Shown in pieces: positions 1 through 64,000 of a stretch of DNA of 64,000 nucleotides (positions are counted from its first letter, which is position 1; each line of letters starts with the position of its first letter). A program made the translations under genes and the position numbers. Origin of the DNA: Variovorax paradoxus (GTDB lineage: Bacteria > Pseudomonadota > Gammaproteobacteria > Burkholderiales > Burkholderiaceae_C); NCBI RefSeq assembly GCF_030815855.1, contig NZ_JAUSXG010000001.1:5146001-5210000 (forward strand), given 5' to 3'. The notes beneath the pieces were generated by a model, which was given only the letters and a program-made list of their open reading frames with translations, made no database searches and was not told the DNA's origin.

Positions 1-1345
1 TTGCCTTCGTGTCCTGGGACGACGTGCCCGGGCTGCCGTCCACGTAGTTCATGATCCAGTCGTTGAGCCAGCGCTCCATGTCCTCGCGCTCGCGGAACGA
101 GCCGATCTTGTCGCGCACGATGCACTTCAGGTAGTGCGCGAAACGGCAGCATGCAAACAGGTACGGCAGGCGCGCCGCCAGGTTGGCGTTGGCCGTGGCG
201 TCCGCGTCGTGGTACTCGGCCGGCTGCTGCAGCGACTGCGCGCCGATGAAGGCCGCGAAGTCGGAGTTCTTGCGGTGCACCAGCGGCATGAAGCCGTTCT
301 TGGCCAACTCGGCCTCGCGCCGGTCGCTGATGGCGATCTCGGTCGGGCACTTCATGTCCACGCCGCCGTCGTCGGTCGGGAAGGTGTGGGTGGGCAGGTT
401 CTCGACTGCGCCGCCCGACTCCACGCCGCGAATCGACGTGCACCAGCCGTACTGCTTGAACGAGCGGTTGATGTTCACGCCCATGGCATAGGCCGAGTTG
501 GCCCAGGTGTAGCGGTTGTGCAGTGCCGAGTCGGTTTCTTCCTCGAACTCGAACTCGTCGACCGGGTTGGTGCGCGCACCGTACGGCAGGCGCGCCAGGA
601 AACGCGGCATGGCCAAGCCGATGTAGCGCGCGTCTTCCGACTCGCGCAGCGACCGCCACGCGGTGTGCTCGGTGTTCTGGAAGATCTTGGTCAGGTCGCG
701 CGGGTTCGACAGCTCCTGCCACGAATCCATCTGCATCACGGTGGGCGATGCGCCGGCAATGAAGGGGCAGTGCGCGGCTGCGGCGATCTTGGCCATTTCG
801 CCGAGCATCTCGACGTCGGGCGGGCTGTGGTCGAAGTGAAAGTCGCCGATCAGCGCGCCGAAAGGCTCACCGCCGAACTGGCCGTACTCGTGCTCGTAGA
901 TTTTCTTGAACAGCGGGCTCTGGTCCCAGCCGATGCCCTTGTGGCGCTTGAGCGAGCGCGCCACTTCGCGCTTGGACGCGCACATCACGCGGATCTTGAG
1001 CTGCTCGTCGGTCTCGGTGTTGTTGACCAGGTAGTGCAGCCCGCGCCATGCGCCTTCAAGCTGCTGGAAGTCTTCGTGGTGAAGGATCTGGTTGATCTGC
1101 TCGGAGAGCTTGCGGTCGATCTCGGTGATGATGGCCTGCACCGTGCGGTAGGCGTCGTTCGAGATGGTGACGGTGCTTTCGAGCGCCTGTACCGCCAGGG
1201 TCTTGACGGCGCTCTGCACCGCATCGCGGGCCTGCTCGGTCTTGGGCTTGAACTCTCGCTGCAGCAGGTCGGAGAACTCGTTGGGCTCGAGCGCCTCGAT
1301 GGTGGCGGTCTGCGCGCGCGCTGTCTGTTTGGGTGCGGTGCTCAT
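1..1345 (-). CDS. tssC: Type VI secretion sheath large subunit TssC (partial)
   Basis: Large subunit of the contractile T6SS sheath, which assembles with TssB in the cytoplasm around the Hcp tube. The reading frame is open from an ATG at 1345 to the window edge, giving about 448 residues. The usual length is about 495, so roughly the last 50 residues lie outside. Family-like stretches visible are HHEDFQQLEGAWRGLHYLV, the GDFHFDHSPPDVEML region, and LPYGARTNPVDEFEFEEE. It lies 27 bases downstream of tssB in the same direction, the usual tssB-tssC order. The family call is firm; the C-terminus cannot be judged. Confidence 0.95.
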   Translation of the reverse strand, partial: MSTAPKQTARAQTATIEALEPNEFSDLLQREFKPKTEQARDAVQSAVKTLAVQALESTVTISNDAYRTVQAIITEIDRKLSEQINQILHHEDFQQLEGAWRGLHYLVNNTETDEQLKIRVMCASKREVARSLKRHKGIGWDQSPLFKKIYEHEYGQFGGEPFGALIGDFHFDHSPPDVEMLGEMAKIAAAAHCPFIAGASPTVMQMDSWQELSNPRDLTKIFQNTEHTAWRSLRESEDARYIGLAMPRFLARLPYGARTNPVDEFEFEEETDSALHNRYTWANSAYAMGVNINRSFKQYGWCTSIRGVESGGAVENLPTHTFPTDDGGVDMKCPTEIAISDRREAELAKNGFMPLVHRKNSDFAAFIGAQSLQQPAEYHDADATANANLAARLPYLFACCRFAHYLKCIVRDKIGSFREREDMERWLNDWIMNYVDGSPGTSSQDTKA

Positions 1346-1372
1346 GATGGAGATCCTGTCGTCTGACTCGGC

Positions 1373-1942
1373 TTACTCGGAAGGGGTGCCGGGTGCGCCC
1401 GACTTTTCGTTCGCCGCTTCCACCGCCTTGGCCACGGCGGGATTGGGTGCGGAGGCGAGCGACTTGAGCAGCTCCGGGTTCTGCAGCGCCTGGGCAATCA
1501 GCTGCTCGGCGCCGTTCTTGCCGTCCATGTAGGACAGCAGGTTGGAAAGCTCGGTGCGCGCTTCGAGCAAATGCTGCAGCGCGCCCACCTGGCGGGCAAT
1601 GCGCGCGGGCGAGAAGTCGTCCATGCTGTCGAAGGTGATGTCGACATTCATCTGGCCTTCGCCCGTGAGGGTGTTGGGCACCTGGAAGGCCACCCGCGGC
1701 TTGATCGCCTTCATGCGGTCGTCGAAGTTGTCGATGTCCACGGCCATGAAGTCGCGGTCCGCCAGATCAGGCATCGGGTCGACCTGCTTGCCCGCGAGAT
1801 CGGCGATCACGCCCATCACGAAGGGCAGCTGGATCTTGCGTTCGCTGCCGTAGATCTCGACGTCGTACTCGATCTGCACGCGCGGCGCGCGGTTGCGCGC
1901 GATGAACTTCTGACCACTGTTTCTGACACGGTTGTCTGCCAT
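1373..1942 (-). CDS. tssB: Type VI secretion sheath small subunit TssB
   Basis: Small subunit of the T6SS contractile sheath (VipA/ImpB family), which pairs with TssC. The 189-residue product has the expected length and the family's N-terminal stretch RAPRVQIEYDVE followed by KIQLPFVMGVIADL. The DRDFMAVDIDNFDDRMKAI segment and the FDSMDDFSPARIARQV segment are also typical of the family. The C-terminus (about residues 165-189) is Ala/Pro-rich and probably disordered. The gene lies between tssA upstream (93-base gap) and tssC downstream (27-base gap), so it is probably co-transcribed with both. Confidence 0.95.
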   Translation of the reverse strand: MADNRVRNSGQKFIARNRAPRVQIEYDVEIYGSERKIQLPFVMGVIADLAGKQVDPMPDLADRDFMAVDIDNFDDRMKAIKPRVAFQVPNTLTGEGQMNVDITFDSMDDFSPARIARQVGALQHLLEARTELSNLLSYMDGKNGAEQLIAQALQNPELLKSLASAPNPAVAKAVEAANEKSGAPGTPSE

Positions 1943-2035
1943 AAGCTTCCTCTTGAATCTCTGTGCGTGTGGGTCGGAGCTGACTCCGGCTATCTGATCC
2001 TGCGTTCTCGTGCCGCTTGCTGTTCGCCAGTGCCG

Positions 2036-3139
2036 CTACTCGGCGCCATTGCTCAGCGGGCGCCCCGCCAGGCTTTCGATCTTCTGCAAGCCCTCCGGCA
2101 CGAGTTCTTCGATGATCTGGAAGAAGTTGAGGTCCAGCAGCCTTTGCGCTCTTCGGATGAGCATGGGCGCCGGGTGGCTGGGCTCGGTGCGCTCCATGTA
2201 TCGGCACGCCTTTTCCAACAACAGCTGCACATCATCACGATTCGATATTTCAATATCTTGAATGCTCGCGGGCCGCGGGTGGGACGTGCCGTTTGCAGTG
2301 CCTGCGGCGCTTTGCCCCGACGAAGCAGGTTGCGACGGGTCATTGCCCTCTGCAACTTGCAATGCCTCGGACGGCGCCGGCTGGGCCTGTTCGGGCAACA
2401 GCTGGACCACGGTGCGAAGCGAGCGCTCGAGCCTCGAAAAATCGGGCGCCCAGCTTTGTCCGAGGGCTCGCTCCGAGGTCTCGCGAATTCGCTGCAGCAG
2501 CTCCAGCGCTGCGTGCAATGCCATCACCGGCGGCGCCGCTTTCTCCTGCGCGCGGCGAGCCGCCTCCCGCAGCCGGCCGATGCCGCCGGGGTAATCGATC
2601 TGGTCGGCCTTGCTCGAATCGAGCAGGGCCTCGACCTGCCGCAGGCTCATCGATGCGCCGGCATCCTCGAGCAGCCGCGCATCGCGCACGCTGCGTCCGA
2701 GTCCCTCGGCTTCGGCCAATGCGGCCAGCGCATTCATGCGCGGCAGCGGGTCTTCGAAACCTTCGTCGACGACGCGCGGATGCACCTCGTCCCAATACTT
2801 TTGCAGCGTGCCATCGACCAGGCGAAGGCCGTCGACGTAGCCCGGCAATCCCCGGCTTTCGGTCCACGCCAGCGTCAATGGAACCAGCACGCGCAGGTCA
2901 CGCGTGCGCTGGCACAGCTGCTTTGCAATGCGTTCGACGCGAGCCCAATCGGGCGGCTCCGCCGGGATGATGGTCGAGCCGAATTGCTGCTCCCGCTTTC
3001 CTGTCGTTGCTTGCTGCAACGCCATGAAGTCAGGGTCGTATTCGAGGTCTTCACCGCACGGGAGCGGGCCTTCAACAGGCGACTGCAGTAGTTCGATCTC
3101 GCTCAGCGACAACCCCGTCTCCCTTTTATTAACAACCAT
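2036..3139 (-). CDS. tssA: Type VI secretion cap/assembly protein TssA (ImpA-N family)
   Basis: TssA-type protein that primes and coordinates T6SS tail assembly at the baseplate or sheath end. The ImpA N-terminal region is recognisable as SPVEGPLPCGEDLEYDPDF, then PPDWARVERIAKQLCQRTRDLRVLVPLTLAW with LPGYVDGLRLV and KYWDEVHPRV. The C-terminal part has the short repeat seen in small TssA proteins, NRDDVQLLLEKACRYMERTEPSHPAPMLIRRA. I chose the ATG at 3139 (367 aa); two TTG codons just upstream could add two residues. No strong ribosome binding site is visible. First of three collinear tss genes. Confidence 0.92.
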   Translation of the reverse strand: MVVNKRETGLSLSEIELLQSPVEGPLPCGEDLEYDPDFMALQQATTGKREQQFGSTIIPAEPPDWARVERIAKQLCQRTRDLRVLVPLTLAWTESRGLPGYVDGLRLVDGTLQKYWDEVHPRVVDEGFEDPLPRMNALAALAEAEGLGRSVRDARLLEDAGASMSLRQVEALLDSSKADQIDYPGGIGRLREAARRAQEKAAPPVMALHAALELLQRIRETSERALGQSWAPDFSRLERSLRTVVQLLPEQAQPAPSEALQVAEGNDPSQPASSGQSAAGTANGTSHPRPASIQDIEISNRDDVQLLLEKACRYMERTEPSHPAPMLIRRAQRLLDLNFFQIIEELVPEGLQKIESLAGRPLSNGAE

Positions 3140-3214
3140 CAACAATGGTTATCTTGAGGGGAACGCGAAGCGCGGTCAACAGCAACACATTGCTACGTGC
3201 CGCCTATGAATTAC

Positions 3215-3233
3215 AAAGGAGTACAACTCCTTT
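3215..3233 (-). terminator. Short perfect hairpin downstream of the FAH-family gene
   Basis: An 8-base perfect stem (AAAGGAGT / ACTCCTTT) with a 3-base loop lies about 20 bases past the stop of the leftward FAH-family gene and before the tssA promoter region. On the minus strand no clear T-tract follows, so it is a weak terminator candidate. On the plus strand it is followed by TTTT. The structure is seen directly; the terminator role is inferred. Confidence 0.4.
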
Positions 3234-3252
3234 TAAAGCGTAGAAAGAACGA

Positions 3253-4440
3253 TTACAGCAATCCGCGTCCGCCAAGATTGCGCATCAGCGCGCTTAACCC
3301 AAAAGTCCACCGTGGCGCCTGGTCCGAATGGACCACGCGATTCACGAGGGCGCCGAGTTCCGGCGCGGCAATGCGCACGCGATCGCCGACGACATGGGTG
3401 AATCCTTGCCCAGGACCGTGACGGTCTTGTGTCGGCGCGAACATCGTGCCGAGAAACAACATGAAGCCGTCGGGATAGTCGTGATGCGCGCCGATGGCTT
3501 GCGAGACAAGGTCGAGCGGGTCGCGGCTGATCTTCGAAAGCGAGCTCGAGCCTTCGAGCGTGAAGCCCTCGGGTCCTGTGACTTCGAGCGCCACGGTGAT
3601 GCGGCGCACATCGTCGATGCCGAAGTGCGCATCGAACAAGCGAATGAACGGCCCGATCGCGCACGACGCGTTGTTGTCCTTCGCCTTGCCGAGCAGCAGC
3701 GCGCTGCGGCCTTCGAAGTCGCGCAGGTTGACGTCGTTGCCGAGCGCCGCGCCCAATGTCTCGCCGCGGCTGTTGACCGCAAGCACCACCTCGGGCTCGG
3801 GGTTGTTCCACACCGATGCCGCATGAATACCGACGTCGGCGCCAGTGCCCACGGCCGAGAGAACGGGCGCCTTGGTGAAGATCTCGGCGTCGGGGCCGAT
3901 GCCCACTTCGAGGTACTGCGACCATGCGCCCTGTGCGAGCAGCACCTCCTTGACCTTCGCGGCTTCGGCCGACCCGGGCACGATGCCCGCGAGGTTGTCG
4001 CCGAGCACGCCGCCCAGCGCCGCGCGCGTGGCCTCGGCGCGCGATGCGTCGCCGCGCGCCTGCTCTTCGATCACGCGCTCGAGCAAGCTCTCGACGAAGG
4101 TCACGCCGCTGGCCTTGATGGCCTGCAGGTCGCAGGGCGCGAGCAGCCACGGCTTGGCTTCGTCGCGCGCGGTTGCATCGCTGTTGGCGACGGCGTCGGC
4201 TAGCGAGGCGATGCGCGGTGCCTGGCCGCCCTGCAGTGCACGCCGGACCGCATCGGACGGCGGTTCCTTCGCTTCGAGCAGGTCGCTCATCGTGGGCGCA
4301 AGCTGGGACAGGTCGTGCAGCCCGCCCTCATGGACGGCGACCAGCACCGGCCCGACGCCGGGTTGCCATAGGCGGCCGACCAGCGTGGCACGCGCGGCAT
4401 CTTGCGGGAGGCTCGAGGAGGTGTCGAGGTTCAGTGGCAT
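3253..4440 (-). CDS. Fumarylacetoacetate hydrolase-family protein
   Basis: A 395-residue member of the FAH fold, a metal-dependent superfamily of C-C hydrolases, hydratases and keto-acid dehydratases. The C-terminal catalytic half is recognisable from WSQYLEVGIGPDAEIFTKAPV, the NPEPEVVLAVNSRGE segment with its acidic metal-ligand pattern, and the GNDVNLRDFEGRSALLLGKAKDN segment. The N-terminal ~90 residues resemble longer FAH relatives such as the sugar-acid keto-deoxy dehydratases (XylX-like), so a 2-keto-3-deoxy-sugar-acid dehydratase is one possibility. No sugar genes lie beside it, so the substrate is unknown. It has no signal peptide and is probably cytoplasmic. It stands alone between the T6SS genes and a divergent small gene. 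Confidence 0.8.
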   Translation of the reverse strand: MPLNLDTSSSLPQDAARATLVGRLWQPGVGPVLVAVHEGGLHDLSQLAPTMSDLLEAKEPPSDAVRRALQGGQAPRIASLADAVANSDATARDEAKPWLLAPCDLQAIKASGVTFVESLLERVIEEQARGDASRAEATRAALGGVLGDNLAGIVPGSAEAAKVKEVLLAQGAWSQYLEVGIGPDAEIFTKAPVLSAVGTGADVGIHAASVWNNPEPEVVLAVNSRGETLGAALGNDVNLRDFEGRSALLLGKAKDNNASCAIGPFIRLFDAHFGIDDVRRITVALEVTGPEGFTLEGSSSLSKISRDPLDLVSQAIGAHHDYPDGFMLFLGTMFAPTQDRHGPGQGFTHVVGDRVRIAAPELGALVNRVVHSDQAPRWTFGLSALMRNLGGRGLL

Positions 4441-4547
4441 GGCGTTGTCTCTCTTGGGTGTGTCGGTAGATGGGTGATCGTAGCGCCGTGCTTTGATGCA
4501 AGAATGCGGCGCGTTGGAGGCCGGCCCATCCTACAGAGGAGTCAACC

Positions 4548-4889
4548 ATGACAAGAGCGGTGTACAGAACCATTGCATCGGTACTGAGCGCGATCGCGAT
4601 CGGCGGAGCGGCGGCACAAGCCAAGGAGCCGGCTACCGTATTCACGCGAGCACGGCTCACATCCTCGTACGAGGAACCGGGCGGCAAGCTCTACGTACGA
4701 TTGAAGCTGCTGCCCAGGTCCAAGATTCCCTTCACGACGCAGACCTTCAGGCTGCCCGATCGTTCGCTGCTGGCTGATATTCCCGAGGGTTCGTGGGTCA
4801 GGTTCACCTCGAAGCACATCGATGGCGAGAATACGGTCATCACCATGCAGGCGGCAGCCGAGTGCCGGCGTTTCCAGCCATGTGACTGA
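4548..4889 (+). CDS. Small secreted CusF-like protein lacking the metal ligands
   Basis: A 113-residue protein with an N-terminal signal peptide, a short basic region then a hydrophobic stretch ending near AAAQA at about residue 25. The mature part resembles the CusF/copper-binding OB-fold in its strand pattern FTTQTFRLPD followed by IPEGSWVRFTSKHIDGENTVI. The characteristic CusF metal site (His, Trp, Met-x-Met) is not visible: the expected Trp-x-x-Met-x-Met position reads F-T-T-Q-T. It may therefore be a structural relative without copper binding. A purine-rich GAGGAG lies before the ATG. Two cysteines near the C-terminus could form a disulfide. It stands alone, with no copper export genes nearby. 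Confidence 0.55.
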   Translation: MTRAVYRTIASVLSAIAIGGAAAQAKEPATVFTRARLTSSYEEPGGKLYVRLKLLPRSKIPFTTQTFRLPDRSLLADIPEGSWVRFTSKHIDGENTVITMQAAAECRRFQPCD

Positions 4890-4981
4890 ATGCGGTTTGA
4901 ACCGGCCTTCACCGCGTCCCATCGAATTCAACGCTCATTGCAAATTACCGTACTTCCTTCGAAGGCGAAAAGGCACTCACG

Positions 4982-5635
4982 ATGACCATCACCATCACCG
5001 CCTTCGAACGGTCGCCCGACGGCGGCAAAGGACTGGCGCGCGATACGCGCGTGCGTTGGGCGCTGGAGGAAGCCGGCCTGCCCTACGAAGTGCGGCTGGT
5101 GTCCTTCCGCGCGATGAAAGAGGCCGCGCATCTGGCGCTGAATCCCTTCGGCCAGATCCCCACCTACGAGGAAGGCGACCTCGCGCTGTTCGAGACCGGC
5201 TCCATCGTGCTGCACATCGCCGAGCGCCACCCGGGCCTGCTTCCCGCCGATGGCAACGCAAGGGCGCGCGCCATCACGTGGATGTTCGCGGCGCTGAATA
5301 CGGTCGAGCTTCCTATTCTCGAACTCGTCACCGCCAAGCTGGCGGAGGGCGACAGGCCCTGGAAGGCCGAGCGCATGCCTCTCGTCGAAGACCGGGTGCG
5401 CGCCCGGCTGAACCAGTTGGCGGCCCGCCTCGGCGATGAAGACTGGCTGGACGGCGGCTTCAGCGCGGGCGACCTGCTGATGGCGTCGGTGCTGCTGCGG
5501 CTCCGACCATCCGGGCTGCTGAACGAGTTCCCCAGCCTGGCCGCCTATGTCGCCCGCGGTGAAGCGCGGGCGGCCTACCAGCGGGCGTTCACCGCACAAC
5601 TGGCGATCAACGCCGCGCCATTGCCGGCAGGCTGA
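4982..5635 (+). CDS. Glutathione S-transferase family protein
   Basis: A 217-residue cytosolic GST. The N-terminal thioredoxin-like domain (about residues 1-85) shows the cis-proline segment NPFGQIPTYEEGD and the glutathione gamma-glutamyl-binding ETGSIVLHIAE. The helical C-terminal domain carries the N-capping motif region GGFSAGDLLMASVLLRL, typical of GSTs. The N-terminus begins with a longer loop (RSPDGGKGLARDTRVRWALEEAGLPY), as in several bacterial GSTs annotated only by family. Substrate unknown. The start ATG at 4982 is the first in frame. The next gene converges on it. Confidence 0.88.
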   Translation: MTITITAFERSPDGGKGLARDTRVRWALEEAGLPYEVRLVSFRAMKEAAHLALNPFGQIPTYEEGDLALFETGSIVLHIAERHPGLLPADGNARARAITWMFAALNTVELPILELVTAKLAEGDRPWKAERMPLVEDRVRARLNQLAARLGDEDWLDGGFSAGDLLMASVLLRLRPSGLLNEFPSLAAYVARGEARAAYQRAFTAQLAINAAPLPAG

Positions 5636-5719
5636 CCTGGAACGCGGATGCGGCCAGGAGCGGGCGTTCGGGAGCTGACGTGACAGGACCCTATCGACAT
5701 TTGAGCCCCTCTTCCCGCG

Positions 5720-6376
5720 TCAAGGCGCGTTGCGGCGCAGGAACACATGCGTGGCGCGCTCGCCTGCTACCAACCGCTCGCAGCTGTAGCCCAGTGCCGG
5801 CAGGTCCAGGCCTGCAAACAGCGCCTCGCCCTGACCTAGCAGCACCGGCCGCACGGCCAGGTGCAGTTCGTCGATCAGCCCGGCCTTCAAATATTCGCGC
5901 ACGGTAGCCACGCCGCCGCCTATGCGCACGTCGCGTCCGCCCGCGGCGGCCTGCGCCTGCGCCAGCGCATCGTGGATGCCGCCGGTGACGAAGTGGAAGG
6001 TGGTGCCACCTTGCATAGTCAGCGGCGCGCGGGCATGGTGGGTCAGCACGAAGACCGGTACGTGGTAAGGGGGCTCCTCACCCCACCAGCCTTTCCAGTT
6101 CTCGTCGGGCCAGGGACTGCGCACCGGCCCGAACATGTTGCGCCCGAGGATCCAGGCACCCATCTCGGCGAAGCCTTGTTCGGCGATCTCGTTGTCGATG
6201 CCGGTCTCGCCGTTGGCCTCGCCCGTCTTCTGCATCTGCTGCCAGACACGGGTGGGAAAGAACCAATCCATGAGTTCGGGACCGCGAACGCCCAGTGGGT
6301 TCTCCAGGCTCTGGTTCGGGCCGGCGGCGAAGCCGTCGAGCGACACGCCGAAGCTGCGCACGAGCAATCGGGTCAT
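5720..6376 (-). CDS. Dihydrofolate reductase / RibD C-terminal family protein
   Basis: A 218-residue protein of the RibD-C/DHFR-like fold, NADPH-dependent reductases mostly of unknown substrate. Visible family features are the N-terminal VRSFGVSLDGFAAGPNQ, a central MGAWILGRNMFGP, the PVFVLTHHARAPLTMQGGTTF segment, and the nucleotide-binding RIGGGVATVREYLKAGLIDELHL. I chose the ATG at 6376 rather than an upstream in-frame start about 60 residues earlier, because the upstream part has no family character. It is transcribed away from the acyltransferase gene across a 203-base spacer that must hold both promoters. Probably cytoplasmic. Confidence 0.87.
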   Translation of the reverse strand: MTRLLVRSFGVSLDGFAAGPNQSLENPLGVRGPELMDWFFPTRVWQQMQKTGEANGETGIDNEIAEQGFAEMGAWILGRNMFGPVRSPWPDENWKGWWGEEPPYHVPVFVLTHHARAPLTMQGGTTFHFVTGGIHDALAQAQAAAGGRDVRIGGGVATVREYLKAGLIDELHLAVRPVLLGQGEALFAGLDLPALGYSCERLVAGERATHVFLRRNAP

Positions 6377-6579
6377 GGCGTCGTCTCCTGCAAAAACGGA
6401 GCAGCAGTCTAGCGCGGGCGGCGCCCCCAGGCGCTGAGGCGGCCTGCCTTGCCGAACGCTCTTCGGAATCGAGCTCAGCCCTAAAATCCAGAACCCGTCC
6501 TCTGCGGCGGTTTCACAAAAGTGATGCCTGACCCGCCGGTGCATTGACGGGCGAGTCACCGTCGAATCAAAGGAGTCTT

Positions 6580-7764
6580 ATGTCGGATAAGGGGCGCGCG
6601 GCCACTCATGGCAGCGGCTTGACGACGGAGAAGAAGTCTTCCGACAGGGAGGCGACGGCGACTTCATACAACGCAGAGAAAGCGCCTCCGCGCATCGACT
6701 TCATCGATACGCTCCGAGGCTTGGCCGTGTTGCTGGTTTTGTGGGATCACCTTGTGGGCCACTATTTGATGAAGAGTCATCTGTCCTGGTGGCCGCACTC
6801 GGTGATTCACATGTACGTGAACGTGCCGCTGGGCATCATTCAGGATTTCGGCTGGTTCGGCGTATGCCTTTTCTTCCTTGTCAGCGGCTATGTGATCACG
6901 CATGTGGCACAACGCGAAACGGTTCGTCAGTTCACCATTCGTCGCCTCCTTCGGATCTATCCACCGCTGGCGTTGGCGATCCTTCTCGCAATGCTGCTTG
7001 CACCGGGGTCCGGTGAGTCCGTCGTCGGAGATTGGAGCAAAGTGTTGTGGGGGATGACGCTGCTCAACTATTTGATCGTGCCGCAGAACGTGGTGCTGGG
7101 CGTTGGCTGGACACTTGTGATCGAGATGCTTTTCTACTCGCTCGTGGCCCTTCAGACACTCTGGTTTCGAAGCCGTCCCCGCATGTCGGTATTTCTCAAT
7201 CTGGCTGTCTGTGCTGCAACGATCGCGTGCTGCCGGAAATTGGGCGACAGTTTCTTCCTGCTGGCAGCTTCGATTGCCTTCATTCCATATTTGGTCCTAG
7301 GTCAGATTTTTTATCTTCGATCACGTGGCATCGTGGGGAACAGATTCTTGATGACGGCTGTTGTCACCGCTTTCGCCGTCGCTCAATATGGCATCCGGGA
7401 AATTCACACAGACTTTCTTCCGCTGAACAACTCTTATCTGCTCTCGTTCGTTGTGGCGATGGGCGTGTTCGTGATTGCCATGCTGGTCAATCTCAGACCA
7501 TCGCGAGCGATCCTGTTCAGCGCGCAGATCAGCTATTCGCTCTACTTGGTGCATGGGCCAGTGGGCTTTGCAGCCTTAGGGCTTTCGATGCGCTGGGGTG
7601 CCCCTTACTCGATTGCCCTGTGTCTGGCTATTGCTGCGGTCTTTGGTGTGGCATATGCATTGCATCGATTGGTCGAGCGACCATCACGAAGGCTTGCCCG
7701 GCAGTGGACTGAATCCAGGGCACCCAAAGTTCCTCAGGGAAAGGCCCCCGTTCTATCGCCGTAA
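6580..7764 (+). CDS. Membrane acyltransferase family 3 (OafA/YrhL-like)
   Basis: A 394-residue integral membrane O-acyltransferase of family 3, which typically acetylates cell-surface glycans. After a hydrophilic N-terminus of about 40 residues comes the signature RIDFIDTLRGLAVLLVLWDH, holding the conserved Arg and His. It is followed by about ten hydrophobic segments and a C-terminal LVERPSRRLAR, typical of the family. The start is the ATG at 6580 because AAAGGAG lies eight bases upstream; an earlier in-frame ATG at 6544 has no such site. Codon and base use are less GC-rich than in neighbouring genes, which hints at horizontal acquisition. The polysaccharide target is unknown. Confidence 0.85.
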   Translation: MSDKGRAATHGSGLTTEKKSSDREATATSYNAEKAPPRIDFIDTLRGLAVLLVLWDHLVGHYLMKSHLSWWPHSVIHMYVNVPLGIIQDFGWFGVCLFFLVSGYVITHVAQRETVRQFTIRRLLRIYPPLALAILLAMLLAPGSGESVVGDWSKVLWGMTLLNYLIVPQNVVLGVGWTLVIEMLFYSLVALQTLWFRSRPRMSVFLNLAVCAATIACCRKLGDSFFLLAASIAFIPYLVLGQIFYLRSRGIVGNRFLMTAVVTAFAVAQYGIREIHTDFLPLNNSYLLSFVVAMGVFVIAMLVNLRPSRAILFSAQISYSLYLVHGPVGFAALGLSMRWGAPYSIALCLAIAAVFGVAYALHRLVERPSRRLARQWTESRAPKVPQGKAPVLSP

Positions 7765-8127
7765 CGTCCCGGTCGAAACGAGTGCATCAAGCATGCGAGA
7801 TCCGGCTCGGAGATCTTCTCTTGAGTTGTGCGCAAGCATTCTTCTTGAAGAGACTTCGCGCCTCGTCTTTTTTCCTCTTGCCCGCTTGCTCGGGATCTGC
7901 AAAACTGATCTCGCTCATCCTCGTGCTTCTTTGCAAGGTGCAGTCCTTCTTGCAAGAAACCTGCTCTTGATCAGACTTCCCTAAGGCAGTATCCCTACGA
8001 CATCTACTGTGAGCGCGCTACGCCGATGAACGGCGATGTCGCGGAACTGGATGCGGTTGGCATCGGCAAGCTACTGCGGGCCGTGTTCGGCGACTCCAAG
8101 CAATCCAAGCCTCATCAGCTCACCGCG
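7765..8127. other. Gap without a convincing gene between convergent genes
   Basis: About 360 bases between the acyltransferase stop and the end of the interrupted cupin gene. No reading frame here shows family character or a good start. An inverted repeat TTGCAAG/CTTGCAA with an 11-base spacer lies at about 7931-7955 and could contribute to termination between the convergent genes. The stretch is less GC-rich than the surroundings. Confidence 0.5.
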
Positions 8128-8671
8128 CTACGCCCATCCGTGCCGCAGCTGCTTGGCCCATCGGAACGGTGCGGCAAGTCGCGAAACGCCCGAATAAAGC
8201 AATTCATCGTGCGTACGCGGGTTTGAGGTCGAGAGTGCGCGCATGAACTTGATCTTCATGCCATCCGAGAGCGCCGATTCGCCCGGCGCACGAGGATGCA
8301 GGCCCAGTTTGCGCATGCAATAGTTCGCCTGGTAGACGTGTCCGCGTTCTTCCATCTCCGGCATTGCGTAATAGAGCGCCAGGCTCACCGACACATCCTT
8401 GTCGTTCTGGATACTGTGCGGCGCAAGAGGCGGATGATGCACGCCGATGCCCGGCTTGAGTCTCCAGACGCTGCAGACATCCGCGAGCTCGTCTCGGTAG
8501 ATGCCAGCCACTGGGTTGTGGCGGTAAAAGTCTTCAATCTCGGACGCCGTCAGCGTGCCGAGCTCGCGCGGATAGAGCCGCAAGTCCTTCTCGCCCCGCA
8601 CCTGCATGAGAAAGTTGGTCTCGTGGTCAAAGTGATACGGCACCGCCAGCCGTGGCGCGCTGAGGAACACC
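8128..8671 (-). pseudogene. C-terminal fragment of cupin/JmjC-like gene cut by IS66
   Basis: The 3' part of a gene whose 5' part is at 11205-11631. Joining the two through one copy of the 8-bp target duplication restores an uninterrupted frame (LSVF followed by LSAPRLAVPYHFDH), giving about 320 residues. This fragment keeps the likely Fe(II)-binding motif of the cupin_8/JmjC-type 2-oxoglutarate oxygenases, YHFDHETNFLMQVRGEK, and a downstream His-rich GVHHPPLAPHSIQND. Alone it begins inside the domain, at a GTG created by position rather than selection, so it is unlikely to give an active enzyme. The physiological substrate cannot be told. Confidence 0.85.
8664..8671. repeat. IS66 target site duplication, left copy (GGAACACC)
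   Basis: Eight bases directly before the left IS end, identical to 11205-11212. Eight bases is the duplication length known for IS66-family elements. Together with the restored frame of the split gene it fixes the insertion point exactly. Confidence 0.95.
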
Positions 8672-8695
8672 GTAAGCGCTCAATAAACCACGCCC
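8672..8695. repeat. IS66 terminal inverted repeat, left
   Basis: Begins GTAAGCG and matches the reverse complement of 11181-11204 at 19 of 24 positions by eye. It lies immediately inside the left target duplication. Confidence 0.88.
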
Positions 8696-8732
8696 TTGCG
8701 CGCGGTGTCGGAACCGATCCGTGCAGGGCGGC

Positions 8733-10325
8733 CTACGCGCCGCCGAGCTCGATGTTCCAGGGCAGCAGCGCCTCGTAGTCGTCGACCGTCTGCGCCAGCG
8801 GCAGCTTCTTGAACAACGCGACCAGGTATCGGTAGGGCTCGACGTTGTTGGCCTTGGCTGTCTCGATCAGCGAGTACAGGTTGGCGCTGGCATTCGCGCC
8901 GCCCACGGTGTCGGCGAACAACCAACTGCGCCTTCCGACGACGAAGGGCCGGATCGCGTTCTCCACCGGGTTGGAGTCCAGCGGCCAGGTGCCGTTGTCC
9001 AGGAAGCGCACGAGCTTGGGCCACTGCCCGTGCAGGTAGTGCAGTGCCTCGCCCAGCAAGCTCGATGGCGCGACGGCGTGCAGGTGCGTGAGCAGCAGCC
9101 GCTCGATCTCGCGCACAACCGCGGCGCTGTAGCGCGAACGCATCCGCAGCCGGCGCGCGGGCGTCCAGTCCCTGGCCAAGGACTCGGCACGGTACAGCTT
9201 GCCAATCAGCCGCACGAACCGGGTCGCGAGCTGATCCGGCGAGCGAGCCGCCTTCGGGGTGGCTTCCTCGGCCTTGATGAACGGTCGGCGCGCGTGGACC
9301 CAGCACCCAAGGTGCGTGAGACCACCGGCCTTCGCGATGCCGTTGTAGACCTCGTAGCCATCAGTGATGAGCGTGGTGCCGGGGCGGATGCCGGCATACA
9401 GCTTCTCGGCGTGCACAGCGCCGCGTCCCGGCGCATAGGCGAACAATCGCACCGGTGGACCCGTGCCATTCATCTGCGCCCACATGAAGCTCTTCGTCTG
9501 TGCCTTGCGCCCAGGCTCCTTCAGTACCTGGACGTGGGTCTCGTCGCCGTAGATCAGGTCCGAGTCCAGCAAGTGGTCGCGCAGCAAGTTGATGACCGGC
9601 TGCACAGCCTGGCCGATGCGCACGATGCCCGACGCCAGCGTGTTGCTCGCGATGTCGCCACCGAAGCGGCGCAGCAAGACGGCCGTGCGGTACAGCGGCA
9701 TGCCGAACTGGTACTTGCCGGTGATGACCCAGGCCTGGGCCTCTTCGGTGAGGAGGCCTCGCGGGATGATGCGCGCCGGCACCGGCGCGACCTTCAGGCT
9801 CTGATCGCAGCAGGGACAGGCGTACTTGATGCGGTGATGCTGCAGCACACGCACCTGCTCGGGGATGACGTCCATCTGCTCGCTGACCTCGGCGCCGATC
9901 TCGACCAATGCGTGGCCATCGTGAGCGCACACACGCTCGGACTCGGGCAGCTCGTGGCGCACGATGTCGCGCGGCAGCGCCGGATCCAGCGGCTTGCGTC
10001 CACGCTTCTTGCGCTGGTGACCGGCGACCGGCGTCGACTCCTCTTCGTCGATGTCTTCGACCTCGGCCTGCGGCGTCTGATCGGTGGGCGCGAGTGCCTC
10101 GGCCTCGTTCAGGAACAGGTCCTTCTGATCGGTGCCGCGGGCTTCGCTCTTGGCGGCGAAGAGCTGGCGCTGCAGCGCCTTCAAACGCTCCAGGGCCAGG
10201 TCCCGCTCGGTGGTCGCCACCCGAAGCGCACCGGCCAGCGCGTCGCGCTCGGCAATGAGACCAGCGAGTTCTTCAGCGGTGATGGAGGCAGTGGCAGGCG
10301 ACGGCACGCCCGCTTGGATCGGCAT
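8733..10325 (-). CDS. tnpC: IS66-family transposase TnpC
   Basis: A 530-residue DDE transposase. The N-terminal part has a coiled-coil-like leucine/alanine stretch (about residues 18-60, ERDLALERLKALQRQLFAAKSE). It is followed by the zinc-finger-like IKYACPCCDQSLK and the IS66 core with DLIYGDETHVQVL (first Asp), TLITDGYEVYNG (second Asp) and the C-terminal GTWPLDSNPVENAIRPFVVG segment with its catalytic-region Glu. Length and order match full IS66 transposases. It lies 24 bases downstream of tnpB. Confidence 0.97.
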   Translation of the reverse strand: MPIQAGVPSPATASITAEELAGLIAERDALAGALRVATTERDLALERLKALQRQLFAAKSEARGTDQKDLFLNEAEALAPTDQTPQAEVEDIDEEESTPVAGHQRKKRGRKPLDPALPRDIVRHELPESERVCAHDGHALVEIGAEVSEQMDVIPEQVRVLQHHRIKYACPCCDQSLKVAPVPARIIPRGLLTEEAQAWVITGKYQFGMPLYRTAVLLRRFGGDIASNTLASGIVRIGQAVQPVINLLRDHLLDSDLIYGDETHVQVLKEPGRKAQTKSFMWAQMNGTGPPVRLFAYAPGRGAVHAEKLYAGIRPGTTLITDGYEVYNGIAKAGGLTHLGCWVHARRPFIKAEEATPKAARSPDQLATRFVRLIGKLYRAESLARDWTPARRLRMRSRYSAAVVREIERLLLTHLHAVAPSSLLGEALHYLHGQWPKLVRFLDNGTWPLDSNPVENAIRPFVVGRRSWLFADTVGGANASANLYSLIETAKANNVEPYRYLVALFKKLPLAQTVDDYEALLPWNIELGGA

Positions 10326-10349
10326 GCCCCATCATTGTTCCGTCAAACC

Positions 10350-10700
10350 TCAAGCCACGCTGGCATAGCGCAGACGGGAGTGGCGTTGCACCAGCGCGAT
10401 GTCGATGCCCTCGAGCAACCAGTGCAGTTGCTCGGGGGTCAGCGTGGGCACCGCCTCGGCCGAGGGCCAGATGAACCTGTCCTTCTCCAGGCGCTTGAGC
10501 AACAGCCAGAAGCCGTTGCGTTCCCAGCCCAGGATCTTGACCCGGTCGCGCCGGCGGTTGCTGAACACGTAGGCGCACGAGGCGAACGGGTCCAGGCCCA
10601 GGGCCTGCTCCACCAGCACCGCCAAGCCGTTGATGCTCAGCCGGAAGTCCACCGGCTCGCGGTGCAGATAGACCTTCAGCCCTTCGTCGAAGCGGAACAC
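10350..10700 (-). CDS. tnpB: IS66-family accessory protein TnpB
   Basis: A 116-residue protein of the IS66 OrfB/TnpB family, needed for transposition in this family although its biochemical role is not settled. Visible family features are REPVDFRLSINGLAVLV, DPFASCAYVFSNRRRDRVKIL and WERNGFWLLLKRLEKDRFIWP. The best start is a GTG at 10700, which overlaps the last 25 bases of tnpA and suggests translational coupling. It ends 24 bases before tnpC. Confidence 0.93.
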   Translation of the reverse strand: MFRFDEGLKVYLHREPVDFRLSINGLAVLVEQALGLDPFASCAYVFSNRRRDRVKILGWERNGFWLLLKRLEKDRFIWPSAEAVPTLTPEQLHWLLEGIDIALVQRHSRLRYASVA

Positions 10701-11119
10701 CGCAGCCTCCCGAGCGCCTCGATCACTTCGCCGACGTTGCGCAGCTCGACGCCGCGAATGTCGATCGTCACGCCGTTGGGCAAGTGTGCCTGCACGTCCA
10801 TCACGGCGACGATGTCGCCGCCGCTTCGGGCCGCGATCGGCGACGCCGGCGGCACTGCAACCGCCACGAACGCCGCAGGCGCCGGCACTACGCTGGCAGC
10901 GGCCTTGCGCGCACGACCACCGTGGCCATGCTCGCGAAGCCAGCGCCCCACCTGGTTGGCATTGACGCCGCACTCGCGCGCCAGGCGCGACACCGAGGCG
11001 CCTGGCTGCAGGCACAGTGCGACCAATTGCGACTTCGCTGCTTCGTCGTACACGCTGCGTCCGTCGCTCTTGTGCCCCACCACCAGCCGGCGCTTGAGGT
11101 CTTCCAAATCGTCTGTCAT
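10676..11119 (-). CDS. tnpA: IS66-family accessory protein TnpA (HTH)
   Basis: A 147-residue IS66 OrfA-type protein. It has an N-terminal helix-turn-helix like that of IS3/IS66 accessory proteins (KSQLVALCLQPGASVSRLA followed by CGVNANQVGRWLREHG). An Ala/Pro/Val-rich linker and a C-terminal segment GVTIDIRGVELRNVGEVIEA follow. First gene of the element, starting about 85 bases inside the right inverted repeat. Its 3' end overlaps tnpB. Confidence 0.92.
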   Translation of the reverse strand: MTDDLEDLKRRLVVGHKSDGRSVYDEAAKSQLVALCLQPGASVSRLARECGVNANQVGRWLREHGHGGRARKAAASVVPAPAAFVAVAVPPASPIAARSGGDIVAVMDVQAHLPNGVTIDIRGVELRNVGEVIEALGRLRCSASTKG

Positions 11120-11180
11120 CTACGTTCCCGCGTTCATCTACGTGGGAACGTAGGCTGTCAGGTCTCAGCCTGCGGCTCAA

Positions 11181-11204
11181 GGACGGGGTTCATTGAACGC
11201 ATAC
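11181..11204. repeat. IS66 terminal inverted repeat, right
   Basis: Ends GCATAC immediately before the right target duplication. Its reverse complement aligns with the left end at 19 of 24 bases. Confidence 0.88.
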
Positions 11205-11212
11205 GGAACACC
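11205..11212. repeat. IS66 target site duplication, right copy (GGAACACC)
   Basis: Exact copy of 8664-8671, directly beyond the right end of the element. Confidence 0.95.
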
Positions 11213-11631
11213 GACAGACTGCCCCATGTCATCTGGCTGCGCACCGGCCGGCGGGTGATTTCCTCGACGTCAGCCAGCAGCAGATCGAAAAGATCGCCGT
11301 ATTCGGGATCCATTTCGTCGATGTAATGCAGCGCCATCCATTTGCCGTTCTCGCCGATCTGCGCGATGTCTTCGCGGAAGCGAGCCTTGAGCGTGTCGCG
11401 CGGCAACTTCAAGTCGGGGGCCTTGAAGTAACGCTTGTAGTGGTCGCCGTCGAACGCGCGCTCGGAGAGACGCGCCAGGCGCTCGATCGACAAGAGGGGA
11501 TGGTCGGCAAGGCCGTGCCTGAACGCGAAAGGCTGCTTGTTGAGCCGTTCCCAGGCGCCCTCTTCGCCCTGCTGAATAAGACCGGACGCAGCATGCTGGC
11601 CAACGCGAGGATTGCGCAGCTTGGGGATCAT
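11205..11631 (-). pseudogene. N-terminal fragment of cupin/JmjC-like gene cut by IS66
   Basis: The 5' part of the interrupted gene. It gives 142 genuine residues from the ATG at 11631 before the frame enters the IS and stops about 15 residues later. It contains a charged N-terminal region (ERLNKQPFAFRHGLADHPLLS, then FDGDHYKRYFKAPDLKLP) and reaches MTWGSLSVF at the break. Homologues of this type are Fe(II)/2-oxoglutarate oxygenase-like cupins whose metal site lies in the second half, so this fragment lacks it. It has its own upstream region and may still be transcribed. Confidence 0.83.
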
Positions 11632-11803
11632 GGCTGTCTCCGGTCGTTATGAATTTATGTGACAGAGACTAGGCGTTACACAACTGGCGTCAATCACCAA
11701 CCTAGCAGTACTCCTTGCAACATTAGTAACATTGAGTTGGTACCCTATAAACGTGGGCAGTCGTTTGTGATGGCTGTGGCTTCGTCCTCGTCGCCATAGC
11801 CGA

Positions 11804-12244
11804 TCACCGGTCGGCCCTCAACACGGCTTCTCCCGTTCGAGGATTCGTCAGGGTGACGTTCTCGAGCGCCTTGATCCGCCACTGGCCAACCTGCCGTGTA
11901 AGAACAGCCAGGATCAACGTGTCGACAGCATGCGGGCCCGCCGGATGAGCCGCACCGGCAGCGAGGCGGCTCCAGAAGTGCACGACTGCCGCGTCGTCGC
12001 CGATCGCGACCCGGTCGATCAGGTCGTTCTCCAGCGTGGAATCGCTGTAGATGGTTGCGTGGATGGGCGCATGCAGCTTGACGATCTCCTCGGCGCCGCG
12101 CACGTAGTGCCCGAAACGGTTGACGAATGTCGCATCGTCATGGAACAGTGCGCCGAGGGAATTCATGTCGTGGGCATTCCAAGCGGCTTCAAACGCGCCG
12201 GGCGCCTCTTCAGGTGTTGCTATTTGAATCATGGGAAGGCTCAC
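11804..12244 (-). CDS. SnoaL-like / SgcJ-EcaC family protein
   Basis: A 146-residue protein of the NTF2-like fold, called SgcJ/EcaC by many annotation sets. Recognisable features are the N-terminal helix with AFEAAWNAHDMNSLGALFHDD, the ATFVNRFGHYVRGAEEIV segment that follows, and the strand-rich C-terminal half ending WRIKALENVTL. Members are small cone-shaped proteins used as enzymes or binding proteins; no function can be assigned here. It has no signal peptide. It lies upstream of the split cupin gene in the same direction, so the two may once have been co-transcribed. Confidence 0.8.
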   Translation of the reverse strand: MSLPMIQIATPEEAPGAFEAAWNAHDMNSLGALFHDDATFVNRFGHYVRGAEEIVKLHAPIHATIYSDSTLENDLIDRVAIGDDAAVVHFWSRLAAGAAHPAGPHAVDTLILAVLTRQVGQWRIKALENVTLTNPRTGEAVLRADR

Positions 12245-12359
12245 AAGCGGTTAGTGGGCGACCAAAGTCTGCTTTACGTGGGGTCAGCAGGTGCTGCGAA
12301 TGGCTGATTCTTGCCGCACTCTGCTCCATGAGAACGACCAGATGCGCGTCACATCCGAC

Positions 12360-12563
12360 TCAACGGGGTTGTCCGCGAACCCACCGCCACACCCAGTCGA
12401 TCCGCTTGGAGAGGGGAGCAGCGTCGTATGCCAGTCCATCGGAGGCAGCGAAGTCCTCTGCCCAGAACAGACGCCCAGGGACATCCGACGGAAAATTGCT
12501 GCGCGAGAAGAAGTCCTTTTCGTCCGCCTCATTCATCGCAATCTGGAGTTGCTTTCCCGCCAT
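12360..12563 (-). CDS. Small hypothetical protein, possibly a truncated gene
   Basis: A 67-residue reading frame from an ATG at 12563, with GGGGAAG about ten bases upstream. Its start, GKQLQIAMNEADEKDF, resembles a family of uncharacterised bacterial proteins, but those I recall are clearly longer. It stops at WVWRWVRGQPR, where a related protein would continue. This may be a decayed copy, or a real short gene. No function is proposed. Confidence 0.35.
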   Translation of the reverse strand: MAGKQLQIAMNEADEKDFFSRSNFPSDVPGRLFWAEDFAASDGLAYDAAPLSKRIDWVWRWVRGQPR

Positions 12564-12690
12564 CGCTTCCCCGCGGTTCAAGTCAACTTCTAGATATCGG
12601 CAACCTGCACTCGCACGCAGGACGGACCTTGGAACGGAATTCTGCCGCAGTGGCGGACGCCAGGTTCCAGCCGCATTCCGTCCTTGACCC

Positions 12691-13113
12691 TCAGAGCTTC
12701 TTCATCATGAAGCTTAGGTACCACCCATCGGTGTGGTTGTCGATGCGGCCGAACTCACGGTAGCCGCGCCTTGCATAGAAGCCGGGCGCCTGCCACTCGA
12801 AGGTATCGAGCTTGGCGCTGTGCGCGCCCAAGGTCTTCGCCTTCGCCTCGGCCTGCCCGAGCAGCGCGCTGCCAAGCCCGGTCGCCCTGACCGCCTCATC
12901 GACCCAAAGCACGTCGATGTGAAGCCAGAACAGGAAGACGTATCCGCGGAGCCCACCGATCATGCGACCTTCTTCGTGCCTGGCGCTGAGCCACACCGGC
13001 TGCGATTCAGGATACTCGCCGACGAAACCGTAGTTGAAGTGGCGCAGCCGCCGGCCGAGTTCGCCCGACCTCACCTCTTCTTGTGTCGCTTCAACGATGG
13101 TCCACGCTGTCAT
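12691..13113 (-). CDS. GNAT-family N-acetyltransferase
   Basis: A 140-residue GNAT acetyltransferase that would use acetyl-CoA on an unknown acceptor. The acetyl-CoA-binding motif A is visible as LWVDEAVRATGLGSALLGQAE (R-x-x-G-x-G/A type), followed by the motif B region GAHSAKLDTFEWQAPGFYARRGY. The final strand is DNHTDGWYLSFMMKKL. I chose the ATG at 13113; an upstream in-frame start would add 15 residues without family character. It is transcribed alone, away from any obvious partner. Confidence 0.87.
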   Translation of the reverse strand: MTAWTIVEATQEEVRSGELGRRLRHFNYGFVGEYPESQPVWLSARHEEGRMIGGLRGYVFLFWLHIDVLWVDEAVRATGLGSALLGQAEAKAKTLGAHSAKLDTFEWQAPGFYARRGYREFGRIDNHTDGWYLSFMMKKL

Positions 13114-13218
13114 GAGGAGCCTCTGGATGTTGCCGAGGCGGCCGATTCTGCCCGGCACTCAAAAGTCGGCTCATGGTCGACCACAGTCGCCAGAGCCGTT
13201 TGGAGCATTCCGGGGTCA

Positions 13219-14241
13219 TCACCCGCGAACGACGTCGATCACCGCCTTGGTAAATGCCTCGGGCGCTTCCTGCGGCAGGTTGTGGCCGATGCCGCCGCTG
13301 ACCAGCCGATGCTCGTAGCGCCCCGAGAACTTCTTTGCGTAGGCGCTCGGTTCGGGGTGGGGCGCGCCGTTGGCGTCGCCTTCGAGCGTGATGGTGGGCA
13401 CGCCAATCACCGGCGCCTTGGCCAGCCGATCCTCAAGGGCCTGGTACTTCGCTTCGCCTTCGGCCAAGCCGAGGCGCCAGCGGTAGTTGTGAACGGTGAT
13501 CGCCACGTGGTCAGGGTTCTCGAACGCGACGGCACTGCGCTCGAACGTGGCCGCATCGAAGTTCCATTTGGGCGATGCGAGCTGCCAGATGAGCTTGGCG
13601 AAATCATGGCGGTTCTTCTCGTAGCCGGCGCGGCCGCGCTCGGTCGCGAAGTAGTACTGATACCACCACTGCAACTCGGCCTCGGGCGGCAACGGGTTCT
13701 TGCCGGCCTGCTGGCTGCCGATGAGGTAACCGCTGACCGACACCAGCGCCTTCACACGCTCGGGCCACAGCGCGGCCATGATGCAGGCCGTGCGCGCGCC
13801 CCAGTCGCAGCCGGCAATGGAGGCCGTCTTGATCTTCAAGGCGTCCATCAACGCGATGATGTCGACGGCGACGGCCGACTGTTGGCCATTACGCGGCGTG
13901 TCCGCCGAGAGAAAACGCGTGGTGCCATAGCCGCGCAGATACGGCACGACCACGCGAAAGCCCGCGGCCGCAAGCTGCGGTGCGACGTCGACGAACATGT
14001 GGATGTCGTAGGGCCAGCCGTGCAGCAGGATCACCGGCGCTCCGTTGGCCGGGCCCGCTTCGTAATAGCCGATATCGAGGCTGCCGGCTTCGATGCTCTT
14101 GAGCGGCTCGAGGCGCCTGGCGCTGCCTGCGCCTGCGGATTGCGCGAATGCGGGCACCATCGACGTCAGCTGCGCGGCGGCCATGCCGAAAGCGGCCTTG
14201 GCAAGAAAAGAGCGGCGGGGCAACGGGAGCGAAGCGGTCAT
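13219..14241 (-). CDS. Tat-exported alpha/beta hydrolase (epoxide hydrolase-like)
   Basis: A 340-residue alpha/beta hydrolase. The N-terminus carries a twin-arginine signal (PRRSFLAKAAFGMAAAQL) ending near AFAQS, so the enzyme should fold in the cytoplasm and work in the periplasm. The core has the oxyanion-region HGWPYD, a nucleophile elbow GCDWGA with Asp rather than Ser, and a late GIGHNLPQEAPEAF with the catalytic His. An Asp nucleophile is characteristic of epoxide hydrolases and haloalkane dehalogenases. GAAAGGAAT precedes the ATG at 14241, which decides the start. It lies 222 bases upstream of nothing obviously related; nicB converges in the same direction but is upstream. Confidence 0.85.
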   Translation of the reverse strand: MTASLPLPRRSFLAKAAFGMAAAQLTSMVPAFAQSAGAGSARRLEPLKSIEAGSLDIGYYEAGPANGAPVILLHGWPYDIHMFVDVAPQLAAAGFRVVVPYLRGYGTTRFLSADTPRNGQQSAVAVDIIALMDALKIKTASIAGCDWGARTACIMAALWPERVKALVSVSGYLIGSQQAGKNPLPPEAELQWWYQYYFATERGRAGYEKNRHDFAKLIWQLASPKWNFDAATFERSAVAFENPDHVAITVHNYRWRLGLAEGEAKYQALEDRLAKAPVIGVPTITLEGDANGAPHPEPSAYAKKFSGRYEHRLVSGGIGHNLPQEAPEAFTKAVIDVVRG

Positions 14242-14463
14242 TTGAGATTCCTTTCGGGGGTGGGCGGGTGATGGCATCTGGACGATGGGCTTGTCAGCCG
14301 GATCGATGCGCATCTCCCAACTGATGGCGCGATTGTTCGGCGCAGAGCGCCCGGCGCGAGCGACTTTCGTATGCCTCTGTATCTGGGCCGGCTTCGCCAA
14401 CAATAAATTTCAATCCCCGCGCGGCCTGCAGGCCAGGCACGACCCGGTAATCGGCAGCCAGCT

Positions 14464-17400
14464 TTACTGCGTCGATGCCGCCCGCACGCGTGCCACCTGC
14501 GCCTGCAAGTCGGCCCATGCCGGCTCCTGGGGTGCAAAACGTGCGCGCATGTAGCCGGCGAGCTCGGCAATCTGCCGGTCGTCGAGCGCTTCGCGGAACG
14601 CCGGCATGAAGCCGATGTCGCGGTTTGCGGGTTCGCGCACGCCGTCGAGGATGGTGCGCAGCAGGTTGTCAGGCCGCGCACTCGTGAGGTTGCTGTTGAG
14701 CGCGAGCGGCGTGTTCACGCCGAGCAGCGTGGGGCCGTCGCCGTCGTGATGGCATGACGCACAGGCACTGTCGAACATGCGCTGCGCGGGGCCGAGCAGT
14801 TGGCCCTGCGTGCGCGCAGAGGTGTCGACGGCTTGCTGTGCCACGGCTTGCGGCTCGGCCGCGGGCGCGGGATTGAACGAGGCGAGATACGTGGCCATCG
14901 CGCGCACGTCGGAGTCTGGCACCTGCGCCAGCTCTCGCACCACCTCCGCCATGGGGCCGCCCGCAATGCCATGGCGCTGCGTGTAGCCTTGGCGCAGATA
15001 GCGGTAGAGCTCGTCGGCATCCCAGGGCACGGCCGATTTCGACAGGCCGGTGAGCGCGGGCGCTTCCCAGCCATCGATCATCGCGCCCGAGAGAAATGCG
15101 CTGCCGCCCTGCTCCGCGCCAAGCGCGTTGCGCGGCGTGTGGCAGGCACCGCAATGGCCCAGGCCGTTGACGAGGTAGGCCCCGCGGTTCCACTCCGCGC
15201 TTTGCGTGGCCACCGGCTGCAGCGGCGCCGGATCATGAAAGAGCGCATTCCAGCCGGCCATCAACGGCCGCATGCTGAACGGAAACTTCAGCTCGGCCTG
15301 GGGCGTTTCGGCGCGGACCGCGGGCATGGACATGAAGTACGCGTACAGCGCCTGCAGGTCGTCGTCGCTGGTCTTGGCAAATGCGGTGTACGGAAAGGCC
15401 GGATACAGGTGGTGGCCGTCGCGCGAGACCCCCTCGCGCATTGCGCGCTGGAAAGCACTGAACGACCAGCGGCCCAGGCCCGTGTCGGCATCGGGCGTGA
15501 GATTGGTGGTGTAGAGCGTGCCGAACGGCGTTTCCATGGCGCGGCCGCCTGCGTTGGGCGCACCGCCCGGCGCGGTGTGGCACACGGCGCAGTCGCCGAG
15601 TGCGGCGAGCACGCGGCCGCGTTCGATGGTGGACTCGCTGTAGACCGGGGCGGTCAACGAGATGGGAGCGACGGCGGAGCGCCAGCCGAGCAGGCCGGCG
15701 ATGAGGCCGATGCCGCCGATGAAGAGGGCGGCGCCGGTGGCCCACAGGCCCTTGCGCTGGGGCCACGGCGCATCGGTTTTGCTCCTTCCCCTTCCGGGGG
15801 AAGGTTGGGATGGGGGCACGGCAGTGTCACCATTCGAACGCCACTCGCCCCCACCCCCGCCCTCCCCCAGAGGGGGAGGGAGCAAACCCCGGTTCAGCTC
15901 CGCAAGCACCTTTTCCGGCGTGAACGGCGGCTCGCGAAACCTTACCCCGGTCGCATCGAAGATCGCATTCGCAATCGCCGCCGTTCCCGGCACCGAAGAC
16001 GACTCACCCGCGCCCAGCGAAGGTTCGCCGGGCCGCGGCATGTGCATGATTTCGATCACCGGCACTTCGCGGAAGTTGATGATCGGGTAGCTGCCCCATT
16101 CGCGGCTCGCGACCACGCCCGAAGGCAGCACGCCCAGCAGCTGCGCGCCACCCGTCGAGCCTGCGCCCTGCTGCTGCGGCGGTGGCGCGAACTTCACCTC
16201 TTCCTTCAGCGCGCGGCTGGTGGTCTGGATCACGTTGCCGTGCACCTGGTGCTCGACCCCGGCGGGGTTGATCATCAGTCCCGCGTCATGCCCCACCACC
16301 ACGCGGCGCACATGCACTTCGCCCGTCCTGCGGTTGACCTCGACGTCAGCCACCCACGCGGCCCAGGCGGCGCCGAAGCCCGGCCACTTGCTGTGGATGT
16401 AGCGCGCGTAGGCAAAGCCCTGGCCGAAGAGGATGTCGCCGCCCTCGCCCAGCCCGCCATTGGAGTTCTCCTGCGGACCGGCGCGCATACGCCAGCCCGC
16501 CTTCTGCGCGGTCGCCTGCACCAGCTCGACCGCGCGCGGATCGTTCAGGTGGCGCAGGCGGAACTGCACCGGATCGACGCCCGCCGCGGTGGCGAGCTCG
16601 TCGATGTACGACTCGTGCGCGAAGGAACTCGGCAGCGCCGACACACCGCGCAGCCACGAGGCGCGCACGATCGGCGCCATGTCGTTGACCTTCACACGCA
16701 GGTTGTCGTAGCTATACGGCGGGCGCGCCGTGCGGTCGCCCATCTCGAAGGCCTGCGCCACCGGCTCGATGGTGCGCGTGAGCAGCAGCGCGAGCGTGGG
16801 GGCGCCGTTCGATGGATACGAGGTCTCGAAGTCGTAGGCCGCAATGCGGCCGTCGGCCATGAGGCCGCCGTCCACTTCCATGAGCTGCGCGGCGCCCTTG
16901 GGCTCCCAGGCATGCTCCTGTTCGCGCGTGAGCTGCACGCGCACCGGTGCACCCACGGCGCGCGCGAGCAGCGCCGCATCGGCGGCCACGTCGTCGGCGC
17001 CGTTGCGGCCGTAGCAGCCCGCGGCTTCCATGCGGATGACGTCGACCTGCACGTCGTCCAGGTCCATGAGCCTGGCGAGGTCGGCGCGCAGCACGTGCGG
17101 GTTCTGCGAGCCGGCCCACACGCGAAGCTGTGTACCGCTGCCGTCCTGCGGCTGCCATTCGGCCAGCGCGCACGAAGGGCCGATGGACGCGTGCATCTGG
17201 TACGGCCACACATAGGTGCGATGCATCGGCTGCGCGGCCGCGGCGAGCGCGCCATCGACATCGCCTTCGTTGACCAGCACGCGCTGGGTCGACGGGTTGT
17301 CGCGCAAGGCTTGGGCGAGGTCCGAGAGATCCGGCATGCCGGGCCAGGATTTCCATGTCAGGCGCAGCTCACGCAACGCCTGCTCGGCGTGCTCTTCACG

Positions 17401-18225
17401 CTCGGCCACGATGCCGACGAAGTCGCGGATCACGACCACCGCGCGAATGCCGGGAATGTGCGCAATGGACGATTCGTCCACCGACTCGAGTGTGTTGCCG
17501 ATGAAATCGCCATGGTCCGCACCGGCATACGGCGGGCGCACCACGCGGCCGTGCAGCATGCCGGGCACACGCATGTCGTGCACGAACACGCTTTCTCCCG
17601 CGAGCTTGGCGGGAATGTCGATGCGCGGCTGACGCGTGCCGACGATGCGGTAGTCGGCCGGGTGCTTGGGCTGCGCGCGGGGGTCGAGCCGCAGCACAGT
17701 GCGCTGCCCCGCCACCAGGTCGGCATAGTTCACGCGGCGATCGGGTTCGTCGGCCACGCGCACCACGCCGTTGCGGATCTGCAGCGCGTCGGCGGTCGCG
17801 CCAAGGCGCTCGGCGGCGCGTGCGAGCAGCCATGCGCGCGCCTGCGCAGCCGCAAGGCGCAGCGGCTGCGAGTGGATCTGGATCGACGCGCTCGCGATGG
17901 TCGCGCCCTGGTTGGGGGCACGCGCGGTGTCGCCGAGCATCACGCGCACGCAAGGCATGCCGAGGTCGAGTTCCTCGGCCACGATCTGCGCGAGCGCGGT
18001 CTGGATGCCGGTGCCGAGATCGACGTGGCCGTTGAGCGCCGAGGCGCTGCCGTCGTCCCATACGGCGAGCAGGATCTCGTCGCCTTCGATGGGGTTGCCC
18101 GCCACGGCTGTGGGCTGGCCCTTGGCGGGTGGGGGTGCGGGCGGTGTTTCGCGTACCACCAGCAGCACGCCGTCGGCTGAAAGAAAGTCTGCGCGGGTCA
18201 GCGGCAGATCGGCGCGGCGTGTCAC
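14464..18225 (-). CDS. nicB: Nicotinate dehydrogenase large subunit (molybdopterin + three cytochrome c domains)
   Basis: Hydroxylates nicotinate to 6-hydroxynicotinate with water as oxygen donor and passes electrons to cytochrome c. The 1253 residues hold a xanthine-dehydrogenase-type molybdenum domain (about 1-775, with GHVDLGTGIQTALAQIVAEE and a late GAGESSSVPGTAAIANAIFD). After a linker and one membrane-spanning segment (about 825-850) come three cytochrome c domains with heme motifs CAVCH, CGACH and CASCH at about 878, 1022 and 1153. This fusion and length match Pseudomonas putida NicB. The neighbouring nicA, pncA, hnr and enamidase support nicotinate over isoquinoline or aldehydes. Oddity: the linker, residues about 781-815, is encoded by a translated REP-like repeat. 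Confidence 0.88.
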   Translation of the reverse strand: MTRRADLPLTRADFLSADGVLLVVRETPPAPPPAKGQPTAVAGNPIEGDEILLAVWDDGSASALNGHVDLGTGIQTALAQIVAEELDLGMPCVRVMLGDTARAPNQGATIASASIQIHSQPLRLAAAQARAWLLARAAERLGATADALQIRNGVVRVADEPDRRVNYADLVAGQRTVLRLDPRAQPKHPADYRIVGTRQPRIDIPAKLAGESVFVHDMRVPGMLHGRVVRPPYAGADHGDFIGNTLESVDESSIAHIPGIRAVVVIRDFVGIVAEREEHAEQALRELRLTWKSWPGMPDLSDLAQALRDNPSTQRVLVNEGDVDGALAAAAQPMHRTYVWPYQMHASIGPSCALAEWQPQDGSGTQLRVWAGSQNPHVLRADLARLMDLDDVQVDVIRMEAAGCYGRNGADDVAADAALLARAVGAPVRVQLTREQEHAWEPKGAAQLMEVDGGLMADGRIAAYDFETSYPSNGAPTLALLLTRTIEPVAQAFEMGDRTARPPYSYDNLRVKVNDMAPIVRASWLRGVSALPSSFAHESYIDELATAAGVDPVQFRLRHLNDPRAVELVQATAQKAGWRMRAGPQENSNGGLGEGGDILFGQGFAYARYIHSKWPGFGAAWAAWVADVEVNRRTGEVHVRRVVVGHDAGLMINPAGVEHQVHGNVIQTTSRALKEEVKFAPPPQQQGAGSTGGAQLLGVLPSGVVASREWGSYPIINFREVPVIEIMHMPRPGEPSLGAGESSSVPGTAAIANAIFDATGVRFREPPFTPEKVLAELNRGLLPPPLGEGGGGGEWRSNGDTAVPPSQPSPGRGRSKTDAPWPQRKGLWATGAALFIGGIGLIAGLLGWRSAVAPISLTAPVYSESTIERGRVLAALGDCAVCHTAPGGAPNAGGRAMETPFGTLYTTNLTPDADTGLGRWSFSAFQRAMREGVSRDGHHLYPAFPYTAFAKTSDDDLQALYAYFMSMPAVRAETPQAELKFPFSMRPLMAGWNALFHDPAPLQPVATQSAEWNRGAYLVNGLGHCGACHTPRNALGAEQGGSAFLSGAMIDGWEAPALTGLSKSAVPWDADELYRYLRQGYTQRHGIAGGPMAEVVRELAQVPDSDVRAMATYLASFNPAPAAEPQAVAQQAVDTSARTQGQLLGPAQRMFDSACASCHHDGDGPTLLGVNTPLALNSNLTSARPDNLLRTILDGVREPANRDIGFMPAFREALDDRQIAELAGYMRARFAPQEPAWADLQAQVARVRAASTQ
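15781..15886. repeat. REP-like inverted pair inside nicB
   Basis: Two hairpin units facing each other. The first stem is CCTTCCCC/GGGGAAGG at 15784-15804; the second is CCCTCCCCC/GGGGGAGGG at 15860-15880. Each is followed by a G-rich tail (ttgggatgggggc type). The pair lies in frame in the nicB coding sequence and yields a Gly/Pro/Ser-rich linker (LLPPPLGEGGGGG and PSQPSPGRG). The same family occurs at 18244, 22384, 28385, 33185 and 45085. Confidence 0.88.
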
Positions 18226-18243
18226 CGTCTTTGCCTCCTGAAT

Positions 18244-18346
18244 TGCTCCCTCTCCCTCTGGGTGAGGGCCGGCGGCAGCGGCGAGGGCTGTGCTTGTGTG
18301 AAGGCCGATGCCCTCACCCTAGCCCTCTCCCAGAGGGAGAGGGGAC
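18244..18346. repeat. REP-like inverted pair between nicA and nicB
   Basis: The right unit has a perfect stem CCCTCTCCC/GGGAGAGGG with loop AGA at 18323-18343. The left unit, 18248-18268, has the same stem with one mismatch. It fills most of the 133-base nicA-nicB gap and could stabilise or attenuate the message between the two subunits. Confidence 0.85.
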
Positions 18347-18358
18347 AAGACAGGCGGC

Positions 18359-18859
18359 TCATAAATTCACCATCTCTCGCATGCGCGCCGCGGCTCGCTG
18401 CACCGCGTCCAGAATTTCAATATGTGTTCCGCAGCGGCACAGGTTGCCCGACAGTTCGCTACGGATGCGCGCCTCGCTCGCCTGCGGATCGCGCGCGAGC
18501 AGCGCCGCGGCCTGCATCACCATGCCGTTCAAGCAATAGCCGCACTGCGCGGCCTGCGCATCTTCGAAGGCCGCCTGCACCGGATGCCAACGGCCGCGCG
18601 TGCCCAGGCCTTCGAGCGTGGTGACGGCACGGCCCCCCACGCCATGCGCGGGAATCACGCAAGCGCGCGCCGCCACGCCGTCGACATGCACCGTGCAGGC
18701 GCCGCATTGGCCGAGGCCGCAACCGTACTTGGGCCCATTCAGGCCCAGGTCGTTGCGCAGCAGGTGCAGCAGCGTGGCCTCGCGCGGCACGCCCGGGAGC
18801 GAACAGGCCTGCCCGTTGACCTGCAGTTGCAGCGGCTCAGCGCCGCAAGTGACCGTCAC
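18359..18859 (-). CDS. nicA: Nicotinate dehydrogenase small [2Fe-2S] subunit
   Basis: Electron-transfer subunit paired with NicB. The 166 residues hold two [2Fe-2S] sites in the usual order. The plant-ferredoxin-like site is YGCGLGQCGACTVHVDG with a fourth Cys at VAARAC. The helical-domain site is CGYC followed by NLCRCGTH. There is no FAD subunit nearby, as expected for NicAB, where the cytochrome domains take the place of the flavin chain. I chose the GTG at 18859, which overlaps the last 23 bases of the upstream binding-protein gene and suggests translational coupling; other starts further upstream are possible. A REP pair separates it from nicB. Confidence 0.88.
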   Translation of the reverse strand: MTVTCGAEPLQLQVNGQACSLPGVPREATLLHLLRNDLGLNGPKYGCGLGQCGACTVHVDGVAARACVIPAHGVGGRAVTTLEGLGTRGRWHPVQAAFEDAQAAQCGYCLNGMVMQAAALLARDPQASEARIRSELSGNLCRCGTHIEILDAVQRAAARMREMVNL

Positions 18860-19997
18860 GGGTGTACATCTCCAAGTCGACAAACGTCGAACCGTTGTGG
18901 TTCCTCGCGCTGTACTCGACCGGGAAATCGCCGAAGCGCGTGCTGCCGATGCTTTCGAGCCCGGCAATGAAGCTGTCGCGCGTGAGCGTCTTGCCTCCAC
19001 GGCGGAGGCCTTCGACCATCACGCGCGAAGCGATGTAGCCCTCGAGCGTGGTGTAGCTGTCGATCTTCTCGCCGAACTCGGCGCGGTCGCGCTGGTAGTC
19101 GGCCACGATGGGCACGCGCACGGCCTCCGGCGGCGGCACGATGCTGGCCGTGACCAGCCCGGCCAGCTTGCCCTCGAGCCGTTTCGCCGAGCCCGCGGCA
19201 TCGGTGATGCCGACCGACAGCGTGTAGAGCGGCGCCGCCCCGCCGCCCGCGCGGTAGTCGCGCATGAAGACTTCGACCATGCGCCCCGCCATGATCATCA
19301 GAACCGCGCCTGGCTTGACCTCGGCCAGGCCGGCGAGCACCTGCTTGGCGTCTTCGGCGGTGATGGCAAGCGGTAGCGTCTTCACGACCTGCACCTTGTA
19401 GTCGGCGGCAAGCTGCTCGCAGGTGGCGAGGTTCGACTTGCCGAAGGCGCTGTCCTGGTAGACCACGGCAATCGACGACAGGCTGATGGTCGAGAGATGG
19501 CTGATGATCTTGCGCAGCTCCAGGTCGTAGCCTGCGCGCACGTGAAACAGCAGGCGGTTGACCTTGGCGCGGAACGAGCTGGTGCCCACCAGCGGTGCGA
19601 ACATGGGCACGCCGGCCTTCTCGGCGAGCGGCATCGCGGCCACGAGGTTGCCGGTGGCCACATAGCCCGCGAGCGCGAAGACCTTGTCCTCGTCGATCAG
19701 CTTGGCCGTGTTGAGGGCGGTCTTCGCGGGTTCGTAGGCATCGTCATACGTGACGAGCTCGATCTTGCGGCCGTTGACACCGCCCGACTTGTTGACGCGG
19801 TCGAAGTACAGCTTGATGCCGGCACGGTAGTCGATGCCGAAGTCCTTGGCTGGGCCGCTGAACACGGCCGACTGGCCGATGCGGATGACGCTGTCGGTCA
19901 CGCCGTTCTCCGCGCGTGCCGAACGCAGGAGGCCGGGGCCTATCGCCAGGGCTGCGCCGCCCGCCACGAGGGTGCGCCTCGAAATAGAAGTCTTCAT
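18837..19997 (-). CDS. ABC transporter substrate-binding protein (Peripla_BP_6), Tat signal
   Basis: A 386-residue periplasmic binding protein of the branched-chain amino acid type. The N-terminus has a twin-arginine motif (SRRTLVAGGAAL) with cleavage likely near ARAEN. The mature domain starts SVIRIGQSAVFSGPAKDFG, has the typical NKSGGVNGRKIELVTYDD, and continues with AIVVYQDSAFGKSNL-like spacing. It sits between the nicotinamidase and nicA in a catabolic cluster with Liv-type ATPases and permease. I infer that it binds nicotinate, nicotinamide or a related pyridine, or provides a second specificity for that importer. The ATG at 19997 gives the signal peptide directly. Confidence 0.85.
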   Translation of the reverse strand: MKTSISRRTLVAGGAALAIGPGLLRSARAENGVTDSVIRIGQSAVFSGPAKDFGIDYRAGIKLYFDRVNKSGGVNGRKIELVTYDDAYEPAKTALNTAKLIDEDKVFALAGYVATGNLVAAMPLAEKAGVPMFAPLVGTSSFRAKVNRLLFHVRAGYDLELRKIISHLSTISLSSIAVVYQDSAFGKSNLATCEQLAADYKVQVVKTLPLAITAEDAKQVLAGLAEVKPGAVLMIMAGRMVEVFMRDYRAGGGAAPLYTLSVGITDAAGSAKRLEGKLAGLVTASIVPPPEAVRVPIVADYQRDRAEFGEKIDSYTTLEGYIASRVMVEGLRRGGKTLTRDSFIAGLESIGSTRFGDFPVEYSARNHNGSTFVDLEMYTRDGHLRR

Positions 19998-20065
19998 GCG
20001 TATCGTCAGTCCGTTGTCGTTGTTGTTGCCGTGCGGGTGAACGCGGTGGAGATGAATGGATGTGT

Positions 20066-20788
20066 TCAGGCAGCCTGAATGTCGCCGGACTGGATGCGCT
20101 TGACACCCTTGGCCGTCATTTGCTTCCATGCCGCGGCGAGCGAGCCGTTGAGGTCGATGGCGCGCGTGGCATCTTCGATCACATACACCTCGAAGCCGGC
20201 CTTGCGCGCATCGAGCGCGGTCCAGGCCACGCAGAAGTCGGTGGCCAGCCCAACCACGTACACCGTCTTGATGCCGCGCTGCTTGAGATAGCCGCCCAGC
20301 CCGGTGGCGGTCTTGCGGTCGGCCTCCTCGAAGGCGGAATAGCTGTCGACACCCTTGTGGAAGCCCTTGCGGACGATGACCTGCGCGGTGGGCAGCTTCA
20401 GGTTCTTGTGCAGCGCCGCGTCATCGGTGCCCTGCACGCAGTGGTCGGGCCAGAGCACTTGGGTGCCGTAAGAAAGCTTGATGCTGCTGAACGGCTTCTG
20501 ACCGGCATGCGCGCTCGCGAACGACGCATGGCCTTGCGTGTGCCAGTCTTGCGTGACGACGATGTTCTCGAACGACTCGGCCAGCTTGTTGATCACCGGC
20601 ACCACCTCGGCACCGCCCTTCACGGGCAGCGTGCCGCCGTCGACGAAGCAGTTCTGCACGTCGATCACGATCAGCGCGGACTTGTCGTTCGGCTTCAACT
20701 TCGACGCCGCGAACAACGTTCCCGTCGCGCCGAGCAAGCTCAACGCAGCCGTGGATTTGAGGAGGGATCTGCGGTGCGTGTCGTGCAT
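20066..20788 (-). CDS. pncA: Tat-exported nicotinamidase
   Basis: Hydrolyses nicotinamide to nicotinate and ammonia. The catalytic triad of the isochorismatase-like family is visible: Asp in ALIVIDVQNCFVDGG, Lys in VIVRKGFHKGVDSYS, and Cys in GLATDFCVAWTALDA. The metal-binding DWHTQGHASFAS is present too. The 240 residues include about 28 extra at the N-terminus with a twin-arginine motif (HRRSLLKSTAALSLLG), so the enzyme is probably periplasmic, whereas the familiar PncA is cytoplasmic. It lies between Liv-type livF and a binding protein, which suggests that nicotinamide is converted outside and nicotinate imported. Pyrazinamide would be an alternative substrate. Confidence 0.9.
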   Translation of the reverse strand: MHDTHRRSLLKSTAALSLLGATGTLFAASKLKPNDKSALIVIDVQNCFVDGGTLPVKGGAEVVPVINKLAESFENIVVTQDWHTQGHASFASAHAGQKPFSSIKLSYGTQVLWPDHCVQGTDDAALHKNLKLPTAQVIVRKGFHKGVDSYSAFEEADRKTATGLGGYLKQRGIKTVYVVGLATDFCVAWTALDARKAGFEVYVIEDATRAIDLNGSLAAAWKQMTAKGVKRIQSGDIQAA

Positions 20789-20840
20789 GGTGTGTGCTCC
20801 GGTGGGTTGATGAAAAAAAGCGAAAGCGCCCGCGGGCTCG

Positions 20841-21575
20841 CTAGACGCTCAGGTAGGCGCGGCGCACTTCCTCGTTGGCCGCGAGCTCTGCCATGGTGGC
20901 GTGGTAGCGGATCTGGCCCTTCTCGAGCACATAGGCCCGGTCGGACACCAGCTCGGCGAAATGCATGTTCTGTTCCGACAGCAGAATGCTCACGCCCTGC
21001 GCCTTGAGCTCCAGGATCATGTTGGCCATCTGCTCGACGATGACCGGCGCCACGCCTTCCGAGGGCTCGTCGAGCAGCACCAGGTACGGGTTGCCCATGA
21101 GCGTGCGTGCCACGGTGAGCATCTGCTGCTCGCCGCCGCTCATGCGGCCGCCCGGGCGGTCGGGCATTTCGCCCAGGTTCGGGAACAGCTTGAACAGCCG
21201 CTCGGGCGTCCACAGCGGTGCCTCGGTGCCGTCGGCCCAGCGGCGCGGCGGCTGCTTGCCCACCTCGAGGTTTTCCATCACCGTGAGATCGGTGAACACG
21301 CGGCGGTCTTCAGGCACGAAGCCCAGGCCGAGCTTCGCCGCGTGATGAGGCTCGCTCTTCGAGATGTCGTGCCCCAGAAAGCTCACGTGGCCCTTGCGCT
21401 TGGCGAGCATGCCGATCAGCGTCTTGAGCGTGGTCGATTTGCCGGCGCCGTTGCGGCCCATGAGCGCGACGACCTCGCCGCGGCGCACTTCAAGATCGAC
21501 GTCGTACAGGATCTGTGCGGCGCCGTACCAGGCGCACAGCGCGTTCGCCTTCAGCAGTGTTTCGTGCGTGCTCAT
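20841..21575 (-). CDS. livF: Liv-type ABC transporter ATPase, LivF class
   Basis: A 244-residue ATPase of the branched-chain amino acid class. Walker A is GRNGAGKSTTLKTL, the signature is MSGGEQQMLTVARTL, and Walker B is LVLLDEPSEGVAP; the typical LivF EQNMHFAELVSDRAYVLEKG follows. It overlaps livG by four bases (ATGA), so the two are coupled. With livG, livHM and one or both binding proteins it makes an importer inside the nicotinate cluster. The substrate is inferred to be a pyridine acid or amide rather than leucine. Confidence 0.92.
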   Translation of the reverse strand: MSTHETLLKANALCAWYGAAQILYDVDLEVRRGEVVALMGRNGAGKSTTLKTLIGMLAKRKGHVSFLGHDISKSEPHHAAKLGLGFVPEDRRVFTDLTVMENLEVGKQPPRRWADGTEAPLWTPERLFKLFPNLGEMPDRPGGRMSGGEQQMLTVARTLMGNPYLVLLDEPSEGVAPVIVEQMANMILELKAQGVSILLSEQNMHFAELVSDRAYVLEKGQIRYHATMAELAANEEVRRAYLSV

Positions 21576-22375
21576 GCGACGGCTCCTATTGCCGCATTCA
21601 CTTCAGCGGCTTTTTCTGCAATCTTCTCAAAGGTCTTGCCGCTGCCGAAGTACACCTCCTGCACTTTCGGATGGTCGCGGATCTCGAGCGGCTTGCCCTG
21701 CGCGATCAGGCGGCCGCGGGCCAGCACGATCATGCGGTCGGCGTAGGCGAACACCACGTCCATGCTGTGTTCGGTGAACAGCACCGCCAGGCCGCGCTGG
21801 ACCACGAGTTCCTTGGTGAGCGCCATCAGCGAATTGCGCTCCTTCGGCGCCATGCCGGCGGTGGGCTCGTCCATCAGCAGCAGCTTGGGCGCGTTGGCCA
21901 TCGCAATCGCGAGTTCGACGCGCTTGACGTCGCCGTAGGCCAGTTCGCTGCAGGGCCGGTCGGCCTGCGCCTTCATGCCGACCTGGTCGAGCAGTGCAAT
22001 GGCTTCATCGCGCTTGTGGTCCGCCGCGCGGCGCCACATCGAAAACAGCTTGCCGTCGTGCGAGAGCATGGCCATCTGCACGTTCTCGACGACGGTGAGC
22101 GAGGCGAAGGTTTCTGCGATCTGGAAAGTGCGGCCCACGCCCAGGCGCCAGATGGCGCGTGGCTTCTGGCCCACGAGTTCATGGCCGTCGAACACGATCG
22201 AACCCTGGTCTGCCTTGAGCTGGCCGTTGACCATATTGAAGGTGGTGGACTTGCCGGCACCGTTCGGGCCGATGAGCGCCAGCAGTTCGCCTGCCTTGAG
22301 TTCGAAGCTGATGCCGTCTACGGCTTTGACGCCGCCGAAGGACTTGCCTAGGTTGTCTACTTTGAGAAGGGTCAT
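21572..22375 (-). CDS. livG: Liv-type ABC transporter ATPase, LivG class
   Basis: A 267-residue ATPase with Walker A GPNGAGKSTTFNMV, the LivG-specific VGRTFQIAETFASLTVVENV, a somewhat unusual signature region ELAYGDVKRVELAIAMA, and Walker B LLLMDEPTAGMAP. I chose the ATG at 22375. The purine-rich strand of a REP-like repeat (22384-22420) lies just upstream and supplies the only Shine-Dalgarno-like sequence (GGGAG). The gene is separated from livHM by about 585 bases of repeats, unusual for an importer operon. Confidence 0.92.
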   Translation of the reverse strand: MTLLKVDNLGKSFGGVKAVDGISFELKAGELLALIGPNGAGKSTTFNMVNGQLKADQGSIVFDGHELVGQKPRAIWRLGVGRTFQIAETFASLTVVENVQMAMLSHDGKLFSMWRRAADHKRDEAIALLDQVGMKAQADRPCSELAYGDVKRVELAIAMANAPKLLLMDEPTAGMAPKERNSLMALTKELVVQRGLAVLFTEHSMDVVFAYADRMIVLARGRLIAQGKPLEIRDHPKVQEVYFGSGKTFEKIAEKAAEVNAAIGAVA

Positions 22376-22383
22376 TTTTGGCT

Positions 22384-22420
22384 TACTCCCTCTCCCTCTG
22401 GGAGAGGGTTGGGGTGAGGG
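22384..22420. repeat. Single REP-like unit before livG
   Basis: CCCTCTCCC/GGGAGAGGG stem with TCT loop, followed by ttggggtgaggg. This is the only unpaired copy in the window. Its minus-strand purine tract sits directly in front of the livG start. Confidence 0.85.
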
Positions 22421-22454
22421 CTCGCGGCCTTTTATTGCTGCCGGGCGTTTGCTT

Positions 22455-22921
22455 CCCGAGGCCGGGTCTCGCCCCGGCGGGCGACCTACTTTTCTTTGCT
22501 TCGCCAAAGAAACGTAGGCAAAAGAAAGGCGACCCCACTGTCTGCGACCCTCCGCTACGCTGCGGGCAACCTGCGGTGCTCGGCCGCCAAGCCACCGCAG
22601 GCGCGTAGCGCCCGCGGTGGTTGGTATTGAGCTGTCTGTATTGAGTTGGGCTGTTGAGCTTGCACCCGGCCGAGCGCAGCGATGGCCTGCCTTCTCCCCA
22701 CCCCTTCTGTATGCGCCGAGGAGCGCAGATGGAGGCGGGATCAGGGCCGCAGCTGTTTGAGCGAAGCGAGTTCTGCGGACCCCCGCCGGAGTCGAGCACC
22801 GCAGGTTGCCCGCAGCGCAGCGGAGGGACGCAGACAGTAGGGTCGCCTTTTCTTTGCTTACTTTCTTTTGGCGAAGCAAAAGAAAGTGAGTCCGCCGCCG
22901 GGCGGATATCCCGGCCTCGGG
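22455..22921. repeat. About 467-bp element bounded by ~128-bp inverted repeats
   Basis: Left arm about 22455-22582 and right arm about 22793-22921 are imperfect inverted copies. They share cccgaggccggg, a TTTCTTTGCTTCGCCAAAG-type hairpin, gcgacccYactgtctgcg, and the run ccgctRcgctgcgggcaacc followed by tgcggtgctcg. The roughly 210 bases between hold no convincing gene. The arms contain internal hairpins themselves. This looks like a large intergenic repeat family rather than an IS; no transposase frame is visible. It separates livG from livHM. Confidence 0.8.
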
Positions 22922-22960
22922 AAAAAACAAAGCCCCAGTCAGACGAAAGACAACCGCGCC

Positions 22961-24883
22961 TCACGTCTGCTTCTCCTTCAAAGCAACATCCACCTCCGAA
23001 CGACGCCCCCGCAGCAACCGATCGCTCAACTGCTTCGCAAACCCAGCAATCCCCTGCGGAAACAGCAGCACCAGCAGCAAGATGATCGCCCCCAGCGTGG
23101 CCCGCCAATAGTCCGTATTGCGCGCCACCGTGTCATGCAGCCAGCTGAAGGTCACAGCCCCGACCACCGGCCCCGCCAACGTCTGAATCCCCCCCAGCAG
23201 CACCATCACGAGACCATCCACCGACTTGTCCACGCTCAGGCTTTCAGGCGAAATACTGCCTTTCGAAAAAGCATAGAGCGACCCGGCCAGCCCCGCCGCC
23301 GCGCCCGCAACGACAAAAGCCGTCCATTGCATGCGCTTGACATCGATGCCGATCGCATCGGCCCGCAGCACCGAATCACGCCCGGCGCGCAGCGCATAGC
23401 CGAACGGCGAGAACAGCACGCGCCGCAGCATCAGAATGCCCGCCGCCACGAGCACCAGCGTGAGCCAGTAGTAAGTGCGCTTGTCCGACAGCCACTCCGA
23501 CGGCCAGACGCCGGTGAGCCCGTTGCTGCCGCCGGTGAACGAATCCCATTGGTAGACGACCGCCCAGGTGATCTGCGCGAAAGCCAGCGTGAGCATCGCG
23601 AGGTACACGCCCGAAAGCCGCACCGCGAACCAGCCGTAAACGAAAGCGCCGATGGCCGCGACCAGCGGCGCGACGATGAGCGCGAGCTCCATCGGCAGGC
23701 CGCTGGTGCGCACCAGCAGTGCGGCGCCGTAGGCCCCCAGGCCGAAGTAGGCCGCATGACCGAACGAATGCATGCCGGCCGGCCCCATGATGAAGTGCAG
23801 GCTGGCCGCGAAGAGCGCGGCGATCAGCAGGTCGATCATCAGCACGGTGGTGTAGGGCGAATCGGCAGTGAGCAGCGGCATGGCCATGAGCACCACGCCG
23901 AGTGCGGCGACGAGCCACAGGTAGCCCTTGCTCGCGCGCCGCAGCGGTTCTTCCTGCATGCCCACGTAGCGGCTGGGCGCTTGCGGGCGGCCCAGCAGGC
24001 CCCAGGGGCGCCATACCAGCACGATGGCCATCACGATGAAGTCGACCACCAGCGTGAGCTTGGAGAACGACACGCTGTAGCCGAAGATCTCGACCACGCC
24101 GAGCCAGATGCACACCGCCTTGATTTCGGACAGCAGCAGCGCCGCCACGTAGGCACCGGGAATCGAGCCCATGCCGCCGACCACCACCACCACGAAAGCC
24201 GCGCCGATGGTGTTGAGGTCCATGGCAAGCGTGGCCGGCTCGCGCGGCAGCTGCAGCGCGCCGCCGAGCGCCGCCAGGGTGGCGCCAAGCGCGAACACGG
24301 CCGTGAACAGCCAGGCCTGGTTCACGCCCAGCGCGCTGACCATCTCGCGGTCTTGCGTGGCGGCGCGCACCAGCGTGCCCCAGCGGGTGCGCGTGAGCAG
24401 CAGCCACATGAGGCCGAGCACGACCGGGCCGACGACGATCAAAAACAGGTCGTAGGTCGGAAATTGACGGCCCAGGATTTCGACCGAACCCGACAGGCCC
24501 GGTGCGCGCGGGCCAAGCAATTCGTCAGGGCCCCAGAAATAAAGCACCGCGTCCTTGATGACGAGCACCAGCGCAAAGGTGGCCAGCAGCTGGAACAGCT
24601 CGGGCGACTTGTAGATGCGGCGCAGCAGCACCATCTCGATCAGCGCGCCGATCACGCCCACCGCGAGCGCGGCGATCAGCACGGCCGGCCAGAAGCCGAG
24701 CGTGCCGAGTTTGTCGACCAGCGTGTAGGCGAGATAGATGCCCACCATGAAGAAGGAGCCATGCGCAAAGTTGACGATGCGCGTGACGCCGAAGATCAAC
24801 GAAAGGCCGGCCCCCACGAGGAACAGCGACGAAGCCGACGACAGCCCGGTGAGGAACTGAAGCAGCAGGGACGAGAGGCTCAT
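22961..24883 (-). CDS. Fused Liv-type ABC permease (LivH-LivM)
   Basis: A 640-residue inner-membrane permease joining the two usual Liv permeases in one chain. Residues about 1-290 are LivH-like (GAGLSLIFGVTRIVNFAHGS near the start, later GGMGSIPGAYVAALLLSE). Residues about 320-640 are LivM-like (GPAGMHSFGHAAYFGLGAYG, and FTGGSNGLTGVWPS). The fusion occurs in other bacteria but is less common than separate genes. It starts at 24883, 32 bases after the binding-protein gene, and ends 40 bases before the inverted-repeat element. It is part of the presumed nicotinate/nicotinamide importer. Confidence 0.9.
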   Translation of the reverse strand: MSLSSLLLQFLTGLSSASSLFLVGAGLSLIFGVTRIVNFAHGSFFMVGIYLAYTLVDKLGTLGFWPAVLIAALAVGVIGALIEMVLLRRIYKSPELFQLLATFALVLVIKDAVLYFWGPDELLGPRAPGLSGSVEILGRQFPTYDLFLIVVGPVVLGLMWLLLTRTRWGTLVRAATQDREMVSALGVNQAWLFTAVFALGATLAALGGALQLPREPATLAMDLNTIGAAFVVVVVGGMGSIPGAYVAALLLSEIKAVCIWLGVVEIFGYSVSFSKLTLVVDFIVMAIVLVWRPWGLLGRPQAPSRYVGMQEEPLRRASKGYLWLVAALGVVLMAMPLLTADSPYTTVLMIDLLIAALFAASLHFIMGPAGMHSFGHAAYFGLGAYGAALLVRTSGLPMELALIVAPLVAAIGAFVYGWFAVRLSGVYLAMLTLAFAQITWAVVYQWDSFTGGSNGLTGVWPSEWLSDKRTYYWLTLVLVAAGILMLRRVLFSPFGYALRAGRDSVLRADAIGIDVKRMQWTAFVVAGAAAGLAGSLYAFSKGSISPESLSVDKSVDGLVMVLLGGIQTLAGPVVGAVTFSWLHDTVARNTDYWRATLGAIILLLVLLFPQGIAGFAKQLSDRLLRGRRSEVDVALKEKQT

Positions 24884-24914
24884 GGGTGCAAGCGTTCCGG
24901 GGAGAGGAAAAAGA

Positions 24915-26120
24915 TCAGTCCGCGGCGCGGGACTTCTTGACGTCGGCGGCGGTCGGCTGGAACTTGGCGCCGTCGAAGTACGTGTAGTCGACCATCACGC
25001 CCTTGCCGTTCTCGTTCTTCGTCTTGCCGACGAAGGCGCCCATGGTCGACTGGTGGTCTTCGGCGCGGTAGCTGATCTTGCCGAACGGCGTGTCGACCTG
25101 CAGGCCCTTGAAGGCGGCCACGAGCTTCGGCGTTTCCGTGCTCTTGGCCTTTTCGATGCCGGCCGCCACCGACTTGATCATGCTGTAGCCGACCACCGAG
25201 CCCAGGCGCGGATAGTCCTTGTACTTGCCGTGGTACGCCAGGAAGAAGGCCTTGTGCTCGGGCGTCTGGATGCCGTACCAGGGATAGCCGGTCACGATCC
25301 AGCCGTTGGGCGTCTCGTCCTTGAGCGGATCGAGGTACTCGGGCTCGCCGGTCAGCACGCTCACCACCGTGCGGTCCTTGAAGAGGCCGCGGGTGTTGCC
25401 CTCGCGCACGAACTTGGAAAGGTCGGCAGCGAACAGCACGTTGAAGATCGCGTCGGGCTTGGCATCGGCGAGCGCCTGCACCACGGCGCCCGCATCGACC
25501 TTGCCGAGCGGCGGCGCCTGCTCGGCGACGAACTCGACATCGGGCTGTGCAGCCTTCAAGAGCGTCTTGAACGCGGCCACGGCCGACTGGCCGTACTCGT
25601 AGTTGGGGTACACGACGGCCCAGCGCTTCTTCTTGAGCTTGACCGCTTCGGGCACCAGCATCGCGGCCTGCATGTAGGTGCCGGGGCGCAGGCGGAAGGT
25701 GTATTCGTTGCCGCCCTGCCAGGTCATCTTGTCGGTCAGCGGTTCGCCGGCCAGGAAGAAGATCTTTTTCTGCTTGGCGAAGTCGGCCACCGCCAGGCCG
25801 GTGTTCGACAGGAAGGTGCCGGTCAGCACGTCGATCTTCTCGCGCGCCACCAGCTCTTCGGCCACGCGCACCGCGTCGCCGGGGTTGGCGTTGTCGTCGC
25901 GCGTGATGAGCTCGACCTTGCGGCCGTTGACGCCGCCCTTGGCATTGATCTCTTCCACGGCCAGCTCCATGCCCTTCTTGTAGGGCTCGAGGAAGGCGGG
26001 CTGGGCCTTGTAGCTGTTGACCTCGCCGATCTTGATCACGCCCTGGGCATGGGCAGGAACGAGGGCCGTGGCCAGCGTGGCAAGGGCCGCGGCGCTGAAG
26101 ACGTGACGCAATGGGTTCAT
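24915..26120 (-). CDS. ABC transporter substrate-binding protein (Peripla_BP_6), Sec signal
   Basis: A 401-residue periplasmic binding protein. The Sec signal peptide runs to about residue 25 (ALVPAHAQG). The mature part begins VIKIGEVNSYKAQPAFLEPYK and shows the family's INAKGGVNGRKVELITRDDNANPG and a RWAVVYPNYEYGQSAVAAFK segment. It lies just upstream of the fused permease and downstream of the DUF1185 pair, so it is probably the primary binding protein of this importer. It differs clearly from the Tat-type binding protein at 18837, giving the cluster two receptors. Confidence 0.88.
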   Translation of the reverse strand: MNPLRHVFSAAALATLATALVPAHAQGVIKIGEVNSYKAQPAFLEPYKKGMELAVEEINAKGGVNGRKVELITRDDNANPGDAVRVAEELVAREKIDVLTGTFLSNTGLAVADFAKQKKIFFLAGEPLTDKMTWQGGNEYTFRLRPGTYMQAAMLVPEAVKLKKKRWAVVYPNYEYGQSAVAAFKTLLKAAQPDVEFVAEQAPPLGKVDAGAVVQALADAKPDAIFNVLFAADLSKFVREGNTRGLFKDRTVVSVLTGEPEYLDPLKDETPNGWIVTGYPWYGIQTPEHKAFFLAYHGKYKDYPRLGSVVGYSMIKSVAAGIEKAKSTETPKLVAAFKGLQVDTPFGKISYRAEDHQSTMGAFVGKTKNENGKGVMVDYTYFDGAKFQPTAADVKKSRAAD

Positions 26121-26192
26121 GGGGAAACTCCTTGGGATCGAAAGAGAGAGAAAAAACTGAACGATGTGATGAAGGCAGTGCGTGGGCGGGAT

Positions 26193-26777
26193 TCAGCGAA
26201 GCCCGTCTTCACCCTTGACTTCGCTCGCCTGCAACCCGCCGATGCGAGGCAGCGGACGGCCGCTGTCGGTGACGGCCACCGCCACCACGATCTCGTTGGC
26301 GCGCGGTGCGTCGGACACGCGGGCCTCGACGGCATCGAAATGGCTGCGCACGAACGCGGCGTCCTTGTGGCCGAGCGGCACGTCGATGGCCGTGCCGAGC
26401 GTGCCGCGCTTCTTGGCCGAGGGCACGAGCGCCGCGCCCTTTTCAACGGCCACGCGCAGCGGCGCGCCGAGCTTGGGATGCAGGATGGCGGCCGCATGTT
26501 CGAGCTCGCCGCTCTCGCCCACGATGGCGGCCTTGCCGTAGCTCTGTGCCTGGCCAGGCTCGATGCCGAGCGCCTTCACGGCCTTTTGGCCGAGCAGTGC
26601 GCCGAGCTCTTCGCCGATGGCGATCAGCTCGTCGAGGTTCTCGCTGTAGCGCCCGGCGTAGGGGTTCTCGATGACGGCGATGGCGACGGCGCGGCGCGTG
26701 GGCGGCGAGATGTCGCGGCCCATTTCCTTGCGGGTTTCGTCGACCTGGATGACGAGCTTGCGGATGTTGGCGGTCAT
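26193..26777 (-). CDS. DUF1185 'amino acid synthesis' family protein, paralogue 1
   Basis: A 194-residue protein of PF06684 (DUF1185), whose known structure resembles the Bacillus chorismate mutase fold but whose reaction is not established. Shared family blocks are VIENPYAGRY, SYGKAAIVGESGELEHAAA, ALVPSAKKRG, AIDVPLGHKDAAFVRSHFDA and a C-terminal DGLR. It is a paralogue of the next gene upstream (same blocks, shorter middle). Its place between the importer and 6-hydroxynicotinate reductase suggests a role in nicotinate breakdown after ring opening. I chose the ATG at 26777. No signal peptide, so cytoplasmic. Confidence 0.85.
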   Translation of the reverse strand: MTANIRKLVIQVDETRKEMGRDISPPTRRAVAIAVIENPYAGRYSENLDELIAIGEELGALLGQKAVKALGIEPGQAQSYGKAAIVGESGELEHAAAILHPKLGAPLRVAVEKGAALVPSAKKRGTLGTAIDVPLGHKDAAFVRSHFDAVEARVSDAPRANEIVVAVAVTDSGRPLPRIGGLQASEVKGEDGLR

Positions 26778-26808
26778 GTCTTGTGTTCCTTCGTGTCTCT
26801 TGTTCGGG

Positions 26809-27450
26809 TCAGCGCAGGCCGTCCCACTTGCTGATGTCCTTGGCCAGCAGCCCGCCGACCCGGGCATGCACGCGGTAGCCGGTGCTCATGGCCAGGATGA
26901 AGACGATCTCGTCGGCGGCCGGCGCGCCGGGCACGCGCACCTCGATGGCATCGAACTGGCCGCGCACGTAGCTGGCGTTGATGTTGGTGAGCGGCACGTC
27001 GAGCGTGGCGCCGGGCGGGCCGACCTTCTTGGTCGAGGGCACGATGGACAGCGCATTGCCGGGCTGGCCGGTTTTTTCTTCGGCCTTGCCCGCGGTGTAG
27101 GCGGCGCGGCTGCCCTTCCAGCCGAGCAGTTCGCGCATCGCATAACCGCCGGGCACATGCCAGAGCGCGCCGTGCTCGAGCTCGCCCGCGGCGCCGACGA
27201 TGGCGCCCTTGCCGTAGGTGGCGATCTGCTCGAGCGGCACGTCCATGGCGGCATGCAGCCGGTGCGCCATGTCGACGCCCACCGGGTCGAGCAACGCCAT
27301 CATCGGCAGGATGTCGGGCTCGTAGCGGCCCGCGAACGGATTCGTCAGCACCGCGCCGATGGCACCGCGCACCAACGGGGTGTCGGCGCGCGGGCCGAAC
27401 TCGTGGTGGATGTGCTCGACATGGGTGAAGACGCGGCGTATATCGATCAT
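26809..27450 (-). CDS. DUF1185 'amino acid synthesis' family protein, paralogue 2
   Basis: A 213-residue PF06684 member paralogous to the gene 31 bases downstream. Matching blocks are VLTNPFAGRY, TYGKGAIVGAAGELEHGAL, SIVPSTKKVG, TLDVPLTNINASYVRGQFDA and a terminal DGLR. It differs by an insertion of about 20 residues after the GELEH block (WKGSRAAYTAGKAEEKTGQ). Conservation of Glu-His and the Tyr-Gly-Lys block in both suggests that both are active or form a heteromer. Cytoplasmic. The function is not known and is inferred only from context. Confidence 0.85.
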   Translation of the reverse strand: MIDIRRVFTHVEHIHHEFGPRADTPLVRGAIGAVLTNPFAGRYEPDILPMMALLDPVGVDMAHRLHAAMDVPLEQIATYGKGAIVGAAGELEHGALWHVPGGYAMRELLGWKGSRAAYTAGKAEEKTGQPGNALSIVPSTKKVGPPGATLDVPLTNINASYVRGQFDAIEVRVPGAPAADEIVFILAMSTGYRVHARVGGLLAKDISKWDGLR

Positions 27451-27471
27451 GAAAAGGAACCTTGCTTTTCG

Positions 27472-28374
27472 TTAAGCAAATACTGAACCAACTGCATCGG
27501 CGCGCGCCGTCGGCAGCGCCTTCGAGCATAAGGGTTCAATAAGTCGCCACTGCCCCTGGCAAACGAGCAGAGCGGCCCAGATCAGCCCGCCTTTCTGCAG
27601 CACCCTGGCGCAGACAGCGCCCGTATCGAGCGCGCTTTTTATCTGCGAAGGTGCCAGCGGCGGCACATCGACCGTGACCCGGAGGTCGCCCAGGTCGCTG
27701 TCGTCCTTGCATTCGTTGGCCGGAAGCCGGCGAATGGCGGCATCGTCCACGTCGACGGCGTTGGCAATCACGGTGGCGGCCGCATCGGCCTGGGCTGCGG
27801 TGGCCGCGAGGACCGTCACGCTGTCGGCAATGCCCAGCGAGAAGCTGCGGCCGCGCCAGCCGCTGGTGGCCACGCCGCGCACCGGCTGCTCGGCCTTGAT
27901 CTCGAACTGGCCGTCGGTCGTGAGGATGCCGGTGTCTTGCCAGTCGAAGCGCGCCAGGTCGGCATACACCCCCACACGCGCCGACTGGCCCAGGGCAAGA
28001 TGCAGCGCGATGTCGCCGCCGTTGTTGATCCAGGCGCGTTCGACGCCGGGGCGCTCGTAAAACGCGATCAGTTCCTGGGCCACGGAACCCGCGACCGCCG
28101 CCATGGGCGTGATGAACATCGGCGAGAACGCGGCGCACGCATTCCACATGCGCTGGGCGACCACGCCGCGCGGGCGCATGTTGTCGCTTGCGGGCAAACG
28201 CAGCAGCGGCAGCTCGCGCACCAGTTCGTCGAGCACATGGACGAAGCGCGCCCAGGCGGCGTCGTGCGCGGCCGCGACGGCATACGGATCGCCATACGCC
28301 TCGGCCACGATGTCGATCGGGCCATGGTTGAAATGCCAGCGGTTCGCATCGAGTGCGGTACGTTGGGCGGTCAT
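27472..28374 (-). CDS. UPF0280 family protein (ApbE-like fold)
   Basis: A 300-residue UPF0280 protein, distantly related to ApbE FAD:protein FMN transferases. Features visible are MTPMAAVAGSVAQELIAFYE-like ITPMAAVAGSVAQEL, AWINNGGDIALHLALGQ, and GVATSGWRGRSFSLGIADSVTVLA, which follow the ApbE order. It lies 149 bases after 6-hydroxynicotinate reductase with a REP pair in between, and 21 bases before the DUF1185 gene. In such clusters it may load flavin on the reductase; this is inference from fold and neighbourhood. The ATG at 28374 fits the family N-terminus. Confidence 0.82.
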   Translation of the reverse strand: MTAQRTALDANRWHFNHGPIDIVAEAYGDPYAVAAAHDAAWARFVHVLDELVRELPLLRLPASDNMRPRGVVAQRMWNACAAFSPMFITPMAAVAGSVAQELIAFYERPGVERAWINNGGDIALHLALGQSARVGVYADLARFDWQDTGILTTDGQFEIKAEQPVRGVATSGWRGRSFSLGIADSVTVLAATAAQADAAATVIANAVDVDDAAIRRLPANECKDDSDLGDLRVTVDVPPLAPSQIKSALDTGAVCARVLQKGGLIWAALLVCQGQWRLIEPLCSKALPTARADAVGSVFA

Positions 28375-28384
28375 GGCAACAGGT

Positions 28385-28493
28385 GTTTCTCCCTCCCCTT
28401 CCGGGGGAGGGTTGGGGTGGGGGCACGCGGCGTTTCGTGGAGGCGCGGGGTGCGCCCCCATCCCGACCTTCCCCCGGCGGGGGAAGGAGAAAC
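28385..28493. repeat. REP-like inverted pair between hnr and the UPF0280 gene
   Basis: Stems CCCTCCCC/GGGGAGGG and CCTTCCCCC/GGGGGAAGG face each other with about 50 bases between. The outer ends GTTTCTCC and GGAGAAAC are also complementary. The two stems differ in sequence but each is internally paired. Confidence 0.87.
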
Positions 28494-28523
28494 AGCCACG
28501 GCGCAGGGAAAGATGGTCATCGC

Positions 28524-30149
28524 TCAGCCCAGCATGGGAGCGTGCCCCAGCGGCCACGGGTTCGCGTCGTCGATGACGAGCCACTGCCGTGCCAGTGGCG
28601 CGCCGTCTTCCTGCCACGCGCCGCGCGCGAGCGCCTGCTCGAGCGAGAAGATGTGTTCCATGTGGCCGCCGAGCGCCTGGTAGTCGCTTTGCCGCATGCT
28701 GAACTCGATGGGCGCCACGATGGCCGGCGTAGGCACGGTGCCAAAGCTGTTGTCGGGCATGCGCATGACGTCGGCCATCACGGTGATGCCGCCGCCGGGC
28801 CACACATAGGCCGGCGCGCCGCCGCAGGTGACGTTGACGAGCGCGCGCTTGATGGCGCGCGTCAGCAGCACGGGGTTTTCGGTGACGCCGGCGCGCAAAG
28901 AGCCGCCCGCGCCGCCGAGGAACAGCACGGTACACAGCGACGGCTCGCAGTTCTCGCCGATGCGCTCGACGATGCGGCGCACCTCGGCGGGCATTTCCTG
29001 CTCGACCGGCTTCAGCGCCTCGTCGAGCACGTACCACTGCGCATGCTCGCCGGTGGTCGAGGTCATGAGCAGGCGCAGGCCCGGGCGCGCGACCCCTTCT
29101 TCCCAGCCTTCGATGATCGAGAGCGGATCGGCAATGTCGGTGCCGCCCCAGCCGTTGCCCGGGTTCGCCACCTGGAAGTAGCGCCCCGGTGTCGACTTGC
29201 GGCCCAGCATCTGGATGCCCGACGGCGCCATGTCGAGGCAGCGCCCGGCCTGGTGCTCGGTGAGCACGCCGGTGATGTGGTCGTCGACCACCACCACCTC
29301 GTCGGCCACGCCTGCGAACTGGCGCGCGAAGATGCCGACCGCCGCCGAGCCGCAGCCCACGCGCATGCGCTGCTCCTCCACCCCGTTGACGATGGGCGCC
29401 TTGCCGGCCTGGATCACGAGGGTGGAACCGCCGTCGATGGTGCACTCGACGGCCTTCTTGTTGCCCAGCAGCTGCATCAGCTCGGCCGTCATGCGGCCTT
29501 CCTTCTTGCTGCCGCCGGTGAGGTGATGCACGCCGCCGAGCGAAAGCATCTGCGAACCATATTCGGCCGTGGTGACGTGGCCGACCACTTCGCCGCGGTA
29601 GCGCACGTTGGCCTGCTCGGAGCCGAGGAAGCGGTCGGTGTCGATCTTCACTTTGAAGCTGCAGTAGCTGAAGATGCCCTCGGTGACGACAGTGACCATG
29701 TCGACACCCTGGGCTTTCGAGGCCACGATGAACGGGGCAGGCTTGTAGTCCGGATAGGTGGTGGACGAGCCCACGCCGGTGACGAAGACTTCGTCGGCGT
29801 GCAGCAGGTCGCCGTTCCAGTCGGGGGCGCCAGCCTCCGCCACTGCGGTTTTTTCGGCGGCCGGTCTATCGAAGGGCACCAGCGTGGGCGCCTCGCTCGC
29901 GACCGCGCGGCGCAAGAGCACCACGGGGTCGACGCGCACCAGCACGCCTTCGCGGTTGGCATAGCGGTCGCAGGCGCCGGTACGGCCGTCGGAAATCTGG
30001 CAGAGCACCGGGCAGGCGTTGCACTCGACCTTGGCCGTGCTCATCTTGTCGTTGCGCGGCGGGGCCTTGCCGAAGGCGCCGCTGCCGGCTTCGGCAACCA
30101 CCGGCATGTCCATGCCGGGCAATCCGTCTGTCTTGGTGTGTTCGGTCAT
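28524..30149 (-). CDS. hnr: 6-hydroxynicotinate reductase
   Basis: Reduces 6-hydroxynicotinate to 1,4,5,6-tetrahydro-6-oxonicotinate, the second step of the reductive nicotinate route described in Eubacterium barkeri. The 541-residue product has an N-terminal iron-sulfur motif Cys-x2-Cys-x3-Cys-x8-Cys (VECNACPVLCQISDGRTGAC). Glycine-rich segments follow, such as GCGSAAVGIFARQFAG, NPGNGWGGTDIADPL, FLGGAGGSLRAGV and WPGGGITVMADVMRMP. A divergent ferredoxin-NADP reductase at 30465 could supply electrons, and an enamidase for the next step lies just beyond. I chose the ATG at 30149; an upstream in-frame start adds 35 residues without family character. It is first gene of the long leftward cluster. 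Confidence 0.88.
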   Translation of the reverse strand: MTEHTKTDGLPGMDMPVVAEAGSGAFGKAPPRNDKMSTAKVECNACPVLCQISDGRTGACDRYANREGVLVRVDPVVLLRRAVASEAPTLVPFDRPAAEKTAVAEAGAPDWNGDLLHADEVFVTGVGSSTTYPDYKPAPFIVASKAQGVDMVTVVTEGIFSYCSFKVKIDTDRFLGSEQANVRYRGEVVGHVTTAEYGSQMLSLGGVHHLTGGSKKEGRMTAELMQLLGNKKAVECTIDGGSTLVIQAGKAPIVNGVEEQRMRVGCGSAAVGIFARQFAGVADEVVVVDDHITGVLTEHQAGRCLDMAPSGIQMLGRKSTPGRYFQVANPGNGWGGTDIADPLSIIEGWEEGVARPGLRLLMTSTTGEHAQWYVLDEALKPVEQEMPAEVRRIVERIGENCEPSLCTVLFLGGAGGSLRAGVTENPVLLTRAIKRALVNVTCGGAPAYVWPGGGITVMADVMRMPDNSFGTVPTPAIVAPIEFSMRQSDYQALGGHMEHIFSLEQALARGAWQEDGAPLARQWLVIDDANPWPLGHAPMLG

Positions 30150-30246
30150 CGGGGCGGTCTCGTGGGCGGTGTGCAGGGGTCTATCCGGTGCGGCGGGGTT
30201 TGCAACAAACGTGCCGTCTGCCCGCTTGTGCGCCGTCTGCCGTTTG

Positions 30247-30262
30247 TGTAGCATTCCCTACA
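30247..30262. promoter_or_regulatory. Inverted repeat TGTAG-N6-CTACA, candidate operator
   Basis: Five-base arms around CATTCC in the divergent hnr/fpr promoter region. It shares the half-site TGTAG/CTACA with the longer repeat at 30280-30300. The TetR regulator two genes away is the obvious candidate ligand-responsive binder; this is inferred. Confidence 0.5.
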
Positions 30263-30279
30263 CTTTCATGTTGCGTTCA

Positions 30280-30300
30280 CTACATTCGCGGTCAATGTAG
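30280..30300. promoter_or_regulatory. Inverted repeat CTACATT-N7-AATGTAG, candidate operator
   Basis: Perfect 7-base arms with a 7-base spacer, 18 bases from the shorter repeat with the same half-site. It lies about 131 bases upstream of hnr and 165 upstream of the ferredoxin reductase start, suitable for controlling both directions. Confidence 0.55.
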
Positions 30301-30464
30301 CAAACAGGCCCGATGCTTGCAATGGTGTTTTCTCGCGGTGTTCATCGGGGTTTTTCCGACCAACGACAATGGAGGGTTCGGAGCCGGCCGACGGCTTGCG
30401 CCCCAAAGGCGCGCATTTCGGCTCAGCCACCTTCCTCAGTTACCAACCAACTCTTGAGTTCCGT

Positions 30465-31238
30465 ATGAGTGCATTCAGCGAAGAACGCGTCCTGAGCGTC
30501 CACCACTGGACCGACCGCCTGTTCACCTTCACCACCACGCGCGACCCGGCGCTGCGTTTTTCGAACGGCCATTTCACGATGATCGGCCTGAAGGTGAACA
30601 ACAAGCCCCTGCTGCGCGCGTACAGCATCGTGAGCCCGAACTACGAGGAGCATCTCGAGTTCCTGAGCATCAAGGTCGAAGAAGGCCCGCTCACCTCGAA
30701 GCTGCAGCACATCCAGGTGGGCGACACCATCATCGTGGGCCGCAAGCCCACCGGCACGCTGCTGATCGACTACACGCTGCCGGGCAAGCGCCTGTACCTG
30801 TTCGGCACGGGCACCGGCCTCGCACCATTCATGAGCATCATCCGCGACCCGGACACCTACGAGAAGTTCGAGCAGGTCATCCTGGTGCACGGCGTGCGCC
30901 AAGTCGACGAGCTGGCCTATCACGACCTCGTGACCGACCACCTGCCCAAGCATGAGTTTCTCGGCGAAATGGTCGCCAAGCAGCTGCTCTACTACCCGAC
31001 GGTCACGCGCGAGGAGTTCCGCAACCAGGGCCGCATCACCGACCTGATCTCGAGCAACAAGCTCACGGACGATCTCGGCCTGCCCCCGATCAATGCCGCG
31101 GAAGACCGCGTGATGCTGTGCGGCAGCCCGGGCCTCCTGGTCGACCTGAAGCACATCCTCGAGGCGCGTGGCTTCAAGGAAGGCAACACCTCGACGCCGG
31201 GCGATTTCGTGGTCGAACGCGCGTTTGCGGAAAAGTAG
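30465..31238 (+). CDS. fpr: Ferredoxin-NADP(+) reductase
   Basis: A 257-residue FAD enzyme that moves electrons between NADPH and ferredoxin or flavodoxin. The FAD site appears as LLRAYSIVSPNYEE (Arg-x-Tyr-Ser), the NADP site as GTGTGLAPFMSIIRDP, and CGSPGLLVDL near the C-terminus is typical. The protein ends FVVERAFAEK, as in bacterial Fpr. I chose the ATG at 30465; an earlier in-frame start at 30369 adds 32 residues of no family character. Divergent from hnr and followed by tetR and enamidase, it probably feeds electrons to 6-hydroxynicotinate reductase; a housekeeping or oxidative-stress role is the alternative. Confidence 0.9.
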   Translation: MSAFSEERVLSVHHWTDRLFTFTTTRDPALRFSNGHFTMIGLKVNNKPLLRAYSIVSPNYEEHLEFLSIKVEEGPLTSKLQHIQVGDTIIVGRKPTGTLLIDYTLPGKRLYLFGTGTGLAPFMSIIRDPDTYEKFEQVILVHGVRQVDELAYHDLVTDHLPKHEFLGEMVAKQLLYYPTVTREEFRNQGRITDLISSNKLTDDLGLPPINAAEDRVMLCGSPGLLVDLKHILEARGFKEGNTSTPGDFVVERAFAEK

Positions 31239-31256
31239 ACCAAGCTCACGCGCACG

Positions 31257-32015
31257 ATGGCCGACAGCCGCTCCGCCAGCACCAAGCCCCAGCGCCGCAC
31301 CGGTGTGCGCGAGGCGGCGGCGCAGGCCACGCGCGACAGCATCCTGAAGGCGGCGACCAAGGTGTTCGCCAAGTACGGCTACGACGGCGGCAGCGTGGAG
31401 AAGATCTCGAAGGCCGCCAAGTCGTACGACCGAATGATCTACTACTACTTCGGCAGCAAGGAAGGCCTCTTCATTGCGGTGCTCGAAGGCATCTACCAGC
31501 GCATGGACGACGCCGAGGCCGCCATCGCGCTCGACGCCTCGCGGCCCGTGGAGGCGCTGACCGAAGTCATTCGCTTCGTGCTGGGCTACTACCGCAAGAA
31601 CCCCGAGTTCGTCACGCTCCTGAACACCGAGAACCTGCACAAGGGCCGGCACATTTCGAAGTCGCTCAGGGCGCGCGAATACTCGTCGCGCGCGGTGGCG
31701 ATCATTGCCGAGATACTGGCCAGCGGCGCAGCGCAGGGACTGTTCCGCAAGGACCTGATTGCGCGCGACATCTACCTGCTGATTGCGTCCACCGGCTATT
31801 TCTACACCTCCAACCGGCACACGCTCACGGCTTTCCTCGGCGAGCCGCTGGAGTCGCCGGAGGCGATCACGCACTGGGAAAACTTCGTGATCGAGACCGT
31901 GCTGCGCACCGTGCGCGCAGACGAGGCACAAGACAACAACACCCCATCCCACGACCAGGACCACACGAAATGGCAGAAATCGCAGCCGGCGGCAAGTCGG
32001 GCAAAGTCGTCATAA
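31257..32015 (+). CDS. TetR-family transcriptional regulator
   Basis: A 252-residue TetR-type repressor. The helix-turn-helix is in ILKAATKVFAKYGYDGGSVE and the following KISKAAKSYDRMIYYYFGSKE. The rest is a helical ligand-binding domain. The last 15 residues or so (KWQKSQPAASRAKSS) come from sequence that overlaps the start of the enamidase gene by 46 bases, so translation is probably coupled. It likely controls the divergent hnr/fpr region, where two inverted repeats with a TGTAG half-site lie. The ligand is unknown, possibly a nicotinate intermediate. Confidence 0.88.
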   Translation: MADSRSASTKPQRRTGVREAAAQATRDSILKAATKVFAKYGYDGGSVEKISKAAKSYDRMIYYYFGSKEGLFIAVLEGIYQRMDDAEAAIALDASRPVEALTEVIRFVLGYYRKNPEFVTLLNTENLHKGRHISKSLRAREYSSRAVAIIAEILASGAAQGLFRKDLIARDIYLLIASTGYFYTSNRHTLTAFLGEPLESPEAITHWENFVIETVLRTVRADEAQDNNTPSHDQDHTKWQKSQPAASRAKSS

Positions 32016-33169
32016 AGAACATCGGGCTGCTGCTCTCGGGCGACATCGACAAGCCCATCCTCGACGCCGACACCATCGTGGTGAACGACGGCCTGATCGT
32101 TGCGGTCGGCAAGGAAAAAGACTGCGACCTCGAAGGCGCCAAGACCGTCATCGACGCGAAAAAAACCTGCGTGGCGCCAGGCCTGATCGACAGCCACGTG
32201 CACCCGGTGTTCGGCGACTGGACGCCGCGCCAGGGCCAGATCGGCTGGATCGACTCGACCATGCACGGCGGCGTGACCACCATGATTTCGGCCGGTGAGG
32301 TGCACCTGCCTGGCCGTCCGAAGGACATCGTGGGCCTGAAGGCGCTGGCCATCACCGCGCAGCGCGCGTTCGACAACTTCCGCCCCGGCGGCGTGAAGGT
32401 GCTGGCCGGTGCGCCGGTCATCGAGAAAGGCATGGTCGAAAGCGACTTCAAGGAACTCGCCGAAGCCGGCGTGGGCCTGCTCGGCGAAGTGGGCCTGGGC
32501 TCGGTCAAGGCCGGCTACGAGGCCAAGGAAATGGTGGCCTGGGCACGCAAGTACGGCATCCAGAGCACCATTCACACGGGCGGCCCGTCGATCCCCGGCT
32601 CGGGCCTGATCGACAAGGACGTGGTGCTGGAGGCCGACGCCGACATCATCGGCCACATCAACGGCGGGCATACCTCGCTGCCCGAGGCGCATGTGTGCGA
32701 GCTGTGCGAGAAGAGCTCGCGCGCCATCGAGATCGTGCACAACGGCAACGAGAAGGTGGCCATTGCGGCGGCCAAGGCGGCGCTCGAACTCAAGTGCCCG
32801 CATCGCGTGATCCTCGGTACCGACGGCCCCGCCGGCTCGGGCGTGCAACCGCTGGGCATCCTGCGCATGGTGGCCATGCTCTCGTCCATCGCGAACATTC
32901 CGGCCGAGCTGGTGTTCTGTTTTGCCACGGGCAACACGGCGAAGATCCGCAAGCTCAATTGCGGGCTGATCGAAGTGGGCCGCGATGCCGACTTCGTCTT
33001 CATGGACCGCGCGCAGCATTCGCCCGCGCCGGGTCTGCTCGAAAGCGTGCAGCTCGGCGACATTCCAGGCGTGGGCATGGTGATGATCGACGGCATCGTG
33101 CGCTGCGGCCGCAGCCGCAACACGCCGCCAGCGACCGAGATTCCGGTCGTCGTCTCAGGCGCCCCCTGA
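31970..33169 (+). CDS. Enamidase (amidohydrolase), nicotinate degradation
   Basis: Hydrolyses 1,4,5,6-tetrahydro-6-oxonicotinate to 2-formylglutarate and ammonia, the step after 6-hydroxynicotinate reductase. The 399-residue amidohydrolase has the binuclear-metal pattern: HxH in DSHVHPVFGD, Glu in LLGEVGLGSVKAGYEA, His in TIHTGG, a second His in IGHINGGHTS, and Asp in ILGTDGPAGSG. The N-terminal beta-sandwich and C-terminal return (RDADFVFMDRAQHSPAPG) are typical. Length and motifs match E. barkeri enamidase. Context with nicAB, hnr and pncA raises confidence over other amidohydrolases such as imidazolonepropionase. The ATG at 31970 overlaps tetR. Confidence 0.87.
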   Translation: MAEIAAGGKSGKVVIKNIGLLLSGDIDKPILDADTIVVNDGLIVAVGKEKDCDLEGAKTVIDAKKTCVAPGLIDSHVHPVFGDWTPRQGQIGWIDSTMHGGVTTMISAGEVHLPGRPKDIVGLKALAITAQRAFDNFRPGGVKVLAGAPVIEKGMVESDFKELAEAGVGLLGEVGLGSVKAGYEAKEMVAWARKYGIQSTIHTGGPSIPGSGLIDKDVVLEADADIIGHINGGHTSLPEAHVCELCEKSSRAIEIVHNGNEKVAIAAAKAALELKCPHRVILGTDGPAGSGVQPLGILRMVAMLSSIANIPAELVFCFATGNTAKIRKLNCGLIEVGRDADFVFMDRAQHSPAPGLLESVQLGDIPGVGMVMIDGIVRCGRSRNTPPATEIPVVVSGAP

Positions 33170-33184
33170 GCGCCGCGCTTCCTC

Positions 33185-33292
33185 TTTCTCCTTCCCCCTC
33201 AGGGGGAAGGTCGGGATGGGGGCAGCCAGAGCGCCCGATGGATGCGCCGCTTGCCCCCACCCCCGCCCTCCCTCAGAGGGGGAGGGAGCAAG
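33185..33292. repeat. REP-like inverted pair between enamidase and gtrA
   Basis: Stems CCTTCCCCC/GGGGGAAGG (loop TCA) and CCCTCCCTC/GGGGGAGGG (one mismatch) face each other between convergent genes. It could act as a two-way terminator or 3' stabiliser. No other terminator is seen in this 127-base gap. Confidence 0.87.
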
Positions 33293-33296
33293 ACGG

Positions 33297-33686
33297 CTAC
33301 TTCGCGCGAAATACCAAGTACCGCGCAGACAGGAAATTCACCACCAGCCCCGCGCAACTCCCCAGCGCCACGCCGGCCGCAGGCGCCCAAGGACCGGTGA
33401 GCCAATGCAGCACGAGCACATACGCGCCATAGTTGACGACCGCGCCGCCCAGCATCGTCACCAGATAGCCAAGGTACTCGCGCAGCACGGAGGCACCGGC
33501 ATTCCGCTCGCTGAAGGTATAGCGGCGGTTCAGCACCCACGTAGCGGTGGCTGCCGCAAGAAACGACAGCACCCGCGCCCCGTACCAACCCAGCAGCGGC
33601 GCCGCGAGGTACAGCACGCTCACGTCGACCACGAAGCCGATCGCCCCCACCACGGCGAACGACAGGAACTCCCGGCCGAGCTTCAT
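33297..33686 (-). CDS. GtrA-family membrane protein
   Basis: A 129-residue protein with four hydrophobic segments, of the GtrA/DPMS family thought to help flip lipid-linked sugars across the inner membrane. Features are FLSFAVVGAIGFVVDVSVLY at the N-terminus, TWVLNRRYTFSER after the second segment, and NFLSARYLVFRAK at the end, all typical. It starts inside the end of the glycosyltransferase gene (ATGA overlap of four bases), so translation is coupled. I chose the ATG at 33686. Third gene of a three-gene surface-glycan operon. Confidence 0.88.
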   Translation of the reverse strand: MKLGREFLSFAVVGAIGFVVDVSVLYLAAPLLGWYGARVLSFLAAATATWVLNRRYTFSERNAGASVLREYLGYLVTMLGGAVVNYGAYVLVLHWLTGPWAPAAGVALGSCAGLVVNFLSARYLVFRAK

Positions 33687-34657
33687 CTGGGTGCGCGGTG
33701 GCGCACGCCCGGCGTTGCCAGGTAGCGCAGCCGCTTGGCCTCGCGGCGGCCGAGCCTGATGGCGTGCATCACGACCCCGCACACCATCGACAGCATTGCG
33801 GCCAGCATGGCGCCGGTGGCCAGCACCGCCGTGGGGAGCCGCGGCACCAGGCCGGTGTGCAGGTAGGTCAGCAGCAGCGGAATCACCAGCGCGATGGCGC
33901 CCGCCGCCAGCAAGGCCGCAATGATCGAGAAGAACTGCAGCGGCCGTTCGCTGATGAACAGCTTGCAGATGGTCTTCAAAATGCGCCAGCCGTCGCGGTA
34001 GGTCGAGAGCTTGCTGTGCGAGCCTTCGGGCCGCGTGCTGTAGGCGGTGTCGAGCTCGGCATAGGGCATGCGCAGCTCCAGCGCGTGCACGGTGAGTTCG
34101 GTCTCGATCTCGAAGCCATGCGAGAGCGCCGGAAACGACTTGGCATAGCGGCGCGAGAACACGCGGTAGCCAGAGAGCATGTCGGTCAGGCCGCCGCCGA
34201 ACAGCTGCGCCACGGCGCCGGTGAGCAGCCGGTTGCCGAAGCGATGGCCGGCGCGGTAGGTGAGCGCGTTCTGCCCGTCGTCGACACGGCAGCCCACCAC
34301 CATGTCGAGGTTGCCTGCCACCAGCGCATCCACGAGGCGGCGCGCGCTGGCCACGTCGTAGGTGGCGTCTCCGTCGACGGTGATGTACACGTCGGCCTCG
34401 ACGTCGGCGAACATGCGTCGCACCACGTTGCCCTTGCCCGGCGCGGCCACGTGCGTCACGAACGCGCCGCTCGCGCGCGCGATGGCGGCGGTGTCGTCGC
34501 TCGAGTTGTTGTCGAAGACGTGGATCTCGGCCTCGGGCAGCGCCGCCTTGAATTGCGCAACCACCTGCGCGATCGACAGCGCCTCGTTGTAGCAGGGGAT
34601 CACTGCCGCAATGCGCATCGGCGCGCGGGTTGCAGCGGATGGGTCGAGGTCGGTCAT
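33683..34657 (-). CDS. Family 2 glycosyltransferase (DPM1/GtrB-like)
   Basis: A 324-residue membrane-bound glycosyltransferase that would transfer a sugar from a nucleotide to polyprenyl phosphate. The GT-A core has IAAVIPCYNEALSIAQVV, HVFDNNSSDDTAAIA, and the metal-binding TVDGDATYD. GGLTDMLSGYRVFSRR follows. Two C-terminal membrane segments (about residues 235-300) anchor it. It overlaps the genes on both sides by four bases. Together with GtrA and the large transferase it resembles modules for modifying lipid A, O-antigen or proteins. Confidence 0.88.
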   Translation of the reverse strand: MTDLDPSAATRAPMRIAAVIPCYNEALSIAQVVAQFKAALPEAEIHVFDNNSSDDTAAIARASGAFVTHVAAPGKGNVVRRMFADVEADVYITVDGDATYDVASARRLVDALVAGNLDMVVGCRVDDGQNALTYRAGHRFGNRLLTGAVAQLFGGGLTDMLSGYRVFSRRYAKSFPALSHGFEIETELTVHALELRMPYAELDTAYSTRPEGSHSKLSTYRDGWRILKTICKLFISERPLQFFSIIAALLAAGAIALVIPLLLTYLHTGLVPRLPTAVLATGAMLAAMLSMVCGVVMHAIRLGRREAKRLRYLATPGVRHRAPR

Positions 34658-36471
34658 GGTGCGGGAGGAAGAATACGGTAGACCCGGCTGCCGTCTTGCT
34701 CGTACTGCAGGGCGAAATATTTGTCGAAGTCGGTCCGGCCGCTGAACACCGGCACCACTGCGTTCGGAAGAACGACCGCCACGAAGCCCAGGCCGCCGAG
34801 CTTGCCCGCCAGGTCCTTGCCCGACAGGCGGCCGAAGTCGGTGTAGCGCCACGGCCCGAGGGTATCGCCCCAGATCGGATTGGGGCCGTAGTAGATCGCC
34901 TCGTTGAGGTTGATCTGGTAGACGCGGCCGGTGGCGGTGCGGCGCAGGTAGTCCATCACCGCATAGCCCGGCACGTGCTGGCGGAGGAACGCCTCGCGCT
35001 GCTCCTGTGTGGGCGAGATCATCGCGACCTTGCCCGCGGTCTGGCGCACGGACACGGCCGCCAGCACGGCGAGCAGCAGCACGGCCACCCAGTCGCCGAC
35101 AAGGCCGGCGCGGCCGGAAGGGGCTTCGACAGGTACCGCGACGGGGCCCGCGGCCCGCCCGGCCTTGGGGCCGAACAGGCGGCGCAAGCCATTGGCGGCC
35201 CAGCCGAACAGCACCTGCCAGCCGATCGCCGCGGTGAACGCGAGCAATGGAAACGACGCCGTGAGGTAGCGCGGATAGCGCGAGGTCACCAGCCACACCG
35301 CCACGGAGTAGAAACAGAACCACCCGGCTGCGCGCACCGCGGCGGAGCGCTTCCACAGGGCGCTGAAGGGCAGCAGCACCACCGACCAGATCAGCACGTT
35401 GGGCCGCGCCGCGTGGTCGCGCACGTCGGCCAGCTGCTGCACGTAGTCGGCCGGAATCCAGTCGGTAAAACCGAACACGCGCGCGCCGATCGGGTTGAAC
35501 GGGTCGCCGGTCATGATGGCGTTGCGCGCATACCAGTACACGCACGGAAGCAGGAAGCACAGCAGCACCAGCGCCCAGGCCTTGGGCCGGCGCTCGTGCC
35601 ACACGACGAACAGCGCCACCAGCGGCAGGAAGGTCAGCGCCTGGTACTTCGAGCCCGCCGCCACGCCAAGACAGAACGCCGCCACGCCGAGCCACCGCAT
35701 GCCACTGTGCACCGGCTCCGATTCGCGCCACCACCACAGCGCCACGCAGGCGCTCAGCACGAAGAGCGCCACGCCCATGTCGATGAGCGCATTCGAATAG
35801 TCGCCGATGCCGAGCCAGATGGCCGCGCCGATGCAGGCGGTGAGCCGATTGGCGTGCTGCATGCCGAGGCGAAAGACCATCACCACCGACAGCGCGCCGG
35901 CCAGCGCGTTGAGGAAGTGCGGCAGCACGTCGTCGCCCACCTGCAGCGCGGCAGCGTAGAGCAGGTTGTAGTTGTACGGAAACCAGGGGTAGCGCAGCCA
36001 CTCGTGGATGCCCAGCGCGCCCTGCTCCGCCACCTGCCGCGCATAGGGCAGGTGGTACATCAGTTCGTCGAAGGCGGCGGGCGGCGCGAGCGGCGCGACC
36101 AGCGCCGGCAAGGCGACCAGCGCGAGCGCGATCGTCGCGATCTTGTCGGCGCGGGTCCACGGTGCGGAGGCCGCCGATGCTGCGCGAAGCGTGCGCAGCT
36201 CGCGCAGCCATGGCCGCAGTTGCAGCACGGCCGCGAGGACGCCGGCCGCGATCAGCGCCACGGTGGCGCCCACCTTGAAGGCACCGAAGATGGCGAGCGC
36301 CTGAAACGCGCAGATGAAGAGGCCCACGCCCAGGGCCGCCGACATCGCGGCGTCGAGCCAGGCATCGCGGCGCGGCGGCGGGGCCAAGCGGGCCAGCAGC
36401 GCGCGTCCGAAACCCCAGCAGCCCACGACAAAGACCGCCAGTGCCGCGTAGTGCGCGGCGGCAAATATCAA
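34654..36471 (-). CDS. Polytopic membrane glycosyltransferase (GT39/ArnT-like)
   Basis: A 605-residue integral membrane protein with roughly eleven or twelve hydrophobic segments and a C-terminal periplasmic domain of about 110 residues. The first periplasmic loop has the acidic motif of GT-C enzymes (PPAAFDELMYHLPYARQV). Such enzymes use polyprenyl-phosphate sugars in the periplasm, and the adjacent DPM1-like transferase and GtrA would make and flip the donor. The exact family is uncertain, since many are annotated only as hypothetical membrane proteins. It overlaps the next gene by four bases. The acceptor is not known. Confidence 0.72.
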   Translation of the reverse strand: MIFAAAHYAALAVFVVGCWGFGRALLARLAPPPRRDAWLDAAMSAALGVGLFICAFQALAIFGAFKVGATVALIAAGVLAAVLQLRPWLRELRTLRAASAASAPWTRADKIATIALALVALPALVAPLAPPAAFDELMYHLPYARQVAEQGALGIHEWLRYPWFPYNYNLLYAAALQVGDDVLPHFLNALAGALSVVMVFRLGMQHANRLTACIGAAIWLGIGDYSNALIDMGVALFVLSACVALWWWRESEPVHSGMRWLGVAAFCLGVAAGSKYQALTFLPLVALFVVWHERRPKAWALVLLCFLLPCVYWYARNAIMTGDPFNPIGARVFGFTDWIPADYVQQLADVRDHAARPNVLIWSVVLLPFSALWKRSAAVRAAGWFCFYSVAVWLVTSRYPRYLTASFPLLAFTAAIGWQVLFGWAANGLRRLFGPKAGRAAGPVAVPVEAPSGRAGLVGDWVAVLLLAVLAAVSVRQTAGKVAMISPTQEQREAFLRQHVPGYAVMDYLRRTATGRVYQINLNEAIYYGPNPIWGDTLGPWRYTDFGRLSGKDLAGKLGGLGFVAVVLPNAVVPVFSGRTDFDKYFALQYEQDGSRVYRILPPAP

Positions 36472-36520
36472 CTTCTGAATAGCAACTCCCGGCGCCGGTC
36501 GGCCAAGCCGGCCGGCAGGT

Positions 36521-39259
<2,739 letters not shown>

Positions 39260-39263
39260 GGAG

Positions 39264-39294
39264 CTCACCTGTGCAGGAAAAAACGTCAGGTGAG
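39264..39294 (-). promoter_or_regulatory. metH Shine-Dalgarno and complementary anti-SD strand
   Basis: The metH ribosome site CAGGTGAG (minus strand, 39264-39271) is perfectly complementary over eight bases to CTCACCTG at 39287-39294, the 3' end of the SAH aptamer. Pairing would hide the ribosome site. Ligand binding, which uses the GACGCUC strand in the aptamer pseudoknot, would free it, predicting an ON switch. Confidence 0.75.
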
Positions 39295-39392
39295 CGTCGT
39301 TTGCGGCTTGCGCCCTGGCGAACAGGGCGCCTTCCAAGCCTGACGGCGGGCCTCTTGATGATGGGCCGCCGCTGCAACGCTCCTTGGAAGGG
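39288..39392 (-). promoter_or_regulatory. S-adenosylhomocysteine (SAH) riboswitch before metH
   Basis: On the minus strand the outer stem CTTCCAAG/CTTGGAAG, the conserved AAGGAGCGTTGCAGC, the CAGGCT element, an extra hairpin (GGCGCCCTG-TTCG-CCAGGGCGC), and the 3' strand AAACGACGCTCACCT appear in the order of the known SAH riboswitch class. The class is known upstream of SAH-recycling and methionine genes in betaproteobacteria. It ends 28 bases before the metH start. Confidence 0.88.
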
Positions 39393-39439
39393 AGCGCAAT
39401 TTTACCGGCTGCGGCAAGGGCCGCGGCCGTTGGGGCTGT

Positions 39440-39895
39440 TCAGGCCCCCTGCCCGGCCGCCGCGGCCGGCCCGATGGTCGCGGCCGACGCCGGCAAACCG
39501 AACACCCGGTCGAAGGCCCAGTTGAAGACGAAGGTGTAGACCAGGAAGAACACCACCAGCCCGAGGTCCATCACCAGCGCCTGCCAGAGCGTGACGCCCA
39601 GGCCCCAGGCGAACAGCGGCACCAGGAACGCGATCAACCCGCCCTCGAAGCCGATGGCATGCGCCACGCGCCGGCGCACGCTGCGCCCGCGCACGGCCTG
39701 GCGCGACTCCCAGCGCTCGAACAGGGCGTTGAAGACCAGGTTCCAGATCACCGCGATGACCGAGGCCGCCACCGCCAGCACGCCGGAGTGGCCCAGCCCG
39801 GCGTCGGTCATCAGCGCCAGGCCGGCGCTGGCGGCCATGATGGCGATCCCTTCGTAAAGGGTGATGTAGACGACGCGACGCTGAAATCCCTGCAT
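39440..39895 (-). CDS. PACE-family efflux transporter
   Basis: A 151-residue inner-membrane proton-driven efflux pump of the PACE family (AceI-like), which exports biocides such as chlorhexidine or natural polyamines. Two tandem repeats of two membrane helices are visible: VVYITLYEGIAIMAASAGLAL with the conserved Glu and the VIWNLVFNALFERWE block, then AIGFEGGLIAFLVPLFAW and a final VFNWAFDRVFG. It is divergent from a LysR regulator across 89 bases, the usual arrangement for inducible PACE genes. It is inserted between the two methionine synthase genes. Confidence 0.9.
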   Translation of the reverse strand: MQGFQRRVVYITLYEGIAIMAASAGLALMTDAGLGHSGVLAVAASVIAVIWNLVFNALFERWESRQAVRGRSVRRRVAHAIGFEGGLIAFLVPLFAWGLGVTLWQALVMDLGLVVFFLVYTFVFNWAFDRVFGLPASAATIGPAAAAGQGA

Positions 39896-39984
39896 GAAAT
39901 TCCTCTGGCAAGTGAAGGTGATGGTTGGACTTTATGTGCTGGCTGCTGATATAAAAAGTCAACTTATTTCAGTTTTATTGATAG

Positions 39985-40902
39985 ATGAGCTTCTCAAGTG
40001 ACAACGTCGAAGTCTTCCTGGCCGTGATCGACCACGGCTCCTTCTCGGCTGCCGCGCGCTCGCTGCACAAGGTGCCTTCGGCCGTCAGCATGGCCATTGC
40101 CAACCTCGAGGCCGAACTGGCGCTGCCGCTGTTCGACCGCAGCGGCCGCGAGCCGCAGCCGACCGCGGCGGCCCGATCGCTGGAGCCGCAGGCGCGTTTA
40201 TTGGCGGCCCAGTTGAAACAGCTGCAGGTGCAGGCGCTGGCGCTCACGCAGGGGCTCGAGAACCGCCTCACCTTGGCCATTGCGCCCGAGCTGCTGGCGG
40301 CGCCCTGGAGCGGGCCGCTGGCCGCGCTGGCCGAGGAATATCCGCTGCTGCAGGTCGAGGTGCTGGCCGCACCGCAGGCCGACGCGCTGGCGTTGCTGCA
40401 CAGCGGCCGCGCGCAACTGGCGCTGGTGTTCGAGCGCCCGAGCCTCGACGGCCGAGAAGGTTTTCAGGAAGTCGGCAGCGACACCATGGTGGCCGTGATG
40501 GCACCCCACCATCCCGTGCTGATGGCGGCCGCGGGCGAGCGCCTGCGGGAGGAGCACCTCACGAACACGCGGCAGATCGTGGTGGCGGGGCGAGACCTGG
40601 CCACCAGCGATCCGCGCTTCGTATTCGCACGCCACGTCTGGCGCACCGACAACGCGCTGGCCGCGCTGAGCCTGATCACCGCCGGCCTCGGCTGGGGATG
40701 GCTGCCGCGCAATTTCGCCAAGCCCCACGTGGCCGCCGGCGCGCTGGTCGAGATTCCGTTCGAAAACTTGAGCAACGGGCTCGACCTGTGGGTCGACGTG
40801 GTGTGGTCACGCGAGCGCCCGCTGGGACTGGGCGCGCAGCGCTTCGTGGCGCTGATTGCGCGCGACCGGCAGGCCGCGGCGGGGATTGCGCCTGCGGGCT
40901 AG
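39985..40902 (+). CDS. LysR-family regulator, divergent from the PACE pump
   Basis: A 305-residue LysR-type regulator. The winged helix is at residues about 1-60 (VEVFLAVIDHGSFSAAARSL, then VPSAVSMAIANLEAELALPL). The co-inducer domain follows (LTLAIAPELLAAPWSGPLAA and later VAAGALVEIPFENL). The 89-base intergenic region to the PACE gene is the probable binding site, so it most likely activates the pump in response to a substrate. The gene ends one base before the convergent SH3 gene. Confidence 0.9.
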   Translation: MSFSSDNVEVFLAVIDHGSFSAAARSLHKVPSAVSMAIANLEAELALPLFDRSGREPQPTAAARSLEPQARLLAAQLKQLQVQALALTQGLENRLTLAIAPELLAAPWSGPLAALAEEYPLLQVEVLAAPQADALALLHSGRAQLALVFERPSLDGREGFQEVGSDTMVAVMAPHHPVLMAAAGERLREEHLTNTRQIVVAGRDLATSDPRFVFARHVWRTDNALAALSLITAGLGWGWLPRNFAKPHVAAGALVEIPFENLSNGLDLWVDVVWSRERPLGLGAQRFVALIARDRQAAAGIAPAG

Positions 40903-41703
40903 TTAATCGCGGTGGCCGTGTCCGCCCTTGCCACCGCCTCCGCCGTGGCCTCCACCCTTGCCGCCGCCGTCACCTCCGCCGCCGTGGCGACCGCCCCCTC
41001 CACCACCGCCCCGGTCACCGCCATGCCGCCCGCCTCCGCCGCCTCCCGAATGCATCTGCGGCCGGCCGGGCGGCGGTCCAGGCCGGAACGCTGGCTGCGG
41101 CCGGGGCGGCTTGAAGCCGGGGTCCGAAGGTGGGCGGAAGTCCGGCCTGGGCTGCGGCGGACGGTGCCCTTGCGCATGCTGCGGGCGAACGCCCGGCCCC
41201 GGTGCGGGCTTGAAACCCGGCCCCGGCCACGGCCTGGGCTGCCAGGCCGGCCGCACCGGCGGCGGCGGACGCCAGCCGGGCATCGGCGGCGGCGGTGGCC
41301 GGCTGCCCCACCAGCGGCGCTCGCCGTACCAGGGCCGGTCGCGGTAGTAGTCGGCCCAGTAGCTGCCGATCACAAACGTCACGACGGGTATGCCGATCGC
41401 CGCGCCATAGGTCGCCAGCGGCACGCGCTGCTGCTGGTAGGCGTAGTCGAGGCTCCTCGCCCAGACCCAGCCGCGTCCGCCGTCGGGCAGCACCACGTCG
41501 CACCAGCTGTAGCCGCCGGTGCAGCCGATCACGTCGAGGGGCTGGCCCGGCCCGAGGTGTGCCACCAGCGGATAGTCGCCCGAGGGGCCCGCGCGCATGT
41601 TGACGGTGCCGCGCGTGAAGGCCTGCTGCGCTGTCGCCGCGAGTGGCAGCGCCACGGCGAGCGCGCCAACGCCGATCCAGCGCATGGAGAGTTTGTTGTT
41701 CAT
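40903..41703 (-). CDS. Exported SH3-domain protein with Gly/Pro/His-rich tail
   Basis: A 266-residue exported protein. A Sec signal peptide spans about residues 1-26 (ALAVALPLAATAQQ). A bacterial SH3 domain follows (about 28-85; GTVNMRAGPSGDYPLVAHLG and GYSWCDVVLPDGGRGWV). Next come a short hydrophobic stretch, a Pro-rich region and a strongly Gly/His/Arg-rich tail from about residue 215. Bacterial SH3 domains often bind cell-wall peptides. The low-complexity tail is odd and could bind metal through His, or be disordered. It stands alone. The call rests on the SH3 part only. Confidence 0.75.
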   Translation of the reverse strand: MNNKLSMRWIGVGALAVALPLAATAQQAFTRGTVNMRAGPSGDYPLVAHLGPGQPLDVIGCTGGYSWCDVVLPDGGRGWVWARSLDYAYQQQRVPLATYGAAIGIPVVTFVIGSYWADYYRDRPWYGERRWWGSRPPPPPMPGWRPPPPVRPAWQPRPWPGPGFKPAPGPGVRPQHAQGHRPPQPRPDFRPPSDPGFKPPRPQPAFRPGPPPGRPQMHSGGGGGGRHGGDRGGGGGGGRHGGGGDGGGKGGGHGGGGGKGGHGHRD

Positions 41704-41785
41704 GAATGGCTTCCTTTGCGCCGCCAGCCTAGGCGGCGGCCCGGATGCCGTCAATCAGCCGGGGGCGCGAACCCTCGGTGCCTGC

Positions 41786-42835
<1,050 letters not shown>

Positions 42836-42883
42836 AGCCCCTGATTGTAGGAAGCGGAGCTGCCCTTGGCCGCCGTCAGTGCT

Positions 42884-43699
42884 TTAGCGGCTTTCCACGA
42901 AGGCCAGCACCGCCTGGATCATGCGCCGCACATGCGGCTGCACGCCGGCCGACACCTCGGGCAGGTAGTCGAAGGGCAGCTGCTCCTGCATGTAGCTCGA
43001 TTGCGTCATCTCGAGTTGCACCGCGTGCACGCCGCCAGCGGGGTTGCCGTATTGGCGGGTGATGTAGCCGCCGGTGAAGCGGCCGTTGAGCACGCCGGTG
43101 TAGCCCGTGGCGCTTTCGGCGATGCCCCGCAGCCTTTGCGCCAGCGCCGGGTCGCAGCTCGTGCCCTTGCCGGTGCCCAGGTTCAGGTCGGGCAGCTTGC
43201 CCTCGAAGAAGCGCGGCAGCACAGAACGAATCGAGTGCGCGTCCCACAGCGCGATGGTGCCGTGGGCGGCCTTCAGGCGGTCGAGCTCAGCCTGCAGCTG
43301 CTGGTGGTACGGCCGCCAGATGGCCTCCCGGCGCGCGGCGACTTCCTCGTCGTTCGGCAGGTCGTCACCCGACGCGTAGATGGGCGTGTCGTCGAAGGTG
43401 TCGACCGGGCACAGACCGGTGACGCTCTGGCCCGGGTACAGGCTGGCGCCGTCCGGCGGGCGGTTCAGGTCGATCACGTAGCGCGAATGCGTGGCAACGA
43501 GCACCGAGGCGCCGAGTTCGTCGGCGAAGTCGTAGAGGCGTTCGAGGTGCCAGTCGGTGTCGGGCACCTGGCGCGCCTCTTCGGTGAAGCGGGCGGCGAG
43601 CGCGGGCGGCACATGGGTGCCGACGTGCGGCATGGAGATCAGCAAGGGACGCGTGCCCTGGCGAAAGCGGAATGCGGGTTCGGTGGTGGTGAAACTCAT
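42884..43699 (-). CDS. hutG: N-formylglutamate deformylase
   Basis: Last step of the five-step histidine pathway, converting N-formylglutamate to glutamate and formate. The 271-residue protein has LLISMPHVGTHVPPALAARF with the metal His, DTDWHLERLYDFADELGASV, HSRYVIDLNRPPDG, and ALWDAHSIRSVLPRFF. This fits HutG of the deformylase type, not formiminoglutamase, in agreement with hutF upstream. It begins five bases after hutF and is the last gene of the hut operon. Confidence 0.95.
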   Translation of the reverse strand: MSFTTTEPAFRFRQGTRPLLISMPHVGTHVPPALAARFTEEARQVPDTDWHLERLYDFADELGASVLVATHSRYVIDLNRPPDGASLYPGQSVTGLCPVDTFDDTPIYASGDDLPNDEEVAARREAIWRPYHQQLQAELDRLKAAHGTIALWDAHSIRSVLPRFFEGKLPDLNLGTGKGTSCDPALAQRLRGIAESATGYTGVLNGRFTGGYITRQYGNPAGGVHAVQLEMTQSSYMQEQLPFDYLPEVSAGVQPHVRRMIQAVLAFVESR

Positions 43700-43703
43700 G
43701 GGC

Positions 43704-45158
43704 TCAATTGTCCGAAAGAAGTTGATTGCGCGCCGTGACGAATGCGGCGGCGGCCTCGTTGTGCAGTGCGTGGCGGCCCGCCTGCACGCGCGGCCGGCCC
43801 GCCACCCACGCGGCATCGATGGCCGAAGTGCGGTGGCTGGCAAAGACGTGCGACGACAGCATGTCGGGCGCGGGCAACCCTTGCAGCGCAAGCTGCCCGG
43901 CATCGAGCACGACGAAGTCGGCCTGCTGCCCTGCGGCCAGCCCGCCGATGGCCCGGCCCGACGCCTGCGCACCGCCACTCACTGCGCCGAGCGTGAGCGC
44001 GGTGGCCACGTGGGGCTGGGCGGCGTCGGAACCGACGTTGCGCTGCCGCCGCGCCAGGCGCTGGCTGTACTCGAGCATCAGCAGCTCTTCCGCCGCGTTG
44101 ACCGTGGCATGGCTGTCCGAGCCTAGGCCCCAGGCGCCGCCATGGTGGCGCCAGGCGGAGAAATCGAAGATGCCGTCGCCAAGGTTGGCTTCGGTGGTCG
44201 GGCACAGGCCCGCTACGGCGCCACTTTTTGCGCCGCGCTCGTATTCGGCCATGTCCATGTGCGTGGCATGTACCAGGCACCAGCGGGCATCGACCGGTGC
44301 ATGGTCGAGCAGCCACGCCACCGGGCGCTGGCCGCTCCAGGCCATGCAGTCGTCGACCTCCTTGGTCTGCTCGGCGATGTGGATGTGGATCGGTGCGCTG
44401 CGGTCGATGGCTTCAAGGCCGGCGATGGCTTCGCGCAGCGCATCGGGCGGCACGGCGCGCAGCGAGTGCGGTGCAAGGCCCAGCCGTGCGCCCTGCGCGT
44501 TGCACACGGGCTTCAGCGTTTCGAGCAGGCGGAGCATCGAATCCGTCGAGCGGATGAAGCGGCGCTGCCCTTCGGTGGGTGGCAGCCCCCCGAAGCCGCT
44601 GGTCTGGTAGAGCACGGGCAGCAGCGTGAAGCCGATGCCCACCTTGTGCGCGGCGCGCAGCAATGCGAGGCTCAGGGTGGCGTCGTCGGCGTAGGGACGG
44701 CCGTCGGCGTCGTGGTGCACGTACTGGAACTCGCACACGCTGGTGTAGCCCGCTTCGAGCATCTCGGCATAGAGCCAGGTGGCAATGGCTTCCATATGCT
44801 GCGGACCGAGGCGCGCGGCAAAACGGTACATCAGCGTGCGCCAGCTCCAGAAGCTGTCTTGCTGTTCCGCGCGGTGTTCGGTGAGCCCGGCGAAGGCGCG
44901 CTGGAAGGCGTGCGAATGCAGGTTGGGCATGCCGGGGATCACGGGACCTGTCGCCACCTGCGCGCCTGCGGGCGATTGCGTGGCGGACTTCACCTGCTGG
45001 AGCTGGCCGGCGTCGTTCCACGCCAGCAGGACGTTCTTCGCCCAGCCCGTGGGCAGCAGCGCGTCGGCTGCGAAAAGCGTTTGTCTTGCTCCCTCTCCCT
45101 CTGGGAGAGGGTTGGGGTGAGGGCTGTCGGCCTTTGATAACGCCGTCGTCGTATTCAT
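43704..45158 (-). CDS. hutF: Formimidoylglutamate deiminase
   Basis: Converts N-formimidoylglutamate to N-formylglutamate and ammonia. The 484-residue amidohydrolase has the metal motif [15 protein letters not shown], His-containing [21 protein letters not shown], and [10 protein letters not shown]. The expected N-terminus of the family starts near [16 protein letters not shown]. Here about 26 residues precede it, of which the [13 protein letters not shown] part comes from a REP-like repeat. The ATG at 45158 overlaps the hutI stop (ATGA). A shorter start cannot be excluded. Confidence 0.94.
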
Positions 45159-45203
45159 GGCCGCAGGCCCTCACCCTGCCCTCTCCCAGAGGGAGAGGGA
45201 AAA
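45085..45203. repeat. REP-like inverted pair across the hutI/hutF junction
   Basis: Two perfect CCCTCTCCC/GGGAGAGGG hairpins face each other with about 60 bases between. The hutF start and hutI stop (45155-45158) lie in the space between them. The left unit is translated in hutF and the right unit in hutI. Confidence 0.9.
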
Positions 45204-46450
45204 GAAATACAAATACGGCCCTGGCGCACCGCGATGCGCAGTGGGCGTTGGCCGAACCAGTAGGCGAGCTCGGCCGCCTCGCGCACATTCCACAGCACGA
45301 AGTTGGCGGGCATGCCTTCGGCGATCACGCCGTGTGTTTGCTGAAGGTCCAGCGCTCGCGCCGCATGCACCGTGACGCCGGCCAGTGCCTCGGGCACGGT
45401 CAGGCGAAACAGCGTGCACGCCATGCTCATCATCAGGAGCAGGCTCAGCGCCGGCGAGGTGCCGGGGTTGTGGTCGGTCGATACCGCCATCGGCACGCCC
45501 GCAGCGCGCAGCGCGGCGATGGGCGGCAGGTGCGTGTCGCGCAGCGTGTAGTACGCGCCTGGCAGCAGCACGGCCACGGTGCCCGATTGGCGCATCGCCT
45601 CGATGCCGTCGGCCGACAGATGCTCGATGTGGTCGCACGAGAGCGCGCCGTAGCGCGCGGCCAGCGCGGCGCCGCCCATGTCGGAGAGCTGCTCGGCATG
45701 CAGCTTCACTGGCAGGCCCAATGCCTTCGCGGCCTTGAAGACCTGCTCGGTTTCCTCGAGAGAGAAAGCGATGCGTTCGCAGAATACGTCCACCGCGTCG
45801 ACCAGCCCTTCGGCTGCGAGCGCGGGCAGCATCTCGCGGCACACGAGGTCGATGTAGGCGCCGCTGCGGCCCGCGTATTCGGGGGGCAGCGCATGCGCGC
45901 CGAGAAAAGTGGTTCGCACGGTGACGCCGTAGGTCTCGCCCAGCCTGCGCGCCACGCGCAGCTGCTTGCGTTCGTGTTCGAGCGAAAGGCCGTAGCCCGA
46001 CTTGATTTCGATGGCGCAGACGCCGTCGGCCAGCAGCTGCTCGAGCCGGAGCGCGGCTTGCGCAAAGAGCGTGTCTTCATCGGCCTCGCGCGTGGCGCGC
46101 ACCGACGAGACGATGCCGCCGCCCGCCTTTGCCACTTCTTCGTAGCTCGCGCCCGCGAGCCGCATCGCGAATTCGTTGGCGCGCTGGCCGCCGTAGACCA
46201 GGTGCGTGTGGCAATCGACCAGGCCTGGCGTGACGAGCGCACCGCCGCCGTCGTGCGTGGCGAGGCCCGCGAATTGGGCAGGCAGCACGCTGCGGGCCCC
46301 GACCCAGCGGATCGCGCCTTGCGCCACCACGATAGCCGCTTCGGCCCCGGCCTCCAGCGCAACCCCGGACGCCGCATCGGGCGCGAGACGCAGCCCGGTC
46401 CAGAGGCCGTCGGCCGATGGGTATTCGCTTGCAGGTTTCATCATCATCAT
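45155..46450 (-). CDS. hutI: Imidazolonepropionase
   Basis: Hydrolyses 4-imidazolone-5-propanoate to N-formimidoylglutamate, the third step. The 431-residue enzyme shows HxH in [37 protein letters not shown], the [20 protein letters not shown] segment with SCDHIEHLS, and [14 protein letters not shown]. The start is one of four consecutive ATG codons (46439-46450). The last 16 or so residues ([15 protein letters not shown]) come from a REP-like repeat beyond the normal family end near VRQGRIC. It overlaps hutF by four bases. Confidence 0.95.
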
Positions 46451-46467
46451 CTTTTCTCTTCCCGAGG

Positions 46468-47037
46468 TTACGCCGGCACGATGCGAACCGCCACCAGCCG
46501 TGCGTGCTCACTCTCCGGTGTGGGCTGCCACGCCTGCGTTCCGTCCGCCCACCACAGCCCCTCGCCCTCGCGGCAGATATCGCGATTCAAGCGCCACGTG
46601 CCGCGCAGAGCCAACACAACCCCATGCGGCGCGGCTTCGACGGACGATGCGCGGTCCAGCACCCGGACATCCGCGCGCCACAGGCCGCGCCGCGTCATCA
46701 CGTTGAAGTCGCTCGATGCCGCACCGCGCAGTGTGCAGTCGATGGCTTCGTCGCCGCTGAAGGCGAACGGCCGGTGCGGTACGTCGAGCGCATGGTCGAC
46801 GCGACCGTCGTGTGTGAACAGCCGCACGCCGTCGCCTTCGAGCAGCATGATGCTGCGGTCGACGCCCGCGAACACCGAGAACGGCCCCGCCGCCGCAATG
46901 GTCGCGATGCTCACGCGCCAGCCGAAGCTGTCGAGCGCCGCGCCTTGCGGCCAGCTGGCGATCTGCTGCGTGGTGCCGCCGCCGTTTTTCCAGGGCATGG
47001 CGGGCAGCGTGGCGCGGGAAAACCGAAGCAGGCTCAT
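46468..47037 (-). CDS. hutD: HutD family protein
   Basis: A 189-residue cupin-fold HutD protein. Members occur with hut genes and in Pseudomonas have been proposed to govern urocanate levels rather than catalyse a pathway step. Features are [20 protein letters not shown] at the start, [19 protein letters not shown], and [16 protein letters not shown]. It overlaps the permease gene upstream by four bases and precedes hutI by 17, so it is well embedded in the operon. Confidence 0.9.
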
Positions 47038-47702
47038 CGCACCAGCCCGCCCTGCCGCAGCTTCTGCTCGAAGTGCCTGAGAACCAGCGTCATCGTGCCC
47101 GTGAGCACGAAGTACACGAGCGCGATGGCCAAATAGACCTCCAGCGAGCGGTACGACACGCTGATGATCTTCTGCCCCTCATGCATCACGTCGTGGATCG
47201 TCAAGAGCGACACCAGCGCCGAGTTCTTGATGAGCGCGATGAACTCGTTGCCCAGCGGCGGAATCATGCGCACCACCGCCTGCGGCAGCACGATCTCGCG
47301 CATCGCGACACCGGGCGTCATGCCCAGCGACTGCGCCGCCAGGGTTTGGCCCTTGTCGATCGACTGGATGGCGCCGCGCACGATTTCCGACACATACGCG
47401 CCCGAGTACACGCCCAGCCCCAGCACACCGCACAGGAAGGCCGGCAGCAGGATGCCGAAGTGCGGCAGTCCGAAGAACAGGATGAACAGCTGCACCAGCA
47501 GCGGCGTGCCGCGAATCGCCGCCACGTAGGCCGTGCACAGGCCGTAGAGCCAGCGCCGCTTTGGGTTGAGCCGGCCGATGCCGACCACGAGGCCCAGCAC
47601 GCAGCCGAGGGCGAGCGCGCAGGCGGTGATTTCCACCGTGACCAGCGCGCCGCGCAGCAGGTCGGGCCAGCCTTGCCAGACCGGCGAGAAATCGAAATCC
47701 AT
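47034..47702 (-). CDS. Polar amino acid ABC permease in the hut operon
   Basis: A 222-residue inner-membrane permease of the His/Glu/Gln family. The N-terminal hydrophobic segment GALVTVEITACALALGCVLG is followed by the typical RGTPLLVQLFILFFGLPHFG. The EAA-like coupling loop AAQSLGMTPGVAMREIVLPQA comes next. Likely imports histidine or urocanate with the binding protein just upstream. There is no ATPase gene for it in the operon, and only one permease gene, so it may work as a homodimer with an ATPase encoded elsewhere. Confidence 0.9.
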   Translation of the reverse strand: MDFDFSPVWQGWPDLLRGALVTVEITACALALGCVLGLVVGIGRLNPKRRWLYGLCTAYVAAIRGTPLLVQLFILFFGLPHFGILLPAFLCGVLGLGVYSGAYVSEIVRGAIQSIDKGQTLAAQSLGMTPGVAMREIVLPQAVVRMIPPLGNEFIALIKNSALVSLLTIHDVMHEGQKIISVSYRSLEVYLAIALVYFVLTGTMTLVLRHFEQKLRQGGLVR

Positions 47703-47714
47703 GAGCCGGCCGGG

Positions 47715-48467
47715 TTACTTCGCGTTCGCGCTAAACCACTTCGCGACGATTTGCGCATAGGTGCCGTCGGCCTTGAGCTTCTCGATGGCGCCGTTCACCG
47801 CCTTGGTGAGCTCGGGCGTGTCCTTGCGGATCGCCATGCCGTATTCCTCGGTGGTGATCTGCTCCGGCAGCACCTTCAGGCCGCCGCGCGTGCGCACGTA
47901 CTGGTAGGCGGCGGGCTTGCCGGTCACGGCGGCATCGGCGCGGCCGATGTCCACGAGGTTGAACATCTCCTGGTTCTTCTCGACTTCCATCAACTGCACC
48001 TGCGGAAATTTCTCCTTGGTGTAGGCCACCGACTTGGTGCCCACCTGCACGCTGACCTTCTTGCCGTTGATGTCGGCCGGCGTCTTGATGGCCGTGTTGC
48101 CGTCCTTCACCATCACGACCAGGCCGCCCGCGTAGTACGGAGTCGTGAAGTCGACGACCTTCTTGCGCTCGTCCGTGATGTAGATGGCCGACACGGCCAT
48201 GTCGAAGCGCTTGGAGATCAAGCCCGGCACAAGGCCCTTGAAGTCGATGTCGATCCATTCGATCTTGCGGCCCAGCGTCTTGCCGATGGCCTCGACCAGT
48301 TCCACGTCGAAGCCGGTGCGCTTGCCGTTCTCCACGTATTCCATCGGCGGGAAGGTGGCGTCGGTGGCCACGCGCAGCGGCTCGCCCTGGGCGTGTGCGG
48401 TGGCGGCGGAACCGAAGAACGCAAGGCTGGAGAGTGCGGCGGCAATGAGGGTGCGGCGGGTGTTCAT
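47715..48467 (-). CDS. Amino acid ABC transporter substrate-binding protein in the hut operon
   Basis: A 250-residue periplasmic binding protein of family 3. The Sec signal peptide ends near ATAHAQG. The mature domain begins PLRVATDATFPPMEYVENGK, continues with GFDVELVEAIGKTLGRK and SKRFDMAVSAIYITDERKK, all typical of histidine, lysine and glutamine receptors. It lies 13 bases before the permease and 131 after hutU. The ligand is inferred as histidine or urocanate from the operon. Confidence 0.9.
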   Translation of the reverse strand: MNTRRTLIAAALSSLAFFGSAATAHAQGEPLRVATDATFPPMEYVENGKRTGFDVELVEAIGKTLGRKIEWIDIDFKGLVPGLISKRFDMAVSAIYITDERKKVVDFTTPYYAGGLVVMVKDGNTAIKTPADINGKKVSVQVGTKSVAYTKEKFPQVQLMEVEKNQEMFNLVDIGRADAAVTGKPAAYQYVRTRGGLKVLPEQITTEEYGMAIRKDTPELTKAVNGAIEKLKADGTYAQIVAKWFSANAK

Positions 48468-48597
48468 TTGAAAAAGCTTCCGTGGAGTTGAAAAAAGTGG
48501 ATGCAGCAGCGACTGACGCAGTGCGCCGGAGCGACTAGCCCGTGACGTCGGCCCTGCGGGCAATGCAGCTTCCATGCCTCGCCGGCGCCGCGTTTCC

Positions 48598-50331
48598 TCA
48601 GCGCACCATCGGCAGCTTGAGCCCCTGTTTCTTCGCGGTGGCGACAGCAATGTCGTAGCCCGCGTCGGCATGGCGCATGACGCCCGTCGCCGGGTCGTTC
48701 CACAGCACGCGCTCGATGCGCTTGGCCGCCGCGTCGGTGCCGTCGCAGACGATGACCACACCCGAGTGCTGCGAGTAGCCCATGCCCACGCCGCCGCCGT
48801 GATGCAGGCTGACCCAGGTGGCGCCGCCCGCGGTGTTGAGCAGCGCGTTGAGCAGCGGCCAGTCGGAGACGGCATCGGTGCCGTCTTTCATGCTCTCGGT
48901 TTCGCGGTTGGGGCTGGCGACGGAGCCGGTGTCGAGGTGGTCGCGGCCGATCACGATAGGCGCCTTCAGTTCGCCGTTCTTCACCATCTCGTTGAAGGCC
49001 AGGCCCGCGATGTGGCGCTCGCCCAGGCCAAGCCAGCAGATGCGCGCCGGCAGCCCCTGGAACGCGATGCGCTCGCGCGCCATGTCGAGCCAGCGGTGCG
49101 TGTGGGTGTTCTCCGGGAACAGCTCCTTGATCTTGGCGTCGGTCTTGTAGATGTCTTCGGGGTCGCCCGACAGCGCCACCCAGCGGAACGGACCCTTGCC
49201 TTCGCAGAACAGCGGACGGATGTAGGCCGGCACGAAACCCGGAAAGTCGAAGGCGTTCTTCACGCCTTCGTCGAACGCGACCTGGCGGATGTTGTTGCCG
49301 TAGTCGACCGTGGGAATGCCCATGGCCTGGAAGTCGAGCATGGCCTGCACGTGCACGGCGCACGACTTGGCGGCTGCTTTCTTGAGCGCGTCGTGCTGCG
49401 AGGCGTCCTTCATCGCGGCCTGCCATTGCGGCACCGTCCAGCCCGAGGGCAGGTAGCCGTTGATGAGGTCGTGCGCGGAGGTCTGGTCGGTGACGAGGTC
49501 GGGCTTGAGTCCGCCAGCCTTCGCGCTCTTCACGAGCTCGGGCAGGATGTCGGCCGCATTGCCGAGCAGCGCGATCGACACGGCTTCCTTCGCGTCGCAG
49601 TGCTGCTTGATCAGTTCGAACGCGTGGTCGATGTCGCGCGCCTGCTTGTCGACGTAGCGCGTGCGCAGGCGGAAGTCGATGCTCGACTGCTGGCACTCGA
49701 TGTTGAGCGACACCGCGCCCGCGAGCGTGGCCGCGAGCGGCTGCGCGCCGCCCATGCCGCCAAGGCCGGCGGTGAGAATCCATTTGCCCGCAAGACTGTT
49801 GTCGTAGTGCTGGCGGCCGGCTTCGACAAAGGTCTCGAAGGTGCCCTGCACGATGCCCTGGCTGCCGATGTAGATCCAGCTTCCCGCCGTCATCTGGCCG
49901 TACATGAAAAGGCCCTGGCGGTCGAGCTCGTTGAAGTGCTCCCAGTTCGCCCATTTGGGCACGAGGTTCGAATTGGCGAGCAGCACGCGCGGTGCGTTCT
50001 CGTGCGTCTTGAACACGCCGACGGGCTTGCCCGACTGGATGAGCAGCGTCTCGTCGTCGTTCAGTTCCTTCAGCGATGCCAGGATCTGGTCGTAGCAGGC
50101 CCAGTTGCGCGCCGCGCGGCCGATGCCGCCGTACACCACGAGGTCTTGCGGGCGCTCCGCCACTTCAGCGTCGAGGTTGTTCTGCAGCATGCGGAACGGC
50201 GCCTCGGTGAGCCAGCTCTTGCAGCTGAGCGTGCTGCCGCGCGGGGCGCGGATCACGCGGGTCGGGTCGTGGCGCGGATCGGCGGCATCGGGGTTGCTGC
50301 TGTTCAGCGCAAATTTTTCCGGAGCGTTCAT
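48598..50331 (-). CDS. hutU: Urocanate hydratase
   Basis: Adds water to urocanate to give imidazolonepropionate, with bound NAD+. The 577-residue product is of full length. Family blocks include [40 protein letters not shown], and [19 protein letters not shown]. The [20 protein letters not shown] segment and the late [20 protein letters not shown] cover the NAD-binding and active-site region. It starts 28 bases after hutH, which it follows in the operon. Confidence 0.97.
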
Positions 50332-50359
50332 GGCGTGGTTCTCCTAATGGGGTGATGTC

Positions 50360-51913
50360 TTACGAGCGGCTCGGCAGGATGTTCAGCAGCGCGGCCGGCA
50401 GCTCGGCCGCGAGCGCCCACTGGCGCATGGCTTCGATGTCGGGCGCGAGGTAGCGGTCGCGTTCGAGGAAAGCGACCTTCTGGCGGATGGTGGCGAATTC
50501 GGCTTCGACCAGCGGGGAGCTCTTGAGCCCACGTTTCAATTCAATGCCTTGCGCGGCGGCCATCGCTTCGATGCCGACGACGACCGCCGTGTTGTTGACC
50601 ATGTCGCCCAAGCGGCGCGCGGCGAAGGTGGCCATCGACACATGGTCTTCCTGGTTGGCCGAAGTGGGCAGGCTGTCGACGCTGGCGGGATGCGCGAGCG
50701 ACTTGTTCTCCGACGCAAGGGCCGCGGCCGTGACCTGCGCGATCATGAAGCCCGAATTCAGCCCGCCGTCGCGCACGAGGAATGGCGGCAGGCCCGAAAG
50801 GCCGGTGTCGAGCAAGAGCGCGATGCGGCGCTCGGCAATCGCGCCGACTTCGCTCACGGCCAGCGCAATGATGTCGGCCGCGAAGGCGACCGGCTCGGCG
50901 TGGAAGTTGCCACCTGAAATCACTTCGCCGGTATCGGTGAACACCAGCGGGTTGTCCGATGCGGCATTGGCTTCGATGACCAGCACGCGCGCCGCATGCG
51001 CGAGGTTGTCGAGGCAGGCGCCCATCACCTGCGGAATGCAGCGCACCGAGTACGGGTCTTGCACGCGGCCGCAGTCGGCGTGCGACGGCACGATCTCGCT
51101 GCCTTCGAGCAGCGCGCGCACCGCGCCCGCCACCGCGATCTGTCCGGGCTGGCCGCGCGCGGCGTGGATGCGTGCGTCGAAAGGCTTGATCGAGCCTTGA
51201 ATCGCTTCGAGCGACAACGCACCCGACATCAGCGCGGCGGCGAACACGTCTTCCGCGCCGAACAGGCCGGCCAGTGCCAGCGCCGTCGACACCTGGGTGC
51301 CGTTGAGCAGCGCCAGGCCTTCTTTCGGCCCGAGCACGAAAGGTTCGAGGCCGATACTGCGCATCGCCTCGGCGCCGCTGACGACCTTGCCATCGGCCAG
51401 CGTCGCCTGGCCTTCGCCGATCAGCACGCAGGCCATGTGCGCGAGCGGTGCGAGGTCGCCCGAAGCGCCGACCGATCCCTTGCACGGAATGCTCGGCGTG
51501 ACGCCCGCATTGAACAGCGCCAGCAGCGCATCGACCAGCGCAGGCCGCACGCCCGAATGCCCGCGCGCCAGGCTCACGGCCTTGGTGGCGAGCACCATGC
51601 GCACGACAGGCGCGGCCAGCGGCTCGCCCGTGCCCACGCTGTGCGAGAGCACGAGGTTGCGCTGCAGGTCGGCCAAGTGGTCGTTGCCGATGCGCGTGCT
51701 CGCGAGCTTGCCGAAACCGGTGTTGATGCCGTAGACCACCTGGTCGTTCTCGACGATGTGGCGCACCGCCGCTTCGGCGCGCGCCATGCCCTCTTGCACG
51801 GAGGGGTCGAGCGCCAGCCGCACGCCGCCGGCCTGGAGGCGGCGCAGCATCGCGAGGTCCACCTTGCCGGGCGTGAGGGTCAGGGTCGTGGCGGTGTGTT
51901 TGCTTGTTGGCAT
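50360..51913 (-). CDS. hutH: Histidine ammonia-lyase
   Basis: Deaminates histidine to urocanate, the first step. The 517-residue protein has the Ala-Ser-Gly triad that cyclises into the MIO cofactor, at residues 150-152 in KGSVGASGDLAPLAHM. The active-site YGINTGFGKLA is at about 61-71 and SLPTSANQEDHVSM later in the chain. I chose the ATG at 51913, since the earlier in-frame start would place the HutC operator in the coding region. First enzyme gene of the operon after hutC. Confidence 0.97.
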   Translation of the reverse strand: MPTSKHTATTLTLTPGKVDLAMLRRLQAGGVRLALDPSVQEGMARAEAAVRHIVENDQVVYGINTGFGKLASTRIGNDHLADLQRNLVLSHSVGTGEPLAAPVVRMVLATKAVSLARGHSGVRPALVDALLALFNAGVTPSIPCKGSVGASGDLAPLAHMACVLIGEGQATLADGKVVSGAEAMRSIGLEPFVLGPKEGLALLNGTQVSTALALAGLFGAEDVFAAALMSGALSLEAIQGSIKPFDARIHAARGQPGQIAVAGAVRALLEGSEIVPSHADCGRVQDPYSVRCIPQVMGACLDNLAHAARVLVIEANAASDNPLVFTDTGEVISGGNFHAEPVAFAADIIALAVSEVGAIAERRIALLLDTGLSGLPPFLVRDGGLNSGFMIAQVTAAALASENKSLAHPASVDSLPTSANQEDHVSMATFAARRLGDMVNNTAVVVGIEAMAAAQGIELKRGLKSSPLVEAEFATIRQKVAFLERDRYLAPDIEAMRQWALAAELPAALLNILPSRS

Positions 51914-51919
51914 ATGAAC

Positions 51920-51932
51920 CTGTCTATACAAG
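51920..51932. promoter_or_regulatory. HutC-type operator overlapping the hutH ribosome site
   Basis: Minus strand CTTGTATAGACAG, an imperfect palindrome of the GntR/HutC type (TGTATA-containing). It lies seven bases upstream of the hutH ATG, so a bound repressor would cover the translation start region. Two related sequences lie at 55834 and 55901. Confidence 0.7.
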
Positions 51933-51972
51933 TGGTTGCAAGGAAAACCTTCGGTTTCCGTAGCGACAAAAA

Positions 51973-52710
51973 TCAGCCGAAGGACGGGTTGCCGTCGGCT
52001 TTGAAACGGCTGCCCAGGCTGTAGCGCGAGGCGGGATGCAGGCAGCGCACCCAGGTGACCGGCGTGTTGCGCGTCCAGGTGCGGCGCGTGAGCAGCAGGC
52101 AGGGGTCGGTGGGCTCCATGGCCAGCCGGCCCGCCTGCTCCGCGGTGGGCAGCACGGCATCGACGACGTGTTCGATCTGGTCGAACGGCACGTTGCGCAC
52201 CAGGTACTCGCTGGGCGGCACGGCGGCAAAGTCCTGCTCGAGGTAGTCGGGCACGACCAGCGGATTGACGTAGCGCTCTTCCAGCTGCACGGGCGTGTCG
52301 TTCTCCAGGTGCAGGCAGACGCTGTGGAACACCGAGGTGCCTGCGCGCATGTCGAGCCAGGCCGCCACGTCGGGCGAGGCGGACAGGCGTTCCACGGCAA
52401 GCATCTCGCAGCGATAGTCATGGCCGCGCTGGCGGATTTCGCTCGCGATGTTGGCAATCTGCAGCAGCGTGGACTGGGGCTTGTTCTCGGCCACGAAGCT
52501 GCCGACCCCGGCCGTGCGCACGATGCGGCCCTGCTCCATGAGCTCTCGCAGCGCGCGGTTCACGGTCATGCGCGAGATGCCGAACTGGGCGACCAGCTCG
52601 CTTTCGGACGGCAGGCGGTGGCCGGCCGGCCAGGTGCCGTCCTGGATCTTGCGGGAGATGTGGTCCTTGACTTGCGCATAGAGCGCGAGAGAGGGGAGGT
52701 CGCGCTTCAT
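51973..52710 (-). CDS. hutC: Histidine utilisation repressor
   Basis: GntR-family repressor of the hut operon; in other bacteria it is released by urocanate. The 245 residues comprise an N-terminal winged helix (LPSESELVAQFGISRMTVNR, then ALRELMEQGRIVRTAGVGSF) and a UTRA ligand domain (VFHSVCLHLENDTPVQLEER, then VAYVNPLVVPDYLEQ-like YVNPLVVPDYLEQDF). The closing GSRFKADGNPSFG is typical of HutC. It lies 60 bases upstream of hutH, and candidate operators occur before hutH and before the NitT/TauT importer. Confidence 0.95.
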   Translation of the reverse strand: MKRDLPSLALYAQVKDHISRKIQDGTWPAGHRLPSESELVAQFGISRMTVNRALRELMEQGRIVRTAGVGSFVAENKPQSTLLQIANIASEIRQRGHDYRCEMLAVERLSASPDVAAWLDMRAGTSVFHSVCLHLENDTPVQLEERYVNPLVVPDYLEQDFAAVPPSEYLVRNVPFDQIEHVVDAVLPTAEQAGRLAMEPTDPCLLLTRRTWTRNTPVTWVRCLHPASRYSLGSRFKADGNPSFG

Positions 52711-52772
52711 GTCAGCGTTCCAAGCACGCTGTTGTCGTGGCGCCGCCGTTCAGGGCTTGTGCAAAGGCCACC

Positions 52773-52840
52773 GGGTGCTCCCCTCCGCGAATGTCCCCCG
52801 GGCTTCGCCCTCCTCCTTGATTTCGCTGCGGGGAGCACCC
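52773..52840. repeat. Hairpin repeat, copy A, with terminal stem GGGTGCTCCCC
   Basis: A 68-base unit with perfect 11-base inverted ends (GGGTGCTCCCC / GGGGAGCACCC). Its interior (cgcgaatgtcccccg and tccttgatttcgctgcg) matches copy B in the opposite direction. It lies in the 335-base region between hutC and the importer ATPase, which holds no gene. Confidence 0.82.
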
Positions 52841-52914
52841 GATGCCCTGTGCACCTGGGCACGCTGCTGGTGCGCGACTGATCAACAACCGCTCTTTCCA
52901 ACGCTCTCGTCGAT

Positions 52915-52984
52915 GGGGTGCCTTGCGCAGCGAAATCAAGGAGGAGCCCGAAGGGCGGGGGACATTCGCGGAGCAAGGTACCCC
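52915..52984. repeat. Hairpin repeat, copy B, inverted, with terminal stem GGGGTGCCTTGC
   Basis: Inverted relative to copy A. The interior is nearly the same, but the end stem is GGGGTGCCTTGC / GCAAGGTACCCC (11 of 12 pairs). Both sides of the stem changed together relative to copy A, so base pairing of the ends is kept while the sequence differs. Confidence 0.82.
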
Positions 52985-53045
52985 GTCGGCGGGAGCGCGC
53001 CCTGAATGCCCCCTACTGCGACCAATAAAAGAACAAGCTTTCACC

Positions 53046-53834
53046 CTAGTGCTCCGCAGCAGCCATCGACTCCGCGCGAATCTCTTCCGTCAACCGTGCC
53101 TTGATTTCCATGAACTCGGGCGAGGTCTTGATCGTGTAGCTGCGCGGATGCGGAAAGTCGACCACGATCTCGGTCTTGATGCGACCGGGGCGCGCGCTGA
53201 ACACCGCCACGCGGTTGGCCATGAAGATCGCCTCGTCGATGTCATGCGTGACGAACAGCACCGTCTTCTGCGCCGACTCCCAGATGCCCAGCAGCAACTC
53301 CTGCATCAGCACGCGCGTCTGGTTGTCGAGCGCACCGAAGGGCTCGTCCAGCAGCAGCATCTTGGGGTCGTTGGCGAGCGCGCGCGCAATCGCGGTGCGC
53401 TGCTGCATGCCGCCCGAGAGCTGCTTCGGAAAATGGTGCTCGAAGCCGCGCAGGCCCACCTTGGCGATGAAGAACTCGCTGCGCTCCTTCTGATCGGCTT
53501 CGCTCATGCCGCGCTCGCGCAGGCCGAAGCGGATGTTCTGCGCCACGGTGAGCCATGGGAACAGCGTGTAGCTCTGGAACACCACGCCGCGGTCGGCGCC
53601 CGGGCCTTCGATACGCTCGCCATCGAGCAGCACCTGGCCGGTGGTCGGAAAGTCGAGCCCCGCGACGATCCGCAGCAGCGTCGACTTGCCGCAGCCCGAG
53701 GGACCAAGGATGGTGACGAAGTCGTTCTCCTTCACCTCGAAGTCGATCGGCAGCAGCGCCTGCGTGCTTTGACCCTTGGTGCCGGTGAAGATGCGCGACA
53801 CGCCCTGAATGGAAAGTTGGTTGTTCGTCATCAT
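53046..53834 (-). CDS. NitT/TauT-family ABC transporter ATPase
   Basis: A 262-residue ATPase of the nitrate/sulfonate/taurine class. Walker A is [16 protein letters not shown], the signature [16 protein letters not shown], and Walker [32 protein letters not shown] is typical of the class. The ATG at 53834 overlaps the stop of the permease gene by one to three bases; the next codon is also ATG. With the permease and binding protein it forms an importer whose promoter region carries HutC-like operators. Confidence 0.92.
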
Positions 53835-54730
53835 CACAGTGCCGCCCATGCAAAGAGACGGCGATTCAGCGCCTTGAAAGCGAAGTCGGACACCAGCCCG
53901 ATGACGCCGATCACGATGATCCCGAAAATGATCTGCCCGGTGTTCAGCAACGCCTGGCTGTCGGTGATCATGTGGCCGATGCCCGACGAAGAACCGATGA
54001 GCTCCGCGACGATCACGTAGGTCCAGGCCCAACCGAGCACGAGGCGCAGCGTTTCGGCAATGCCGGGCGCGGCACCCGGAATGAGCACGCGCGCCACGAT
54101 GCCGCGGCTGTTCGCGCCCAGCGTATAGGCCGCCTCGACGAGGTCGCGCCGCGCGCCGCCCACGGTGACCGCCACCATCAGCACGATCTGGAAGAACGAG
54201 CCGATGAAGATCACCAGCAGCTTCTGCATTTCGCCGAGGCCCGCCCACAGGATCAGCAGCGGAATGAAGGCCGAGGCCGGCAGGTAGCGGCAGAACGAAA
54301 CGAAGGGTTCGAAGAAGGCTTCCACGGCCTTCCAGGTTCCCATGGCAATGCCGAGCGGCACCGCCAGCACGGCGGCCAGCAGGAAGCCGCCGAACACGCG
54401 CCACACCGTCATGCCCACGTCGCCGATGAAGCCGAACTCGGTGAACAGCAGCCAGCCTTCCTTCAGCATGGTGACGGGGCTGGCAAGGAAGGTCGGCGGC
54501 ACGAAGCCACCGAGCGTGGCAATGGACCACACGAGCACGAAGACCACGAAGAAGCCCAGCCCGAGCAGCACCCGGGCGCGCGCGCCGATGGGCTCGAGCG
54601 GCGCGAGCGAACGGCGCCGCGTGGGCACGGCAGCGGCCTGAGGGGAATGGGCCGATGCAGGCGCCGCCGCGCGCGGCGTCACCTGCGGCAGGGCCTTACT
54701 TGACGAAGCTTGCATCGAAGGTGGCTGCAT
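53834..54730 (-). CDS. NitT/TauT-family ABC permease
   Basis: A 298-residue inner-membrane permease with about six hydrophobic segments after a polar, Ala/Pro-rich N-terminus of about 50 residues. The coupling-loop region is VEAAYTLGANSRGIVARVLIPGA, split here by the family's typical EAA-like pattern. Late segments include GWAWTYVIVAELIGSSSGIG, typical of SsuC/TauC. The first ATG at 54730 overlaps the end of the binding-protein gene by 35 bases; an ATG at 54715 is an alternative. Substrate unknown. Confidence 0.9.
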   Translation of the reverse strand: MQPPSMQASSSKALPQVTPRAAAPASAHSPQAAAVPTRRRSLAPLEPIGARARVLLGLGFFVVFVLVWSIATLGGFVPPTFLASPVTMLKEGWLLFTEFGFIGDVGMTVWRVFGGFLLAAVLAVPLGIAMGTWKAVEAFFEPFVSFCRYLPASAFIPLLILWAGLGEMQKLLVIFIGSFFQIVLMVAVTVGGARRDLVEAAYTLGANSRGIVARVLIPGAAPGIAETLRLVLGWAWTYVIVAELIGSSSGIGHMITDSQALLNTGQIIFGIIVIGVIGLVSDFAFKALNRRLFAWAAL

Positions 54731-55742
54731 AGTCTTCAGGCGCCTTGCGGATCACGCCGGCCTCCAGCAGGATGGCCGTGGCTTCCTTCATGAAGCTGGT
54801 GAGCTCGCCCGCGAAGAACTTCTGGTTGGCGGCCTTGTCCTGCCAGCGCAGGTAGGCCGACGACTTGGCGAACTGCTCGCCGGTCTGCTTGACGGCCGAG
54901 CCCATGAGCTCGTTGGCCTTGGCCGGGTCGGCCTTGATCAGGTCGAGCGCCTCGAAGTACGACTGCGTGAGCGCCTGCGCGGCCTTGGCGTTGGCCTTGA
55001 GCCAGGTGGGCGCGCAGCCGACGGTGTCCATCACCATCGGGTAGTCGAGCGTGGTGGCCAGGATCTTGCCGGCGGCGGGGTTGGCGCGCACGGTCGAAAG
55101 ATAGGGCTCATAGGTCATGGCCGCATCGTTCTGGCCGGCCACGAAGGCCTGGGCGGCGGGCTGCGGCTCGAGCGACACCACCTTCACGTCCTTGAGCGTC
55201 ATGCCGTTCTTGCTGAGCATCCAGGCCAGGCCGAAGTACGGCGCGGTGCCGGGCGCGCTCACGCCGATGGCCTTGCCCTTGAGGTCGGCGAAGCTCTTCA
55301 CGTCGTTGCGCACCGCGAGGCCGTCAGCGCCGTAGGACTTGTCCATCTGGAAGATCTGCACGATGGGCACGCCGTTGGCGTTCCAGGCCACGTGCGTTTC
55401 CACCGTGGTGGCCGCGCACTGGATGGCGCCCGAGGCCAGGGCCAGGTGGCGGTCCTTCTGCGGGATCATCTTCAGTTCGACGTCCAGGCCGTTCTTCTTG
55501 AAGATGCCGGCCTTGTCGGCCAGCGAGAGAGGCGCGAAGCCGGTCCAGCCGGACATGCCGAGCGCAATCTTGGTGTCCTGCGCGGCGGCTGTTCCGGCCA
55601 TGCCCGCTGCACATGCGCCTGCTGCCAGCAGGGAAGCGACTTTTAAGAAAACGCCGGGCCGCCCCAAGTTTTCGGGGCCCCCTCGGGGGGCCTGACGCGC
55701 AGCGGCAGGTTCGGGGGCACTGATATCTACGGTCTTGACCAT
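54696..55742 (-). CDS. NitT/TauT-family ABC substrate-binding protein
   Basis: A 348-residue periplasmic binding protein of the SsuA/TauA/NMT1 type. The mature part begins near DTKIALGMSGWTGFAPLSLA and has AGIFKKNGLDVELKMIPQKD and the GKAIGVSAPGTAPYFGLAWM segment. The signal peptide is unusual: the hydrophobic core (VASLLAAGACAAGMAG) comes after about 33 residues. The segment APRGGPENLGRPG just before it is encoded by a hairpin repeat at about 55676-55692. AGGAG before the ATG at 55742 decides the start. HutC-like sites 92-170 bases upstream suggest that it is part of the histidine regulon. Confidence 0.87.
   Translation of the reverse strand: MVKTVDISAPEPAAARQAPRGGPENLGRPGVFLKVASLLAAGACAAGMAGTAAAQDTKIALGMSGWTGFAPLSLADKAGIFKKNGLDVELKMIPQKDRHLALASGAIQCAATTVETHVAWNANGVPIVQIFQMDKSYGADGLAVRNDVKSFADLKGKAIGVSAPGTAPYFGLAWMLSKNGMTLKDVKVVSLEPQPAAQAFVAGQNDAAMTYEPYLSTVRANPAAGKILATTLDYPMVMDTVGCAPTWLKANAKAAQALTQSYFEALDLIKADPAKANELMGSAVKQTGEQFAKSSAYLRWQDKAANQKFFAGELTSFMKEATAILLEAGVIRKAPEDYAATFDASFVK
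55676..55692. repeat. Hairpin repeat inside the binding-protein signal region
   Basis: GGCCCCC-TC-GGGGGGCC type hairpin with a neighbouring gggccgccccaag, resembling short GC-rich repeats seen between genes in Comamonadaceae. It is translated in frame within the leader of the binding protein. Confidence 0.6.
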
Positions 55743-55833
55743 GGGTACTCCTGGTTCTGTTCTCTGGGAAAAAGGTCGGCGGTGCACCCGGAGCCGGGCT
55801 GCGCGCGCTTCGCATTGTTGCCGAGCGCCCCAC

Positions 55834-55846
55834 CTTGTATATACAG
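55834..55846. promoter_or_regulatory. HutC-type operator 1 before the NitT/TauT importer
   Basis: CTTGTATATACAG, differing at one base from the hutH operator (CTTGTATAGACAG on the minus strand). It lies 92 bases upstream of the binding-protein start, in the spacer to recQ. Confidence 0.7.
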
Positions 55847-55900
55847 GATAACCCGAGAGAGCCATTTCGGTGCATTCCTTCAGGAAAACGCACCAGATTG

Positions 55901-55912
55901 CTGTCTATACAG
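55901..55912. promoter_or_regulatory. HutC-type operator 2 before the NitT/TauT importer
   Basis: CTGTCTATACAG, the same half-sites as the hutH operator, about 66 bases from operator 1. Two spaced sites would allow cooperative or looped repression. The recQ start lies about 117 bases away on the other side, so an effect on recQ cannot be excluded. Confidence 0.65.
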
Positions 55913-56028
55913 GGAGGGTGGCGGGACAGGTTTTGCGATTGCAAACCTCGTGCCACAGTCATGTCGATGCCGCTGGGGGACAATCGGCGCTCCCCCTTTT
56001 TTGCCCCCGCCCTTCCCATCCGCTGCCT

Positions 56029-57924
<1,896 letters not shown>

Positions 57925-57947
57925 GCCCGTCGTCGACCGCGTATCGG

Positions 57948-59141
57948 TCAGCTCGCGGGCGGCAGCGTGATCGGCACCGGCCGCGTGAGCAGATCGACAT
58001 AGAGCTCGAAGAAGCGCGCGTTGTCGAACTTCTTCACCACCGTCATCTTCTGCAGCGTGGGCCCTGCGGGCTGCGCGCCGTAGCCGACGGAGCGCCCGTT
58101 GTCGGCGGCGCCGGGCTTGGCGACCACGTCGACATAGCGCTCCACCGTTTGCGTGGCGTAGCTCGGGTCGATGAGATAGGCGAGCGTCAACGTGTCCCAG
58201 ATGTTCTGCGTGTAGGCCGGGTTGTTCTCGAAGCCGTTGGTGCCGCTGAAGCCGTAGCCGTTGAGCTTGCGGAACACCTCGGTCACCGCAGTCGGCTTGG
58301 CCGGATGCGCGATGCGGTCGTAGATGGGCTTGGTCAGGAACACGGTGTCGGTCACGTCGAGCGGCACCACCACCTGCGGGATCGGCAGGCGCACCACGAA
58401 CTGTGCGGCCTCGGGGTCGAACCACCAGTTGAATTCGGCAAACTTGGTGGTGTTGCCCGCCACGTCGATGGCGCCGCCCATGTAGATGATCTTCTTGATG
58501 AGCGGCACGATTTCGGGGTTCTGCTTCACCGCGAGTGCAATGTTGGTGAGCGGGCCGATGGCCAGGATGGTGATCTCGTTCGGGTTGGCCTTCACGGTGT
58601 CCACGATGAAGTCGACAGCGGTCTTGCGCTGCAACACGGTGTGGGTGGCAAAACCGTCCGGCGAGGGCTTCAGGTCGGCATCGGTCTTGGGCTCGGGCGA
58701 GCTCCAGGCGCCCAGGTAGCCGTCGCCGCCGGAGCCGGCAGCCATCTCGGCTTCGATGGTGGCGTAGTCGTGGTTGAACGCGTAGTTCGCACCCGCATAA
58801 ATGCCGATGCGGTTGCCGACGCCGAGCCGCTCGACCGACATCAACGCATCCGCCACGCCCTGCTTGAGCCACTGGTTGCCCGAGACCACGCTGATGCCCA
58901 TGACCTGGACCTTGCCCGAGGCCTGCAGCTGCGCGGCCATGACGCCGAGCTGGCCGTCGTCGCTCATGGTGTTGTAGTCGCTGTCGATGATGATCTTTTG
59001 CGCGGGAGGCGGGGCTGCGCCATAGCCCGGGGCGAGTCCGATGCCGCCGTTGCCGCCATCGCCACCGCCGCCGCAGGCCGACAGCACCGTGGCGAGCAAG
59101 GCCGCGGCCATCCATTGGCGGCGCTGAATCTGAATCTTCAT
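57948..59141 (-). CDS. Nucleoside hydrolase lipoprotein
   Basis: A 397-residue lipid-anchored nucleoside hydrolase. The N-terminal signal has a lipobox (LLATVLSAC), then a Gly-rich spacer. The catalytic domain starts KIIIDSDYNTMSDDGQLGVM; the family norm is Asp-x-Asp followed by Asp-Asp, as seen here. ITILAIGPLTNIALAVKQNP, KIIYMGGAIDVAGNTTKFAE and NWWFDPEAA also match. It would split ribonucleosides outside the cytoplasm. A LacI-type operator (59197-59208) lies 56 bases before the start, so sugar or nucleoside control is likely. Confidence 0.88.
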   Translation of the reverse strand: MKIQIQRRQWMAAALLATVLSACGGGGDGGNGGIGLAPGYGAAPPPAQKIIIDSDYNTMSDDGQLGVMAAQLQASGKVQVMGISVVSGNQWLKQGVADALMSVERLGVGNRIGIYAGANYAFNHDYATIEAEMAAGSGGDGYLGAWSSPEPKTDADLKPSPDGFATHTVLQRKTAVDFIVDTVKANPNEITILAIGPLTNIALAVKQNPEIVPLIKKIIYMGGAIDVAGNTTKFAEFNWWFDPEAAQFVVRLPIPQVVVPLDVTDTVFLTKPIYDRIAHPAKPTAVTEVFRKLNGYGFSGTNGFENNPAYTQNIWDTLTLAYLIDPSYATQTVERYVDVVAKPGAADNGRSVGYGAQPAGPTLQKMTVVKKFDNARFFELYVDLLTRPVPITLPPAS

Positions 59142-59196
59142 TCCGGGCTCCTTCTCTGTGGCTCTCGCCGTGTAGAACTAAATGCCAAACGATTGC

Positions 59197-59208
59197 GCAA
59201 ACGTTTGC
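59197..59208. promoter_or_regulatory. LacI/GalR-type operator before the nucleoside hydrolase
   Basis: GCAAACGTTTGC, a perfect 12-base palindrome with the central CG typical of LacI-family operators. It lies 56 bases upstream of the nucleoside hydrolase ATG. No LacI-family gene is in the window. Confidence 0.65.
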
Positions 59209-59285
59209 TTGAACTCTAATAGGCGAGCCATGGGCGTGGCGAAGGGCAAGGTTTCAAGGGGTAACCGCGACGCCGCCGAAGCGAC

Positions 59286-60875
59286 TCAGCTCGGCGAGGG
59301 CGCGGCTTCGAGCAAGCGGATTTCGCGCAGCGGCGTGCGGTTGAGCAGGTAGGGCTGCTCCTCGGACGTGCCGGATTTCTCGAGCCCCGGCGCAGTCTTG
59401 GCCGAAGCTGATGCGGGGCAAGCGCCGCCGGTGCGAATCGCCAGCGCGGCCGCGAGCCGAGCCTCGGCCGGATCGCCGAGTGCATGGTCGAAATCGTCGG
59501 CCACGGCGCAGTCAGCCGGGAAGCCGTCGCCATAGTCGCCGAAGTTCTTGGCATTGACACCCTGGAACTGGATGGCGAAGTAGCTGGTGCCGCAGTTGTC
59601 CTGCGGCGAGAAGCCATAGGGCTTGCCGCAGGTGGCGCCGCCCACGAGATTGACCTTCACGTCGACGCCGCGCAGGCTGTTGATGACCGATTCGCTCGCC
59701 GAGCAGGTGTCGGGGCCGACCAGCACCGTGACCTGTGAAAGGCCGAGCCTCGGGAGCGCCGTGCCCGTGCGGCTGGTGCCGTAGAACGGAATGATCGTTT
59801 GCGCCGGCGTCAGGTGGAACGGGTTCTTGTCGTTGAACACGAGGCGCTCGAAAGTCTTGCCATCGGTCGCGGCCGGCGCGGACGCCATGTACGCGAGCCG
59901 GCTGGCAATGTTTAGCTGGCCGCCGCCGTTGTAGCGCATGTCGAGCACCAGGTCCTGGATGCCGCTGCCGGCCTTCAGCTGGTTGACCGCATCGATGAGC
60001 TGCGCTTCAGAGGTCGTGATGTGGTCGTTGAAGAGCAGGTAGCCCACGCGGCCGCTCGCGGTGTCGATGGTCTTCACGTTCTGCACCGGCGTGCGCGTGA
60101 CGCTTGCCGCGGCCAGCGTCACGGTACGGGTCGCGGTGCCTTCCTGCAGCTTGAAGGTATGCGATTCGCCGATGGCCGCGGGCGAGATGCCGCGGTTGAT
60201 GACCGTGGTGTTGGTACCGTTGATCACGTCGACGCCATCGACTTCGAGCACCTTCGCACCGCGCGCGATGCCGGCCGAGGCCGCGGGCGACCCCGGCTCG
60301 GTGAATGCGATGCGCAGGTCGCGCGGACGCGAGTTGCGCACGAACGCGAACTCCATGCCGTAGCCAGGCGACACGCCGTTCTGCGAGAGCTGCCGATAGC
60401 GCTCGGTGTCGTACACGTAGTGAAAGCGGTCCTTCGCGCGGCCCGATGCCGTGACGGCCGGGCTCTTGAGCACGCTGAAGTAAGCGACGGGCGTGGCGTA
60501 GTCGGCGGCCTTCAGCGTGGCGGGCACCTCGCCGTACCAGAGATAGGTTTCGTCGATCCAGCCGCGCACCCAGCGCTTCTCGTCGGTCAGCATGCCGGCC
60601 TTGTCGGGGTAGGCCGCGCCGGTTTCGGGATTCGTGCCGCCACGCGGCGCGGCGCACAGGCCGGCCACGGTGGACGAGGCGACGATGGCATCGTTGTCGG
60701 CGGCAGGAGGCGTGGTGGTGGGCGGCAGGAAGATCGGCAGCCCGCCGCCACCGCCACCACCTCCGCCGCCGCCACAACCAGCCAGGACGAAGGCTGCCCA
60801 AGCGAGCGCGGATGCGGCCGCGGTGCGTGCAGTGGAACGCGGCATCTCCCGCGCGTGCGCGTCGAACGCTTTCAT
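59286..60875 (-). CDS. S41-family protease lipoprotein
   Basis: A 529-residue C-terminal-processing-type serine protease, secreted and lipid-anchored. The signal ends in a lipobox (FVLAGC), followed directly by eleven glycines. A PDZ-like domain (about 190-290; FTEPGSPAASAGIARGAKVL) precedes the catalytic domain with VGYLLFNDHITTSEAQL and LVLDMRYNGGGQLNIASRLA. The nucleophile is probably the Ser in GPDTCSASESVINSL, and GGATCGKPYGF holds the Lys. The ATG at 60875 gives the signal peptide directly. Substrates unknown. Confidence 0.9.
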   Translation of the reverse strand: MKAFDAHAREMPRSTARTAAASALAWAAFVLAGCGGGGGGGGGGGLPIFLPPTTTPPAADNDAIVASSTVAGLCAAPRGGTNPETGAAYPDKAGMLTDEKRWVRGWIDETYLWYGEVPATLKAADYATPVAYFSVLKSPAVTASGRAKDRFHYVYDTERYRQLSQNGVSPGYGMEFAFVRNSRPRDLRIAFTEPGSPAASAGIARGAKVLEVDGVDVINGTNTTVINRGISPAAIGESHTFKLQEGTATRTVTLAAASVTRTPVQNVKTIDTASGRVGYLLFNDHITTSEAQLIDAVNQLKAGSGIQDLVLDMRYNGGGQLNIASRLAYMASAPAATDGKTFERLVFNDKNPFHLTPAQTIIPFYGTSRTGTALPRLGLSQVTVLVGPDTCSASESVINSLRGVDVKVNLVGGATCGKPYGFSPQDNCGTSYFAIQFQGVNAKNFGDYGDGFPADCAVADDFDHALGDPAEARLAAALAIRTGGACPASASAKTAPGLEKSGTSEEQPYLLNRTPLREIRLLEAAPSPS

Positions 60876-60958
60876 ATCGAACTCCTCCTCGTGTCCGTTG
60901 CGACGGACGGTGTTTTTCTGTCTGCCGTGTTCGGCGGCGGTGACTGGCTGTTGTCTAC

Positions 60959-63283
60959 CTACTGCACAAAACCGATGCCGCGCGATTCGCGCACCTCGGG
61001 CTTGATGCGGTGCTCGGCCTCGAGCTGGTCCAGGAATTCGGCGGCCGAAAACTCGACCGCGAGAATGTCCGTCTGCCGCTTCACGGCCGCGAAATCGCCC
61101 GGGCACAGTTGCGTCAACTTCGCCAGGCGTGCCTTGATCTCGCCGGTCAGCAGCGCGGCATCGCCGGCCAGCGCCTCGGTCACGAACATGCGCTCGCGCT
61201 GGAGTGCGGTGAGCGGCATGAACTTGATCTTGAAGGTGAAGCGCCTGAGCGCCGCCTGGTCGAGCCGGTCGAGCAGGTTGGTGGTGCAGATGAAGACGCC
61301 GTTGAAGCGTTCCATGCCCTGCAGCATCTCGTTGACCTCGGTCACCTCGTAGGTGCGCTGGGCGCCGCGCCGGTCTTGCAGGAAGCTGTCGGCCTCGTCG
61401 AGCAGCAGCACGGCCTTTTCGGCTTCCGCTTCCTTGAACATGGCGGCCATGTTCTGCTCGGTCTCGCCGACGTATTTGCTCATGAGGTCACTGGCCTGCT
61501 TGATGATGAGCGGCCGGCCGATGGCCTTGGCGATGTGCTCGGCCAGCGCGGTCTTGCCGGTGCCGGGCGCGCCGTAGAAACACAGCGTGCCGTGGCCGCG
61601 CGCCTTCAGCGCCGCGACGATGCGCGGGACTTCGAAGCGGGTCTCGACGTTGAGCATGTCGAGGTCGTAGGTGGTGACGCTGCGCCGCTCGCCCAGGCCG
61701 GTGTCGAGCGTGCCCAGCGCGAGGTCGGCGTTCTTGAGCTGCCGCTCGATCAGCGTCTCCATCGATGCGCCGTCGGTTTGCGCGAGCCCCGCAAAGCGCA
61801 CGGCGGTGCGGATCTGCGCGGGCGTGAGGCCTTTGCGCTCGGCCAGCTTGGCGGTGAAGGCCTCGGACACGACGATGCCTTCGAGCGTTTTCTTGACCAG
61901 CTGCTCGCGCGCGCCGGGCGGCGGCGACTTGAGTTCGAGGTGGTACGCAAAGCGGCGCCGGAATGCGGGGTCGATCTGCTCGATGCGGTTGGTGACCCAC
62001 AGCGTGGGCACGGGGTTGGCTTCGAGAATCTGGTTGACCCAGGCCTTGCCGCTCACGCTGCCGCTGGTGGGCGCCGGAATCTGCTCGGCGCGCGCCATGA
62101 ACTGCGCGGCCTCGGTGCTGATGGGCGGAAACACGTCCTCCACCTCGTCGAACAGCAGCGCGGCCTGCGCGCTGCCCTTGAGGAACACCTGCGCGATCTG
62201 CAGCGAGCGGTAGCGGTCGCGGCCGCTCAGCGAGTTGCCGTCGCGGTCGGCGTATTCGACCTCGAACAGCTCGAGGCCTGCGGCCTGCGCCACCACCTTG
62301 GCGAGTTCGGTCTTGCCGGTGCCGGGGGGTCCGTAGAGCAGCACATTGACGCCGGGCTCCTTGCGCGCCACTGCGGCGCGCAACAGCGTGACGAGCATTT
62401 GCGCATCTTCCTCGACGAAGGAAAAGTCGTGCGCCGTGAGCGTGCTCTTGGCGGAGGGCCGCGTGAACACGGCCATGAGCTCGTTGTGGTCGCGGTACTC
62501 GCGCATCAGCACCGGCGGCAGCTTTTCGCTGACCTTCATCAGGTCGGCCAAGTCGGTGATGTTGTGCTCGGAGATCAGGTTCTCGACCAGCCCGATGCGC
62601 TCGAGCCGCGAGCCCGCGCGCAGCGCCTCGCCCACCTCGCTCGCATTGACGCCTGCGATGTCCGCAATGGCCGCATAAGCCTCGGGCGCGTTGTTGACCT
62701 TGAACTCGACCAAGAGCGAGCGCAGGTCACGCTGGTAGCGCGCCAGCGTGCCGTAGAGCAGCAGCGCGCGCTCGGCCTTGTTGAGTTGCAACAGGCCCGC
62801 CAGCGCATCGATGTTCTTCTCGACCAGCGTCGACTGCTTGCGCAGCGCATGGGTGAGCCAGTCGCGCGTCACGGCCAGTACCGAGAGCAGATCCTTCGGG
62901 TAGTCCTTGGCGTACTCGTCCAGATAGAAGAAGAGCGTGCCTTCTTCATACGGGCCGCGCCATACGCCGTGCCGCTCGAGCAGCGTGCGGCCGTCGAAGT
63001 TCTCGACGCCCTTCCAGGCCTCGTTGCCCGCGCAGCGCCGGCCGAGGAATTCGCGCAGCCGCTGAAGCACCGCGACGGGCCACACCAGATGGCGGCCGGT
63101 GAGCGACAAGAGGCCGTTGATGTCGCGCCGCACGTTGAAGCGCGGCCCCTGCTTGGCGGCGAGCGTGAGCACGAAGTGCGAGCACATCAGCTCGAGCACC
63201 GGCGCACCCTTGAGCCCAGGCGACGGCAATGCCTGCCCGCGTACCGCAGCAGCCACGACATCGACACCTGCACGCTTGACCAT
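60959..63283 (-). CDS. Tandem AAA+ ATPase
   Basis: A 774-residue cytoplasmic protein with two AAA+ modules after an N-terminal helical region of about 300 residues. Module 1 (about 320-510) has GPPGTGKTELAKVVAQ and ALLFDEVEDVFPP. Module 2 (about 555-720) has GAPGTGKTALAEHIAKAIG, VLLLDEADSFLQDRRGA and an NLLDRLDQAALRRFTFKI sensor/arginine-finger region. The order resembles Cdc48-like or ClpA-like remodelling ATPases, but the N-terminal region does not match those I know. It is divergent from threonine dehydratase. Which substrate it remodels cannot be said. Confidence 0.85.
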   Translation of the reverse strand: MVKRAGVDVVAAAVRGQALPSPGLKGAPVLELMCSHFVLTLAAKQGPRFNVRRDINGLLSLTGRHLVWPVAVLQRLREFLGRRCAGNEAWKGVENFDGRTLLERHGVWRGPYEEGTLFFYLDEYAKDYPKDLLSVLAVTRDWLTHALRKQSTLVEKNIDALAGLLQLNKAERALLLYGTLARYQRDLRSLLVEFKVNNAPEAYAAIADIAGVNASEVGEALRAGSRLERIGLVENLISEHNITDLADLMKVSEKLPPVLMREYRDHNELMAVFTRPSAKSTLTAHDFSFVEEDAQMLVTLLRAAVARKEPGVNVLLYGPPGTGKTELAKVVAQAAGLELFEVEYADRDGNSLSGRDRYRSLQIAQVFLKGSAQAALLFDEVEDVFPPISTEAAQFMARAEQIPAPTSGSVSGKAWVNQILEANPVPTLWVTNRIEQIDPAFRRRFAYHLELKSPPPGAREQLVKKTLEGIVVSEAFTAKLAERKGLTPAQIRTAVRFAGLAQTDGASMETLIERQLKNADLALGTLDTGLGERRSVTTYDLDMLNVETRFEVPRIVAALKARGHGTLCFYGAPGTGKTALAEHIAKAIGRPLIIKQASDLMSKYVGETEQNMAAMFKEAEAEKAVLLLDEADSFLQDRRGAQRTYEVTEVNEMLQGMERFNGVFICTTNLLDRLDQAALRRFTFKIKFMPLTALQRERMFVTEALAGDAALLTGEIKARLAKLTQLCPGDFAAVKRQTDILAVEFSAAEFLDQLEAEHRIKPEVRESRGIGFVQ

Positions 63284-63390
63284 CAGACAACCTCCGGACG
63301 AGGAACTTCCTGGGGCGACCTTAACGCAGACTTTTCCCTTCGGGAAGACGCAGGAACGGTAAAAACCCTGATGGTGCGATTCCAGCCACA

Positions 63391-64000
63391 ATGCCCGCCA
63401 TGGTCGGAATCGAAGAAATCCGGCGCGCCGCGGCGCGCCTGCAGGGTCAGGTGCTCAATACGCCCTGCGTCGAGTCGCGCACGCTCTCCGAGATCGTGGG
63501 CGCCCAGGTGTTCCTGAAATTCGAGAATCTGCAGTTCACCTCTTCGTTCAAGGAACGCGGGGCGTGCAACAAGCTGGTCGATCTTTCGGAAAACGGGGCT
63601 CGCGGCGACGGCCAGGAAACGACGCGCGGCGTGGTGGCCATGTCGGCCGGCAACCATGCCCAGGGCGTGGCCTACCACGCGCAGCGGCTCGGCTTGCGCG
63701 CGCTCATCGTGATGCCGCGCTTCACGCCGGGCGTGAAGATCGAGCGCACGCGCGGCTTCGGCGCCGAAGTGGTGCTGCACGGCGACACGCTCGACGCGGC
63801 GCGCGCACATGCGCTGGAGCTGGCCGAACGCGAAGGGCTGACCTTCGTTCATCCGTACGACGACGAGGCCATCATCGCGGGCCAGGGCACCGTGGCGCTC
63901 GAAATGCTCGACGTGGTGCCCGACCTCGACATGCTGGTGGTGTCGGTGGGCGGCGGCGGGTTGATTGCGGGCATGGCCGTTGCGGCGCGCGACCGCAAGC
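63391..64000 (+). CDS. Threonine ammonia-lyase, partial
   Basis: PLP enzyme that converts threonine to 2-oxobutyrate, usually for isoleucine synthesis or threonine breakdown. Visible parts are the PLP lysine in TSSFKERGACNKL, VVAMSAGNHAQGVAYHAQRL, and the phosphate-binding VSVGGGGLIAGMAVAAR at the window edge. About 203 residues are present. The C-terminal half, including any regulatory ACT domain, lies outside, so biosynthetic and catabolic forms cannot be told apart. The start is ATG 63391 or 63400. Confidence 0.92.
   Translation, partial: MPAMVGIEEIRRAAARLQGQVLNTPCVESRTLSEIVGAQVFLKFENLQFTSSFKERGACNKLVDLSENGARGDGQETTRGVVAMSAGNHAQGVAYHAQRLGLRALIVMPRFTPGVKIERTRGFGAEVVLHGDTLDAARAHALELAEREGLTFVHPYDDEAIIAGQGTVALEMLDVVPDLDMLVVSVGGGGLIAGMAVAARDRK

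Follow-up and report, generated by a model that had tools for sequence, protein, structure and literature searches.

The window analysed here, a stretch of 64,000 nucleotides from a Variovorax paradoxus chromosome, carries a gene island that very probably encodes the aerobic reductive route of the Azorhizobium type for the breakdown of nicotinamide and nicotinate. Along this route nicotinate would pass through 6-hydroxynicotinate, tetrahydro-oxonicotinate (THON), 2-formylglutarate and glutarate to glutaryl-CoA, and all of these reactions are predicted to occur in the host species. Such a pathway was reported between 1989 and 1992 in a nodule bacterium. The initial annotation had proposed a hybrid in which NicAB feeds Hnr and an enamidase, with 2-formylglutarate as the product; that order fits every gene, but the hybrid is not new, since the route was already known from aerobic Azorhizobium and a conserved proteobacterial cluster was published in 2012 (PMC3511419). 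Passages of that paper report the reduction to THON in aerobic Azorhizobium caulinodans, which carries on via glutarate, and a cluster (Figure 4) conserved in A. caulinodans, Bradyrhizobium, Rhodopseudomonas and strain SG-6C, whose Hnr is 42% identical to that of Eubacterium barkeri (PMC3511419). Compared with the cluster as those passages present it, the host of the window is betaproteobacterial, and a Tat-type nicotinamidase, a TetR gene and conserved palindromes were noted in the window. The locus is a nearly genus-wide Variovorax example of a known route.

The host genome is a single contig, rated 100% complete, and the gene set resides on a complete Variovorax-like chromosome. Sequence matches place nicA, nicB, a nicotinamidase, hnr, an enamidase and a LIV-type importer, all of them claimed earlier, within positions 14464–33169, and this is no chance grouping because 59 of the 61 genomes examined in the genus, the host's among them, have Hnr. 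The features are as follows (the starts of nicA and livG were picked by upstream sequence, GGAG in the case of nicA):

13219..14403, minus strand: alpha/beta hydrolase with Tat-like signal (PF00561, 5e-20), adjoining nicB
14464..18225, minus strand: nicB, molybdenum hydroxylase large subunit (MoCoBD_1/2, Cytochrom_C, Cytochrome_CBB3)
18359..18859, minus strand: nicA, 2Fe-2S subunit (Fer2, Fer2_2); GTG start at 18859 likely
18837..19997, minus strand: second LIV-type substrate-binding protein, Tat-like signal (PF13458, 1.7e-53 for ORF 18837-20129); start inferred
20066..20788, minus strand: nicotinamidase with Tat-like signal peptide (NF008623)
20841..21575, minus strand: livF-type ATPase (PF00005)
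21572..22375, minus strand: livG-type ATPase (PF00005, PF12399; ORF 21572-22930); ATG start at 22375 likely
22961..24883, minus strand: fused livHM-type permease (PF02653, two stretches)
24915..26120, minus strand: LIV-type substrate-binding protein (PF13458, 2.8e-71)
26193..26777, minus strand: PF06684 paralogue 2, AAs2 (PF06684, 240.5 bits; longer ORF 26193-26867)
26809..27450, minus strand: PF06684 paralogue 1, AAs1 (PF06684, 211.9 bits; PDB 3byq, 2qtp)
27472..28374, minus strand: UPF0280/COG2122 protein (NF003322, 403 bits against a cut-off of 290)
28524..30149, minus strand: hnr, 6-hydroxynicotinate reductase (by named relatives)
30247..30262, no strand: palindrome TGTAG-N6-CTACA, candidate operator, between hnr and the reductase gene
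30280..30300, no strand: second palindrome, CTACATT..AATGTAG type, candidate operator
30369..31238, plus strand: ferredoxin--NADP reductase type flavoprotein (FAD_binding_6, NAD_binding_1)
31257..32015, plus strand: TetR-family regulator (TetR_N, TetR_C_29), overlapping the enamidase start
31970..33169, plus strand: enamidase (PDB 2vun)

Among these features, the initial annotation had missed the gene for UPF0280, both PF06684 paralogues, the ferredoxin reductase, the TetR regulator and the second substrate-binding protein.

The nicotinamidase, which would supply nicotinate from nicotinamide, exceeds the cut-off of NCBIfam NF008623 (183.5 vs 174 bits). A twin-arginine pattern occurs in 34 of its 37 relatives of at least 65% identity, the window's protein among them (an automatic tally over 46 matches gave 35, one of them false), and by its sequence the enzyme is probably exported and extracytoplasmic. 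NicAB would then convert nicotinate to 6-hydroxynicotinate, its heme domains relaying the electrons to the respiratory chain. NicB has three CxxCH motifs, at residues 879, 1025 and 1155; the protein shows 54.8% identity to the large subunit of a Pseudomonas plasmid nic cluster, whereas an FAD-type Mo hydroxylase large subunit (from locus L018) finds a partial match at 41%, the full-length hydroxylase of the window being of the heme type. The nicotinate hydroxylase of Azorhizobium is membrane-bound and cytochrome-linked, so that a heme-linked enzyme is common to that pathway and the window. The fermentation of E. barkeri shares Hnr and the enamidase with the window but has an FAD-containing nicotinate dehydrogenase in place of heme-type NicAB; the details of that pathway, this dehydrogenase included, were reportedly given by Alhapel in 2006. 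The LIV-type ABC importer may bring in either the substrate or 6-hydroxynicotinate.

Hnr shares 96–97% identity with proteins of Variovorax labelled 6-hydroxynicotinate reductase by NCBI (its best match, at 98%, is unnamed). It has no Pfam domain above cut-off, nor is a DUF39 model among its matches to E=10, a range in which filters remove most matches above 0.1. Its N-terminal Cys-x2-Cys-x3-Cys-x9-Cys motif (C43, C46, C50 and C60) is invariant in 42 sequences. The enzyme would reduce 6-hydroxynicotinate to 1,4,5,6-tetrahydro-6-oxonicotinate with electrons that probably come from the divergently encoded ferredoxin-NADP reductase; this flavoprotein reaches 140 bits against NF008178, under the cut-off of 390, and is a candidate electron donor. 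The enamidase, which would open the reduced ring to ammonia and 2-formylglutarate, aligns over residues 2-381 of the 386 of PDB 2vun, ENAMIDASE (E=1.6e-108; the query was the longer ORF 31118-33169), its sole PDB match at E<=1e-10. By homology, then, both of the Azorhizobium-type steps, Hnr and the hydrolytic opening of THON, appear to be represented in the window.

A survey of 398 genomes of the phylum found Hnr and the UPF0280 subfamily in an identical set of 32, adjacent in every one, with PF06684 beside them in 31. Around this core the hydroxylase (NicAB or FAD type) and the ring opener (enamidase or HyuAB) are exchangeable: an FAD-type Mo hydroxylase accompanies it in 16 of the 32 genomes and HyuA in 8, and the enamidase and HyuAB were not seen together in any of them. 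Since these helper genes follow Hnr and the ring-opening enzymes so faithfully, their jobs can now be tested. A tentative, and on balance rather doubtful, proposal is that the core forms a portable pyridine-ring-reducing cassette in which the PF06684 pair is the missing decarboxylase of 2-formylglutarate, and of the C4 analogue of this compound in trigonelline clusters, and the UPF0280 protein a dedicated maturase attaching a cofactor to Hnr. If so, the decarboxylase would give the chorismate-mutase-like fold a new enzymatic role, and the Hnr core with ATP-dependent HyuAB would represent a second, non-homologous opening of the reduced ring.

The UPF0280 protein is for its part a candidate maturation factor of Hnr. 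Its sole PDB relative is 2o34 (profile E=1.6e-12). COG2122 is distantly related to ApbE (PMC5764234), and against the Pfam model of this flavin transferase the protein scores 18.2 bits, under the cut-off of 25.6. It belongs to the same broad family as the COG2122/UPF0280 proteins of homocysteine synthesis (found with DUF39 and NIL/ferredoxin), but unlike them falls in its own subfamily, NF003322, which occurs in the same genomes as Hnr. That subfamily is labelled 'hypothetical protein'; a part in Hnr maturation would give it a specific function in vitamin B3 breakdown that can be put to the test.

The same would hold for PF06684, so far named only for 'amino acid synthesis'. Its two members here, AAs1 and AAs2, are 38–40% identical, and AAs2 falls in a clade of its own; they may process the formyl-dicarboxylate that ring opening yields and could be the decarboxylase still lacking, in which case the step from 2-formylglutarate to glutarate semialdehyde would gain a candidate enzyme. 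A serious competitor, to which we give somewhat better than one chance in three, is that PF06684 assists Hnr, as chaperone or as electron-transfer partner, and does not catalyse the formyl-acid step. Its almost constant place beside hnr and UPF0280, whatever the ring opener, speaks for this, as does the presence of the relative HcdD in a coumarin reductase operon, where an effect of HcdD could not be demonstrated. Against it, 16 of the 30 PF06684 loci in genomes lacking Hnr are trigonelline-like clusters of a luciferase-type monooxygenase, an aldehyde dehydrogenase and a hydrolase, and 2 adjoin an enamidase-like gene (genomes G238 and G289); two further genomes (G123 and G194) have an extra PF06684 pair with an enamidase at a second locus. 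The PF06684 proteins of the tgn (trigonelline) and hcd (coumarin) clusters are of the same family as those of the window but form a separate clade; a polar core of R5, K81, E90, E92, H93, R106, R163, E181, R193 and R197 is kept at 90% or above in both the Hnr and the tgn-type sets. The luciferase-type monooxygenase, aldehyde dehydrogenase and hydrolase of the tgn cluster have no match in the window at E<=1e-15.

The varied company of the core bears also on the substrate. The combinations with FAD-type hydroxylases and HyuA imply that not all members of the family need act on 6-hydroxynicotinate, and the cluster might accordingly degrade another pyridine or a lactam under nicotinate labels carried over from annotation. 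We regard this as very unlikely for the window, whose set is complete for nicotinate, from a nicotinamidase over its cut-off through NicAB and Hnr to an enamidase covering nearly all of 2vun.

The initial annotation had left the fate of 2-formylglutarate open. At the metabolite level the answer, glutarate, is published (passages of PMC3511419). The compound would be decarboxylated to glutarate semialdehyde and oxidised to glutarate, which a CoA-transferase would activate and glutaryl-CoA dehydrogenase break down. Genes for the last two enzymes, as in the Azorhizobium-type pathway, are also present in the host genome: gcdH (766 bits to 3eom), some 36 kb beyond the window, adjoins a LysR gene and a CoA-transferase III gene whose glutarate specificity is suggested by this position. 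Glutaryl-CoA dehydrogenase serves lysine and tryptophan breakdown as well, and host gcdH is for that reason weak evidence. Two relatives have such genes inside the cluster: in the plasmid-borne cluster of Rhizobium lusitanum (L024) a gcdH with 80% identity to that of the host directly follows hyuB, and in Neopusillimonas maritima (L099) the gene directly after that for enamidase encodes a CoA-transferase with 56% identity to that of the host. Each arrangement was seen in 1 of 93 Hnr loci; weaker CoA-transferase matches (37%, and a partial one at 29%) lie distant from hnr in L008 and L009. Among the 93 loci neither a decarboxylase gene nor one for a semialdehyde dehydrogenase is recurrent, an aldehyde dehydrogenase being matched once (L099, 33%), and the PF06684 pair is the sole recurrent candidate noticed for these two steps among the ORF clusters that were given an identity. 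Given the gcdH and CoA-transferase genes of the host, the clusters of the two relatives and the lack of NicX and NicE matches, 2-formylglutarate most likely ends as glutarate.

An E. barkeri-like branch through 2-(hydroxymethyl)glutarate and methyleneglutarate mutase to propionate and pyruvate is, by comparison, highly improbable. Hnr and the enamidase are shared with that organism, whose lower branch employs isocitrate lyase/PEP-mutase and PrpF-type families, and a gene of the former family lies some 8–13 kb from hnr in L008, L009 and L020, as does a PrpF-domain gene in L009. These genes, however, stand apart from the hnr operon and belong to families common elsewhere, whereas glutaryl-CoA genes lie inside the clusters of the two relatives and Azorhizobium, in the published passages, proceeds through glutarate (PMC3511419).

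Pseudomonas-type NicABCDEFX clusters share with the window a NicAB with heme motifs, but cleave the ring oxidatively where the window's route would reduce it. That no oxidative nicC/D/E/F/X gene is visible in the window held for all five Pseudomonas plasmid queries (best E 0.43). Neither NicX nor NicE has a match at E<=0.001 in the whole host genome, the NicE query having been run without a positive control, and NicC gives an ambiguous picture, with two full-length matches at 32–36% besides two short weak ones. The NicX query works: in a set of 150 genomes from the order, the host's included, it detects 8 (3 at 52–55% identity, 5 at 36–39%). A maleamate route running in parallel or instead, with NicC-F encoded elsewhere, would agree with the type of NicAB and with the two NicC-like flavin monooxygenases, yet a complete genome without a NicX or NicE match makes it most improbable.

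The hydrolase at 13219..14403, 26% identical to NicD over 125 residues, is not part of the conserved cluster, though it adjoins nicB: it has no counterpart at E<=1e-8 in any of 123 Hnr loci, of which 80 stop about 10 kb from hnr, so that a distal copy could escape. The TetR-family regulator has RutR as its best NCBIfam match, below cut-off, and may bind both palindromes as putative operators. Of 44 regions upstream of hnr, taken from the window and 43 selected loci and in many cases from Variovorax, 31 have at least one of the two palindrome types, against 0.5% of shuffled regions.

Domain, family and relative searches recovered all the genes that the initial annotation had named in the window (5146001-5210000 on a single 5.95-Mb contig, completeness rating 100%). 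NicB carries three CxxCH motifs, and the enamidase alignment covers almost end to end the solved enzyme 2vun, from E. barkeri. Hnr, the 6-hydroxynicotinate reductase, shares 96-97% identity with its counterparts in named Variovorax strains, which marks the host as Variovorax-like. The searches also revealed features absent from that first list:

26193-27450, two PF06684 genes (AAs1 and AAs2)
27472-28374, UPF0280 gene
divergent from hnr, ferredoxin-NADP reductase type gene
divergent from hnr, TetR gene
second substrate-binding protein gene

An IS66-type transposase gene (8733-10325) lies fairly near the nic island; the window also contains an ImpA_N protein of the type VI secretion family (2036-3145) and a urocanase gene (48598-50331).

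The reaction sequence originally proposed, from nicotinate through 6-hydroxynicotinate and its reduced form to 2-formylglutarate, stands. Its presentation as a new hybrid of NicAB with Hnr and enamidase must be abandoned, however, since PMC3511419 already prints the cluster, describing it in A. caulinodans ORS571, B. japonicum USDA110, Rhodopseudomonas and strain SG-6C. Hnr was found in 32 of 398 genomes sampled across the phylum and, within the genus, in 59 of 61 (host counted in both). The locus is a strongly conserved example of a pathway already known. The primary papers on these pathways are Kitts 1989, Kitts 1992, Alhapel 2006 and Jimenez 2008. It is the UPF0280 and PF06684 helper families that deserve experiment.

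In the phylum draw, the UPF0280 subfamily NF003322 occurs in the identical 32 genomes as Hnr, which span 15 genera (hypergeometric 6e-48, kinship ignored), and the two matches are separated by 8 to 522 bases in every one. Of 123 Hnr loci assembled as another set, 13 came from plasmids, 30 were short ones from the same 398 genomes and 80 were from named genome contigs; these 80 ranked highest among at least 578 and are skewed toward near relatives. UPF0280 was unseen in only one of the 123, a 3-kb contig. Hnr matches with an inner stop or split in two frames were noted in genomes G139, G277 and G016 of the phylum draw and G404 and G426 of the genus. The one-to-one profile makes a dedicated Hnr maturase the simplest reading of UPF0280, and covalent flavin transfer would be one version of it; Alhapel reportedly found the E. 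barkeri Hnr to be a covalent flavoprotein with iron-sulfur clusters. The UPF0280 protein matches PDB 2o34, and its score against the ApbE model fell under the cut-off. PMC5764234 states that D. vulgaris homocysteine synthesis requires COG2122 (of the same broad UPF0280 family), DUF39 and NIL/ferredoxin proteins, and cites doubt on the flavin-binding region.

PF06684 has a wider distribution (59 of the 398 genomes), which includes 31 of the 32 Hnr genomes, where by coordinates it always adjoins UPF0280; the one Hnr genome that lacks it is G139, with an Hnr-UPF0280-HyuA locus (L171). From the 28 genomes with PF06684 and no Hnr, 30 loci were fetched. In 16 of these the gene adjoins luciferase-like monooxygenase, aldehyde dehydrogenase and alpha/beta hydrolase matches, domains verified by Pfam in two loci only (L157 and L159), and this gene content matches the trigonelline (tgn) cluster. 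Two others contain an enamidase-like gene (42-43%), and four of the remaining 12 lack just one of the three tgn-like genes. Late tgn intermediates are reportedly (Perchat 2018) a C4 analogue of 2-formylglutarate, so that a shared PF06684 chemistry would be CO2 loss from a formyl dicarboxylate. Polar residues of the family are conserved in both settings, among 71 Hnr-linked and 19 tgn-type proteins, three of the latter from loci having just two of the tgn genes. According to PMC7913881, TgnF, a PF06684 homologue, stimulates TgnE-dependent succinic semialdehyde oxidation; the coumarin-breakdown protein HcdD showed no demonstrable stimulation of this kind, a result that argues against a general rule. 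A midpoint-rooted tree of 106 PF06684 proteins splits off three clades: AAs1 (support 0.999), AAs2 (0.89), and a third that unites the 19 tgn-type proteins with one other (0.999). This topology fits an old duplication and perhaps a mixed hexamer of AAs1 and AAs2. According to PMC2954203, PF06684 is hexameric in solution, and its His/Glu/Arg interface is conserved. Away from their Hnr loci, genomes G123 and G194 have a second PF06684 pair adjoining an enamidase gene (L169 and L170, both on C11), and the third PF06684 gene of the host (L168, G000:C1:3227578-3228096) has genes of the TctC binding-protein type and the fumarylacetoacetate-hydrolase type beside it.

Around this core, the hydroxylase and the ring opener appear exchangeable. 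Heme-type NicB (at least 50% identity) is present in 15 of the 32 Hnr loci, four as partial alignments, and an FAD-type molybdenum hydroxylase in the loci of 16; G167 has neither. Enamidase, searched genome-wide (E<=1e-60), lies at the Hnr locus in 16 genomes and elsewhere in two (G123, G194), and HyuA (at least 60% identity), searched in at most 20 kb of sequence surrounding hnr, lies at the locus in eight; the two were together in none of the 32 (Fisher p=2.9e-4, kinship ignored). HyuB accompanies HyuA in five of the eight and was not found within 2.5 kb 3' of hyuA in G139; in G016 and G277 the fetched stretch probably ends before reaching it. Neither opener was found nearby in G051, G071, G197, G274, G333 and G367. 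Among the 13 plasmid records (plasmid sequence only), the nine with close HyuAB had no enamidase apart from three weak 34-35% fragments in two records, and the other four all had it, one of them (L020) together with distant HyuAB-like genes (40-43%). From this mutual exclusion and the gene position we infer that HyuAB substitutes for enamidase.

As regards the fate of 2-formylglutarate, PMC3511419 gives glutarate as the onward route in A. caulinodans. In the host, a gene for glutaryl-CoA dehydrogenase (766 bits to 3eom) adjoins CoA-transferase III and LysR genes; since such genes act in other catabolism as well, the clusters of relatives are the better evidence. In the Rhizobium lusitanum plasmid cluster (L024), gcdH lies immediately 3' of hyuB and is 80% identical to the host's, and in Neopusillimonas maritima (L099) the gene immediately 3' of enamidase encodes a CoA-transferase with 56% identity to that of the host. 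These are two of 93 Hnr loci, so in most clusters the lower pathway lies elsewhere. Against a glutarate exit stands an isocitrate lyase/PEP-mutase family gene some 8-13 kb off hnr in L008, L009 and L020, joined in L009 by a PrpF-domain gene in the same range; the fermentative branch also uses both families, but we rate these genes as probably chance neighbors. The initial annotation saw no oxidative nic genes in the window. Genome-wide, NicX and NicE had zero host matches, the NicX query being positive in 8 of the order's 150 genomes examined; the NicC matches were ambiguous.

The nicotinamidase (20066-20788) is, judging by its sequence, apparently exported. Among 37 relatives sharing 65% identity or more, a manual count gave a twin-arginine pattern in 34; the automatic tally covered all 46 hits and gave 35, of which one, among the nine more distant proteins, was false. 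Its twin-arginine-like signal peptide is common to close Burkholderiales relatives. Together with the heme-carrying NicAB and the two binding proteins, this peptide suggests that deamidation and hydroxylation may occur outside the cytoplasm, with nicotinate or 6-hydroxynicotinate as the importer's probable cargo.

Two palindromes, TGTAG-N6-CTACA and CTACATT..AATGTAG (30247-30300), lie in the gap that separates hnr from the ferredoxin reductase gene. At least one occurs in 31 of 44 hnr upstream regions versus 0.5% in shuffles, the 44 being the window and 43 chosen among the 80 contig loci, many from Variovorax, so that kinship inflates the conservation. The conserved palindromes are likely operator sites, and the TetR protein would be what binds them.
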